A DNA stretch of 64,000 bases, taken from contig JARGXX010000113.1 of NCBI GenBank assembly GCA_030374765.1, positions 744,001-808,000 on the forward strand, read 5' to 3'. Positions within the stretch are counted from its first letter, which is position 1. Each line of letters opens with the position of its first letter. The DNA is from Agarophyton chilense. Its lineage: Eukaryota > Rhodophyta > Florideophyceae > Gracilariales > Gracilariaceae. The position numbers were made by a program, and so were the translations under genes. The notes beneath the pieces were generated by a model. It had not been told where the DNA came from. It made no database searches and saw only the letters and a program-made list of their open reading frames with translations. Positions 1 through 64,000 of this stretch are shown piece by piece.

Positions 1-61
1 TGACCCCTTCTGTACGAAGATTCGCGCCTGGCTTAATGGCGGTGCACAACTCCCTTTCGAG

Positions 62-982
62 GTGAACGATCTTGGATACCTCGTCAGGACGGTTCAGTCA
101 TCCCCACAAGTCGTGGTGCCGCATACTCTACAGTCTAGAGTTTTGCATCTATCGCACCATGCGAAACTTGGTGGACACGTCGGTGGACGGAGGCTCTACC
201 TCACTTTGCGAAGGAATTTCTACTGGCCCGCCATGGCGGTGGATTGCTACGCAACGGTGCGGTTTTGTACCGAATGTGCTAAGAATCGGGTGAAAATTCG
301 CAAGTACTCAACGAAGTTGAAACTATTCCCGGCACGGGCTCCTCTCGAGTTTGTCGCCATTGACATCCTCGGTAAGCTCCTCACCACACGACGTGGACAT
401 AAGTTTTTACTCGTTATCACGGATCGTTTCTCAAAACTGGTTCGGACCGTACCTCCACGGAAGATGTCCGCTTTCACGGTTGCACAAGCATTTGTAACCC
501 ATTGGGTATTCGTCTACGGCCCGCCGGTTAATCTTCTATCCGATAACGGAAAACAGTTCGCATCGCGATTCTTCGAGGACGTGTGCAGGATTCTTGACAT
601 CAAGAACCTGCTCAGAACGACCTATCACCCCCAGTGTAATGGGCACGTGGAGCGGTTTAACCGAACGCTATTAGCGTCTCTCCGTTCTTACGTGGCCGAC
701 CACCCAAAGACATGGGATTTATATACCGACGCCTTGACGTTCGCGTACAATACGCAGGTACACCGTACTACGGGCTTGACTCCATTCGAACTGGTCTTGT
801 CCCGCCCTCCGCCTGCTGTCGCGTTAGAACCCCAGCCTACGCTGGATGCGTTCCCTTCCGTGAAGGATTATCGCCACAGGTGGAAAGAGTGGCTTACGGA
901 GCTGATCCCGGTCGCCCGAAGCTCGATGGCTCGTGCCCAAGCCGCTTACAAGCGTGATTTCGACTCTCGCGTACGCGGTTAG
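62..982 (+). pseudogene. Element A integrase (zinc-binding and catalytic core)
   Basis: This frame shows the HHCC zinc-binding N-terminal domain typical of retroviral-type integrases (LSHHAKLGGH at the histidine pair, then CTECAKNR at the cysteine pair). The catalytic core follows: first Asp in AIDILGKL, second Asp in LLSDNGKQF, and the Glu in HVERFNRTL. In the family this enzyme joins the reverse-transcribed DNA copy to the host chromosome. GPPVNLLSDNGKQ and the AYNTQVH motif are standard Ty3/gypsy landmarks, and the same motifs recur in elements B, C1, C2 and D here. It belongs to the pol polyprotein, whose C-terminal part follows directly. The upstream part of pol lies outside the window. 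It is a fossil of a polyprotein segment, not a separate gene. Confidence 0.9.
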
Positions 983-1009
983 GCCCCGCCAATCAACGCC
1001 GGTGACTTC

Positions 1010-3028
1010 GTGTTCGTCCGTAAGGAGTACTGGAACCCTGAAAAGAAAAAGAAGCACAAGCTTTCTTCCGTCGCGGACGGTCCTTACAAGGTCATTTCGG
1101 TGAAAGACGACACCATCGTGGTGGAAATTGTCGACGCTCATGAGCGGATCTCCCGCGACCGCGTTGTACTCGCCCCGCCACCGACGTTGGAAGTAACCGA
1201 AATGGGTCAACAATCTTTCTCTGAGGATGATGGTGCTCGACACACAACAGTGGCTCAGCCCACTGCCGTGGTTTCCAGACCTTCTGCGTTACCACACCCT
1301 ACCCGGGGACTCTCTGACTTGCCGATCTTATCGGACCAAGGCCAGAATGGCCTCTCTTCTCTCACGCCACGGCGCGGTGTCTACCCCCGCCCGTTGGGCG
1401 TTTCAACCACTCCCCATGCCGCTCCGTCTCAGGAGGGGGAGGAGGCTCATAACTCTCGTCAAGAGACGGAAACCGCTTCGTCGCGTCATGACAACCGTGG
1501 TGCACGGACTCCTGGACACACCAGCAAGAACAACGGTGATCCGGACGTCCCGTCTACTGACGTGCCATCTCCGCATTTGCGCGCTACAGCCGTTGCTGAA
1601 CCCTCTATGGGAAGCGCCACCGCATCTGCGTCTGATCGCACTCCCCACGGGGACTCTACTCGATAGGACGCACCACGTAGTGGAAACCCTCTCGCCGAAG
1701 CGAAACCGAAATCGTCGCAGTATGCTGTTCGCCCTCGCGATACTGGACTGGCTATTCCGTCGAGCGTTGACCCGCAGCCCGTGGGTCACGGTTCGTCGAC
1801 ACCAGCTACGCTGGAAAACTTAGAGCACGCCCTCGCAGGCCCCTCTAGGCCGAATCGATCGGAAGTGGTCGCTCGTACTGTACGGCAGGACACACCGGCT
1901 AAGCCGGGCAAGCACACCGTAGCAGACGGGAGATTCACACCCAGCACGCTTGATGCTGGTTCAGAACCCGCGCGCAGGGGCGGACGCACTCCGAGTGTCT
2001 CGTTTGACCCCGACAGCGTTGTCGAAGGCGCATTGGTCACCCCGGAGAATGTGCCCGTCAAGAACGGAAGCACCTCGTCGCCGAGTGAAGTTGAACCCTC
2101 GAAAGGGATAGTTGAGGACGAACTCGCTCCCCGCAGGGGTTCCTCGCCGCGCACTTCGCCGCCCGTTGGTGAGGAAGGCACGGTTGACCCGGAGTTGCAC
2201 GCCCGTCGCGGTACTTTGTCGCCCAAGCGAGCAGACATACCGGCAGCGCCGTTGCACACGCCCTCACGTGAGGAGGCGGAACGCAGCACGGCGCGGAGTA
2301 CTCCCAGCCATCAGCCGGACGTGACACGTGACCAGAAGACACCCGGCTCGGGAGATACGCCAATCAACGCCCAAGGCGGCTCACCCGGAAAGGCACGACG
2401 CCCCGTGATGAAACCGCCTCCCGCGTCAAGTCCAGCACCGTCGCGACGGATTTCACCCCGACGACTCGCGGAACGCGACCGCGAAACCCAGCCTTGGGAT
2501 GAGTCCGCGTTCCCCCGAAGGGTGGCCTCTGCACGAGAACTCTCGGAAAGCATTCCGACCCAAAAACTGGGAGAATTGCCCCACGGGAAGGCCTCCGGCC
2601 GAAGCCGTCGAACTGACGCTCTTCGTCATGACGCCTTGGCGGAAGCAACCCTCCAAACGGCCAAGGCAACCCGGAACCCAGTTCGTTCCCCTACCCAGGG
2701 CATGGAAAGGCAACGCCAACCCATGGACCCCTCGGGGGAAGGGCACAGTAGCCCACACGCACCTGCGGACGTACACCGGTTTGGTCCGGTGACGCGTACA
2801 CCGCAAGGGCGGGAAGTCTACGAGAAGGAGTTCGTGGTCGACCACATAGTGGAGCACTCATACCATCCGGATGGTTGTATTCAATACCTCGTCCGTTGGT
2901 ACGGTTTAGGGCCCGAATGGGATTCGGATGAGCCGATGGAACATCTCCCACGTTCGAAGGTGGTGTCATATCACTGCAGAACGCGGACGGGAATCCCGGC
3001 ATCGGTTGTTAAAGCCCATGTGGGATAA
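1010..3028 (+). pseudogene. Element A integrase C-terminus, long RRG-repeat linker, chromodomain
   Basis: The segment starts with the integrase C-terminal region (VFVRKEYWNPEKKKKHKLS, like the GPY/F module that follows the core in this group). About 550 residues rich in Pro, Ser, Thr, Arg and charged residues follow, probably disordered. A chromodomain lies at about 2822-2990: EFVVDHIVEH, then YLVRWYGLG, then HLPRSKVVSYH. Chromodomains at the integrase end are known in chromoviruses, where they are thought to steer insertion toward particular chromatin marks. Usual linkers are much shorter. This one contains several (A/P)RRG motifs about 30 to 60 residues apart. Pol ends at 3028, about 180 bases before the converging antisense ORF ends. 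Confidence 0.8.
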
Positions 3029-3207
3029 CACCCACCTCGGTGGAAGAGAAAAGAGAAGTATGTTTGCTTGAGAACAGGCTAGTGAAGGAAGTTTTTGGGT
3101 TACACAAGTCACTTGGTTTTTATTCGAAGCTATCGATGGAATACCGAGCACTCGGGATACTACTCTAAGTCACAAGGGAAAACTCCCCATCGGGATCGCG
3201 TGCCCCG

Positions 3208-4911
3208 TCACGGGTTCGGATCACCGCCCCCGGGTTGGTTACCTCCCTGGAGGCGGGTGATCAAGGCCTTGCGCATAGCGGCAACATCGCCACTCGCTGC
3301 GTTGGTCCCCAGCCCCACCTGTCGCAGGAACTGGGAGATCACGGCCGCTTGACCCGCCGGAGCGGAGTTCGCATCGCCTGGGGCGGACGCCCCACCACTT
3401 GGGAGATTCACCGGTGGAACCGGAGGTGGTCCAGCTACCGCGTACTCCGACCCAGCCCCCGCGGGGTTATCCAAACCCGCGTAAGGCGTGGCTGGCGTCC
3501 CCGCGTTAGAGGGACCTCCCGCTTCGGATCCCTTGACCTCCGCCTCGGCGTACGCTTCCCCGTCGTCGGGTTAGTTGTCCACCATTGGATCGTCGCCGTC
3601 GTAGACGTGGTAATATTCATCCGCGTCCACGAAACCGATGGGATGCCCCTCGGGGATATGGCGTGGTGCAAACCGGAGTTCGTTCGCTTCCTCCGCGGAG
3701 ATTTCGTGCCCTTCCCAGGGGTCAAAGTATACGAAATCACCTCCCAAGGGAGTACGCCTTCCCGGTGACAGGTCCTGACCCCGGCTACCCACGGTGCGCC
3801 CGCTTTGTTCAATCGGAACGGCGGTCCAGTCCAACTGGTCGATGTAATCGAGAAGACCCGCCACTTCCCCGGCGTTGGTTACTCCACCAAGTGGGATGCT
3901 CAGGTCCAGGCTGCGAATCGCGGACCTCAACCGGAACGGGAGGAACCACAGTCTGTACTGGTCATACACCTCCCAGAGGAGGAACACCGCCGCGCGGACT
4001 GTCCATTCGGTAATCACCACGGACCACAGTCCGGACTCCGGATCCTCGATGAGGTAAGAACCGTAATACGTGATGACGGGTGGCAGCTCGATGTAACAGC
4101 CCCGGCAGGCCTCGAGGTTCGACCACCACGGTGGAATGAGGACATAGCGACCCCGTCGGTCGGCCACGCGAAGGCGTTCGATCTCCACGTTCTGATACGG
4201 GACCAAATACCCGAATCGGGATCGTGCTCGACACTCGAAGCGGATCAGGGCGAGGAAGTTGGCCCGCGCAAGTCGACGCATGTAGCGGAATTCTGCCAGG
4301 ATAGTCGGTCGCGTCCAGCACATGTCCTCTTGCCGTGCTATTGGGATGCCCCTCCACGATAGTGTTTCCAAACCCGCCAGGCGGTCGACGTAACCAATCT
4401 CACCTTTAGTGCGGTAAAGCCGAATGTCGGTGCCGAGACCATCGGGGATGGGATATTCGAAAGGAGCCCGGCGAAGCCGTTGATGGCCAAGAAGGACGAA
4501 GGCCGCATGAGCGGAAGCCGAGGTTTCACTACCCCGGCGCGCCACAGCGTGAACCGGAACCGCTACGCGGCGTCGCCAATCCAACGAAGTTGTCGCCACG
4601 GCCGGAATATCGCCCGGAAGCATCCCGTTTCCATCGGTGTACATCGCTATGAGCGCTTCGTCTAACACCGCAATCGGGTGGAACCACGGCGCAAGCCGGA
4701 GAACGGACGCCTGATGCCCAGGATGGCGCCCGACAAGCATGTCGTATGGCGGCCACCCTCTCGAGGGGAGCATTTTGTACGGAGCAGCAGCCGCGTTCGG
4801 GATATGAATCTGCGGCGCAGCCGATGACGCGCTTTGCGGAAGCGGAGCGGACTGCAAGCCGGAGAAGTACCCCGCAGGGAGACGGTTGGGTTGATTGTTT
4901 TGGTTGCTCAT
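3208..4911 (-). pseudogene. Element A antisense ORF (conserved protein of unknown function)
   Basis: A long frame on the strand opposite to pol begins with MSNQNNQPNRLP at 4911 and covers most of the interval down to about 3208. I chose the start at 4911 because element B's frame also begins MSN and because the upstream extension is not conserved; the frame itself stays open back to 5145. Shared motifs with elements B and D are LRAEFRxLR-like, RSRxGYLVPYQ, IPPWW, GCYIELPP, LLWEVYDQY, LDLSIPLG, GGDFVYFDPW, and near the C-terminus ISQFLRQVGL. The protein is rich in Trp, Tyr, Arg and Pro. I see no signal peptide, membrane segment, zinc knuckle or catalytic motif. I cannot assign a function. It runs tail-to-tail with pol and its start faces the 3' LTR 270 bases away. 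About one break is visible. Confidence 0.8.
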
Positions 4912-5167
4912 CGGTGAGCGAAGAGGCCGGATGACCGGAAGAGGAGACCGGCGAAGCGAAAGACGATGCCGAGGAATCGGAGGAATGGCACGCAAGGATG
5001 CGGATTCGGTTGAGATGCAACGTTGAGAGCGGTTGTTGCCAGGAGACTGGAGTTTTGCCACACTGCGTTTGTTGGCATCGGATGAAGTGGATCCCAGCGA
5101 GCTGGTTGCACTCTTATGCATTCGTCTCGGCGCGTCGCCCACCATTGCGGATGTCGTACTCGCGCCT

Positions 5168-5180
5168 CAGGAGGGGGATA
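5168..5180 (+). other. Element A polypurine tract
   Basis: The run CAGGAGGGGGATA sits directly before TGAAGTGCAAC, the first bases of the LTR. Polypurine tracts prime plus-strand DNA synthesis in LTR elements. Equivalent purine tracts ending GATA|TG occur in elements B and C1/C2, which fixes the LTR boundary here. Confidence 0.75.
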
Positions 5181-5974
5181 TGAAGTGCAACCCTCGTGAG
5201 GGCCGTTTTCCAGGACTTGGTTGTTTTTCCGCCTCGGGCGATACTTGTGAGAGCTATGAGTAATACCGCTACTAGCGGGCTGGCGTAGCCAGGTGTATAC
5301 GCGTTGTACGCAAAGTGCACCGGCGGCCGTGCGCCGTGGCCCCGATTCGGGTGTGACTTACCCACGTGTACCACGGGTGGCCCAGGACAGGTTGGCACAG
5401 CATAGCTGGATATTTCTCTATTTATTTAGCTTTATTACACTAGGTTAGGGAGCTCTTTACAGTATTCTACACTATATAGTGCCAGGGCGATCTCGCCCTG
5501 ACACTCAGTAAACCTCCCCAACCAGGGTTCTTGGCTCTAAGTCTTTTTCCGCTTTCGCGAGTCTTCCACACTCTACGGAGGTGAAGCTGCGTTACTAACG
5601 GTAGATTTATCCACCCTGCGTCAACAGGAGACTCACCGCTGTTAGCGTGTATATCTTTCATACCCCTGCCGTGTTCTCGCCCCAGTATTGGGTTTGCTAC
5701 ATATTTCTTTTGGCTCTCGTGGCCCATGCCCCCGATCGCCCCCACTGGGTGGTCCCCCCTTTATCACTTGCCCACTCCCGTGGAATACAGCTCATACCTG
5801 GTCTGCTCCCTTCTAGCATCCCGCACTCTCCCCGCTTGGCGTGCCGGTGAACCTCGGCCTTACACCCCGACTTAGTCGTGTTCACTCCGGAGAGGCTCCG
5901 TCGCCGTGCTACCCTCCTTGGAGGAAGACTCGGATATCTTCGTGTGTTTCCGCCGCCTTTGGCGTTGCACTGCA
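5181..5974 (+). repeat. Element A 3' LTR (794 bp)
   Basis: The LTR starts TGAAGTGCAAC after the polypurine tract and ends GTTGCACTGCA. The two ends form an 11-base imperfect inverted repeat with the standard TG...CA termini. Its middle resembles the solo LTRs at 30499-31328 and (reverse strand) 35729-36640, for example around CCCAGTATTGGGTTTG and the TTGGCTCT stretch. The right flank is unrelated (a copia scrap), so the element ends here. Confidence 0.85.
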
Positions 5975-5982
5975 AAAAAAGA

Positions 5983-6200
5983 CAGTACGGTTCTAAAGAC
6001 GCAAGAATTTATTTACAGGGCTGAGAATCAAACTGCCCCTACTTTCAAAAAGATTTACAGTGATAAAGGGGTGGAATATATGTCGACGAAACTTCAAGCC
6101 ATTTTTTAATGGAAAGGAATTCTTCATGAGTTCAAAGCTGCCCATAACCCGTGTAGCATTCAAAATTCATCTCCGTTTCAAATTTCGAGATACTGTAAAG
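5983..6200 (+). pseudogene. Ty1/copia integrase scrap
   Basis: The + strand reads as a decayed piece of a Ty1/copia-type integrase core: FIYRAENQT, then KIYSDKGVEY, then HEFKAAHNP. These correspond to the family pattern F...VENQT...LRSDNGGEY...GI.HE...P. Only about 70 residues are recognisable, with no LTR or neighbouring domain. It is a short, old, broken fossil wedged between the end of element A and the next solo LTR. Confidence 0.65.
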
Positions 6201-6208
6201 TGGATATA

Positions 6209-6775
6209 AGGCCAAAGATATTAGTAGTAAGCTATCTGGGGGTAGTAGCAGACATTTGCGATAGAGTTCGGACTGCCGAAGTGGTGCTTGCAGCGAAGGG
6301 AGAAGGGGTGGGTGGTATAGCTACAACACCAGAAAGCTCTAAGTGGGTTGTATGGTCACTACTCGCCAGCGAGAGTGAAAAGTGGTACTGAAGAACGTAG
6401 ATGAAACGTTGGAAACGAGATGGCTTGAGTAATAGTTGTGGGCTAACTCTCTATAATGGCTCGTTTGGATCTCCGCCTAAAGAAGCCTTAGCGAGGAACT
6501 GAACAGTCATGTTACCCATGTTGTCTCCTTCATATGGAGTAGGCGCTCATCTCTGGTACACTATATACTCTGTACCAAGGTGAGTGCTCAAGTATTACAC
6601 AAATAGTACCCAGTGAACGGCCTGTTATCCAGACCTCTGTGTGGGCATTGGCCGTAGTGGACTTATAACTATAAAAAGTAGTAAAATACGACAGGTAGAT
6701 CTCCATTTCATGTGTCCCTGGCAATATGGCTTTCCGCTAAGAATAGTGGCAAATGCGCGCGCGCCGAGGCCTGCC
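6209..6775 (-). repeat. Solo LTR of the element D type
   Basis: About 560 bases match the 3' LTR of element D (54578-55105) along their length and in the same orientation. Shared blocks include GTTCGGACTGCCGA, AGCTACAACACCAG, ACTCGCCAGCGAG, CTGGTACACTATATACT and TAGTAAAA. No gag or pol sequence adjoins it, so it is a solo LTR left by LTR-LTR recombination. Boundaries are approximate because both ends have drifted, and I find no clear target duplication. Confidence 0.75.
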
Positions 6776-7690
6776 ATTCGACATGTGCCACCACGTGTTC
6801 TACCATTACATCCTGGGGCTTCTTACTTTCTACTACTTCTACGAATAGCAATAATTGTTTTCTTTTTTGCCTATTTTTCTTCTTCACTGAAAAGGTGCTT
6901 TAAATAATGATTTTTTATTTTTCTCATGAATCTTCTTGAGTGTGTTTATTACTGGTATTTTTGGATTTTTCCGTGCTTGGATGTGTTTTAGTGTAATATT
7001 ACTTGGTGCAAATGTTGGGGCTGTTAAGGGTTTTACTAGCACATTAGTCAGTTTCTCTGGTTCTGAAATCGAATACTCTTGAAGGGATTTCTTGCCCCAA
7101 AATTTTCGTTACTGGATATAGAGCGAACAAATATCCCATTTTTAGTTCCTTTCCTAGAAAAGCCTTGTAAATAATTAATACGCTTCCTGTTGGCTAATGC
7201 AGAGTGGAAAGGCTGAATAAATTGTTTCAAATTCAGAAGGTTTGACCGCAAGCCAAAAAGTCTGACCCATAGTCATCATTGACATAAGTTTTTCAATGCA
7301 TCTTATTTCAAGAAGATTAAGGAAAAAAGTCTATTTTGGGAGAATAATAACATATACATTCATTAAGACCTTTCAGTTATAAAATAGTTTTTGTTTAAGT
7401 TACCATTTATTGTCATTTTTGGCCCAGAGAGTCACATTCAAAAGAAAGTACCCAAAAATATTTATTTAAAAATGTATTCATTGTTCTGAAGTGTTTAAAA
7501 CAAAGTTGTAAGTTTTTGAAAACTTCTTGATCAGTATAGATGGCACTAATTCTGAATTGTCAAATTTCGTTGGGTGCACAGCTATTAATGTGGCCCACAC
7601 TATATCATGTGTCTACAATGATTTCGTGATGGGTTTATTAATGTGGACTACAGTATATACTAGTCACCAAAATAGTGTGGACTCATACCG
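6776..7690. other. AT-rich stretch without a recognised gene
   Basis: The sequence is AT-rich with short frames only. None resembles a known family, and I see no RNA gene or repeat. It separates the solo LTR from the pogo-like transposon relic. Confidence 0.5.
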
Positions 7691-7695
7691 TCGAC

Positions 7696-8990
7696 CTACG
7701 CATCGATCTCCACGGGCTCGCCATTGAAACTCTCACGATTCCTCAAGATTATTGCCTGCAGTTCTGGGGAAAGCTGGCGTTCCTCCCACTTTCCATTTAT
7801 GTTTAACACCATACCACAACGGATCATTGGCTTTCGTGAATTTCTAACACTATACTCATCCCGTCGTGCCCGGACAGCGCGTGTAGAATTTGTGGCAAGC
7901 TTCAAGAAATGCATTTTACCAAGGGTTTGAAATTATCTTGGAACCTTTGGGCCCATCAGACCACAACCAAATTTTCAACATGCTTATCTTGTGGTCATCT
8001 TATTCATGTCGCCAAAAGATTTTCAGTTTCTGAATGAGAACATTGTCAGCCGGTTGAACTAAATGGGTAGCACTACAAGGAAAGAATCGGACTTCCGTGT
8101 TGCTCCCCGCCAAAGCATTACGCACTTCATCCGTCAGGTCATGCGTGTTGACATTGTCAATGTACAGCACACGCTTTCGACCGTTTGGAAAAGTACTCAA
8201 CTCTCGCCTTTCTCGAACCAGATCCAGGAAAACTCATTTGTATATCCACTTTTTCGGTCCGGTTCTATATACCACTCAAGGTACGTCGTCTGTAAGACCC
8301 CGAATGGGATAGTTCTTATTGACGTTCTTAAAAATTACCATTGGGATTCCTAAGGCTACACTTAGACCACCAGATAGGAGAACCATCATCGTGATACCAT
8401 CATCACCGGATACCACATCAGCATATCGGAGATGTGTGTCACCTACTAAGGCCAATGTCTTGTGGTTGTCCCTGTTGATATAGAAGTTTGTCTTATCCGC
8501 ATTGAGCACATCTTCTTCACGCAAGCGATTCGAACGAAAACCGCGAGCAAGCTCTCCAAGGTAGTATGTGACCTCTCTTTCTATTTGTTCCTGCTTTCCT
8601 GGAGATACCATGAGCTTCCCACACTGCGCCCGGTTGACGACATTTGGTCGTTCCATGAAGGTTTGGACCCACCTGGGACTTTCTTGTCTTCCATTGGAAC
8701 TGCTGTGTGACTGTCGACCATGCTGGTGCAGTAATTCCCTTCGGACTTTCTGGAGATGAGATGTAGAGAAAGAAAACGAAGAAGACGAGCGTTGAATTGG
8801 ACGCCGGCCTTACGCCTGCAGTTGAAATGTACAAAGAGATCCTGTTGTAACGCAGCAACCCACAGATTAATTCTACGGCCCCTACCCTTGTGAGCCTTGC
8901 AGCAGTGGCGTTTGAATCCCCCTTTGGAGTGCTTCACGAAAGAGAACGTGCTTGTTCCTGATTTTCAGTTGTGCCATTGTACTGACTGTA
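7696..8990 (-). mobile_element. pogo-like (Tc1/mariner superfamily) DNA transposon relic
   Basis: Four minus-strand segments in changing frames read as one decayed transposase. The N-terminal segment (about 8581-8937) has a helix-turn-helix-like stretch, INLWVAALQQDLF then LLRFLSLHLIS. The core (8276-8656) has the first catalytic Asp in VLNADKTNFYI and the block GITMMVLLSGG. The next segment (8000-8200) carries the second Asp in LYIDNVNTH and the third in HLVQPADNVLIQKLK, giving a DDD triad as in pogo/Fot1/Tigger. The C-terminal piece (7696-7914) has KPMIRCGMVLNINGKWE. The frame shifts near 8650 and 8200-8276, a stop follows WRHE near 8000, and another lies near 7918. I found no terminal inverted repeats, so the true ends are unknown. 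It is clearly dead. Confidence 0.75.
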
Positions 8991-10146
8991 GCCTGCGTTT
9001 CCGGCAACGACTGGCACGCTGTATGTTGGTTATGTATGTCCAACGAAATAGGCGTGGTAATTGTTCGAGAGTTCGGGATACTATGTGTTTTTGACCATTT
9101 GCGGATGCATCATTAATTTTTCATTGCACAATGGTGGCCTTGATAGTATTAGTAAAGACGTTTGGGAAAGAAGGTTGTTACGTTTGTGCACAATATAGGA
9201 GGTCGATTGGATTTCGTCGTTTGCGGCATTTGTCGCTGATGACTGCGAGGAGGTGAACGGAGGATTTGTGGTGTCATATGGAGAGGTTGCATTTGAACTC
9301 TGAGAGGCCATGCGAGCGAAAGCGCTTGGTAAAGGTGAGACAATGAGATCCGTTTTGACTTTCTTGTGATTGTAGAATGAATAGCTGTTAGTTGGTGGGG
9401 ACGCTATAGGTCTGCCTATGAAGTGTTGGTTTTAAACTGTTGGAATTGGCGCGCAATGTTTCTCTCTATCCATACTATTTCCGTGACGTTCATCGATCCC
9501 ACATATAAAATAGTGTGAACCATACTAATTATTGTCTTCACATAATTACGACACCAACACTGATAACAATGTGCATTTGTACTTTGAAACATTATAGGGG
9601 CATTTTTTCCGGAACATTTTGTAACGTAACTTTTTCCTCGATTAACCATTTTTTCAAACATTCAGATCAAACTTGAACATTACATTTGATATAATTTCTG
9701 GAGGGGTTGTCCCGCAATGCAAAAGTTATCGTATTTCTCAAGTGGAACTTGCCAAGATTGATTATTGGGTTTTCAGTGAGATGTCTTATTTTTTTGCATT
9801 CCCTTGAAATTTTTCAGCTATGTTTTGGCACGTTCAGCTCTACTTAAGCTCTGTTTCTACAAAGCATATAGATGGAAATAGATATAAAGTCTACAACATT
9901 TCAATATACCAAACAATAAACTAGAGTGGTTTCTCTTTTTCCTAGGCAGCTGCACCTAGGCCATAACCATCCACGACACGTTCGTATCGGGAACATCTTG
10001 ATAAATTACTAAATCTCGACTGTCAAGCAATGACATTTTATGTCTAAAACAGAAAACGAATTTTTTTAATCTCTACGAAATTTTATAACCGCAAACCCAC
10101 AATTATCAGAATTTTGGCCTTTTAATAGAGAGTCAAAACTCCTTTT
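8991..10146. other. No gene recognised between two DNA transposon relics
   Basis: About 1.15 kb of AT-rich DNA with only short frames. A small minus-strand frame (9081-9311) with a Ser/Thr/Asn-rich start could be a leftover of the pogo-like relic, but it does not match a conserved part. Nothing else is supported. Confidence 0.45.
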
Positions 10147-11090
10147 TTAGAGAACAGAAATGAGGCTCTTTGATATAAATTTGTAAAGGTTCTCCAAGAG
10201 CTCAAAAGGCATGGTCTCCCGGAAATCACCAATTCGATTAGCCAGCCACTTAACAGTGTTAAAAACCTTGGGCTCCTCGAACAAACACTTTACAATCCAA
10301 GCCCAGACGTTCTCAATGATTTTCTTGCACGGGGTTTTGGCCGGCCAGTCCGAAAAATCTACATTTTTTTCTTTTAACCAGTTTTTGGTCGTCTTTGAAT
10401 TATGAGGACTAGCTTCATCGTGCATAAATATCAAATTCTCGCCCATAGAAGCAGGAGCATAAAGAAAAAGATCGTAACCCAGGGTTTCAATGTAGAGCTT
10501 TTCATTCAGTGTGCCATCAAACTCGACAATATTTCCACTACTCTAATAAGATACACATGCTCAAATCATCACCGACTTTTCTCCTTGCACCGTCCGCGAG
10601 AAAGTTTATGACAAATTCGTCAAATGTTGCCAATTAGCGACGAGGCCACCCGGACCCTCAAAGCTATATTTTTCTCATCACAAAAGATAGCCTTTCTCAC
10701 TGAATAGCTCCGTATGAGAGCTTCTTCATCGCCTCTATTATATGATTCAGTTTGTGTTTCTGGATCATTTAAATACCTTTCTCTATGTTATTATACTTCA
10801 GATATAAAGCGAGTGTTAGAATTTACTATAACCTCTGCTCTCCAATCGTTATGGCCGTACTTTTTTTCGCTTTTAATACTGATGATTGTCGATGTAAGAC
10901 ATCTTGAATTACTGCTCGTTTAGCCTTTTTGTGTTATTCTTCGATGAAGGGCAGTTCATTTCTACTGTTGGCTTTTCCTTGCACGCATAAAACTTTTATA
11001 CACGGCAGTACGGTGGCTTTCGAGCTCTTTTGCAATCTCTTGATGACTCATACCGTGAAAAAATTAAGCTCAGATTTAGATTTTTTTGAA
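10147..11090 (-). mobile_element. Tc1/mariner DNA transposon relic
   Basis: The minus strand reads through the parts of a Tc1/mariner transposase in order. Near 11030-11060 is a helix-turn-helix stretch, GMSHQEIAKELESHRTAVYKSF. Around 10680-10720 is the first catalytic Asp in KAIFCDEKNIAL. Around 10500 comes GNIVEFDGTLNEKLYIETLG. In 10147-10446 the second Asp lies in LIFMHDEASPHNSK, followed by DWPAKTP and ENVWAWI at the third acidic position. Several stops and frame changes break the frame between these blocks, especially between about 10550 and 11000. No inverted repeats were found. The relic ends close to the left LTR of element B. Confidence 0.7.
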
Positions 11091-11149
11091 GTCTCACAAG
11101 AGCCTACCCTTTGGCGTAATTGGGTGTTTCCAGTGAATAAAAGAGGTTC

Positions 11150-11200
11150 AGAGAAAAGACAGGGACTTTGTTATTCCATTAAAAACTGCACAGGTGTCTG
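11150..11200 (-). other. Leader-like remnant outside the left LTR of element B
   Basis: On the minus strand the bases just outside element B's left LTR align without gaps to the leader just inside its right LTR. About 22 of 31 compared bases agree, including the TGGAATA block. A normal insertion would show unrelated flanking DNA with a short target duplication here. The match suggests this is a leftover leader of a second, tandem copy. It is short, so chance similarity cannot be excluded. Confidence 0.4.
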
Positions 11201-11953
11201 TGCAGTGGGTATCCACAGAAACATTCGCGAAGGGCGGGCGTTGCCTTGCGGGCGACGGTTCTTAGATAAGAAGAGAGTGTGCGGAAAGCAACCAGGTGTG
11301 CCTGAAAAATGGGAATAATACGTGTATTCAAGAGGCGGATGTCCAGATACGGCGGTACGTAATGCACACGAGATCGGCTCAAAACCCCTTTTGATAACAC
11401 AAATAACCAGGTAACAGTAGAGAAAACAACAAAGAAACAACACACACACACACACACACACAGAAAGCTGTAGAAAAAGGGCGCTAAATACGCAACAGTA
11501 GGGGGTATCCTCGAAACAAGAGCTATAGCTCAGAACGGTTAAGAACTGATACTATAGGTGCCCCTTCGTGGTGAACCACTTTAGGATTTCTAGGGCTCAC
11601 CAAGATGGTGTTATGGTTGGTTGTTCTTTGGCCTCCTGCCGTCCTCACCGGGGCCTTGCGCCCTTTAATGAGCCAAGAGGCAAAGAAAGTACTGTACAGT
11701 AATGCATAAACGTGGCGTGCTACTACACAATTATCTAAATAATACCAAATAAAACATTTGTTGATGGCCCCTTACAGTGTACACTAAAGACAGTCCTTCG
11801 TAATTAAATTTCTCCTGTCCAAACCTTTCCATGAAGTAATTGTTCTCATAACTTCTCGTAATCGAGTATAGCCCAAACAATAGCTTATGAATGCCGTATC
11901 GCGACTTCGTAGTATTTCGAACGGTCGAACTCAGGTCCATCCAGAATGCTACA
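11201..11953 (-). repeat. Element B 3' LTR (753 bp)
   Basis: A direct repeat of 21438-22185. On + it starts TGCAGTGGGTATCC and ends CCAGAATGCTACA, so in element orientation it has TG...CA ends. It contains a (CA)n microsatellite near 11440-11461 that is slightly longer than in the partner LTR. It is not visibly similar to the A, C or D LTRs apart from general layout. Confidence 0.93.
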
Positions 11954-11967
11954 TATCCCCCCTGCCG
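11954..11967 (-). other. Element B polypurine tract
   Basis: On the minus strand CGGCAGGGGGGATA directly precedes the TG of the 3' LTR. This is the same arrangement as in elements A and C. Confidence 0.7.
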
Positions 11968-12132
11968 TTAAGAGCAAAGCCCCGCGACGCATTATCTGTA
12001 AAAGCAATCGCAGCGCGCTTCTCGGACATTCCGATTCTTCTTTTCGTATCACAACCTTGGGTTTCCCCAATCCATCTCGCGATCATCTCTCTATTCCATC
12101 CTTCAAGCTTTTCCTGTATCTGACATCTCTCG

Positions 12133-13695
12133 ATGAGCAACTTTTCGTCTTACGTGATCAATTCACCTACGTCCTATGAAGATCTCGACAACCCTCCGTT
12201 TCAGCAGACTTCTGCACCGCCTAGAGGTTCCGCTCCAATCTCCTGAACTGCCCCTTTCCCACAAACGGCTTCCATTCCTGGTCCTGCATATCTTTCCTCC
12301 ACAGCAGCTGTTCTGCAACCTGCGTCCTCCTCCGTATACGCGTACTTCGTCGGCCGAAACCCCCTGCAGCACTCTGCATTATACGCCCGAGGGCCTTGGT
12401 TTTTCCCCCCGGCGGTCCGCGACAAAGCTCTGATGAATCAGTATGTGGTCGCCGGTCACCTTCCCGATGGTCTCCCATGGCATGGGTTGTTTACAACAGA
12501 TTGGCCGAGCCATTGCGCTCTTCCAAAAAATGCGATCAGTCGCTTCGGAAACGAGAGCTTGCTCGATGCGCGCGAACGATTCACCCGTCTGGTGTACCAG
12601 CGATTACGCTGCATTATCGGCTCGGTGACTCTCAACAAGGATTGGCAATTTGATACCTGGTGCGCCAGAACAAATGACGAGGCCTACTCTTATGTCGAGA
12701 ACCTAGCGCCTTTGGATGTCCATAGGTGGCGCGGTGTTCGTGGAGTATCCAACGTGGCCCTCTGTTCCGACAGTCCTCAATTACGCGCTGAATTCCGCTA
12801 TCTCCGTAAACAGAATAATCACTATTGGGAATTCCCCAGGTGGGAATGCCATACCAGATCTCGGTTGGGATACTTGGTTCCATACCAGATGCTCGAAATA
12901 GACCGAATTCGGTACAACTCGCGCGTCCGTCGCTATGTCCCGATTCCTCCATACTGGCATGAGATCGAGAGTCCTCATGGCTGTCCGGTGGAGCTCCCTC
13001 CTTCAATCAACTACGTAGGTTCCTTACTCGCAAATGCTCCGTTTTTAGGTTCTTGGGTAGTCGTCTACAGTGAATTCATCGCGAAGATGGCCCTGGTCAT
13101 CCTTTGGGATGTGTACGACAAATATCGGTTGTAGTATATGGGCACGATAGAGTGACAACTTGCGAGAGAACTCGATCTTTCGCTCGTCCTGGGCTCACGT
13201 GCCAATCACAAAGAATTTCTGCGCCTGATGAATGCCATTGATCAGATTGACTGGACCCTTTTTCCTTCTGAACAGCAGGCTAGAAGACGTCTTCTTCGCG
13301 ACTATTCACCCGGAAGAACCGGTCCCGGTGGTGACTTCGTCTGGTACAACCCCTGGACTAACCAGCATATCGACGGCGAACACGCCAAAGTTCTGCGGGA
13401 AACTCCGCGAGCAATGCCTCCAACCCAGCCGACTGGTTACATAAACGAGCCAACTGCTCAAGTAGACGCACTCGATGACGAGATGCACGAAATCGAGTAC
13501 GACGAAGAGCCAGAGGAGGTCATCCTCGAGGATCCCGCTTTGGGTGAGAATGACGGCATAGAGCCAGTGGTCCATACAGCGATGCAGAGCGCTATACTTG
13601 AGCCTGTTCGACCGACAGTGGTTTTCCACGACGCCAAGCTTGGCAATCTGAGGCAGTTCCTCGAAGACGCTGGGATTCTTCCCCACCTTGTTTAA
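12133..13695 (+). pseudogene. Element B antisense ORF (conserved protein of unknown function)
   Basis: On the strand opposite to pol, a frame starts at MSNFSS (12133), 180 bases inside the 3' LTR, and ends at 13695. It can be recognised along its length by motifs shared with elements A and D: LRAEFRYLRKQ, a YWEFPRWE block, RSRLGYLVPYQM, EIDRIR, IPPYW, GCPVELPP, LLWD-like ILWDVYDKY, LDLSLVLGSR, GGDFVWYNPW, PRAMPP, and the C-terminal LRQFLEDAG. The region after the PW motif is acidic (DDEMHEIEYDEEPEEV). The protein has no recognisable catalytic or nucleic-acid-binding motif, signal peptide or membrane segment. It converges on the chromodomain end of pol about 265 bases away. The frame is broken, with about two or three breaks. 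Confidence 0.8.
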
Positions 13696-13845
13696 GGAAA
13701 TCGACAGCAGATGCTAAATCTCTTGCGCTCCTCGATGGGCATTAACTCGGAGAACCTTAACTTTCTTGCCTGAGGGCACTGTAACAAATCGGCTAGCGGT
13801 AGTCTTGAGAACATAAAATAAAACACTTTGATCTTCCCCAACTTC

Positions 13846-13940
13846 ATTGCTTCTTCTTCTTTCTGCGAGGCGTCTCCTCTTCAAGCTTCACTTCTATCTT
13901 TTTGTGGACCTCCACTTCTTTCTTCCTACTTCTGGAGTTA
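13846..13940. repeat. C/T-rich tract between antisense ORF and pol in element B
   Basis: This spacer between the two converging reading frames is strongly C/T-rich on + (CTTCTTCTTCTTTCTGCG and similar). Element D has a more regular C/T repeat at the corresponding place. Confidence 0.5.
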
Positions 13941-13959
13941 CTTCATACTTCTGTAGGGA

Positions 13960-15110
13960 TCAGATTCGATCAGGCTCTCCCAACACAACCAAACCGACGA
14001 GAGCGTCATCAATACTGTCTGGGACATCCAGTTTAGCACGTTGGCAGTACGCGAGCACGTGTGATCGTGGTCTATTGCGTATGGGCTCCCATGTATCGTC
14101 TTCGGGCTGATACCCATACCAACGCACTTTAAGCAGTACACTGTTGTCCTTTTCGTACCATCCGTGATATAGAATGCATTCGATGATGTATTCCATCTCC
14201 TCGGTTGCGGACTCCTCAGTTAGGGGAACACTCCTGTCAACAGGTTCCGTAGCGTCCGCTGTAGCTTTCGGTATCGCGTCGTCACGTTCTGTCGTCTCAT
14301 CCACTTCCGGGGTTCTCAAAGCCAGTCGTCTGGTTTCCCTATGTCTTTCCAGTCTGGCCGGTGCTTCCAACTTCCTTCTCGGTTCTTCCGATCCTTGCGG
14401 CTAAAACGCGCCTACAGTTGCCACCATACGCCTTAGGCTTTCCCCGTTGGGCTTTTTCTCTTCTTGAGACCTGCTGCGCTCCTCAGGGAAAGTTACGCTC
14501 TTCAATCCGTTTAGCGTAATTGGGTTGCGGATCTCAGCTTCGGTTCCTTCTGATTCTACGCCAAATGGCGATTCTGTTCTGTCATCAGGACCCCCTGTAC
14601 CGCCTTCAGGACTTCTGATACGTGAGGTTCCATCCTCAATTTCTTTCGCGTCCACCGCGTGGTCTGAGGGAGAGACTGCAGTTTGCAGCTCGTTGACAGT
14701 GCGGATCGCCGTGTCTCCTCTAACAGCTACAGTGGGAGCTATGATTATGTCATGGGCGGATGCGCCGTGTGTCGCAGAACTGTTGTCCAGCCCTATACGT
14801 CGGATTTCCGAATTCCTTTCACCACGTGGCAGTTTTGGAATTAATCTGCCCTGCGGCATTATGTCCGCAAGCTCCTGCACAACTAGTGGCTGTGGTGGCT
14901 CCTGCACCTCAATATCTCCACTTGTGGATTTCTCTCTATGTACTTCAGCTTCTCGATCTGGCGCAACAACTACTCGATCGCGAGAAATGCGCTCCACCTC
15001 TGTACCTCTCCGTAATACCACGATATATTCGTCGAATTCGACAACTTCATGCGGTCCTGTAGCGATCGGCGCAAACTCATGACGGCGTTTCCGTTCCTTG
15101 TCCTCTCCGG
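13960..15110 (-). pseudogene. Element B linker and chromodomain
   Basis: The 14401-15021 frame (ISRDRVVVAPDREAEV at its start) is the integrase C-terminal linker, equivalent to ISRDRVVLAPP in element A. The 13960-14370 frame ends in a chromodomain: EYIIECILYH, VLLKVRWYGYQPEDDTWEP, RPRSHVLAYCQ. The tryptophan and aromatic cage positions expected of the fold are present. The linker is rich in Thr, Glu, Arg and Pro and is probably disordered. Confidence 0.8.
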
Positions 15111-15273
15111 TCTTCCAGCTATCTTTCCTTTACACTCTCACGAAAACGTGTTCTCCGACTCGGATATCCGGAAGAGCCCGTCACATTGACGCGTCGTAAT
15201 TACGCTTGTAGCGCGCATGGGCTTTTCCCATCTCTTTTGCAGCCTCTGCAGTGCGTTTACGCACCTCATTCTT

Positions 15274-16119
15274 CTAGCGTAAGTGAAACTGAGCCGGCGT
15301 CGGCATTGACGCTTCTTCGGTTCTGTCTGAATCTACCTTGATTGGAAAAGCCGTTGGTCGGCGAGATATTATCAATTCAAAGGATGTTAGCTTCGTCGTC
15401 GTATGCACTTGCGTATTGTACGCGTAGCAAAGCGTGTCTGTATACAGACCCCAATCTTTCAGGTGCTCTCCGATGTAGTGCCGAATTGCGGCGAGTAGTG
15501 TACAGTTGTACCGTTCCACCTGCCCGTTACATGGCGGATGATACGTCTTGGTGAACACGTTCCTAACTCCAAGTATCCTGCATACATCTTGAAAGAAGTT
15601 TGCAACGAATTGCTTGCCATTATCTGAGAGCAGAGTATCCGGTGGTCCGTAGTAATAAATCCAATGTTAGATAAACGTTCGTGCTATCACGGAAGTAGTA
15701 ATTCGTTTCAGCGTAACAGTCTTAGCCAGCTTAGAGAAGCGATCAGTTATTACCAAAAGGTATCTATTTCCCCGCTTCGAGCGGATCAATTCCCAAAGTA
15801 TGTCAATACTGATATACTGTTGAGCTCCGATTGATGGGAACAGCTTCAGTGGCTTCTTCTTTTTCCAGAGCTTCACTCTATTCCTCGCGCAAGTTACGCA
15901 CATTTTAGCTGTCGCATGACAATCCATTGCCAAAGTTGACCAATAAAAGTCCCTTCTGAGGATTAGATACAGCTTCGTACCTCCTGGATGACCCGACATT
16001 TGCGAATAATGGGCCAAATGCAGTATTCTGCTCTTAAGAGCGTGTGGTATCACGATTTGCTCATACGATTCAACAGTTCGAACAAATATTCCTCGATCGT
16101 CGAGACGAAAAGGCAACAC
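15274..16119 (-). pseudogene. Element B integrase
   Basis: The zinc-binding domain is visible as HLAHYSQMSGHPGG followed by CVTCARNRVK. The core follows, with its first Asp in SIDILWEL, and continues with TYHPPCNGQVERYN, which holds the catalytic Glu, and AYNTQVH. The order and motifs match the integrases of elements A and D. It is part of the broken pol polyprotein. Confidence 0.82.
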
Positions 16120-18560
16120 CTTCCCCCGTTAAGACGAGAGCGGATAGCCCTGCAGAAGGCATCTGTGACTTGTTCACGTAATAGCTGTTCAAGAGAGATT
16201 CGTTCGAGTTGATCTTCTGCATCAGTCTCCGGAGTTTGGGCTACCAGTAATTCCATTTGATAATCCTCTTCGTCTAGATCTTCTAGATCTTCTTCTTTCG
16301 TTCTCGGATGTTCGGTTACTAAACATGGTATCTCATCACCGATTTCCTTTTGGGTTTCTCCCAATGTTTCGAGTCGCAATAACGCGTCAGCCTGTACGTT
16401 TGAAGTTCCATTCTTATCGTTGATTGTGAAATCAAACTCTGAAAGGGGCAGACGCCATCGCATTAAGCGTCCCGACGGGTCGGGAATCGACATGAGCCAT
16501 CTGACGCATGAATGATCGGTATTGACCGTAAAGTGAGCACATTGTAGATAAGGTCTGGGGGTCTTGAGAGCCGAAACCATCCCAAGGCATTCCTTTTCTG
16601 ACACAGAGTAGTTCTTTTCTGCCTGGTGTAGTGTTCTCGACCAGCATCCAATAGGATGTCGTATGACGCCTTCGTGCGTTTGAAAAAGGGCACACGCTAT
16701 CTGATAATCGCTAGCGTACGTATCGTCGGAGTAAGAAAGATCCTTTTTGGAAGAGAAAACACAGGAGTTGTGGTCAGCACTTGTTTTAGCTTTTCGATAG
16801 CTTCCGTTTCGGCTTCTCCGAATTCCTTCAATTGAACGGGTTGTCCCTTCTTCAAGAAAGCAGTAAGGGATGCAGCAATATGCGAGTAGCGCGGCACAAA
16901 TCGTCTGTAGAGGTTACAGAGTCCGAGAAAAGATCTTAATTGCGTCTGCGTTCGCGGAGGTTTGAACTCACGAATCGCAGCGGATTGCACTTCTTTCATT
17001 TCCAGTTTCCCTGGCTTTATCCTGTGTCCCAGGTATTTCACTTGGTCCGTGAAACATTCATACTTTTTGATCTTCAGGGTAATTCCGGTTTGCTGTAACT
17101 TATCGAGGATTTCCTCAACATTCCCGAAATGGTGTTCCATATTCTTACTGAAAATGATGATGTCATCCAAATAAACAAGACATTTTTTCCACTTATAATG
17201 TGATAATATTATATCGATAGCACTCTGAAAAGTTGCAGGGGCGTTGGTAAAACCAAATGGCATTCGCTTGAAGCGATACAGACCTGCGTGATACGCAAAT
17301 GTAGTCTTATCTTGGTTCTCTGGGGCGACTGGTATCTGCCAGTATCTCCAATTTGCGTCAGGCGTATTAAAAACATTGGCTTCTCCAAGACTATCGATGC
17401 ATTCATGCATACCCGGGAATGGGTACGTATCCCTCACAGTTACTGCATTCAGTTTTCCGTAGTCAACGCAAAAGCGTAAAGAAATATCTCCTTTGAGAAC
17501 AAGGACCACTGCGGACGCCCAAGCTGACTGAGCTAGCTCAATGATTCCGTTTTCCAACATGGAGTCGATGTGTTCTTGTTCGATCTGAAGAGTTCGCGGG
17601 CCTGCCCGATACGGTAATTGAGAGATGGGTCGTGTACCTAGTAAAACGTCAATATGATTTTCTGTAGCCGCGATCTGGCCGATGTGTCCACTCCACATAT
17701 TTGATATCTTCAGCAGCAATCTGCGCAATCTTCCTTTATACTCCTCAGGAACGTGTTCCATCTTCACGCCCTCGAGGGCTTCTTCCACTTCTTCTTCAGA
17801 GACACTCTCTTCCTTCACGTTCTTCATGTCCTTGACCGCTTTTGTTGCTGTCGACTTCTGCTCGCCTGTGGCTCCTAAGACGTCTGCCGTCATTATGTGT
17901 GTCGGTATCACAACTGAAGGGTGTGGCAGCGCCATGCTCAAGAGCTGATGCTTGTGTAAGAGACGCTCTTCCGAGCCAACACTGCCCACCAATACCCTGA
18001 AAGGGATCTTCGGGCTCACCTGTGCAATGCTATTAGCGACTAGCAATTCACTAGTGTGATACAGTATCGCGTTCGGCTGAATATCGATAAGTCCGTGCTT
18101 CTTAGTACCGACTGATACCCATGTTTGACTTTTTCGTGGTATCACCGTTGGTTTACACACCCGAATCTTCGGAGATATTCTGCCCAGGGGGGTTTTGCAT
18201 TCCAATGACGGCGGCAGTGGTGCAAATGAAGCGGATCGCCGCAGAGGTCTGCGCACGATTGGCACTGTAGAGCCATCGTCCAGCTCCTCTTCCCGATTCT
18301 TCGGACGAATCGATTCGACAAACTTGTCACAGTAGTCACAACCCAGCACAACTGGTGCAGCCAATATGATACACACAATAAAAGTTAAAATGAAAACGTG
18401 ATTCTCCAAACAAACGACAAGTCGTATTGTTCTAATAGACTTTATCGGTCTCTTGTTCGCATCCCGGATATCCGGTATCTGTGCCTGTTGTATTCGAACT
18501 CGCTCGTCTTCGGGCAATTCAGACAACCTGATAAAGTTCGGGCCTGCACCTGTATCAAAT
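16050..18560 (-). pseudogene. Element B protease, reverse transcriptase and RNase H
   Basis: The protease active site reads FDTGAGPNFI near 18540, and VVLGCDYCDKFVESI follows further on. Reverse transcriptase landmarks are YRAGPRTLQIEQEHID, GDISLRFCVDYGKLNAVTV, the catalytic YLDDII block with CLVYLDDIIIFSK, and YLGHRIKPG. RNase H follows, with SEKECLGMVSALKTPRPYL and NTDHSCVRWL. The order protease, reverse transcriptase, RNase H, integrase is the Ty3/gypsy order. Most of this part is one long open frame, and it is broken only toward the RNase H end. Confidence 0.88.
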
Positions 18561-18846
18561 ACAGCGAGTCTTCACGATAACAGCGCTTGAGAAGGACCGA
18601 CGTCGGCATAGACCTTGTAGTTCCTTCGGGCCATAATCATGATGTTATTCGTCCTCCTACTTGGGCACACATATTGTCTCCAAGGACGTTTCAACATACA
18701 GTCAAACTGTACATAGGTTCCGACATTCGAAGATCTTCCTGGTCTCAGTAGGACTTTCGGTTTAAATTCCCGGGAGCGGGGCAATGTCGGTAACCCGATC
18801 GGTATGGTGGCTTTGACTCCACCCAACCCCCTGAGGGCTCCCTCAC

Positions 18847-21016
18847 TTAATTTCCCGATAACGCGGGTTTCTCCCTCGCCACATCGGCGTTGCTTTGTAC
18901 TTTTGGGGCTGAACCCTGTGATATTTCAGAATTCTGAGCTTTTGCGTGAGTTTTGCGTACTGTATCCGCAAATCCCCAAGCTTTGGCCTTCCAATATGAT
19001 TGTCCCGGTACACAGTTTCGTTCTTGTTCCGGGAGAGCTTCATAATTCGAGACAACTCGATGTACCTGTGTAAAGGGCGAAGTGCACTCTGATGACAAAT
19101 GATGTCTTCCATAGCACCCATAACATATCAGGCCGTCCCTGTTCAACCTCAGCTGTGGCTGTTCCATGCCACGGCTATGCACCCAAACCAGGCTTCTGAG
19201 AAGTAAATTCACCCGCTGGCGGGACCGTTGGACTCCTTCTGTAAGGATAATGGCGTGGCTCCATAGCCACTATATCATCTTCCACATGGGAATCAGTTGA
19301 CGGCAAATCCGTAGTAGGCACTGACCCCTCTGGATCATTCAGATAACTAACTGCGTCTTCTCCAGTATAGCTGGCATCATGAGGCGTAAACGTCGAAACT
19401 CGTGATTCCTCTGGCGACTCCAGATGCAAAAACTTGCCTCGCTTGATACGGTGTTTTACATCCCTGTTAGCAACGGGGTAGGTCCCCAGACGACGTGTTA
19501 CACCCCCGCGACGAGCGCGAACGGCTTCACCTTCAGCCTGTGCATACTGCACTAGTTACAGAAAACTGATTCTCGAGTGCTCCTCCCGATGACAGGCTAC
19601 CAATGACTTGATACTCGGATCGAGTCCATCGAAAAAAAGTGTCATCATCTCGTCCGTAGAATGGACATCTCCACAGCGTGTAGCTGCATTAGTCAGTCTT
19701 GAACTGTAATCAACCTCCTTTTCTTCAGGCTTCTGGGTAATATCTCTGAGATTCAGAATAGCTTCACGAATCCCATTATAGGTTGCGTATCTACGCAGAA
19801 AGTACTACACGGTTTCGGCACAACTGGTGACCCCACCTTCATCGACGGTAAGTGAACCACTCATGGCACGGTATTGCTCCAATGCAAATCCTACCAATAG
19901 GTGTGGAAGTGCCACGAATGCTTGAGCTTCACTCATCCCCAGCGTGGCGGCTTCGACTACAAAGCGATTGAGAAATTCAAATATAAGAATGGGATCCTTC
20001 CCAGAAAAAGTAAGACCATCGAGGCCAATCTTTAAACGGTTAATGTGATCTCTCACTTTGGCTGTCTCGCGACCTGTACGCTTCCCCTTTCGGACCATGA
20101 GCTGATATGCACGATAAATCGTAATCTTCCTTTAAAGCAGGTTCGTACACGAAAGCGGTTTCAGATTCTTGGAGGGCGGTCCCTTCTTGCGGGACAGTAG
20201 TGAGCTACCAATTCTTTTCTTTCTCGAACGGAGAGTGTCCTCCTCGCTCGAAGTATCCTCAGAAGATGAACTTCCATTCTCGGGATTTTCCGTATCCGAA
20301 CTATCGGAGTCCGTATAATCGGAATCATCTCCGTCTCCATCGGTGTCATGTCTTCTTGCGAGTTTTCTCGATTTAGAGCGTATTGTAGATAAAATCTGTA
20401 CCTTCAACTTCTTCGAATATTTCTTGCGCGACCGCGTATCAGCAACGATGGGTCCTACTTCCTGTACTTCCGGGTGCGGAATTTGCAACGGTGCCTTCAC
20501 CACAGTCTCCAATCGCTCTAAGCGAGGGTTTACCCGTGAGAGGGCCTCCTCAACAGTAACGGGTATAGCTGGTAAGGCCCCTGTGGCATTTCCTTGCTCT
20601 TCTAGCAATTGAGTTAGATCTTCTCGGTTTGTCCGAACACTCTCGCCAATCCGATTCGTGTCTAGATTTCGACTCTCCAGAGCGGTGTGCTCTCTTCTTA
20701 ACGTCTCTAATGACGGTTTTAACAAGTTAACTTTACCTTTCATCTCCTCCAGACGGAACTTCTGCGTCGCAGATTCCGCACGGAGTTGCTTTAATTCAGC
20801 TTGCAAGTCTACACCTTCCATGATATCACGTTTAGATGAGGTAGTAGACTCGAGAGCGATCGTCGTCGGAACCTCCGAAGGTGCAACTGCGCCTCCTGTC
20901 GATTTCGACTTCTTCTTCACCTGACGATATAGGCGGTTGCCAGCCTCTGTAGAGGTGGCTAAGCGGGGGGCCGCGGACTCACATCTATCCGAATCCGGTC
21001 GGCTTCTTGTCCGCAT
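18847..21016 (-). pseudogene. Element B gag region
   Basis: The region begins at 21016 with MRTRSRPDSDR and an Arg/Ser/Asp/Glu-rich leader (GDDSDYTDSDSSDTENP). Next comes a capsid-like helical part, including GRETAKVRDHINRLKIGLDG and FLNRFVVEAATLGMSEAQA. At the end is a zinc knuckle, CYGCYGRHHLSSEC, of the CCHC type (CX2CX4HX4C) typical of retroelement nucleocapsids. In the family Gag forms the particle that packages element RNA. The capsid-like part matches element D's gag closely. It is broken by about three breaks. Confidence 0.8.
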
Positions 21017-21437
21017 GACGGCAACTTATCACTGGAAATCCAGATAACAAATTCGAACGACGCAAACACAATTTCTTAATGAAAACAGTATATATATTGC
21101 GATCGATACAACCAATATCGACAACGATAAAAACTTCTAGAAAATAGAACAAAAAAACAGTGAAGATTCACAACTAATATTCGGGTTGACCGACGAACGT
21201 GGCGAACGGTTAGATCTGGTTCCAAATGTCTTCTGGAAATGTAGATTCCGTGATGACGGTTCAAGCTTCACTTCACTGATTTCAGTTCAACGCACGAAAA
21301 TCAAACGAGGATCATTCGAACGTGCGAAACACGGTATATCCTGTCCAAGCGACCATAATTCCACACACAGGTGTACTTCTTTCTAAGTCGGGAGACCATT
21401 TATGTGGTATTCCACTGACGACTGTAGAGGTCTCGGT
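21017..21437 (-). other. Element B leader between 5' LTR and gag
   Basis: This stretch lies between the gag start and the 5' LTR. A primer binding site should sit at its right edge. The sequence there (minus strand CCGAGACCTCTACAGTCG) does not begin with the usual TGG directly at the LTR; a TGGAATACCA block occurs about 22 bases further in. I cannot name the primer tRNA. Confidence 0.5.
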
Positions 21438-22185
21438 GCAGTGGGTATCCACAGAAATATCCGCGAAGGGCGGGCGTTGCCTTGCGGGCGACGGTTCTTA
21501 GATAAGAAGAGAGTGTGCGGAAATCAACCAGGTGTGCCTGAAAAATGGGAATAATACGTGTATTCAAGAGGCGGATGTCCAGATACGGCGGTACGTAATG
21601 CACACGAGATCGGCTCAAAAACCCTTTTGATAACACAAATAACCAGGTAACAGTAAAGAAAACAACAAAGAAACAACACACACACACACACACAGAAAGC
21701 TGTAGAAAAAGGGCGCTAGATACGCAACAGTAGGGGGTATTCTCGAAACAAGAGCTATAGCTCAGAACGGTTAAGAACTGATACTATAGGTGCCCCTTCG
21801 TGGTGAACCACTTTAGGATTTCTAGGGCTCACCAAGATGGTGTTATGGTTGGTTGTTCTTTGGCCTCCTGCTGTCCTCACCGGGGCCTTGCGCCCTTTAA
21901 TGAGCCAAGAGGCAAAGAAAGCACTGTACAGTAATGCATAAACGTGGCGTGCTACTACACAATTATCTAAATAATACCAAATAAAACATTTGTTGATGGC
22001 ACCTTACAGTGTACACTAAAGACAGTCCTTCCTAATTAAATTTCTCTTATCCAAACCTTTCCATGAAGTAATTGTTCTCATAACTTCTCGTAATCGAGTA
22101 TAGCCCAAGTAATAGCTTATGAATGCCGTATCGCGAATTCGTAGTATTTCGAACGGTCGAACTCAGGTCCATCCAGAATGCTACA
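21438..22185 (-). repeat. Element B 5' LTR (748 bp)
   Basis: About 98% identical to 11201-11953 by eye. In element orientation it begins TGTAGCATTCTGG and ends GGATACCCACTGCA. The bases beyond it on + (GGGAG) do not match those before the left LTR (GTCTG), so no target duplication is kept. Confidence 0.93.
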
Positions 22186-23650
22186 GGGAGTAAACAGAGT
22201 TTGTTGGAAGTTTTGAGCTTTGTATTGTAGTAAAAAGAGCCCCGAGTTTTGTTGTCAAATTCTTTTGATGATATGTTATCTATTTGAAGTATAAATCTTT
22301 CGTTTATTGTAGTTATCAGTACCTCTGAACACTTCTAAGAACAAAAAGAGGATATATCTTTTTTTGAGACTAAAACTTTTTTCTTCGTGTGTAGACCTGA
22401 TGTTTAATATTTAAAGTTGTTTGCGAGTTATAGGAGACTCTTTCTTTAAATTTTAAAAACTCTGTTATCTTTATCTAGATTAAAAGGCAATAAATATAAA
22501 AATGTTTGGTCTTAAACGTTTTCCAAAGACATCTCAATCGCACTTTTAATGAATTTTCGGCTAATATAGCACATTATTTGTCGTGTTCTATGAAATTGTA
22601 AAGGATCTGATTTGTATAGATGATAGTATTTTAAAAAATGAGTAGCTTCGAACGGAAAAATTGAGAATCGTATCTGTTAATAAGTTTACTCTGTCAAAAT
22701 GTTTCAAAATATTAGAAAGCTTTGCAGAATTCTAGACTCCATGTTTTGTTTGTGACACGTTTGGGCAAATTTGACCTCAAAAATGGCTCCAATAAAGCCT
22801 TACGTACCAGAAATTCCCGAATAGACGAATTTGATAAAATAATTTCTATCGGAACTTCTTCTTTGATCTTCTTGTAACGGAGCGCAAAAATCTTAATAAA
22901 CAGTTAAAAAGGTAAACATACTGGGGTTTTGGGTGAAAACTTCACATGTCTCTCTTTTTAAAGCCTTGTCACTTTTGACCTAACCAAAACAAAGAGTTTA
23001 CAAGTCTCATAAAGCTTCTCAAGAAGCAATTATAACAAAGAAAGTTGCTTGAACTCTATAATTGAATATATTTTTTTCTAGAAACGGTACGTGGCACCAC
23101 TTGCAGCAGGTTCTGGTTGACTTTTTGTTTAAAAAATCTATTTAACGTCGTTAACATATAAACAGACGTTGTTTTAATCTGTAAAAGGGTTCTAAAAAGA
23201 TTCTTAACCGTTTGAAAAACACAGACAGTCTCCAATTCAAACAAAAAGCGTTTCAATCTGTGAAGTTTATATAAATCGTGTGGTTTGTGCAACGTAAACC
23301 TTTTAACTGATTTTTTACAACTAAAAACGCCCCAAAGTTTTTTATTATATATGGAATTGCTTTTAGTGGCAGTCATCCTTCTCAAAACCAAGCAGCGGAC
23401 AGCTCACTTTTATAAATTTGAAATGGTCAAAGCTAAAAAAGGGTGACGTTTTGGGTTGAAAAATGTTAGTCATAATCGTGCGAGAGCTAATTCAGAGGCA
23501 TCAATCTCGTTTAGAGATATCTAGAACCTCGAAATGGAGCTGAAACGCATTGCTACGTGAAAGTTACTACTATGTGATTCTCGGTTACTACAATCGCTGC
23601 TAGCAGCGAATAAAGCAGCATAGTATCCAATGAAATTTTGACAAGTATGA
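22186..23650. other. AT-rich stretch without a recognised gene
   Basis: About 1.5 kb of strongly AT-rich DNA flanks element B. Only short frames occur, and none has family motifs. I see no RNA gene or repeat. Confidence 0.5.
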
Positions 23651-25406
23651 TTATTCTTGCTAAAGCGGCACTATGGCTTTCGGAACCAGCGATGGTATAG
23701 AATGTGCAGACTTTGCTGACACTTTGTACACGTGTGTTCCAGCATTTCTGGAATGCTCTGTACATTTTGGCGACTCACAAGTTTCACCCGAGTGTGTGAG
23801 CCAGTGGCCAGCAGAGACGAGAATCATTCCCTCTGATGGTGCGGAAATATGGACATGAATCGGATGATCGGCGCGAGGGCTTGTGTATGAAGTGTGTTCG
23901 GTACGCGGGCAATTTCTCACGGCTGTTTGATACAATCTGCAGCGTACACGATGGAAAATATTATAGGCATAGAACAGTGCAACGCATTCGAGATTCGTTT
24001 TGGAGTGGAGAAGGCTAGACGAGCGTCGGAGATAGGAAAGGGAAAACGTTGGTGATGCTGTGACAACACATGATGTGGATTCGCACAAGACGTTGAAACG
24101 CATTGCGACAACTGGTACACTGACTGTGGCTGCACATGGTTGTTTTTCAACTAAACAGACGAAACATGGGCATGAGTTGCAGAGGCAATACGCAATGCTG
24201 GTATTAGAATCAGTGTGCACCGAGTAAAAGCAACACCATTAGACTAGTACAGTTATGAGCGTTTTGCACAGAGCGCAACTTCCAGCGCTCGGTCAGTAAT
24301 AAATAAGTGCACGCAGAAAGCAACGAAGGGATAGCACAAGTGGACATGACAGGAGTGTGTATCTGTGCAAGCACCAGTAAAAACGATCGCAGAAAGCGCA
24401 AAAACACAAGTTTTTCTGATACACCTCGCCTTAGGCTGTTTCAACTGTGTTTGGCTCTCGAGTTCGTTGGTGTTGTTGTATTTATGACAGGATGGGTTTC
24501 TGGTTCAAGAAAATTGCAAAGGAAAACATGCAAGTTGGTGGGTATCGTGGGTGAGGCGCAAGAGCTCAGTGCGGACTTGATAATGTTGTATGGAGCGCAA
24601 GGGGTGATAGAGGCGTCCAAACACAGATGGTGGGTGCGTGCATGCGTGCGTGATGATGATGATGAGAATGATTGGGAGTGTGGTACGCGGGACGGCAAGT
24701 GGAGAGTGACAGATAGAGGTGGGAGGGGGTCTCGTGTTCTAAAAGAGGATTGTCAAGGTTGGTGGATGGTAGCGGGTGCGGATGTCGTGTGCACAAGTGG
24801 AACACGTAGGGAGAGAAAAACTGTACAGTAGCTCTATTCAGGGTGCAAACAACAAACCGGACGAAAAGCAGCTTTATACGAGGGGTAAGTGAGTGAGCTG
24901 GTTTCAAGCTGGTTTCAAGCTGCACCAATAAGGAAAAAAGAAAAGGCTGAAGATTAATGGCACAGAGCCCGAGAAGTGTACAAGGAAAAACAGCGACACG
25001 CTGACCGTTGGAAACTCTGCCAGCCGAACGTTATCGACGCCAACACGTACGCAAGCGGGGGCGGAGGTGTCGCGAGAGGGCGCAAGCTCCAGACAGGCGT
25101 GGGACGGGTGTGCTTCACACGCGCCCCGTACCAACCTACCAACCCACGACGCCCGTTTAGAACTTCCCCCCCCCCTCCCCCCCACCGCAGCCACAAGCGC
25201 CGCAAGCACGCCAACCACTCTCCGCCACCAAGTGTCGTCGCCGTTGGCGCAACGGACCCCCCCCCCCCCCCCAACCTCACCCCACCTCACCCCACCGACC
25301 CCGCACCGTAAACTTCAACGATTGCATCCACCAGAATCCCTAACCCTAGACCATCGCAAACAGCTACCAACTCCCAACTCCACAAAACATACAAACCCAA
25401 GGCGCG
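23651..25406. other. Intergenic DNA upstream of the C2-WW gene
   Basis: Frames of 60 to 190 codons occur on both strands here, but composition and overlap suggest chance openings. From about 24900 the DNA turns G/C-rich. It has C homopolymer runs at about 25166-25185 and 25256-25272 that look like low-complexity promoter-proximal DNA. No gene is supported. Confidence 0.5.
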
Positions 25407-25524
25407 CACGTGTGTGCCTCCCCCAAATTCACTCCCACGGAGCCATGTGGACCGGCGGCGCCTCATCACGTGGCACGTGCCACGCGGCCACGTTTGCAAC
25501 GTGGTTGTTGTGATATGACACGTG
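25407..25524. promoter_or_regulatory. Cluster of four CACGTG (G-box/E-box) motifs
   Basis: CACGTG occurs at 25407-25412, 25467-25472, 25474-25479 and 25519-25524, four times in 118 bases. The middle two lie only seven bases apart (TCACGTGGCACGTGCCAC). In plants and algae this hexamer is bound by bZIP and bHLH factors. It lies about 415 to 530 bases before the proposed start of the C2-WW gene, so it is a plausible regulatory cluster for that gene. Function is inferred from sequence only. Confidence 0.5.
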
Positions 25525-25679
25525 CCGCGCGCGCGTGCGCGCCGCTGCTGCGCTGCTGACGTGCGCCGCCGCGCCGTCGCGCCGCCCACGGCAAGCACTG
25601 CGCAGCGTGCGCTGCCGCAACAACACTGTCGAGACAAAAGCTGCCCCAAAAGGACGCGCCGCCACTCGTTGCGCTGCCG

Positions 25680-25939
25680 TCCGTCGACCCCCTCGCCCCT
25701 CCTCCCTCCACGCGCCCATTGTGTGTGTTTGCCCCCCCCCCCCTCCCCCCCTCCCTTCCGCCTGTGCTTCCCCACCCCCACCGCACGCGTCCCCGCCCCT
25801 TCCCATTGTGTACCCCTCCGCTCACCCTTCTTCTCCTCCTCCCCCCCCTCCTTCGTCCCTCCCCCTTGTCCCTGTCCCGTCACTCGTCCCCCATCCCCCC
25901 ATCCCCGTCGGTCGACTCACCTCCTCAACCCCTCCCCCC
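25680..25939 (+). promoter_or_regulatory. C/T-rich leader or core promoter of the C2-WW gene
   Basis: The 260 bases before the proposed ATG are almost purely C and T on + (long CCCCCTCCC runs), with no ATG in frame. Such pyrimidine tracts are common around transcription starts in compact eukaryotic genomes. The frame stays open through this stretch only because of its composition. I read it as untranslated. Confidence 0.45.
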
Positions 25940-28273
25940 ATGGCGCAGCCCACCGAGCCACCGCCGCTCGCCTCCGCTCTCGCCTCCGCCCCCCGTCCGC
26001 GCTCCAAGCCTAAGAAGAAAGTGCGCATGCAAGTCATCCCGCACGACGAGCCCGCCAAACCTGTCGACACCTTTCACGTCACCATCTCCAACGTGCGCGC
26101 CACGCTACGCGTCGCAGAGGCGCGACCCGTCATCCTCAAGTTCGCCTTTGACAACTACTGGCACGCCGAAACCGACGTTTTCACCCTCGACTCCGTCAAC
26201 CCCACATGGCGCTTCAATCTCAACTCGGTATGTGGCCTCGACGGCCGCAAGCCCGTCACCGCCGACGGCTTTGAGCCCCATCCCACCCCGCACTCAGACC
26301 CCATCCAACCCATCGCCCGTTTTATCTACGAAACCCAGTTTGGCTACAAGCTGCACCGCAAGTACTTGATCGTCACCTTGTGCGAGCGCAGTCCGTACCA
26401 AGATGTCGTTTGGGGCACCGCCGTCGTCCCACTTGATTCCATCGCCCGCGGTTGCCACGCCCTAAACATGTCTATCTTCGCCAAACATGACCTCAAGTAT
26501 TATGGCAACGTCTTTTGTAATATTACCATGACTAATGTCCAACGCGTGCGAGCCCATCTCACAGATCTTAGACTCTCCGAGTACCCCGAAATCTTTAGTT
26601 ATGATGTCAAACTTATCTATCTTGAGCTTGGTGTACACGCCTTTGAACATGGCTTCTGTCGCTGTACTGAGAAGCGATCCGACGCTGAGCCTCGCTTTTC
26701 CGCCCAACCCGCGCTCGAGTTTGATACTACCTTGCGTGACATGCTTATTTCCTCCACTCCGAACGCGCCCTCGCTCAAGATCTTCTTCTCTGTTCATCGA
26801 CAAGTAGCGCGAAATCGCACCGAGCAGATCGGTGTTGGAGCCCTTCCGGTCCGCATGCTTTTCTCCAAGGTGCGCCACGGGTGGATGGGATTGCCCACCA
26901 AGTTTCGGGTACCGCTGGCCGACTATCGCGGCATCATTCGCGGAAAGGTGCTGCTTCGAAACATTCCGCAGTTCTCACAACTGCCTGGAAATGATCTCAC
27001 CAATGTTGACGGCAACATCACCCCTGCACACGTCGATTTGGACAGCCGCAGATTGTTGCCCTGGGTCAAACTTCCCAAGTCGGAGGAGCGTAAACGACGC
27101 TTGGCGAATAGAGAGCATTCCACTCACTCTCCGTCCACCAAACCACACCACCACTATGCTACCTCTGCTTCTGACAGTATGGATGAGAAGAGTGTCAACC
27201 TTGAACCGGTAGCAGAGCACGGCGTTCAAGCGCACCGCCGTGAACTACCAACGCTCAACGTGAAGGAAACTGAATATAATCTACCCATCAGCGAGTCGGA
27301 TGGCGGATCTGAATTTTCGTCGCGCGCCACTTCTCCTCGAGTGGACGGCCGTCTGTTTGCTGCCGTTGACAGTGCTTACGTGCGCGATGCCCACGCCACT
27401 CGTAGTCCACTTCGATCTAGGAAAAACCATGACGAACAACCGCAAGCACGCGCTCAGGGTAGCCCCTCTACAGTGCAGCGCCCGGCATGGACCAGCAGCG
27501 AGACCGGAGATGACTCAACTGGTACCATATCCAAACTACGTGACAGGGTTGACGCTCATGCCGTGTCTCATGTCGAGCAGATAAAGCTCTTCGGAGCTCT
27601 CCGAGAAGCGAATAAGGAAAGTGATGGCGAGCGTTGTGAGGAGCCGGCGAGATTGAGAATACCTACGGGCTCCGGACGCTCCAAACCTCGACAGCATTCT
27701 GATGAAAGCAGTTCATCCCGCGCGCCGCCGAGCAGAGCATCCGATGGTGCCTATGACGAGCATGAGTCCCCCGCCGATGCGAGGAACAGGCGAACCAAGA
27801 GCGGTAAGAGCTTTGGCAGCTCATGCACAACCGAAGGTGGTACTGAAGCAGATTCTACAATGCTCTCAGATGATGGTTGCCAGGTTGGCTCACGAACTAC
27901 GACGCAAGACGCTTTGACCACAAGTCTGAAACTAAACGCATATCCTCCGGGAGATGAGCGCTTTGAGTACGAAGTTGATGAATTGGCAGGTATGTGCGAG
28001 GCTTCCCGAAGTGCACCTGTTCCTGAGGCGCATGGTACTGGGACGACATTAGAAGGGGTCGAGGAATGGCTTGCTGTTCACGATCCTGGAAGCTCGAGGT
28101 TTTACTTCGCACATAGATACACGCAGGAGAGCTTGTGGTTGCCCCCTGGTTGGGAGCGAATGGTTGACGAGGAAGGGCGACAGTACTTTGTGGACCATGC
28201 TTCTCAAACTACGCAGTGGGAGTTTCCGGCTTCCGAGGCTCGTGCCTATCGAGAAAGCGTTTACGCAGGATAA
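25940..28273 (+). CDS. C2-like / tandem WW domain protein, 777 aa, single exon
   Basis: The proposed start is the ATG at 25940 (CCCCCCATGG context), the first in-frame ATG; the frame is open further upstream only through C/T-rich DNA. Residues 1-30 are Pro/Ala-rich with a basic KPKKKVRM patch. Residues about 34-190 look C2-like: TFHVTISNVRATL, then LKFAFDNYWHAETDVF, NPTWRFNLNS, HRKYLIVTLCERS and VWGTAVVPLDSI. A second conserved-looking part runs to about 390. A long Ser/Glu/Arg-rich, probably disordered stretch follows. The C-terminus has two WW domains: W710 to W733 (EEWLAVHDPG...YFAHR...LWLPP) and W738 to W760 (GWERMVDEEGRQYFVDH...QWEFP). C2 domains often bind membranes, and WW domains bind proline-rich partners. 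The arrangement recalls NEDD4-type ligases, but no HECT domain follows, so an adaptor or scaffold role is my inference. Confidence 0.85.
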   Translation: MAQPTEPPPLASALASAPRPRSKPKKKVRMQVIPHDEPAKPVDTFHVTISNVRATLRVAEARPVILKFAFDNYWHAETDVFTLDSVNPTWRFNLNSVCGLDGRKPVTADGFEPHPTPHSDPIQPIARFIYETQFGYKLHRKYLIVTLCERSPYQDVVWGTAVVPLDSIARGCHALNMSIFAKHDLKYYGNVFCNITMTNVQRVRAHLTDLRLSEYPEIFSYDVKLIYLELGVHAFEHGFCRCTEKRSDAEPRFSAQPALEFDTTLRDMLISSTPNAPSLKIFFSVHRQVARNRTEQIGVGALPVRMLFSKVRHGWMGLPTKFRVPLADYRGIIRGKVLLRNIPQFSQLPGNDLTNVDGNITPAHVDLDSRRLLPWVKLPKSEERKRRLANREHSTHSPSTKPHHHYATSASDSMDEKSVNLEPVAEHGVQAHRRELPTLNVKETEYNLPISESDGGSEFSSRATSPRVDGRLFAAVDSAYVRDAHATRSPLRSRKNHDEQPQARAQGSPSTVQRPAWTSSETGDDSTGTISKLRDRVDAHAVSHVEQIKLFGALREANKESDGERCEEPARLRIPTGSGRSKPRQHSDESSSSRAPPSRASDGAYDEHESPADARNRRTKSGKSFGSSCTTEGGTEADSTMLSDDGCQVGSRTTTQDALTTSLKLNAYPPGDERFEYEVDELAGMCEASRSAPVPEAHGTGTTLEGVEEWLAVHDPGSSRFYFAHRYTQESLWLPPGWERMVDEEGRQYFVDHASQTTQWEFPASEARAYRESVYAG

Positions 28274-30498
28274 CGCTCTTTGTTCCCGCACTTCTCCCAA
28301 CCTAGTTTCTCGTGTATTCCCCCCTTTCTCTATTTTCCTTACAGCAGTTTTAGATTAGTTAGAAGACCTTTCCCCTGTATACCTCGCGATCTCATCGCTT
28401 TCACACCCCCCTCTCACAGTGATACTGTGCAGCGTAATTGTCGTACGCATTAAGTCATTTAACATCCCTCGCATGGCAGCCAACAAACAGTTGCAGCATG
28501 TCTTGTGTCGAAGTCATCTGGTGGTTGATACACACACGTAAACTGAGCCGCATTTGGTTACTGACTCTTAAAGCAGTGACCTCATTCAGAATAATTCTTC
28601 GTAAACTTTGAAGTTATCAGCATGCGCACGTTGATGGTTGGCCTCAGTCGATCTCGGAACCTCATATACAGTCTAAATCGAAGGGACAAGGAGAAACGGA
28701 GAGTGTGGCCGTGTACTTCCTCTGGTGACTTGTTCATCGCCTTGGTAAACGTCTTGGTTGCTGACTCTTTGAGTAGTGACCTCATCCAGAACTACTTTTC
28801 GTTAAACTCGGATGTATGAGCCTTTGCTGCATTTGTCGCGCGTTGGCGGTTGGCTTGGGTTGATCTTGGATACATATCAAATGGAATTTACATCGTTGGG
28901 GCAAAGAGCGACGACAAGAATGGTATTGAAACCCTGCAGGATGAGTTCTTGTTTATGGGCTTTGTAAACACATTTGAATCGGGCCTCGGGCACGCACTCT
29001 GACGATCGGAGGTGTCAAAACGTCGCACATAATGTCACGACATCGTTTGGCATCATATCCCTCAGCGACATGTGAATCAGGGCGCACCATTCGCGAAGTG
29101 AAATAGGCTTGTATGTTTTGAGAGCGATACTGCGGCCAGACTCGCACGTTGGCATGTTGTAAGCATATCGCATGTAGGGTTGTCGGATACAGAGCATAAA
29201 AAGTCGTTTCAAAAACATATCCCTTCCCCAGAATTTCCGGGAATTGATGTTTAGGCTACAGTACAGCTAACAAAATCAGTGTGCCAATAATTTCAAGTAG
29301 AAATACTGTTTCAAAAACGTAACCTTCATTGCATCATATCCTTACGATTTTGAGTGATGATCACTACAGTGGTCATCATTCTGTTCCTTCCCATAACTCA
29401 TCAGATATTAAACCATTTAAATTCATTTTCCGCCTAATGCTAGATAAAACGATGTTGCAGGCGACCGTGAAGTCCGTATGTGCACCAGATGAGAACCTTT
29501 TCCACGGTACGTTCTTAAAGTTGTCACATCTAAATGCTTGAAAGAAGGTGCGAAAATTGAAATGGTCACTTTAGTGGTCATCAAGACATCTCCAACGACT
29601 TCCATCTTTACTGTTCTAGTCTCATTCAGGTGCGGTATCATCTGCTTTTAAGATAACTGATAGTTCATTAAAATCATGTACGAGTTTTGCGTGTGGTCTG
29701 CTGCTCAGTAAAATCTATATTTTTCTCAGCTTCTCTTCTCCGCCAACGTCTATCTCTTTGAAAACTGGCTGCATTGTTTTTTGTAGTAAGTGTTGGTCGC
29801 GACAAATGCAGAGAAGATGGGACGGTTCGCGACTGGAGCAGCTTCGTTGAGTGACTCATAGTCCAGCACGTTTTCCATAATCCATCATAAGTCCTGACAC
29901 AAATATGAACGTCAAATGTCTGGAACCTAAAAGACGAACTGTGTCTATCACCTCGAGAACTATTTCCGCACAAACATCAGTCCCCAAGATCACCTTTATA
30001 TTTCTTCTGACATTGTGTCCATTCACCTTCAGATGCAGTTTCTGTCCATCACTGTCATTGAAGAAGTACAACCTATGGCTTTTTCTGTTCCTTTCTGCAG
30101 CCTTTCAAAGTGACATTTTATCGTTTTCCACTACAATAACAGCCTCTTCAGTCTTTTTAAAAGTGGTCAGATCGCCCTGGATACTGTCTGTGTATGACAT
30201 AAATTCAGTTGGTAATTACAAGGCCTATAGAGCGCGTCATGATTGTCTTGAAGGCTGTCGAACGTGTCATTGCTTTGTATTCTGTTCCCTTTCTTAGAAA
30301 AGTTTCACACAACAAATCCATTCACAGCAATCGTTTTGATAGTTTGGGAAATGATTTTATGCTCCTATGAGAAGGATGGCGTTCACGCTTGTAGCATACG
30401 TCTGGTTTGGGGACTTTCGTCTACTCTCTCCATTAGTTTTGTGAAGGACAATGCCCTTCAAGGGGGTTTCTTCCCAGGACTTAGAGATTTCGCTCGCT
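28274..30498. other. No gene recognised downstream of the C2-WW gene
   Basis: About 2.2 kb following the stop codon. The first few hundred bases are pyrimidine-rich and probably the 3' end of the transcript. Short minus-strand frames at 29674-30071 have a coding-like look (for example KLHLKVNGHNVRRNIKVILG) but match no family I know and do not connect. I see no RNA gene. Confidence 0.5.
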
Positions 30499-31328
30499 TG
30501 AGGACTAGCTTGGTCTATTACAAGCTATAACGCTATTGCGTGCCGACGGCCGGTTAGGACCGGAGGTGCACACTGGTGGAACACGTGGACTGCACGGATG
30601 CCGACGCTTGAGTGCGACGCGTGCCACACGTGGCCCGGATTCTACCTAATGGTTAGTATTATTTAGTATTTTTTAGTATTTATTTAGCTACGCTATCGCT
30701 ATTTAGTGTCTATCTTTTGGGCGCGCGCCCACTGTCAGGGGACGCGCGCCACACTACTTAGGAGGTTGAGCACTGCTCCCCAGTAGACACCCTCTTGGGA
30801 TATCCCAAGGAGGGAGTCTTGGCTCTGAACTTTTCGCCTTCGGCGCGTCTTCACCGCATACTGCGTGAGTGCCAGTCGCACGTTAGTTCATCCCCCGCTC
30901 TGTCGACCAGAGTGCTACAACCACCGTGGGTTCATATTTAATCGCCTACACTTGTCGTAGGCTCGCCTCTGTATTGGGTTTCGCCCCCGTTTTCTCTTGT
31001 TCTCCTTTTTGGCTTTCGTGAGTGGCCGCCCCACTCACCCCGCTCGTCCACCTCATACGAGTGTTTCCTCGCTTTTTTTCCGACAATCGCCGTGGTACCG
31101 CTCCGCCTAAGATTGGTCACACCCCGGACTGTGCCGTGCTCACCTAAACAATCTAGGTATATCCCGCCGGATTGACCTCGGTCTTACACCCTACTCCGTC
31201 GTGCCTTTCCAGAGTGGCTCTGTTCCTGTGCTCCGCTGGGACGCGTCTCCTCCGCTTGAGGCGTGTCTCTCAAGAGAGGGAGATCCCGAACATCTTCGTG
31301 GTGTCTCCGCTCCAAGCGTTGTCCTACA
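30499..31328 (+). repeat. Solo LTR related to element A's LTR (830 bp)
   Basis: The sequence parallels the element A LTR in order: a GTATTTATTTAGCT-type AT tract, GGGAGTCTTGGCTCTGAAC, GTATTGGGTTTCGCCC, GACCTCGGTCTTACACCC, CCAGAGTGGCTCTG and AACATCTTCGTG. The ends TGAGGACTAGCTTGG and AAGCGTTGTCCTACA are imperfect inverted repeats of each other, as in the A LTR. No internal element sequence adjoins it. The five-base flanks (TCGCT, TCTTG) do not match, so the target duplication is lost or the edges are off by a few bases. Confidence 0.75.
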
Positions 31329-31459
31329 TCTTGGAGTACAAAGCTTTAGCCCCATGCTTCAACAGCTTGAGAGGAGGGAGCGCGTTCTTAGTTTGAACGT
31401 AGAAGTTATCTATTTTCCAGAATCATATTCGTGTTTCGAAATTTTTCTTACTATCTCGG

Positions 31460-32510
31460 TCAGCTAACGCTTGGATTACCAGTTCTAACCCATGAGCCCA
31501 AGAAAAAATGAAAGGCCAACGGGACTGTAGAGTTCTTTAAAGCAGTGTTAGGTCTTCCACTGTGCAAGTCAAATAATGCGATAGCATCCGATGAGCATGG
31601 AATCCATTCACATCCGAGCTTAAAAAACATTCCGCACTCGAACCAAGCTGTGACGAATTCTTTTGATCCCAATTAGAAAAGAACGGCGGACTCATTGATT
31701 GTACCTCTTATCATTTCTTCCCTAGACCGTTCCCTACTAAACCAGCTTTCGACAAAGCCTTTCAGAAACGCTGCCAAACTCTGCTCTTCTCTGGAATTGC
31801 TTTGTTCCAGACCAATTAAATCAGGCACTTCATTTTTGTGCATCATTGCTTTCGCAGCATTAGTTCCTGTTACCTTGAACTGACGAAGTACAAACCAGTC
31901 ACTGCATCTTTTTCCAATCGTTAGAACGCAGCAATTCTGCAACATGAATTGTTCAATTATGTCCCGGCCGTCCCCGGATTCACTTGGAAGAATGGATAGA
32001 CGACCACTGTCAAGCTTCCCAAAGAACAATAAATGAGATGTAGACGCCCGTCGGGGCACAACAACCCACGACTTGAACCCTGCAGTAAGAGAAGTAGGTA
32101 CACTGTACATGTAGCGAATAATCTTTGAAAACTTGTCTGTGCCATGTTCTCTCACGGCAACAGCAGTTACTCGTTTTGTTGAAAATAAGTTGCGAATATC
32201 TGTAGCTTGTGTCCCTTGCGGAGATTTAAAGCTCTTTATAGAAAAAAATGACACCGACCCTGCCTTTGGATTATCGTAAATAATAAACAGTTTGGGTCGG
32301 TCCAACAGAAACGACGGTGATTGAGTTGACCCGACTCTTGGCCTATCAGTATCTCCTCTATTACTTGCAAACAAAGGCTCTGGACTAGTACAGTCTGTGC
32401 CAGCTGGCCTGGTGGTACTCGGAGATGACGGGTGGCTTTCCTCTTCAGACGAATTGTCATCATCATCATACCTTGTCGGCTTAAGATATGGAGCTTTCGT
32501 GAAGGGGTAT
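31460..32510 (-). pseudogene. Decayed gene, possibly YqaJ-type nuclease-like
   Basis: A 233-codon minus-strand frame (31673-32374) ends in RSREEMIRGTINESAVLF. The same frame continues after one stop (31673-31675) with GSKEFVTAWFECGMFFKLG and WIPCSSDAIALFDL, ending at 31460. Upstream the frame stays open to about 32510 without an ATG and begins with an acidic stretch (YDDDDNSSEEE). The order G-T-x-N-E, then a G, then a W...CSSDAI block resembles the active-site layout of YqaJ-type exonucleases (GxxNE ... SPDG), but key residues are replaced and I am unsure. The start is missing, so it is either a dead gene or an unrecognised spliced one. It lies between two LTRs and may itself come from a mobile element. 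Confidence 0.4.
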
Positions 32511-32735
32511 TACCGCAAAACATGCTCAGGCATTACAAAGATTGACCCAATACTGTTCTGCAGCATAGTGCGGAGCAATCTGATGCTTTCATACCCTCTC
32601 TCAGCAGAGATAATTAGCCCATGCATAATGTGCTCTCCTTAACCTTCTATCAAAAATTTTAACAGCTTTGGAACACTTGGGCGCTGTTGCTCACCCCTTC
32701 GGCGAAATCAAACCATTATCGTGACTCGTAAGACT

Positions 32736-33180
32736 TGTAACGCAATGACTGGTTGGTCAGCGTACTGGTCTTGACCGGTGGTAGCGTGGTAGAGCGGGTC
32801 CTAAGGTTCGAATCCTTGACGGCGGCACTCCCAGAGAACTTGGTGCAATGGGCTGGCGTTTACTCGTAGTCCTACAGGTTGGAGCAACGGAAACGATGGC
32901 TTGAAGACCAATTGGTGGGACTAATATACTAAAGGGGGTCATCTAGTATCCTAACAGTGCCTGCCTTTCTCTAAGGGAGAGGCGTCACTCGAGCCAAATA
33001 AATAGTACTGGCGAGGCGCTGGGATCTCCCTGGCACTGTAATGCTAATTTATTACACTGATTAAAAAAAACTAATAATTTACATGAGTCCACCTGAGGTC
33101 GGCCAGTCCACGTGGCGTCTGTAAGATCCCTCAGGGCCCGGCGATTTACACGGCTCAACCGTTATCGTTGCTCCTTCACA
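32736..33180 (-). repeat. Element C1 3' LTR (445 bp)
   Basis: A direct repeat of 43277-43720 and an inverted relative of the C2 LTR at 51474-51918. On + it starts TGTAACGCAATGAC and ends GTTGCTCCTTCACA. The polypurine tract directly adjoins its right edge. It holds a Pol III box A/box B-like motif listed separately. Confidence 0.9.
32774..32827 (+). other. tRNA-like box A/box B motif in C1 3' LTR
   Basis: TAGCGTGGTAGAGCGG resembles a tRNA D-arm (box A), and GGTTCGAATCC is a perfect T-arm box B, about 12 bases apart. The T-arm can fold (TAAGG / CCTTG around TTCGAAT). The anticodon arm is absent and the sequences at the acceptor positions do not pair, so this is not a tRNA gene. It lies antisense to the element and is conserved in all three C-family LTRs. 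Confidence 0.6.
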
Positions 33181-33193
33181 TATCTCCCTCCTT
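33181..33193 (-). other. Element C1 polypurine tract
   Basis: On the minus strand AAGGAGGGAGATA directly precedes TGTGAAGGAGC, the LTR start. Element C2 has the identical tract at 51461-51473. Confidence 0.8.
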
Positions 33194-33479
33194 AGAATTC
33201 GACCGCCATAGTGAAGTCCAGATGGCCGAATTATTGACCCAGGGGACGCGAGCACTTCGTTGCTCTCGGTACCATTGGGCGCGACGGGACGTCGCGTCGT
33301 CATCGCCTGCGGGGGTACGAGGCAGCGTGAGCTAACCATTGGCGCCAGGGTGGCAATTAATTTTTCGAAGGACTGAAACTCCTGCGCGCCGTGGACACTG
33401 TCCGTAGGTACATCGCCGGCGTAATCCTCGTGGCGCGGTAGAGCGATGGTCCCTTGGCTTATTCTCCCCTGACGGTCAT

Positions 33480-35600
33480 TGGGGCCGTCCTTAGTTTCCG
33501 CTCTTCTTTTGGCGACCCTCCGCACTTCATCCACCGTGGTGTACGCCTGTCAGTCCGATCAGGTGAATTCCGTTCGTCTTCTCATCGTGGTACTTTTCCA
33601 TTGGTCGCCTGCGATGCCGAACTCGCCGTTTAAGCCCGTCGGATACGCCGTTCTCCCTCCGGACTATGTCGCTTCGGTCATCTTTCCTATCCATTTTCCG
33701 GCGGACCGGCCTGTGAGGATCGGCACCATGGCTTCGAACAACAAAGCGGGGAGCTTCTCGGGATACTAAGTGTCCTTCGAACGTTCCGGGGATCGCTAAG
33801 ACCATACCGTCAGACGAAACCCGCAGGCAGTGCGTCATGCCATTCTTCCGTCCTCTGTGGAAGAATACCAAAGGTTCTTCCATATGTGTCTTGACGCCCG
33901 CAGGTTCGCGACGATAACCGATTTCCGGAGGGGCAGTAAGAACGCGCGCAGCGTCTCATAGTACAAACGGTGGATACATTGTCCTGTAGATCCGCGTTCG
34001 GCGACGCACTGTCGCACCCTCATCCAGCGCTGCGAGGAGGAAGCCGAGTATCAGTTTAGGGTGAACAAACTGCTTTCGAACCTATATACGGACATCATCT
34101 TGCCTCATGTGAGATTTCCCCCGGCGGGTGACAATATCTTGGCGCTCATGTGCTTTCGACCGCCGTATGAACGCCTGTTCTGGATGTCCAATGGGGTCTA
34201 TTGGAACGAGATGCAGGAGCCCGATGGTCTTTTTCGTCAATCCCTGGGGTTCTTCTTTTGTTGGCACCAGGTGGAGTTTCACGACATGAGCGCAGACAAA
34301 CGTCTTTCGTTATATCTTTCGCTTCCCCACGTAAATGAAAACCAATTAGCCATGTATTGGCGTGTCTCTCCGCTCTTTTGGTTCCCACGCCGTCTGTGGC
34401 GGCGTATCACTCGTCCCAACCTATGGGCGATGACAATGACCGAAGTTCTTGGCAGTCCTGGAAGGTACTCTTCGTTGAGTTCGGCGTGATGTCCCTTCTG
34501 GCCTTCCTGGATACCGCGAAGTAAGGAGTCTGTTGTAATGTCCGTTCGGAGGATTGGAGGGTATGCTACGACGGGAACATACCCGCTCCTCGAGGTCGCC
34601 TAATCCCGCTCCCGGACATCATGGTCCGTTTCCTAAGGAACCTGGGCATCCAAAATATCCTTTGTGGGACCCAGTTCGACACGTCGAGGAGACCGAGGCC
34701 CTTTTGGATCATATCCTACAGGTGGAGTGGGGCAAGAATCCCGGGTTCCTTTGGTATGACTGGGATACCGACTCATTCACGCCGATTCCGCTGCATCCGC
34801 ACGGTCGGGACGACGCTCGTGCCTATCCCGCCAAGCCTTTGAGGTATCAACCATCGAACATCCCGAGGGGTCATGTGCCCGACTATTATCCAAAGGCCAT
34901 TGGTTTCGATCCCCTGTGCTTCGAGCCCGATGTGGAAGCCACGCCATTGGTTCCTGCTGGGATGTCCGATGGAGAATTCGTCGGTGACGATCCCTTCGTC
35001 CTAACCGTAGAGGGCGTTGATCCACCGGTCGAGTCCAGTGTTTTGTTGCCGACCGCTTCCCCTCCTCCAGCTCCTCCGGGCGCTGCTTCTCACGATGAAA
35101 TATCATATGAGCCGACCGTCGCTCAAGTGAACATACCTCCTAGAGAGGTTACTATCGAGGTCAAAAGTCCTGTAGGTGATGCGCTGGCTCAAACGTCCCC
35201 CGGGAGCGTCGACATCGCTCCATCCTCTCCGTTGCCACACTTTCTAGCTTCGTTCACGGCTGCAGCCGCGGATCTCCGTCATGTCTGCCGTACCGTTGGT
35301 ATTAATGCCTCCATGGACATTGCGATAGTCCTGAGGGAAGCCTGCTCGTGGGCGCGTCGCTCGGCGCGCTACACCGCGGTTGTCCTACAGGGTCAAGATC
35401 TGAAGACCGCTATGGTCAATCTCCAGCAGCATAATGCACAACTGATGTCCCAGAGGGATACAGCCGATTTGGATGCCCGGTATGGTCTAAATTTGAGCGC
35501 CCGGAGGCCTCCGATGGTGAAAATAGTTTTTCAGGTTAATCTCTGCCGAAGAAGCGTGCTCGGCTCGCTTGGTCCGGTCCTATTGGTACAGTAGGCTTCT
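33480..35600 (+). pseudogene. Element C1 antisense ORF (diverged member of the same family)
   Basis: On the strand opposite to pol, several open stretches read as a protein shared with element C2: VRFPPAGDNILALMCFRPPY, FWMSNGVYW, EPDGLFRQSLGFFFCWHQV and EMSADKRL-like DMSADKRLSLY. Further on come ALLDHILQVEWG, GFLWYDWD, PSNIPRGHVPDYYPKAIGFD and a C-terminal helical part (VLREACSWARRSARYT). The YW-x-E-M-x-E-P-x-G pattern and the GFLWYDW ... IPRGH ... IGF pattern parallel YWHEIESPHG and GGDFVYFDPW ... IPEGH ... IGF in elements A and B, so I regard the frames as homologous. The position (between LTR and chromodomain, converging on pol) is also the same. Function unknown. It is broken, with about three breaks. 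Confidence 0.72.
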
Positions 35601-35728
35601 CGGGTCACCCTAGTCCTGGTTTCGCTCATGCAGGTTCCAACGAGGACGACTGATTTACTCCTGCGCCAACCAGTGAGTCCTGTTGGTGTTAGGCGCGCTT
35701 CCGCGAACCTTGAGGTCATGGTGTTAGT

Positions 35729-36640
35729 TGTGGAGCAAAACCCGGCGACGGGAAGTGCTTTCAAGGTGTTCGAAGCCTTGCTCCCTGGGGGAGGCAGACT
35801 CAGAGACAGAGCCCTCTGTTCCACCCGTAGTGTGGGGTGTAACTCCCACGGGGGATTCCGGCAGTACCGACGGAGGTGAGGGGTAGAAACTGTGGATCGG
35901 GAATGGGTATGGGTATCCCAAAGAATGGGGGAAAATCCGGCGAAGAGGAAAAACGGGGCGAGGGTCGGGCACTAACAGGCACCGGACCCGAGAACCAGAA
36001 AAGGGGCGAAACAACAAAAGAAACCCAATACAGGGGCGAAAAACTGTCCTCGAAAGGAAACACAAAAAGCACGCAACAAGTAAGCAGAACCCCCACGGGG
36101 TATCGTGCACGCAGGTCGTCTGAGCGGTCCCAAGGGGGTGGTTGCACGGAACCCAAACGTGGGCACTGTCCAAGTGGAGTCGTGTCCCTACGCAGGCGTT
36201 GCTAACCAGAGCCCGTTCCTGGTTGTAAGGCCGAAACGATGGCGACGAAGAACCTCTAGAGGTATCGAAGACCAACCTTGGTTCCCATTTACTCTGAGCT
36301 CGGACTGTCAGATCTCGCCTCCCTAAGTAGGGCCCACTAACTAAACTCTACAGTAGTGCACACCTGCTCAGGGCCATACACGTGGAGATCCCACTGCCAG
36401 GGCCCAAAAGTCCAACGTTCTACAAATATCCGAAAATCGGTGCCAAAATTAAGCCACGTGTATCACGGAGCCAATCCAACCATGGGCCATCCGAATTTTC
36501 TCTTATAGGCGAAATATAACCGGAAAACAGTGCCACCTCAGCACACCTTAGAGGGGATCATAATCATAACCCTCGGAGGGTTCAATCCTCATTCTATGAG
36601 TTGCATCTTCAAGTATCCCCTAACTGGGCGTTGCTCTACA
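35729..36640 (-). repeat. Solo LTR nested in element C1 (912 bp), with TTAGT target duplication
   Basis: The insert starts TGTGGAGCAAAACCC and ends GGGCGTTGCTCTACA, inverted repeats of each other, and is flanked on both sides by TTAGT (35724-35728 and 36641-36645). Its inside resembles the element A LTR on the reverse strand (AAACCCAATACAGGGGCG, GGGGTGTAA). Element C2 has the corresponding uninterrupted site with a single TTAGT (on the reverse strand, 48911-48915). So a relative of element A jumped into C1 after C1 inserted, then collapsed to one LTR. Confidence 0.88.
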
Positions 36641-36895
36641 TTAGTTAGTCAAACAAAGTAATGCTTGCGCTTTTCCAAGGTTGTTTTTTTTTCTCAAACG
36701 TGCGTGCCCTGGGACGGCGTCCAACCTTGAGAGCGTCTCAGGTCTTCCTTAGGTGTCGCCTTAAAACTGACTTTGTTCTCTGATGCGGGAGCTACGGCTA
36801 ACCGTCGTGCTCCAGCGAACCGTCTTGTCGAGAGGCGTTTCGAGAGGTTTTTTGAGATTCTTCGGGCCAGTGGTTGCCCCCTTTTGAAGGCTGCG

Positions 36896-37471
36896 CTACG
36901 TGCTGCCGATTTTGCGCCAATAGAGGGCGATAAATTTAGCCGGAATGGTTTGAGGCTCTCGCCAAGTGTCTTCTTCAGGGTTGAAGCCGAACCAAACGAC
37001 GCGAGAGCACATAGTTCCATCTTCTCCCCGGCCGACGGATATGATGCGCTTGATCACGTATTCTAGTTGGTGTTCAATTTCCGTAAGAATAGTGTGGTCC
37101 AGAGGGGCGAATCCATCGTAGTCGGTTGGAAGAGATGGGTCCTCGTCATTGGCATTGACCATCTGGTCCATGGGGCTTTTCGGGTTCGTGGGAACTGCCT
37201 TAGGAGGTGTGGGGACTTGAGTGTCGACCTGATGTCGTAGTGATTTCATTGAGCCAGGGGGCTGGGACTTGGGTGGTTCGGGAGAGCTGGGGGCTTGTGA
37301 GACCCGATAAATAGATACAGTGTCCTGTCGTCCGTCAATTAGTAACGTAATGGTGTGTTGATTGGCCTTAAGAACTCTGTAAGGTCCATGATAAGAGGTT
37401 CCGCGTAGTGTCCTGGAGCTCACCACTGTCCTTCGGTGGCCGGTCCAGGTAAACCAATTCTCCTTTCCCAA
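36896..37471 (-). pseudogene. Element C1 linker and chromodomain
   Basis: The frame starts in the integrase C-terminal region (GPYRVLKANQHTITLLIDG), continues through a Pro-rich linker and ends in a chromodomain: EYVIKRIISVG, VVWFGFNPEEDTW, IPAKFIALYW. It matches element C2 at 48217-48798 closely. Pol ends here, facing the antisense frame with the nested LTR in between. Confidence 0.82.
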
Positions 37472-37531
37472 AGATAGTTGTGTTCCAGACGGCTCTGTCG
37501 AAATTGACCTGGTAACGCCGTTCGGCTTTGG

Positions 37532-38400
37532 TCAGTACAGCTCTAGTCGATTGGATAATGCGGTTGATGCGTCGGCGCAAGTAGCGCTTCGCCTGGTAGG
37601 AGTCATTCCTTCGATTATGTCCCCGGGCATAATAGACTCCTGAAGGTCAACAGCTATTGGCGGTGGCGATCTCTTCAGCGTTAAATCGAAACGTTTTGTC
37701 TCCGTGGAAGCGTGCACTTGCGTGTTGTAGGCATAAAACAGGGGCTCAACGTAATCGTCCCAGTCCAATTGGTGCTCCGATACGTAGTGTGCCAATCGGT
37801 GCAGAAGGGTGCGGTTGAAGCGTTCGGCTTGGCCATTTGCCTGCAGGTGGTACGCCGTGGTGGTCACATGTTTGATTCCTAACGTAGCACAAACGTGTGA
37901 GAAGAATTTGGATACAAACTGGCTGCCGTTATCCGTAAGGAGGTAGAGTGGAATGCCATACGGATATACCCATTGAGACAAGAAGGCCTTGGCGACATCC
38001 GTGGCTGTTGTCTTCCCTAGGGGTAGGGCTTGGATACGTTTGGTAAATCTATCGGTTACTACCAAAAAAAACCGTTTCCCATGGGACTACTTACGCAAAT
38101 GTCCAAGTATATGCATTGCGACAAATTACATCGGGCCAGCGGCGGGGAGGAGTTTCAATTTGGCCTGATGGTTGGCGTGAGACCCTCGGATTTATGCGAT
38201 TTAAGTACAGTTCCGTGCAGTTTTCCATAGGTCCTGCGCCATTATTGACCAAAAAGAAGAACTTCTTTAGGGTCTGCTACATTCGTCGGCATCCAGGGTG
38301 ACCATGAAAGGGAGGGAAATGGGCGGGGTATAGGAATCGCGCCCTTAGTGACCATGGTACTATTCGTTGGAGTGCGCCATCCAGTGGAGAGCAGCGACAC
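37532..38400 (-). pseudogene. Element C1 integrase
   Basis: The catalytic core is clear: VVTDRFTKRIQAL, LYLLTDNGSQF (second Asp), YHLQANGQAERFNRTL (Glu) and AYNTQVH. It is about as close to C2's integrase as paralogous copies of one family should be. The zinc-binding part upstream (38066-38400) is decayed. Confidence 0.8.
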
Positions 38401-38651
38401 AACAGTCCAAATCGGTCATAGTCGAATAAGCATCCAGGGGTTCCCACCAATCGGGCTGTTTCCTTGCACTACTCGTCTTCGACCTGCGCCTGTAGGAGTT
38501 CCTCAATAGTTCTAGGGAGGAGCTCTTTTTCCTCTGGGGCTATCGTGTTACCCTGAGGTGGTATCGAATTGGGCGGTACTGTATCCCAGTTTAATAGGTA
38601 GAATTCATTCTACTTTACCTCAGGATCGTCCAATTTGACCTTACCCATAAG

Positions 38652-40010
38652 TTAATCCGTTTGCATATAACTTTTAGGTCCATCATCTGTAAAGGGGACA
38701 AAAATGAGGTCGTCCAATGGCGTGCCATCAGTTCTGTCGGTAACGATTTGCGAGAGGGCATCTGCTGCCTGGTGCTTGATGCCTGGCCTATAGGTTATAT
38801 CGTAGTCATATTTAGACAGCCTAAGGTGCCAACGAGCGAGGCGACTTGATGCATCGGTCATATTGAGAAACCAGCAGAGTGAATTATGGTCTGTCCTAAT
38901 GATAAACCTAGCTCCTTGGGGTATAGACGGAGTGTCAGGACGGTATCCAATATGTCGATAGTCCTTCGGTGACTCCTGTTCCTGTAGCAGTCCACATCCA
39001 ACTTGGACATCAGAGGCGTCTGTGTCGAGGACAAAGGGCCTGTTGGGTTTTGGTAAAGCCAGTATAGGTGGGTTCCGCAATTTGTCCCTTAGGGTCTGAA
39101 ATGCTACGTACTGGTCGTCGGTAAGGGTTTCGAACTTCGAAGGTGTTCTCTTCTTTAGCATTTAGTTGAGAGGGGCCGAGATTTTAGCAAACCCTTGGAC
39201 GAAACGTCGGTAAAAATTGCACAAGCCCACGAAGGATCGTAGTTCCGTGTGGGTTCTGGGAGGTCTAGTCTAGCGAATCGCATTTGTGGACCGTGTGGCT
39301 ACCTTTAGCTTTCCTGGGAGGGCGACATGACCGATATAGTCCACCAAGGCCTGGAAAAAGGCGCATTTGCGGAGTTTCAGTGTTACTCCATCGTCCTGTA
39401 GGATTGTTAGTACCATCTTCACATGGCGAAGGTGTTCCTTCACGGTACGGGAGAAGATGATTACGTCATCCAAATAAATCAAGGCGAACTTCCATTTGAC
39501 TCTGGAAAATATGATGTCCATTACCCGTTGGAAGTTTGCTGGCGCATTCTTTAAACCAAAGGGCATACGAGTAAATCTGAACAGACCTTCTTGGGTGGAG
39601 AAGGTTGTCAACTCTCTCGCATTTTCGGCCAAAGGGACTTGTCAATATCTGGAGTTAGCGTCCAGTGTGGTAAATACGGCAGCTTCGCCGAAGGAATATA
39701 TACAGTCATCAATACGGTGTATCGGGTATGAGTTTCTCTTGGTTACTGCGTTCAGATTTCGGTAGTCGACACTGAACATGACCGAGCCATCTTTTTTAGC
39801 CACGAGGAAAAGGAGACTTGCCCATTCGGATTGGTTCGGAGGCGCCGGTTCTATGAGTTGATCTTTGCGCATCTCTTCCATCTGGTCGGCGACAATTTCA
39901 TTAACCTTCAGGCCTGTACGGTGTTGGTGCTGGAACTGTGGTCTAGCATCGTCCTGAATGTCAATGCGGTGTGTAGTGGATCTGACTTTGCACAATCTAC
40001 CTTGCCACAT
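38652..40010 (-). pseudogene. Element C1 reverse transcriptase and RNase H
   Basis: Reverse transcriptase is recognised by QFQHQHRTGLKVNEIVADQM, VMFSVDYRNLNAVTKR, TRMPFGLKNAPANFQRVMD and FALIYLDDVIIFSR, which holds the catalytic Asp pair. RNase H follows with FVLDTDASDVQVGCGLLQ, IRTDHNSLCWFL and HQAADALS. The order is that of Ty3/gypsy pol. Confidence 0.85.
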
Positions 40011-40364
40011 GGCCTGGTATTCCCTGAGGAGATCAAGTACCTGGGGCCTATAGGATTCGTATTCTGCGCCGATGGCGACTGTCCCCTTTTAAGAGTCGAC
40101 GTCCTCGTCGGGAGTTGGCGTCGCAAGGTTATCCATTTGGGCCTCCATAATGGCCACAGGCGCAGGTAGAGTGATGCCAATCACTGCAACTTTAGGTAAC
40201 CGTACGGGTTTATCTCTGAAGTTGCTGATGGTGACCAAGAAGGGCCTGTTGGAGTGGATGTCCATTACTTCATTGGCCATCAAATTAAGGTGCTTCAGAA
40301 CCGTTTTTGGGTGGTTCTGAATCATTAGGAGACCTGAGAATTGGGAATGGACCGATACAGCGAT

Positions 40365-40886
40365 CTACGCCATTGTGGGTATCGTTATGGACTTTGACAA
40401 GCTAACCTTATTGGACGTCGTGTTTTCGGAGATAACTGCTCGTTTGCGGGTAGCTTCTGGCCCTGGGGTGGAACCAGTTATGGAGATGGAAGGTGCCCGG
40501 TAGAATGCAACTTTCCTAAGGCCTGGATAAATGGCTTTAATGAATCGATCGATAAAGGAAGTCCCTAGGAATGCCTCAGTGCCCCAGTTAGGACAAACAA
40601 GGAACCACGTGCGGAATTTGAATTGTTCTAACTGGAGGTAAAGTAGTACTATCCCTTTAATGTCCATTTGTCTACGTGATGCATCGGTAATCCTGGGGGT
40701 CTTCCTTGCTCGAACGAAACCTTGCCAACCCAGTAGAAGTAGCTTAGGATGGACCAAGTTGGGACCAGAGCCCGTGTCCAATACAGCTGTGGCCACTCGA
40801 GAGTTGTTGGAACGAAGTCCCACAGTTACTCGGACTTTGTAATTCTCTTTTCTGAGGATACAGACAGGGTCGTTACTTTGTTTCAA
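40365..40886 (-). pseudogene. Element C1 aspartic protease
   Basis: The frame holds the retroviral-type aspartic protease motif AVLDTGSGPNLV near its N-terminal third and a later FLGTSFIDRF in the place of the second conserved (ILG) motif. In the family it cuts the Gag-Pol precursor. It lies between gag and reverse transcriptase as expected. Confidence 0.78.
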
Positions 40887-41014
40887 TTCTGGTTCATCCT
40901 CAGTGGTCCATCATGGGTGGTTTGTATTCGGAGGTGAGGAGCTCCTTGGCCCATGACCGTCCAACTGGTTGAGGCAGGGGCTTAAAGAGAGAGAATTTGC
41001 CTCGCGTCGACTCT

Positions 41015-42526
41015 CTAAGAGTCTTCCGAGGGGGTTTCCGTTTCTTCCTGAGGATAGGATTCCTCTTCGGCGTCGTCTGTAGGGTCTACAATGGCGTGGA
41101 CCTGTGGGGCTTTGATCGGAGTATCCGGAGGCGGGGCATCGCGGGAGCTTCCAGGGGTCCATGTGGTTTGTTGCTCTGCCCTGTTAAACATTCTTTCGGA
41201 TCTCCGCACCCGGTAATTCTCTTCCCTGAGGGCTTGGAGATTTTTCCGTGCGTCCTCAGGCAGATACCTCGAGCAGTCACAAGGTGGTACCATTGAAAGA
41301 CACAGGAAGCAGACCTTTGGGGCGCGAACAAAAACGTCCGTGCGGGGCGGAAAGGGAGATTAACTGGGCGTGGGTGGTCCAGTAGTCGCTGTGGTTCCCT
41401 GGGAGACATATGATGGGGGCCCGGACGGAGGAGAACTGAAACAAACCGCTAGAACATCTCCCGAGTCGGCATATTGGAGTGATGATTCCATGTCCGATTC
41501 CGTGGAGCTAACCAAATGGGCTTGGTTGGTTTTACGCAATGAGGTGGTGTGTCCTTTGGATATGTCATCGTTCAGCATGGATGTTCTGTAGGTTTTGCCA
41601 TAACCTTCGGCATAAGTAACGAGCCTTGGGAAGGAGTACTGTGGGTTTTCACTGTGGTAATTGCGGACATGTGTTAAAATTGCAGGGAGTAGTTCCGTGA
41701 TGACGTGATATTTGAGCCGTTTTTCGGAGAACACATTTCCACATCGGTAAGCCTTCTTCCATAGGTCGTCTGCAAAAACCGATTCGGTCATGGTGGAGCT
41801 CCGCCTAAAGGATATTACTTCCTGGTGGGAATCCATTATAACTTCATCCGTGGCGTAAGTTTCCAAGAGGTAATGGACAACTTGAGGGAATAACCTGAGG
41901 AGCTCGCCGTCTTGAGCTTCCACGAGGCCAGTTGTGCCAGATATCTCCGAAACCACTCGGTCACGCGCCTGTTTTGTAAGGAAGAATTGCAAACGGTACA
42001 GAGCGGCGCCCTCGTGGAAACTGTTCTCATCACAGGCCATACAGAACAAGCTGAGAAACCTAAGGACAGCAATGGGATCGGAACCGGAGAACTTGTCCGT
42101 TATGGTTAGTTGCATCCGTTTGGCCCATTTGGCGACTCTGCGGGCCACCGAACCAGAATACTTCGCGGACCTGTCGGCCAGCCGGTAATTCCGGTAGTCT
42201 AGAACCTTAAGGAAAAGTTCATTAGTTGTTGTCAGTGGTCTGAGGCCTCGAACAGTAGCCTCATTCACCTTCGAGTCGGTCGTTTCGGTCGAGGCCGATT
42301 CGGAATCACTCGTGTCCGAATGGTCTCTTCTATTGCTTCTTCTGTTCATCTTTCTCCTACGGTTGCTTCTTTTCTCTCCAGCGGAGTAGGGACCTAAATT
42401 ATCGATCTCTCTATCAGATCTGATGGAGCCCTGAGGTCGCTGTACCTCATACTGTCGTTCGGGAGGGGTAATCTGTCTCACTTCTAGAAGCTGAGCCTTT
42501 CTTCTGCTCCTAGATTGCCTTTTCAT
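41015..42526 (-). pseudogene. Element C1 gag region
   Basis: A 388-codon open stretch (41360-42526) begins MKRQSRSRRKAQLLEV, is Arg-rich at first, then acidic/Ser-rich (SDTSDSESASTETTDS). A helical capsid-like part follows (DKFSGSDPIAVLRFLSLFCM, LLETYATDEVIMD, FADDLWKKAYRCG). The layout is like the gag of elements B and D (basic/acidic leader, capsid), with the same relative spacing. A cysteine-containing stretch near 41280-41320 could be a degenerate zinc knuckle. Confidence 0.72.
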
Positions 42527-43255
42527 TAGACTACCAGGATGGTGTTCTCGGAAAGGGGCGGATAATACCGCAACTCCTGGGGGTTCGTTAGGGGGTTTCC
42601 ATATGGAAGCCGGATGTTTGACTTGTGGAGTGGTCCTAGGGACAGTGTTGCCTGTCTAGCTGGTGACTTCCCCTTAAACGGCTTGAATGAGGGAGTCTAT
42701 GAATATCTCAGAGTCTATGGTTTTGGGGATAATTCGCGTAACGAGGTAATCCGAATGTTCAGCGATCACCGTAGCGAGTCGCATGTCCACAATAGAATTC
42801 ACGTGGGCTGAGCAGAGCTCACGGAGAAGAGGCCAGAGAAGGTCGGCAAGCCCGGCCGGGAATGTTCTCTCTAATTCCTTTGGTCTGACGGGGTTCTCTT
42901 TGTGGTGTTTCTGGCCTAGAGTTGGCCATGGTGAGGCGTTCTCGTAAATGCGTGGCTACCGGGGGTTCTCGGCGAATCCTTTCAAGGTCGTCCAGGGGAG
43001 TCAGTACCCCTTGTGGCTGTCTTCTAGTGCTCTTGTGGTCACTGGAATTATCACCCTGTGGTCCAGGCGACATCGTCGGCGTCGCAGTGGAAACTGGTCC
43101 TGCCGTAAGAGTCCTATGGTCTAGTCCGTTTGGTGTGTTTCCTGCATCTATAACGGCGGTTGTTTCTGTACTTCTGGTCCGTTGGGGAATTAAACCAAAG
43201 GTTAATATCCGGATAATTCTTCGTTCAAGTGGTCCGTTTAATTATTCCAAAGGGC
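42527..43255 (-). other. Element C1 leader between gag and 5' LTR
   Basis: About 730 bases between the gag frame and the LTR. A short minus-strand frame (42819-43073, Arg/Pro-rich) may be the decayed gag start, but it is not long enough to support alone. Confidence 0.4.
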
Positions 43256-43273
43256 TTCTAAGTCTGGAGACCA
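43256..43273 (-). other. Putative primer binding site of element C1
   Basis: Three bases inside the 5' LTR the minus strand reads TGGTCTCCAGACTTAGAA. Primer binding sites usually begin TGG, complementary to the CCA end of a tRNA, and lie within a few bases of the LTR. I cannot name the tRNA from this alone. Confidence 0.5.
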
Positions 43274-43276
43274 CAA

Positions 43277-43720
43277 TGTAACGCAATGACGGTGGGGTCA
43301 GCGTACGGGTCTCCACCGGTGGTATCGTGGTAGAGCGGGTCCTAAGGTTCGAATCCTTGACGGTGGCACTCCCAGAGTACTTGGTGCAATGGGCTGGCGT
43401 TTACTGCGTAGTCCTACAGGTTGGAGCTACGGATACGATGGCTTGAAGACCAATTGGTCGAACTAATGTACCAAAGAGGGTTATTTAGTATCCTAACGGT
43501 GCCTGCCTTACTCAAAGGGAGAAGTGTCACTCGAGCCAAGTGAATAGTACTGGCGAGGCGCTGGGATCTCCCTAGCACTGTAATGCTAATGTATTACACT
43601 AATTGAAATGAAATAATTATCTAAATGAGACTAGCTGAAGTCGCCCAGTCCATGTGTGGCCTGTAAGATATCTCAGGCCGCGGCAGCTTACATGGCCCAT
43701 CCGTTATCGTTGCTGTTTCA
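43277..43720 (-). repeat. Element C1 5' LTR (444 bp)
   Basis: The partner of 32736-33180, about 85-88% identical by eye. On + it starts TGTAACGCAATGAC and ends CGTTGCTGTTTCA. The box A/box B-like motif is at 43315-43368, with box B perfectly kept and box A slightly changed. Confidence 0.88.
43315..43368 (+). other. tRNA-like box A/box B motif in C1 5' LTR
   Basis: The same motif as at 32774-32827. Box B GGTTCGAATCC is intact, and the D-arm-like part reads TATCGTGGTAGAGCGG. It lies antisense to the element, pointing away from its body. Confidence 0.55.
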
Positions 43721-43938
43721 GAGGACCTTCAGAAAAAATCCTAACAACATTTGCTCTGTGTGTGCGGCGATCCTGAGCGAATGATATATATATATACTTT
43801 CCCTCTAGCGGGCACAGTATTCAACTCCTGAAGACAAATTGTGAAAGTCGGTGTGGTTGTTTGTAGCGCGAGTGGATTGAACTCATCGTAGAGGCCGAAG
43901 AAGCAGGCATCGCGATCACCTGCCAGACTGAAAAGCTG
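43721..43938. other. Short gap with a (TA)n tract
   Basis: Between element C1 and the recombinase fragment. It contains a short TATATATATATA run near 43784-43796 and nothing else I recognise. Confidence 0.5.
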
Positions 43939-44550
43939 TCATAAGTCTACCAAAGAAGTAGCACTTTTCAACCGTGAGTACTGAACTATCTGCATTCTGC
44001 TTATCGCCTTTCCTTTCACAACAGCCAAACGCGCAACGAGGTCGTCGTGCGCCAGGCTGACGCTAGCTAGAACAAACGAGATAGCAGAGCTATCGCGCAA
44101 GACCTTCAGGAAGAATATAAACAGAACCATCTCACAATCGCGCAGAACGGCAATAGATATCATGTCCATGCCGAGGCTCCATATTTTCTGTACGACTCCG
44201 GCAGGAACGCCATATCGTATCTCCGTTTGACGTAACAGCCGCTCCATCCAACGAGCGTATGCTCGAATGAGGTTCTTGAGAAATGGATGAGGGAGTATAA
44301 ACTTTCCGGTCAGCTCAAGCTGCATCTCACGAACCGCGCTAAAGTATTGCGGTAAGGAGGTGCTTCTCACATGTCTCTTTCCTGCCTCGCGTTTTGACGC
44401 AAGCCATCCCACGAAAGCCACCCTATGCGCCTCCCTCTGCGACTTTGTTCTCGGAAAGCTAGTATTAGCAGCCAGTTTAGTATGCGGCAAGATATCCTCC
44501 AAAAATTCTGCGAAAAATGACGAATGGGGGATGCAGGTGCAATTTTTCAT
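43939..44550 (-). pseudogene. Tyrosine-recombinase fragment (DIRS/Crypton-like)
   Basis: A 203-residue frame reads like the N-terminal helical (SAM-like) part of a tyrosine recombinase and the beginning of its catalytic domain: STSLPQYFSAVREMQLELTG, LPHPFLKNLIRAYARWMERL, then FFLKVLRDSSAISFVL and ARLAVVKGKAISR. The first catalytic Arg corresponds to the LRDSS position. The later HxxR and Tyr motifs are not found, so it is a fragment. DIRS/Ngaro retroelements and Cryptons both use such enzymes, and I cannot tell which this was. Confidence 0.45.
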
Positions 44551-44639
44551 AATTCTTTAGAGTTCCAGCTTGACTCGGCTTTCGATTCTAGAGCAACACC
44601 CTGCAATTTATGAATGGGAAACGAATGCGCAAGACGCTG

Positions 44640-46740
44640 CTTGTTTATTAAGGATGTTTGGATGACAGACGCTAGATGTGAACAACGAGAGTGTGGCTCA
44701 AACCCCCCACATCAACCGATATCGCGACGAAGGCCAATACCATGACGACCAATTACGCTAGGAAATCTACACAAGCTTCACGCGCAACCACACCAGCCGA
44801 ACTCCAGACACCGACTCGCAAGACTCGGAATACGTACCAGAGCAGGGGAATAATCACAGCCCTTCAGACTCCGATTCGACGGTAAGAGACAGCCCCCCAC
44901 ACGTGGATTGTTTCGTACTAGTCAGCCGCAAACGTCGGAGGCTGATCATCGGCTCAAGGCAGGGGCAAAGACGCTCAACGGACCCTAAAAGTAGACCCAG
45001 CGCCCCACGCAGACAGCTTACACTGCCACCATCAAGCAAAGACCCAGGACACCAGCCATCACAAAATGAGACCCTGACAGCCGTCACACACGAGAACGCA
45101 CAAGCAACCGACTCGCACAGCACCGCAAACCGGAAAAACAATCCAAACCACTCGAACCTCGTATTGAATGACAACAACCTCGCCAGAGTTAACAGCAATG
45201 AAAAAGGAGACATGCCAGCAACACAAGGGATCGAGCAACAACGACCGATGCGCACAGAAGATGGAAAGGAGAGGCGAAAAGAAGCGAAGCTCTCGCAGCA
45301 CGTACCGCCAGCGATGATCACAGACACCCCACCACACGCATGATCCAGAAGAACAAACACAAAGACATTGCAGAGGCAACCGCCACGACCAACGGAACAC
45401 AGGCAACCACTCACACTCAAAAACCCTCCCACATTCCAGATCCTATCACATACCGACATGCTCCCCCAAGAGCAGCAACCACACAAGATCCAGGAGCAAC
45501 AGAAGACCACACCACCAGCCCACACCACCACTGCACTACACCCCGACCACACGGTTAAAGCGCGACCAACACACGACGCACGACCACCAATCAAACAAGG
45601 GACAGACTCGCCGAACCTGCGCAGACAGATAGGAATACGCGCACAAACCCATGCGCTAAGACCAACATACGCGGCGCCAAACGTACCAACCAGAGAAGCC
45701 CCCACACCATTCAGCACCCCCATCACGGGAACCGCGAAACACACTAGCCGATCACAAGAACGACAACCCGAGCGGAAACGGCAACCCTCCGACCACATGC
45801 GGTTTCGAACCAACACCCTGTCAAACAGAACGCGGAACATCCCACTCGCCAAGAACCGTTGGCCATGTAAGCATCCCCACACAACAAAACACCTTGGCAA
45901 AACAATACCACTCCCACCGCAACGCTACCATCACAGAACCCGCAGCATCCTAGCCACCTCAACACACAATTCTGCGACCTCGCTGCAAGACACCGAAAGC
46001 CCTGCGCCAAACACCCAAAGTGGAAATGTCGAGTGAAGCGCACACCTCCGAGCTACCACACGAGAATATACTCACGAATCCGAAGGAAAGCGGACCGAAG
46101 GACAAACTCGATCGCCATTGGTCAAGCACTAATCTAACCCGTCCCACGAGAGGCGGCAAACCTCCCACAAAAGCCACCCCGCCCCCCACCCGGCAACGCC
46201 AAACACCCAACCACGCAGCAGCACCTCACTATCCAATCCCAGTGCACACTGCGAAAATGAGTGGCACAGAACAATCCCCGACAATCCCCACAAATGAGAT
46301 ACGTACTGTTGAATACAACACCTCTCCTCAAGGGTCGACGCATTACTCACACGGTCCATCGGGTGGATCAGATCACCCAACGCCTGCCCTAAGATCCGCC
46401 TCCAGAGCGCACCCGGCAACGCGTATAACGCTGCAACCATCACACCGACATAACACCACCCTCCGATCCATTTCCGCCACCTCACCGCACCACTCCGAGG
46501 TTGGGCAGCGCACAGACGAACCAAGAGAGTCCCCCAAGGTGGCTGCCTTCCACGGGAACACGGACGAAGACCCACACGCGACACTTGGACCTGCAACCTG
46601 CACAACTCTTCTAACCACAAACTGCGAAGATGTACGGCAAACGCCCCAAAACGATCGCGCCGAAAGCCAAGAACCGCGAGTGTCTCCCACAGGGCCGGTC
46701 CACCTTGCACACACGGACAAATCACCCCAAGCCGTGCTCG
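44640..46740 (+). other. A+C-rich block encoding Pro/Thr/His/Ser-rich frames
   Basis: About 2.1 kb whose + strand is strikingly rich in A and C. Three consecutive frames (44903-45343, 45368-46036, and the first part of 46020-47234) are open but low in complexity, with many Pro, Thr, His, Gln and Arg residues. One ordered-looking spot is CFVLVSRKRRRLIIG at the start of the first frame. Such basic, Pro/Thr-rich proteins are seen in ORF1 of some LINEs, but I see no coiled coil, RRM or zinc knuckle and no downstream reverse transcriptase. The block ends exactly where homology to C1's RNase H begins (46741). Identity unknown. Confidence 0.4.
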
Positions 46741-46744
46741 CAGG

Positions 46745-48015
46745 CATCAAGGACCAGGCAGCAGATGCCCTGTCGCGAATCATCACCGACGGAACTGATG
46801 ACACCCCATTGGACGACCTAATTCCCACCCCCTTTACAGATGATGGACCTCAGGACTACACGGAAACAGATGACCTTATGGGTAAGGTGCAATCGGAGGA
46901 TCCCGAGGTAAAGGAGAACGAAGTGTATCTATTGGACTGGGAGACAGTACCGCCCAATTCGGCACCACCTCAGGTTGATGCCATAACCCCGGAGGAAAAA
47001 GAGCTCCTCCCTATAAGTATTGAGGAACTCCCACAGGCGCAGGTCGAAGACGAATACTGCCAGGAAAGAGCCCAATTCTTTGGAAACCCAGGATGCCTGT
47101 TCGACTATGACCGATTTGGACTACTATGTCGCCGCTCACTGCTGGATGGCGCACTCCAACGGGTAATAACAACTTCGCTAACGGCGCGATTCCTATACCT
47201 CGCCCATTTCCCCCGGCTTGGCTGGCCATCCTAGAGGCCGACGAATGTACAAGACCCTAAGGAAGTTCTTCTACTGGCCACTAATTCAGCAGGACCTATG
47301 GCAAACTGCACGGAACTGTGCATCGTGCGCACCGATCCGAGGGTCTCGTGCCAACCATCAGGCCCAATTGAAACTCTTCCCAGCCGCAGGTCCGATGGAA
47401 TTTGGTGCCATGGATATACTTGGGCCTTTGCCTAAGTCATCCCATGGGAAACGGTTCGTTTTGGATACAACCGATAGGTTTACCAAACTTACCCGAGCCC
47501 TACCCCTAGGGAAGACAACGACCACCGATGTCGCCACAGCCTTCTTGTCCCACTGTGCCTATCCACATGGGATGCCACTCTACCTCCTTACGGATAACGG
47601 CAGCCAGTTTGTGTCCGTATTCTTCTCACACGTTTGTGCTACCTTAGGAATCAAACATATGACCACCACGGCGTACCACCCTCAGACCAATGGCCAAGCC
47701 GAACGCTTCAACCGCACCCTTCTGTACCGATTGCCACAATACATTTCGGAGCACCAATTGGACTGGGACGGATACGTTGAGCCACTGGTGTATGCCTACA
47801 ACACGCAGTTGCACGGTTCCACGGGGACAACACGGTTCGACTTAACGCTAACGAGAGCGCCGCTGCCGATACCTGTTGACCTTCAGGAATCGATCATACC
47901 CCAGGACATAACCGAAGGAATGATTCCGAGCCAGGCGAAGCGCTACTCGCGCCGACGCATCGACCGCATTAACCAATCGGCCAGAACTGTACTAACCAAA
48001 GCCCAACGGCGCTAA
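46745..48015 (+). pseudogene. Element C2 RNase H end and integrase
   Basis: After the RNase H tail (QAADALSRIITDGTDDTPLD) comes a spacer. Next is the integrase zinc-binding region (YLAHFPRLGW, then GHPRGRRMYKTLRKFFYWPL and CASCAPIRG), followed by the core: FGAMDILGPLPKS (first Asp), LYLLTDNGSQFVS (second Asp) and YHPQTNGQAERFNRTL (Glu). All three catalytic acids are present. This is the best-kept integrase core of the C family here. Confidence 0.85.
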
Positions 48016-48798
48016 AAGTTCAATTTCGACAAAGCCGTTTGGAACACACCGACCTTTGGGAAAGGAGATCTGGTTTACCTGAACCGGCCACCGAAGAACA
48101 GTGAGGAACTCGAGCAAACTACGCGGAAGCTCTTACCCCGCTCTACGGGACCATACAAATTCCTTAAGGCCAATGATCACACCATCACTTTACTCATTGA
48201 CGGCCTACAGGACACTGTGTCTATTGGCCACGTGACACGAGCTCCCAGTTCCTCCGGACCACGAATGTCCCAGCTCCCTGGCCCAACAGAAGCACCACGA
48301 CCTCAGGTCGACACTCAAGTCCCCACACCCACTAAGGCAGTTCCCGAGGACTCGACTAGCCCCACGAACACGATGGTCAATGCCAACTACTATGACCCAT
48401 CGCTCCCAACCGACTCCGATGGATTCGCCCCTCTGGACCACACTCACCTTCTGGAAGATGAAAAGCAACCGGAATATGTGATCGAGCGCATCATCTCCAT
48501 CGGTATGGGAGAAGATGGAACTATGCGCTATCGCGTCCGTTGGTTCGGCTACACACCTGAGGAAGATACTTGGCCAGAGCCTCAAACCATTCCGGCTAAT
48601 TTTATCGCCCGCTATTGGCGCAGAATCAGCCAGTCGGAGCACGGCCCTCAAGAAGGGGCCACCATTGGTCCGAATAATCCCAAACCACCTCCCAAACCGC
48701 CTCCCAAACCGCCTCCCTACACGACGTTTCGCCGGAGCACAACGGCTCGTCGTTGTTCTCGCATCAGGGAACAAATTCAGTCCTTCGGAGACACCTGA
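48016..48798 (+). pseudogene. Element C2 linker and chromodomain
   Basis: The integrase C-terminal module (GDLVYLNRPPKNSEELEQT, then GPYKFLKANDHTITLLIDG) is followed by a Pro/Thr-rich linker. A chromodomain follows: EYVIERIISIG, YRVRWFGYTPEEDTW, TIPANFIARYW. The C-terminal tail contains a (KPPP)n run. It matches C1 at 36896-37471. Confidence 0.83.
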
Positions 48799-48980
48799 GG
48801 AAGACACGGGACGCTCTCAAGATGGGACGCCGTCCCGGGGCACGCACATTTGGGATGAAATAAAGATCTTGGGAAAGCACAAGCACTACTTTATTTAACT
48901 TACTCCAGTAACTAACAGAGGCATAACAGCCCTCGGTATGTCCTCGAGGTTCGCCGAAGCGCTTCCAAAACCAACAGGAC

Positions 48981-51282
48981 TCACTGGGGCGGCGCAGGAG
49001 TAACTTCGTCGTCCTCATTGGAACCTGCAGGAGCGAAACCGGAATTGGGATCCCCCGCGGAGCCGACTGGACCACCCGAACCGGCCCCAGCCAGCCAAGC
49101 ACGCTTCTTCGGCGGGGATTTTCCTGAGGAACTATTGTCACCATCGGAAACCTCCCGGTCACTCAAATTGAGACCATATCGAGCATCCAAGTCGGCGGTA
49201 ACTCTCTGGGACATCTCCTACGCATTCTGCTGCAGAATATTGACCATGGCGTTCTCCAGGTCCTGACCCTGTTGGACAACCGGGGTGTAGCGAGCCGAGA
49301 AACGCGCCCAGGAGCATGCTTCCCTCAGGACAGTCGCAATGTCCATCGGGGCCATGATACCAACGTTAAGGCAGACATGACGGAGATCCGCGGCGGCAGC
49401 CGTGACCGAAGCAGGAAAGTGGACCAACGTAGAGGACGGAGCGATGTCGACGCCCCCCGTGCACGTCTGAGGAAGTGCCTCGCCTACAGGACTTTCGGTT
49501 TCGACAGTAACCTGGCCAGGAAGAATAATCACTTGGTCTACGGGCGGTTCATACGAGAGCTCATCGTTAGGAGCAGAGGCCGGAAGAGCTGAAGGAGGAG
49601 AACCGGTCGACAATACAACCGGGGACTCAACCGGAGTATGAACGCCCTCCATGGGTAAGACGAAGGGATGTTCACCAAAGGATTCTCCGTCGGACATACC
49701 AGCAGGAACTGACGGCGCGGCTTCCACATCAGGCTCGAATCAAAGAGGATCGAAACCAATGGCCTTCGGATAATAGTTGGGCACATGACGCCTCGGAATG
49801 TCCGATGGTTGATTCCGCAAGGGGTTGGCGGGATATGCATGGGCGTCTTCCCGACCGTGCGAATGCAACGGAATCTGCGTGAATGAGTCGGCATCCCAGT
49901 CATACATAAGGAACCCAGGAGTTTTGCCCCACTCCACCTGTCGGACATGATCCAAAAGGGCCTCGGTCTCCTCGACGTCTAACTGAGTCCCACGGACGAT
50001 TTTTTGTATGCCCAGGTTCCTTAGGAAGCGGATCATGACGTCCAGGAGTAGGATTAGGCGACCTCGAGGACCGGGTATGTTCTCAACATACCAGACCCTT
50101 CAATCCTCCGAACGGTCATTACCCTGGATTCCGTATTTCGCGGTATCTGGAAAGGCCATAAGAGACATCACGCCGAACTCGACGAATAGCACCTGCCAGG
50201 AAAGCCAAAACCTTTGGTCATGGTCAGCGCCCATGAGTTGGGACGAGTGGTACGCCACCACGCACGGCGTGGGAACCAGAAGGAGCGACGAGACACGCGA
50301 ATACATTGCCCATTGGTTCTCATCCTCCTGGAGTAGGGAACGGTGCAACGGAAGGCGTTTGTCGGCGCTCATTTCGTGGAACTTCACTTGGTGCCAACAA
50401 AACAAGAACCCCAAGGATTGACGCAGACGACCATCGGGCTCATGCATCTCGGTCCAATAGACCCGATTGGACATCCAGAGTAAGTGGTCGTACGGTGGCC
50501 GGAAGCACATAAGCGCCAAGAGGTTGTGACCAGCCGGAGGAAAGCGCACATGAGGTGAGATGAAGTCCGTGCATAGGTCCGAAAAGAGTTTTTTTACCCT
50601 GAACTGGTAGTCGGCTTCTTCCTCGCAACGGACGTACGGCATGTCCGCTTAGACGAGTGTGCGACATCGCGTCGCCGAACGTGGATCCACAGGACAATGC
50701 AAACAACGGTCATACCACGAGACGCTGCGCGCGTTCTTGCTGCCCCTCAAGAAGTCGTGTATTTTGGCAAACCTTCGGGCGTCGAGATAGTTGTGGGAAA
50801 ACCTTTGGTATTCTTCCACTGAGGACGGAAGAACGGCATGACGCACTGCCCGCGGGTTTCTTCCGATGGTATGTTCAAAGCGGTCCCCCGGACGCTCGTA
50901 GGCCACTTGGTATCCCGAGGAGCTCCCCGATGGTTTGTTTGAGATCACGGTACCGCTGGTCTCAAGGTGTTCCGCCAGGAAATAGATGGGAGAGCCGGTG
51001 GAGGCGACATAGTCCGAAGGAAGTACGGCGTATCCGGCGGGCTAATAAGGTGATTTCAGCATCGCGCGCAACCAATGGAAAGGAACCACGAGGAAAAGAC
51101 GAAGTAACGGAGTTGACCCGAACGGACTGACAGGCGTGAATCACGGTGGAAGAAGCGCGGAGGGTTGCCAAGGGAAGAAAGGAGACGAAGGAAGAACCCA
51201 ATGGACCGTCTCGGCAACGCGACGGGATGAATACGCCGGCGATGCACCTATGGCAAGCGCTCACGTCACGTGACATTTTCAA
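48981..51282 (-). pseudogene. Element C2 antisense ORF
   Basis: Open minus-strand stretches (50962-51282, 50649-50948, 50100-50642, 49740-50036, 49218-49727, 48981-49214) carry the same protein as element C1's antisense frame. Shared blocks include VRFPPAGHNLLALMCFRPPY, VYWTEMHEPDGRLRQSLGF, HQVKFHEMSADKRL, ALLDHVRQVEWG, the IPRRHVPNYYPKAIGFDPL block and VLREACSWARFSARYT. The C-terminal end is Ser/Gly/Pro-rich with KSPPKKRAW. It starts near the 3' LTR and converges on the chromodomain end, 183 bases away. Unknown function. Broken, with several breaks. Confidence 0.72.
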
Positions 51283-51460
51283 TACTTACGCAAATCAATT
51301 GCCCTTCGGCGCCAATGGTCAGCTCACGCATCCGCGCATCCCCGCAGGTGGTGAGGACGCTACGTACCGTCGCACCCAATGGTACCGGGAGCAATGAATT
51401 TCACGCGTCCCCTGGAGCAGTTATGAAACCATCTGGACTTCGCCGGGACGGTCGAATCCT

Positions 51461-51473
51461 AAGGAGGGAGATA
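51461..51473 (+). other. Element C2 polypurine tract
   Basis: AAGGAGGGAGATA directly precedes the LTR start TGTGAGGGAGC, identical to the tract of C1. Confidence 0.8.
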
Positions 51474-51918
51474 TGTGAGGGAGCGGTGATAGCGGTTGAG
51501 CCTTGTAAGCTGCCGGGCGCTGAAGGATCTTGCAGATGACACGTGTACGGGTCGATCTCAGGTGGACTCATGTAGATTTTTAATTTAATTTAATTAGTGT
51601 AATAGATTAACACTACAGTGCTAGGGAGATCTCAGCACCTGGCCAGTACTATATAATTGGTTCGTGTGACGCTTCTCCATTAGAGTACGGTAGGCACCGT
51701 TAGGATACTAAGTAACCCCTTTCGTATATTAGTTTCACCCTTTGGTCTTCAAGCCATCGTTTCCGTAGCTCCAACCTATAGGACTACGCAGTAAACGCCA
51801 GCCCATTGAAATAAGTACTCTGGAAGTGCCGCCGTCAAGGATTCGAACCTTAGGACCCGCTCTACCACGCTACCACTGGTCGAGACACGTACGCTGACCC
51901 AACCGTCATTGCGTTACA
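51474..51918 (+). repeat. Element C2 3' LTR (445 bp)
   Basis: Starts TGTGAGGGAGCGG and ends CATTGCGTTACA, matching the C1 LTRs in length and order. It carries the box A/box B-like motif on its minus strand. Confidence 0.9.
51827..51879 (-). other. tRNA-like box A/box B motif in C2 LTR
   Basis: On the minus strand TAGCGTGGTAGAGCGG and GGTTCGAATCC are both kept, as in C1's 3' LTR. The orientation is again antisense to the element. The anticodon arm is missing. Confidence 0.6.
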
Positions 51919-54577
51919 GAGTGCTACTGGTTTTTGGTATTGATTTTGGAATGAGTCCTGACATATACAAATTTTCGCTGCTGCGAAGCGACAGAAAGGA
52001 GCGATTAGATGAGGAGGGGCACATCCTAGAAGGAGTGGGCCAAGCAAGTTGCTTAGGAGGTGGGTGCGTTAGTGAAGTAATTTGGTTTAGATTTTTGATG
52101 GAGATCTGACTTAAGTTTCTTTCTTGTTACCACAGTAAATGATTGGGAAAGGGTGCCATCACAAATAGGTGCGAGCTGCAATTGTATCTGGTATGTGTTA
52201 GGGAAGGAGATCTGACTTGCCGTTGTTTGCTGCTACGAGAGAAAAGGGAGGCAAGATTGAACGAGAAGTGGGATAATTGGTCGCTATAGAGATGAATGTC
52301 GTGCTGATGTGGTTTGAGTTTGTTTTATGTCGGAGATTTGACTTTTGCCTGTTTATCGATGCGATTCCAGAAAGAGGAAGCAACTCAAGGAGCACATGTT
52401 TGGCAGAGGTAAGTGTGTTTACATGGAATGTGTTTGCATGAAGAGAGGAACTGGGGTCTAACTTGTGTAATTTTATAATGTCTATCTAATTATGTAGGAA
52501 TTTGTGATTGACGAAGATGAAGGGTGAACTGGTGGTACCGCTTGGAGGGTTCTCGGAGAATGGAGGGTTGTTCGCGTCGACATTCGCGCGACGCGAAGTG
52601 AAGCACAACCATCGGAGCACTTGATGCGAAGCGGTTCACTGCATTTGAAATTAGAAGATCTCATTTTACTTGAAACGGAGACCCGCTTCGGGTCGGTGAA
52701 GTTGTTAGTATTCATAAATTAATATGATGAAAACTCTATAATTTAATAGAAGTGAGAAATGCACTGTCATGATGCCACGGGGAACCTTCTGCAGTTGTAA
52801 TTATCAATATACCACTAAAAATGTCCAAGAATTGATCGTGTAACACCTTGAAAGAGAGCCAATTACCAATGCCACTTTTTCATATTTCCTAAATCTCTTT
52901 TCCGAAAGAAACGAGAAAATAAGTATGGATTCGCATCTGATATCACGTCTTTATCACCCAAATCTAAACGGTATGTGTCCGAGCTGCGCCTCCGTTATTA
53001 GATAAAGTTGGTTTATACTGCCCGCATGAGATGTGACAGATGATAAAACTACAAGCTTCCTACAAATTTCAAATTCAACTGCTAAACCATAAAAGTTGTA
53101 TATCGTTCTTCACGCGTACAAAAAAAGTTTAAAAAAGGTTTACACCCTCGAAACATAAGCACTACTTCTTCAATCTGACTAAATACCTTTTCTATAAGAA
53201 ACAGTAGCCCTTTTGTTAGAAATATAGAATCTAAGTTTAAACCGTGTCGTTCGAATGAGCCTACAGCTTTCACATCACAAAAAGAATGGCAATCAGAAGA
53301 AAAAAAAAGTGGGTGTAGATGAAATCAAAGATGAGGAAGATATTATTGAAGCGTACTAGGACAAGAGGTTTAAAACATTTCACTCATTTTCAGCATGAGT
53401 CGAATTACTTACTGCACACAAACTTCTATCAGTTTTCATTAGTTTTCGAACGAGTATTAACTATGTAGATACGATAATGCATGTGTCTGCTACTGACAGA
53501 ATTTTTTTTCTGAAATGTAAGTAGAATGCAGTGCTTAAAGACGTAGAGGCGATGTACCGAAAATTCTTGGAAGTAAAAGCAGAAAGTCCGGTAGAGGTCC
53601 ATCATTTTAAAGTTAGAGGATTCAACTACTTCTTTTTTCATTTACTTCCGCAAATTGCGGATTTTGTCGCTTGTACTGCATTTAATACTTTAATAAAGGT
53701 GTTGGAGATTCCTACACACAAAAGCTTCTTCTAGCTTGAGAATAGTCATCTGCGTATACAGTAGCTCTTTTTAAATAGCTTGAAATGCATCCGAGTTGAG
53801 AAACAAGCCAGAATTTGTCATTTCTGCTACTTAAATAACGAGTGATATTTTGCACCACGATCTGAAAGACGAAAGATTTAAGCAGCGCCCACCGTCGTGT
53901 TTCACTGAATCTTGGCGTCGAATTCCCAGAGAAGCACTGCATGCCGCCAATCACTGCCCCCACCTGGGCACTCCAGGCAAACAAAAAGTCAAGAAACGAA
54001 CCTAACCACGCCTGCCTACGTGCGGTACAATTTCTTGTCCTCCGAGATCGGACAAAAGAATCGGAAGGACTGGAGCAACCACACACTGCCCCTTCAAATC
54101 TGACAGCGCCTGCACTCAGCATTGAGACAGATGTGGACGTAGTTGACGCCTTATACAGCTTGCAGAGAACCTCTCCGTGTGATCGAAAAGAAACGAATTC
54201 TTCCGACACGTCCGTAGGTGTATCCATTCGCAGGGTCCTCACATGTTGCTCATCCCCCCACCCAACTCGCGTAAAGTAAAACCGACTTGTCTTAAATGAG
54301 GTCGAGAAAACCTGGATTATACACAAGCCCCTAGCTTTAAACGCTCCTGTCCAGAAGATGAAGACGTCTCAAAGGTTGAGTGAGGTGGTTGACAGTGTGC
54401 AGCGTCGCCCAGAAAGTAAGGGGGCGAAGGGAAAGGAAACAGTAAGCCTGTTTAAGGACTAGGACGCCCTTGAATACAGAATGGGAAAGAGAGAGGGAAA
54501 GGGAGAGGGAAAGGGAGGCGAATCGGGATGAAGAGGGCGATGTGGCAGAGCTCTTCCGTCTCTAGGACTTCTCAGTG
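51919..54577. other. AT-rich stretch, no convincing gene
   Basis: 2.7 kb between elements C2 and D. A + frame at 53531-53734 (MLKDVEAMYRKFLEVKAESP, then FFHLLPQIADFVACTAFNTL) looks coding-like but is short and matches no family I know. Overlapping frames on both strands at 53712-54326 contradict each other, and neither shows motifs. Near 54480-54520 there is a purine-rich GGGAAAG repeat. Confidence 0.45.
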
Positions 54578-55105
54578 TGTAGTATCCGCTCCAACGGAGA
54601 GATCAGACAACTGCTACAGCGTTCGGACTGCCGATGGGTCGCTTGCGGCGAAGGAAAAGGGGTGGTAGAGCTACAACACCAGCGAGCTGGAAGTGGGGTA
54701 TAAGGCCATTACTCGCCAGCGAGGGTGGACAGTGCAACTGTAGAACGTTCATGGAACGTAGGTACGAGACGGCTCGTGAAGTGGTTGGGGGCTGACTATC
54801 TATTATAGCTTGTCCGTATCTCTGGTTAAGGAATCCTAAGCGAGCAACAGAATAGTCATGATGCCCGTGTTGTCTCCTTTACTTGGAGTCGGCGCTCACC
54901 TCTGGTACACTATATACTGTGTGCCAGGGTGAGTTCCCAAATAATACGCAAATAATACCCAGTGGTCAGCCACTTAGCCAAACCACTGTATGGGTACGGT
55001 CCTTAATGGACGTCTAGCTACAAAGGGTAGTAAAACCAGCCACGTGGATCGCCACTACATGCGCCGTTGCAAGCCAGTCCACTCGTAATACCACGTGTCC
55101 CAACA
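54578..55105 (-). repeat. Element D 3' LTR (about 528 bp)
   Basis: Matched along its length by the solo LTR at 6209-6775. On + it runs from TGTAGTATCCGC to CACGTGTCCCAACA, so in element orientation it starts TGTTGGGACACGTGG. Purine-rich sequence (GCCAGGAGGTAGGGTA on the minus strand) lies at the expected polypurine tract position just inside. The outer edge is approximate. Confidence 0.75.
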
Positions 55106-55124
55106 CTGTACCCTACCTCCTGGC
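55106..55124 (-). other. Element D putative polypurine tract
   Basis: The minus strand reads GCCAGGAGGTAGGGTA three bases before the LTR start. It is less regular than in A, B and C but sits at the same place. Confidence 0.5.
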
Positions 55125-55176
55125 ATCCTACGCGGTGTGCCGTTTCATATCACAAGTTTGATGACATCACTCACTT

Positions 55177-57093
55177 ATGAGTTCCAACCGCGACTTCGCG
55201 AAAAACCAACCCATCGGATTCCCCGACATAGTAGAATACTACATACACCCCTCGTTAAGCGCGAACCATGGGGGACGCAAGAAGCGTTTATACGCAGTCA
55301 GACCGGTGTTCCGGGTACTCTTCGTCATCACGATTTCCTTGCCGCCCGACCAACTCTTACAGTTCTCAACAGCATTCTGTTCCTCACCGCTCTTCAGCTC
55401 GATCTCTCGCGATGGATGCGAACGCCGGGTCCAACTTGTTTCAGCCCTTCTCTGAGGATGTGCCTTCTGGGGCTCCGTCAAACACTGCTGGTTCTGCGTC
55501 GCAGCCTATTGCTCAACTCGGTCCATACCGTTCGTTCCCTATCCCGTACTCCGGATTCCGGTCGGTACCGTTACCTCAGCCAACCATGGCTCCGATGCCG
55601 AACGCGGCTTACGTCGCCTCTGCGGGTGTGATTCGAGCTTCTTCTCGTCGTTCTCAGCGGAGCTACCCCCACACTGCGGATTTCTATGGACGAGATCCTC
55701 TCGTCAACGTTGAACTTTTCGCGCAAGCGCCCTGGTTTGATCCAGTTGCTATCCGCGATGACGCGTTTATACAACAGTATGTACACGGTGGGTACTTCCC
55801 TGACGGTATTCTGGAACACGCGATTTATAGCGACGACTGGGCGAGCCATATTGCTTTGCCAGACAACGCGATTGCGCGATATTCAACGGAAACCTTGTCC
55901 GAAGCCCGTACGCGGTTCACCAAGCGGATTTACTAGCGTCTTCACCGATTCATCAGTACGGTTCTCCTCCCGCAGGACTGGGAACTAGATACCTGGAAAG
56001 CCCGTACCGACGGTGAAGGTTACTCGTATATCGAGACACTCGTTGAAGTCGATGTTTGCGGTTGGCGCGGTGTGCGCGGTGTGCGTGATGCAGATCTCTG
56101 CTTTCAGCAACCTCTTCTCCGTGCGGAGTTCCGCTTCCTCCGCAAGCGTGACATTCCCTATTGGGATTATCCCCGTTGGGAACGTCGTACACGATCACGT
56201 TTGGGCTATTTGGTGCCGTATCAAATGATCGAGATTGACCGCATCCGGCGGAACGCGCGCTTCGGGCGCTACATCTGTATTCCGGAGCATTGGGCGGCGA
56301 TCGAGAGTCCTCGTGGTTGCCCTGGGGAGCTTTCACTGGCGATTTCCTACATCGGGTCCGCGTTTGTTAACGACCCGTTCTCGGGATGTTGGACGGTGGT
56401 TTATACCGAGTTTATCGCCAAGATGGCCGTCTTCCTCCTGTGGGATGCTTATGATACCTTTATGGTTTGGTACATGTCGCCCACAGCTCGAAAGTATGCG
56501 AGAGAACTCGATCTTTCCCTTGTCCTGGGATCCCGTGCGAACCATGCCGACTTCCTCCATCTTGTGGATTTGATCGACAGTGTCGGTTGGTCTGGAGTGC
56601 CAGCTGATCAATCCGCTCGCGGAACCCGTGCAAGATACTATGACCATTCTTGTGTACGAACAGCAAGTGCTGGAGATTTCGTTTGGTGCGACCCCTGGAC
56701 ACGCCATTTGATCACCTCCGAGCAGGCTCGCTTTCTTCGGGAGAACCCGCGTGACATGCCACCGAACCAGCTTACTGGATACGTGTACGGTGTTACTCCA
56801 TCCGAGAACGGAGAGGAACCGTATGAGGAAGCGCCGGGAGCTGAGGCTGAACTCGGTTACAAGGACGACCCAGAGCTGGCAGGCGTAGCGACTTCCGTCG
56901 ATCAATCCGCAGCGGCGGGAGTTGCTCAAGAGAACTTTCATAGGTTTACCCAAAACCGAGTGCAATGCCGGTCGAAGATCCAGGCTTAGATCCGCTGAGG
57001 CAGTTCCTCTTATATGCGGGCTTTCCCGTGGACCAAGATGAGGGTGATCGCGCACAGCTTCTTGCGAACCTGCGTGCTCGCACGTCTCTTTGA
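55177..57093 (+). pseudogene. Element D antisense ORF (best-kept copy of its C-terminal half)
   Basis: On the strand opposite to pol, a frame begins MSSNRDFAKNQP at 55177, only 72 bases from the LTR, and ends at 57093. The 56072-56989 part is one open stretch of 305 residues: LRAEFRFLRKRD, IPYWDYPRWERRTRSRLGY, LVPYQMIEIDRIRRNARF, IPEHW, ESPRGCPGELS, LLWDAYD, ARELDLSLVLGSRANH, GDFVWCDPWTR and ENPRDMPPNQLTGYV. An acidic stretch follows. The C-terminal end carries LRQFLLYAGFP, as in A and B. No known domain, membrane segment or signal peptide is visible. Function unknown. It converges on the chromodomain end of pol about 330 bases away. About three breaks. Confidence 0.82.
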
Positions 57094-57204
57094 TGATCCT
57101 AGAAAAGACTCCTAGTCAACACCCTTGCAGTGGTATCTTGATACAAATAAAACTCCGGTGATTTCGTGTCTTCACGTTCCCTTCTTATGTTCTAGTCTTC
57201 ATGT

Positions 57205-57312
57205 CTTTTCGCTTCTCGAGTTCTTCAATCCTTCTTCTCGCTTCTCGAGTTTCATACTTCTCTTCTCGTTTCTCGAGTTCTTCAATCCTTCGTCTCTCGC
57301 TTCTCGAGTTCT
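57205..57312. repeat. TTCTCGAGTT minisatellite between antisense ORF and pol in element D
   Basis: Four copies of a C/T-rich unit containing the palindrome CTCGAG (CTTCTCGAGTTCTTCAATCC and variants) lie in tandem in the spacer between the two converging frames. Element B has a less regular C/T tract at the same place. It could affect transcription ends of the converging units, but this is only inference. Confidence 0.65.
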
Positions 57313-57424
57313 TCCTAGGTGATAATCTGTAAATGTCCTTTGCCTGCATGTCTTCACGTTTCCTCTTCATGATTTCTTGTTTTCTTCTCGCCTTTCGAGA
57401 TTTTACTACCTTTGTAGCCCATAC

Positions 57425-58400
57425 TTAGAAATGGGATCTGCCCATGAGCCCGATTATCGAGGAGTCTATGTCCCTGGGGAGTGGTAATTGCATGCGTCGA
57501 TGATATCGCACGAGCTGCGAACGGGGGATATGAGCTATAGGTTCCCACGTATCCGCTTCCGGAGGAAAACCGTACCAACGGACTCGATACAATAATTCTC
57601 TAGTATCTTCATGCTCGCCATGTTCACATATGCGATCCATTACATATTCCTGGGCGTTTCCCAACGCTTTTGCTGTTGGCGCGAGACTCCTGTTAACAGG
57701 TTTGAAATGCCTTAGGGCTGACCCAAGCGTCTCTGTGTTAGCAGTCTCAGCGTCGCTAAGCGTTCGCTCGTCGACTAACTGTCGTTCTGCCCGCAGGGGC
57801 AGTGTACTCATTCCTTGAGAACCTGTCTCAGATAAAGAGCTATCCTGTTTGCCAGGTTCCAAAGAAGCATACTTCTTGCTACTTCTCAATTCCATTCGTG
57901 GATGAACTTCCTTCGGTTTATCCGATTCTGACCGCTGTTCGGTGTACGATGGTGCTTGCACCACGACAGGAGGCGACACCTCTTCTTCTTACTGCCCACG
58001 AGGGATGGGAGCCGATATCGGCGGAACAGCGAGTGGCGCTTCACCTGACGGTTCAGCCTGAAGCGGCAACGGCGCACTTTCGCGTGCACTCGTTTCCAAG
58101 TCCTTGGGGCCAAATTCCAAAACATTTTTCCTGCTTTCAGGTTCCATTTCTGTACTTACGGGTGTGCGCGTGCCACGGGGCATATCCCGATATTTCGGAA
58201 GCTGTCCGTGATTGGCGTACGCAACCGCCGGCGGTGGGAGATCAGGAGCCTTCTTCTCCGCTCGAGCCATTGGTGGGGGTTCACTCTCCCCAGAGTAACT
58301 TGGGCTTTTGCCTTGACGTTCCGTCGCACTTGCCTCCTTAGTTCTACCAGGTACCTGGACTTCCACTTGCGGGTCAGGCGCGACTTCAACGCGATCGCGC
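57425..58400 (-). pseudogene. Element D linker and chromodomain
   Basis: The chromodomain in 57425-57979 reads EYVMDRICEHG, LLYRVRWYGFPPEADTWEP, HIPRSQLVRYHRRM. It is very like that of B and ends pol. The linker upstream (Pro/Glu/Arg-rich) spans to the integrase C-terminus near 58409 and is partly out of frame. Confidence 0.82.
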
Positions 58401-58408
58401 GATACACG

Positions 58409-59815
58409 TTAAATTTCCTCACCTGTCTTGATGACCACTGTGTCTTCATCAAGGTCCACCACTTTGAAGGGTCCAGTCGCTATCGGCAACAACTTATGAC
58501 GAGATTCTTCCTGTTTGTCCTGTCTTTCAACTCGCACGAAGACGTGACTTCCTACTCGGATTGCCGGATTTCCTCTTCGCCTTCTCGCGTCATAGTTTCG
58601 CTTATAGCGAGCTTTCGTCTTTGATAACTCTTTAGCGGCTTCTTCCGCTCTGGCCTTCAGGTCATTCCTCCATTTCAGATGGTACTTAGCTTGGGTCGGC
58701 GCGTCCAATTCTGTCTCGTCGTCGAGCGCAACCGGTAAAGCCGGAGGGTTACGTGAGAGCACGAGGTCGAACGGTGCCGTCTTCGTAGAGGTATGCACTT
58801 GCGTATTGTACGCGTAGCACAGAGTATCTGTAAACATGTCCCATTCTTTCGGGTGGTCCGCGATGTAGTGTCGTAGTGCTGCTATCAGCGTGCGGTTGAA
58901 ACGCTCCACCTGAACGTTGCATTGCGGATGATACGTCGTGGTAAACACGTTTCGAATGCTCATAACGCGGCAAACATTCTGAAAGAACTTCACAACGAAT
59001 TGCTTCCCATTATCTGATAACAGAACTTCTGGTGGTCCGTATATTAATACCCAGTGTTTGATAAACGCCTGTGCGATTACGGTTGCGGTTATCCGCTTCA
59101 GCGGCACAGTCCGCACTAGCTTCGAGAAGCGGTCAGTGATTACCAATAGGTAGCGATAAACTCGCCTTGAGCGAATCAATTCCCCTAGGATGTCGATACT
59201 GACGTATTGTAAAGGCACTTTCGCCTGGAATAACTTCATCGGTTTCCGCTTCCTGTAAAGCTTCACGCGAATCTTCGCACATGTTGTACAAAACCTCACT
59301 GTAGCATGGCAGTCCGTTGCCAAAGTAGGCCAGTAAAAATCTCTTCTTAGAGTCATGAACAACTTCTTTCCTCCTGGATGACCAGACAGCCTGCTGTAGT
59401 GTGCCAGATGGAGTACTCGACTCTTCAAGACGTGTGGAATCACGATTTGATCATGCTTTTCGACATTTCTTAACAGTATTCCTCGGGAATCGAGTGAAAA
59501 GGGGTGCTCCTCCCCCCCGTTAAGACGAAAGCGTATCGACGCACAAAACGTATCGGCGTGTTGCTCATTGAGGAGCTCAGTGCACGAGATTCGCTCGAGT
59601 TGAACTGAAGGGTCAGTGTCTGCTAATGCAAGGAACGGGTCTGCATCCAAATAATCATCAAGGGTCTCTTGTCCCTCTTCTTCAAAAGATGGTGAATGGG
59701 TCTCCGTGTAGAAGCAAGGTATCTCTTCATCGATTTCGCCTTGGGTTTCGCCCAGTGTTTTGAGTCGCGATAGCGCGTCAGCTTGGACATTGGCCAATCC
59801 CTTCTTATAATTCAC
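58409..59815 (-). pseudogene. Element D integrase (468-codon open stretch)
   Basis: One long open stretch starts at the end of RNase H (NVQADALSRLKTL), then carries the integrase zinc-binding part (LHLAHYSRLSGHPGG, CTTCAKIRVK). The core has AIDI-like SIDILGELIRS (first Asp), LLSDNGKQFVV (second Asp) and YHPQCNVQVERFNRTL (Glu). The C-terminal module follows (GSHVFVRVERQDKQEESRHK, LLPIATGPFKVVDLDEDTV). All catalytic acids are present. It is the best-preserved integrase in the window. The rest of pol is broken. Confidence 0.9.
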
Positions 59816-59827
59816 TTCGAAATCGAA

Positions 59828-61550
59828 TTAAGAAAGGTGTAAGCGCCATCGTGTGAGACGACCAGACGGGTCTATAGTGGACAGTAACCATCGTAGAGAC
59901 GAATGATCCGTGTTGACGGTAAAACTTTCTCCTTGGAGATACGGTCGCAATGTGGTTAGAGCCCAAACGACTGCAAGGCATTCCTTTTTTGAAACTGAAT
60001 ACTTCTTCTCAGCTGCGTTCAGCGATCTTGACCAGTAACCAATGGGTTTGCGTTCACCATCAGGGTGTGTTTGAAAAAGGGCACACCCTACTTGGTATTC
60101 GCTAGAGTCGGTATCCACTGATCATGGCAGGTTGGGGATGGGCAGCGCCAAGACTGGGGCTGTAATAATCTTTGTCTTCAGCGTGTCGAACGCTTCCACT
60201 TCAGCTTTTCTGAATTGTTCCAGCTGTACTGGTTGTCCTTTACGCAGCTTTGCGTTGAGCGGTGCCGCTATATGCGAGTATCGCGCCACGAATCGTCGGT
60301 AGACGTTGCACAAGCCGAGGAAAGAACGCAATTGATTCTGTGTCGACGGAGGTTGTACTTTGCGGAGAGCCGCTGTTTGTGCCTCTTGAATGGCAAGCTG
60401 TCCCGGTTTGATCACGTGTCCTAAGTACCGGACGGTGCCAGCGAACCATTCGCATTTCTTGAACTTCAAGGTGATACGTGCGCTCTGTAGTGCTTTGAGG
60501 ATCTCGTCGACATGCCGTAAATGGCTTTCCACATCCTTGGAAAAGATGATCACATCGTCCAAATAGACTAAACAAGTCTTCCACTTGTATCTTGAGAGCA
60601 AGATGTCCAGAGTACGCTGGAAAGTAGCCGGTGCATTCGTTTAGCCAAAAGGTATCCTTTTGAAACGGTAGAGACCGGCGTGAAACGCAAATGCGGTTTT
60701 GTCTTGGTCTTCTTCCGCTACAGGCACCTGCCAATAGCCAGAGTTGGCTTCCAACGTGGTGAACACGTTTGCTTCTCCTAAGCTCCCAATACATTCGTCC
60801 ATTCGAGGCAACGGGTATGTATCCCGAACTGTAACTGCGTTCAGATTTCGATAATCGATACAGAATCGTAAAGAAGCATCAGGTTTCGGAACCAGCACCA
60901 CTGGTGAGGCCCAAGCAGATTGAGCTGCTTCGATTACTCCTTCTTCCAGCATTTTGCTGACATTCTCCTCCTCGATTTGGCGAGTTTGCGGTCCCGCTCT
61001 GTAGGGTGGTTGGGAGATGGGTCGTGACCCTGGGACCAAATCAATGTGGTGTTCCGTAGCGGAGATCTCTCCTAGTTTTCCACTCCACATGGATGTATAC
61101 TTCTTCAGCATAGACCTGATCTTCGTTCTGTAGTGTTTCGACACATGTGCTAAGTCTAGCTCATCGACCAGGCTCTCTGGATCCTTTGCCGTTTGCAATT
61201 GATCTCCAGACGGAGTTTGCAGTTCTTCGTCTGTGTCACCGACATGCGTTAATCCCAATACTTCTGCGGTAGAAATATGAGTAGGGACCACCACTGTGGG
61301 ATGAGGCAAAGCTGTTGCAACAACCTGATTCTTCGGTATATGATAATCGTTATCGGTGAAGTTACTCACTAGTATCCAAAAGGGGCTACCAGGATCAACC
61401 TGAGCAATGCCGTTAGCGACTAGCAATCCACTGGATTCGTACATCCGAGTATTCGGTTGAATTACCACGAGTCCGTGTCGCTCTGTTCTTACTTGAACCC
61501 AAGTTTGGGTTTGCGCCTTCAGCATGGCACTCTTCGCTACTCGAATCCTC
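59828..61550 (-). pseudogene. Element D reverse transcriptase and RNase H
   Basis: Reverse transcriptase: YRAGPQTRQIEEENVSKM, ASLRFCIDYRNLNAVTV, GLYRFKRIPFG, then CLVYLDDVIIFSKD with the catalytic Asp pair, and YLGHVIKPGQ. RNase H: MDTDSSEYQVGCALFQ, PIGYWSRSLN, SKKECLAVVWAL and NTDHSSLRWLL. Order and sequence agree closely with element B. Confidence 0.9.
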
Positions 61551-62202
61551 GGCGAGACACGTCCTCGGGATTTGCCGTATTTCATAGATGGTGGAAGTGG
61601 AGGTGCTTCGGGGCAACGACGCATTGGCTTGCGAACAATTAGTACCATTGATCCATCATCTAGTTCCACTAGTTTTCTTCGCAGGCGAATGGCTTCGACA
61701 AACTTGTCGCAATAATCACATCCCAGTACCAATGATGCAGCTAACGTTTTACAGATGATGAAGTCGACTAGGACTACAAAGCGTCCCAAACGCACCACGA
61801 GTCGAACTGTTCCCATTGTCTTCACAGCTTTTTTGTTGGCATCCCGGATGTCCGGTGAAGGACCGTATCGAATACGTTCTAAGTCAGCAGGAGCGAGCTC
61901 CGATTCCCGTATAAGTTCGGACCAGCACCTGTGTCCAGGATAGTCAATCGACGAGATAACAGATTCCTGTCAGAGCCGATGTCGGCATAGACCTTAAAGT
62001 TTCTTTTAGACACTACCATGAGGTAACTTTCCCGTTTTGACGGGCAAGTATAACGTCTCCAAGGACGATGTAACTCACAGTCAAACTCTACTCGCTTTTC
62101 GTCCGGCGGATTGATTTCGTACGGCGGAAATTTCTGAGGCCTCAAGAGAATCTTGGGCTTCCAAGCGCGGGAGCAGGGAGGCGAGCTCTCCCTGGTCAGC
62201 AC
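61551..62202 (-). pseudogene. Element D aspartic protease region
   Basis: The active-site motif reads TILDTGAGPNL in 61879-62202. It is followed, in the next open stretch, by LVVRLGRFVVLVDFIICKTL and ASLVLGCDYCDKFVEAI, which fill the place of the second protease motif. The same order occurs in element B. Confidence 0.78.
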
Positions 62203-62243
62203 TACGGGATCGACTAGTGCCGACCCCCTAGGGGCTCCCTCAC

Positions 62244-63551
62244 TTAGTTTTCCGGTTGCACCGGCTTATTCCCCTCAAAGGCGCCTCTTCCTACCAGGGT
62301 TCCGGGTTGTAACACTTCAGCATTCTGAGCAACCGGGTTGTCCGTCCGGCGCATTGGTGTCTGATAAAACCAACTTTTGGCTTTCCAGTACATGCCCGCC
62401 GGTACGCGGCTCCTTTCCTCCTCTGAGAGTGCTTCATAATTCGTCATGGTACGACTCAGATCCTTTGCAGGAAGCGTGCATTCTGCACTCAAATGGTGTT
62501 TTCCATATCATCAATAACAAATCAAACCGTCATGACAGTTGGTCAACATAGGTTGTGAATGGTATGCCGTGCGAGTATCCACCCACCCGGGTTTCCCGTT
62601 CTTAAAACCTCCTTGTGGTGGCACCGTATAGAGACTGTACATAGAGCGACGGCCCTTCATAGCCATTAGAGCTTCCTCGTCCTGAGACTCCGAGTTGGGA
62701 GATCCACTCTAGGTACAGAAGAGTCCGTATATTCCATTAAATGGACAGCCTCCTCATGCGAGTCACTCCCTTTGGGTGCCAACGACGAATCTCGTGAGTC
62801 AACTGGAGATTCCAGATGTAGCAGTTTGCTGCGCTGATTAACTCTGGCGGAGATCTTCTCCTTACCTATTGAGGTTCCAAAAGCCACCGAATGACGGGGG
62901 CTACCACGCGCTCTAGCCGCGTCTCCTTCAGCTTTCGCAAACTGAACTAACTCCAAAAAGGAGACTCTTCCATGCTTCTCTCGATATAGAGCTACCAACG
63001 ACTTGATGCTCGGGTCCATGCCGTCGATGTACAAGGTAATCTTGTCCTCCGTCGAGTGGACGTTTCCACAGCGGACTGAAGCTTTGTTAAGCCTTGAGCT
63101 GTACTCAGCTTTGCCCTCCTCAGGTTTTTGGGTCACATTCCTTAGGTCCAGGATCGCCTGACGTATCGAGTTTGAAGTCGCGTAACTGCGCAGCAAATAC
63201 TGCACCGCCTCTGGACATGAGGTAACGCCGCCTTCATCGGCTGTAAATGATCCGCATACGGAACGATATTGCTCTAAAGACAAACCCATCAGGAAGTGTG
63301 GTAACGACACAAATGCCTGTGGGTTCACTCATCTCTAGAATGTCTGCTTCGGCAACAAATCGAGTGAGATACTCGATAACGAGAATGGGGGTTTTCCCAT
63401 CAAATGCTAAATCATTAAGGCCGATCTTCAATCGTTTGATGTGATCCTTCACCTTCGCGGTTTCGCGTCCTGAGCGCTTTTTGCTCTTCACCTTCAGACG
63501 ATAGTACCTGTAATTCAGGGCCTTCCGATAAAGCAGATTCAAAGATGTCAC
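62244..63551 (-). pseudogene. Element D gag region, N-terminus missing
   Basis: Capsid-like sequence begins near 63551 with LLYRKALNYRYYRLKVKSKK and GRETAKVKDHIKRLKIGLND. It continues as one 220-codon open stretch (62666-63328) with PHFLMGLSLEQYRSVCGSF, YLLRSYATSNSIRQAILDLR and ASVRCGNVHSTEDKITLYID. A zinc-knuckle-like remnant, KHHLSAECTLP, lies near 62480. It parallels element B's gag but lacks the first 300 residues, because the element stops here. Confidence 0.8.
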
Positions 63552-64000
63552 AACAGTATGGGTCGAGTCAAGAAAAGTTGATTTTTGAGATTGCTTGACT
63601 TCAACTAAATTACTGTATCATAATTATCAGGATTTCCCTCGCCTCCCGGACACACAGTACTGAGGACATCAAGTGGTCAAGCTTTTATTTTTTCTTGTCT
63701 CCGCCGAAAATAAGCCTAATTCTAATTTGGCCCCAAAGTTTTGGGAATAGTGTCTGTGACATACACGTGTGCATATCGTGGCACTTAATGTGACACTTGT
63801 TTTGTAAGCTGCCGTATGAGCTGCCGCTTTTAGCCGTAAGTACGGTTCTTTTTTGCAAATAATGCTTCATTGGCACCTTACCTCTTGACGGGCTCACGGT
63901 CACGAGTCGCGCCCCTTTCGTTTCGTTGAATCAAGAGGAAGCGCAACGTAGGCACCACACATGATGTGCACATACTTTTACTGCCGGCCAGTTTAAACTC
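63552..64000. other. Flank of element D, nothing recognised
   Basis: No LTR or gag sequence continues past 63551. A short minus-strand frame (63685-63903) contains a Cys/His stretch, CHIKCHDMHTC, but is too short to support as a gene. Confidence 0.45.

What the first reader, a model, noticed from the sequence alone, without database searches (positions are those of the whole stretch)
3208..57093. A conserved antisense protein family carried by all five chromoviruses
Elements A (3208-4911), B (12133-13695), C1 (33480-35600), C2 (48981-51282) and D (55177-57093) each have a long frame on the strand opposite to pol, always between the chromodomain and the 3' LTR. It does not overlap pol, so it is not a shadow of pol coding. 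A, B and D share many motifs (RSRLGYLVPYQ, EIDRIR, ELPP, GDFVW.PW, PR.MPP, LRQFL..AG). Antisense ORFs are known in plant Tat-lineage elements, but I recognise no relation. A captured accessory gene kept across several subfamilies would be new to me for chromoviruses.
Basis: partly seen in the sequence, partly recalled or inferred. Interest (0 to 1): 0.92.

Follow-up and report, generated by a model that had tools for sequence, protein, structure and literature searches.

The report
Antisense gene in seaweed retrotransposons
Several families of chromodomain retrotransposons in a red seaweed carry an extra, lysine-poor protein gene running backwards between pol and the 3' end, kept by natural selection and matching no protein family we could find, so these elements probably need it for something beyond the standard retrotransposon genes.

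Summary
All five elements carry, tail-to-tail with pol, open stretches of one antisense protein family. A, B and D are clear relatives (38-41% to A; B-D 56%). C1/C2 are a remote branch seen by profile comparison (best hhalign 92%, E 8e-7; 0 of 100 shuffles reach it). The genome, probably Gracilaria (Agarophyton) chilensis, holds dozens of copies per subfamily, many A and some D copies with full 611-652 aa frames. A further family picked by its reverse transcriptase alone has the gene in the same place. Between subfamilies the frame is under purifying selection; between young copies private changes look neutral, as expected after insertion. Eight unnamed database proteins are relatives. No Pfam family reaches its cut-off, and none is the Transposase_28 of plant antisense ORFs. 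Antisense extra genes here are known in plants and fungal Boty, so the kind is known; protein family and host group look new. An unexpected feature is lysine poverty: 0 in 567 residues in 8 of 30 A copies, and lower K/(K+R) in all five subfamilies measured than in any of 13 gag-pol stretches. Most likely it is a trans-acting accessory protein expressed from the 3'-LTR side; avoidance of ubiquitination is a bold, testable reading.

The parts
3574..4911 (-). A: antisense ORF, conserved core from the likely ATG to an in-frame stop (upstream the frame stays open to 5166)
   Evidence: the lysine-poor stretch begins at this ATG
3208..3570 (-). A: C-terminal continuation after the stop; in other copies one 652-aa frame
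2831..2956 (+). A: chromodomain at the end of pol (PF00385, E 3e-4, below curated cut-off)
12247..13131 (+). B: antisense ORF, first open stretch (295 aa)
13156..13695 (+). B: antisense ORF, second open stretch with C-terminal motif
14074..14190 (-). B: chromodomain at the end of pol (PF00385, E 1.4e-6, above cut-off), tail-to-tail with the antisense ORF
11169..11953 (-). B: 3' LTR (TG...CA; purine-rich tract just inside)
21405..22185 (-). B: 5' LTR, 96.3% identical to the 3' LTR
20135..21025 (-). B: open frame just inside the 5' LTR, gag by position only (no Pfam match)
33962..34489 (+). C1: antisense ORF, upstream open stretch
34539..35591 (+). C1: antisense ORF, main open stretch (351 aa)
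32736..33172 (-). C1: 3' LTR
43277..43714 (-). C1: 5' LTR (87.5% identical to its 3' LTR)
48475..48624 (+). C2: chromodomain at the end of pol (PF00385, E 1.5e-7, above cut-off)
49221..49739 (-). C2: antisense ORF, C-terminal stretch
49740..50099 (-). C2: antisense ORF, middle stretch
50103..50648 (-). C2: antisense ORF, stretch of the conserved core
50649..51041 (-). C2: antisense ORF, N-terminal stretch
   Evidence: by eye against L069
51488..51918 (+). C2: 3' LTR (85% to the C1 5' LTR)
55259..55933 (+). D: antisense ORF, N-terminal open stretch
55937..56986 (+). D: antisense ORF, main open stretch (350 aa)
57506..57646 (-). D: chromodomain at the end of pol (PF00385, E 2.6e-8, above cut-off)
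62669..63328 (-). D: sense-strand gag (Pfam Retrotrans_gag, E 8e-5, just under cut-off), so the antisense ORF is not the missing gag

Best explanation
It is a real accessory gene of a lineage of Ty3/gypsy chromoviruses in a Gracilaria-type red alga. It lies antisense to gag-pol, between the chromodomain end of pol and the 3' LTR, and converges with pol. SHOWN: frame, place, strand, homology across subfamilies, many open copies, protein-level constraint between subfamilies, low lysine. INFERRED: an antisense transcript starts in or just inside the 3' LTR (in B the open frames begin about 0.2-0.3 kb from it) and is translated into a soluble protein of about 560-660 residues. That protein acts in trans for the element: regulating expression or silencing, or helping particles or cDNA, as proposed for antisense genes of plant elements. 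Its low lysine content would make it a poor ubiquitin target and so long-lived. The precise biochemical step is unknown; a regulator or anti-silencing factor is my first choice.
For: Homology of A, B, D and remotely C. At least 78 A-type places (24 with no stop and an open frame of 640 aa or more, counted), 116 D (14 with no stop and 611 aa or more, counted), 33 B at 72% identity or more counting the window's own and 116 C; the lists are capped. Purifying selection: D-B omega 0.12 and 0.22 where the fit is finite, codon-position differences about 0.28-0.39/0.24-0.31/0.57-0.61; D-A 0.47/0.41/0.70; C pairs omega 0.29-0.50; likelihood ratios against omega 1 are 44-647 for the five A/B/D pairs (three of them boundary fits) and 9-33 for C. 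Tail-to-tail with the chromodomain in 30 of 30 and 29 of 30 loci. Blind test: the RT-selected family F (L008) has it too (L071: 43% to A over 320 aa with a 338-aa open stretch, and a chromodomain of E 4e-9 on the other strand). Relatives in the protein database. Lysine.
Against: No expression, promoter, protein or phenotype data. Within subfamilies shared changes show only weak constraint (A 50 N/27 S, ratio 0.76; D 127/71, ratio 0.72), not significantly different from private ones (p 0.60, 0.057). Only 2 of the 33 B-type places have no stop in the match (counted), so B looks dead. Lysine is below nucleotide expectation clearly only in A (0 vs 10.9); D 8 vs 11.0, E 9 vs 13.3, C 12 vs 14.8, B 6 vs 5.8 and 3 vs 5.7 are not striking by that test. 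The one copy of subfamily E examined showed no chromodomain beside the gene (0 of 1). A-F identity is high in integrase (0.74) but low in the antisense protein (0.38), so the two are not simply co-inherited at one rate.
Confidence: 0.8

Rival explanations
1. The useful product is the antisense RNA, not a protein: convergent transcription makes double-stranded RNA that tunes or silences the element.
For: Convergent arrangement in 30 of 30 A and 29 of 30 D loci, 370-651 bases between the matched parts of gene and chromodomain. dsRNA regulation is proposed for such genes in the plant review (PMC7264820, parts 1-2 of 3 read).
Against: An RNA-only role does not predict a protein conserved with third-position excess between subfamilies, nor the same motifs in the outside relatives.
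Confidence: 0.1
2. The gene is a relic: once a captured host or viral gene, now carried passively by recent bursts.
For: Private changes within A and D are near neutral (0.87 and 1.00) with 15 and 32 new stops. The window copies are broken, and only 2 of 33 B-type places are free of stops in the match.
Against: Neutral decay after insertion is expected of any element gene. 24 of 78 A-type and 14 of 116 D-type places stay open. Subfamilies with saturated synonymous sites still share the protein, and family F, chosen by RT, has it.
Confidence: 0.05
3. It is an envelope-like or second structural protein expressed from the other strand.
For: Position between pol and 3' LTR is that of env-like genes (PMC7264820). 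In A and C one 19-residue stretch is fairly hydrophobic (1.70 and 1.82).
Against: Opposite strand; hydrophobic maximum only 1.42 in D and 1.19 in E, so no membrane segment common to the subfamilies; a sense-strand gag is present in D.
Confidence: 0.05

Closest known systems
Antisense additional ORFs (aORF-3R) of plant Ty3/gypsy elements: Grande gene23, RIRE2, Retand ORF4 (PMC7264820 parts 1-2 of 3 read; PMC11963269 passages read)
   Same: [quoted passage not shown]
   Different: Retand is a non-chromovirus lineage (PMC11963269; that Grande and RIRE2 belong to the same non-chromovirus group is recall). 97% of Retand clusters have Transposase_28 (PF04195), which no member here matches; host here is a red alga
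brtn, antisense gene of Boty in Botrytis cinerea (Zhao et al. 2011; title seen in the reference list of PMC8365987, paper itself not read)
   Same: [quoted passage not shown] that Boty is a Ty3/gypsy chromovirus is recall (one search found no paper)
   Different: Protein sequences could not be compared here; fungal host
Antisense gene HBZ of HTLV-1 (named in passages of PMC11963269; details recalled)
   Same: Antisense gene of a retrovirus whose product acts in the nucleus
   Different: HBZ is a basic-zipper protein (recall); no Pfam family reached its cut-off here
Lysine-desert proteins (PMC10169902, passages read)
   Same: Long lysine-free sequence; viral examples are mentioned there
   Different: Link to the ubiquitin system untested here

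Membership tests
Antisense aORF-3R genes of LTR retrotransposons (a kind, not a sequence family) | Between pol and 3' LTR, antisense to gag-pol | tested here: met
   B and C1 within defined LTRs; chromodomain on the opposite strand beyond the 3' end in 30/30 A and 29/30 D loci, F 1/1, E 0/1
Antisense aORF-3R genes of LTR retrotransposons (a kind, not a sequence family) | In most copies of the family | not tested
   loci were picked by the antisense gene itself; how many pol copies lack it was not counted. The one copy picked by RT has it
Antisense aORF-3R genes of LTR retrotransposons (a kind, not a sequence family) | Conserved about as well as other element proteins | tested here: inconclusive
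   B-D 0.56 (antisense) vs 0.63 (integrase), A-D 0.35 vs 0.54, but A-F 0.38 vs 0.74
Antisense aORF-3R genes of LTR retrotransposons (a kind, not a sequence family) | Transcribed antisense | not testable with these tools
   no RNA data
Transposase_28 / TRP28 (PF04195) | Match to the Pfam model | tested here: not met
   no PF04195 match (10 window stretches, E up to 1; 13 members, E up to 0.1; 7 antisense proteins, E up to 0.1)
Chromovirus (host element) | Ty3/gypsy RT and integrase followed by a chromodomain | tested here: met
   RVT_1 in B and D, rve in A and D, rve in C1 and C2, Chromo above cut-off in B, C2, D and F, below it in A; C1 chromodomain only partial
Env-like gene | Sense orientation and membrane segment | tested here: not met
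   antisense; no membrane segment common to the subfamilies
Lysine-desert protein | Long stretch without lysine beyond composition | tested here: met
   A only: 0 of 567 in 8 of 30 copies, at most 4; expected 10.9. Other subfamilies are lysine-poor but not free
Lysine-desert protein | Escapes ubiquitination | not testable with these tools
   needs an experiment

The most novel reading that the evidence does not exclude
A retrotransposon-encoded, lysine-depleted antisense protein that works at the host ubiquitin system: it escapes degradation, or recruits a ubiquitin ligase against a host silencing factor as lentiviral accessory proteins do, and has been kept across red-algal chromovirus lineages as their counter-defence gene.
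Probability: 0.12. Interest if true: 0.88.

Novelty: new variant of a known kind. Interest (0 to 1): 0.62.

Why it matters
Antisense extra genes of LTR retrotransposons are known in a few plant and fungal elements, and by the review read here none has a settled function. This family has many open copies in one small genome, spread over at least five subfamilies with outside relatives, and one subfamily is lysine-free. That makes the question of what antisense retrotransposon genes are for open to experiment in a cultured seaweed. It also suggests, without proving, that such genes arose or were acquired more than once, since the sequence reaches the cut-off of no Pfam model, the plant domain included.

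Tried and rejected
Shadow of pol coding: rejected, the frames do not overlap pol. Antisense ORF as the missing gag: rejected for D, which has a sense gag match, and unlikely for B (unmatched frame at the gag position). Similarity by recent duplication: rejected between subfamilies, true within them. C unrelated: rejected by profile comparison with shuffled, reversed and unrelated-protein controls; earlier, smaller profiles gave weaker values. Known family: no Pfam match at the curated cut-off (weak hits up to E 1 looked like chance) and no credible PDB sequence match; one Fab chain at E 0.44 is taken as chance. IMG/VR scan with P0002: one pattern match, no relative. Equal-rate co-inheritance of antisense gene and integrase: not supported for A-F. 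The ML omega fit ran to infinite divergence in three of ten pairs (D-B first stretch, D-A, A-B); for those I rely on codon-position differences only.

Literature (ten searches). The search for an antisense ORF in algal LTR elements listed one review that by its title is off the subject, and the last one listed five papers, none with such a gene in title or abstract start; neither listing was opened further. Of PMC12502185 I saw passages, which did not bear on this. Subscription papers are mostly absent, so absence from print is not shown.

Left out of the K/(K+R) comparison: P0008 (fragment), P0009-P0011 (C-type pieces), L071 (fetched later), the A piece upstream of the ATG, frame 16053-16913 (0.34) and the 25514-28270 gene (0.29); the two B stretches were added as counts. 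In one search codons with more than one difference and codons read in under 80% of copies were dropped. A loci are the 30 best of 78 A-type places listed (81 rows with three of another subfamily); D loci the 30 best of 116. Each set includes the window's own copy.
Full report
What was checked. The window lies in a 79.8 Mb, 135-contig assembly. The three database relatives of the C-type protein are predictions named 'Agarophyton chilense' (60-79% identical). Size and contig number are close to the published Gracilaria chilensis assembly (76.07 Mb, 138 contigs, 66.2% repeats; PMC10388701, passages read), so the host is most likely that seaweed (the two names as synonyms are recall) or a close relative; this is an inference.

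Anatomy. The elements are Ty3/gypsy chromoviruses. RVT_1 is found in B and D, integrase domains in A and D, a Retrotrans_gag match in D, and integrase in C1 and C2. A chromodomain ends pol in B, C2 and D above Pfam's cut-off and in A below it; in C1 only a partial likeness was seen. B is bounded by LTRs of about 785 bp, 96.3% identical (11169-11953, 21405-22185), with TG...CA ends and a purine-rich tract inside the 3' LTR. The ten bases flanking B show no target-site repeat at its edges. C1 has LTRs 87.5% identical. The antisense stretches lie between the pol end and the 3' LTR.

Homology. A-B 38% over 302 aa, A-D 41% over 285 aa, D-B 56%. C is remote: pairwise E 2e-4. Profile comparisons gave probability 77 and 61 with small profiles and 91.7 (E 7.7e-7, 153 aligned columns) with the fullest ones. 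Against that score of 61.2, column-shuffled C profiles reach at most 21.9 (0 of 100), the reversed profile 26.9, six other proteins of the window 12-18, and one C sequence alone 42.8 (probability 51). So one family spans all five elements, with C at its edge.

Copies. A-type: 81 places listed, 78 of them A-type and three at 55-58% identity. Of the 78, 24 have no stop in the match and an open frame of 640 aa or more (counted). Of 30 fetched A loci, 16 carry an unbroken frame of 651-681 aa. D: 116 places, 14 with no stop and 611 aa or more (counted); of 30 fetched, 4 have the unbroken 611-aa frame. B-type: 33 places at 72% identity or more counting the window's own, only 2 without a stop in the match. 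C: 116 places. Lists are capped, so these are lower bounds. With a chromodomain query the pol end lies tail-to-tail with the gene in 30 of 30 A loci and 29 of 30 D loci. As a blind test I took family F, found through its RT alone (L008), and read the stretch beyond its pol. The antisense gene is there: 43% identical to A over 320 aa, with a 338-aa open stretch and more matching sequence upstream, facing a chromodomain that passes Pfam's cut-off. One test went the other way: the one copy of the E subfamily examined (L070) has a 658-aa antisense frame, but no chromodomain was found in the adjacent stretch.

Selection. Between subfamilies third codon positions differ much more than first and second (D-A 0.47/0.41/0.70; D-B 0.32/0.25/0.61). 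Finite omega estimates are 0.12 (D-B second stretch), 0.22 (window D vs B) and 0.29-0.50 among C copies, against 0.05 for D-A integrase and 0.10 for B-D RT. Synonymous sites are saturated between subfamilies and three of ten fits ran to the boundary, so the numbers show direction rather than size. Between copies of one subfamily, private changes are near neutral (A 351 N/165 S, 0.87, 15 stops; D 564/227, 1.00, 32 stops). Shared changes look somewhat more constrained (A 50/27, 0.76, 0 stops; D 127/71, 0.72, 4 stops), but the difference is not significant (p 0.60 and 0.057). This is the pattern of element genes: selection in the replicating lineage, decay after insertion.

Relatives. Six database proteins with L010 as query and two more with a profile, the six 27-45% identical in the first alignment, all without precomputed Pfam domains. 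No Pfam family reached its cut-off and no credible PDB sequence was found.

Lysine. The A-type protein from its likely ATG has no lysine and 49 arginines in 567 residues in L010. Over 30 copies the count is 0 in 8 and at most 4. Of 19 codon sites with any lysine, 14 are private to one copy, four are in two copies and one is shared by 13. From codon-position base frequencies 10.9 are expected. In the same frame upstream of the ATG most copies have 3-4 lysines in 85 codons, which supports that ATG. The other subfamilies have 1.4-2.0% lysine, but there the nucleotide expectation is only slightly higher (D 8 vs 11.0, E 9 vs 13.3, C 12 vs 14.8; B second stretch 3 vs 5.7) or equal (B first stretch 6 vs 5.8). 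K/(K+R) is 0.00-0.20 in five subfamilies (A to E), 0.09-0.29 in seven of the database relatives, and 0.25-0.52 in 13 gag-pol stretches (Mann-Whitney p 2e-4 for the five). The higher G+C of the antisense region (0.53-0.61, against 0.46-0.62 in the gag-pol stretches) may explain part of this. Lysine-free viral proteins, with avoidance of ubiquitin as a speculation, are mentioned in PMC10169902 (passages read).

Mechanism. Shown: a conserved coding gene in a fixed place. Inferred: expression from the 3'-LTR side and a trans-acting accessory function. For the plant counterparts a nuclear or regulatory role has been proposed without proof, and maize Grande's gene is reported there to be transcribed from a promoter upstream of it (PMC7264820). 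I think a regulator or anti-silencing factor most likely; lysine avoidance would fit a long-lived protein acting near the ubiquitin system, but this is the bold reading.

Evolution. By best single integrase matches A is closest to F (0.74) and B to D (0.63; D-F is 0.61). In the antisense protein B is closest to D (0.56) and A to E (0.57), while A-F is only 0.38. Either the gene evolves fast in one line or the 3' part has been exchanged between lineages.

Place among known things. [quoted passage not shown] Retand, PMC11963269, passages read; Boty brtn, known to me only from that review and from a passage and the reference list of PMC8365987). This family differs in host group and sequence, is not Transposase_28, and has a lysine-free branch. 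I therefore rate it a new variant of a known kind.

Noticed in passing
25514-28270 (+): A 919-aa open frame ending in a WW domain (Pfam E 5e-15), with a weak C2_GDE1 match; probably a host gene between elements.
   Followed up: no
6249-6686 and 54604-55035: 77% identical direct repeat of about 440 bp near elements A and D, in an orientation that does not fit its being the same part of those two elements.
   Followed up: no
L008/L071 (family F) against A: Integrase 74% identical but antisense protein only 38%: possible exchange of the 3' part between chromovirus lineages, or fast evolution.
   Followed up: partly
B element edges 11168/11169 and 22185/22186: No target-site duplication is visible although both LTRs are well preserved.
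   Followed up: no
G000 contigs C34, C114, C115: Four places give identical scores for the same match, suggesting duplicated contig ends or very recent copies.
   Followed up: no
44857-45924 (-): A 356-aa open frame near the 5' part of C2, opposite to its pol, without a Pfam match.
   Followed up: no
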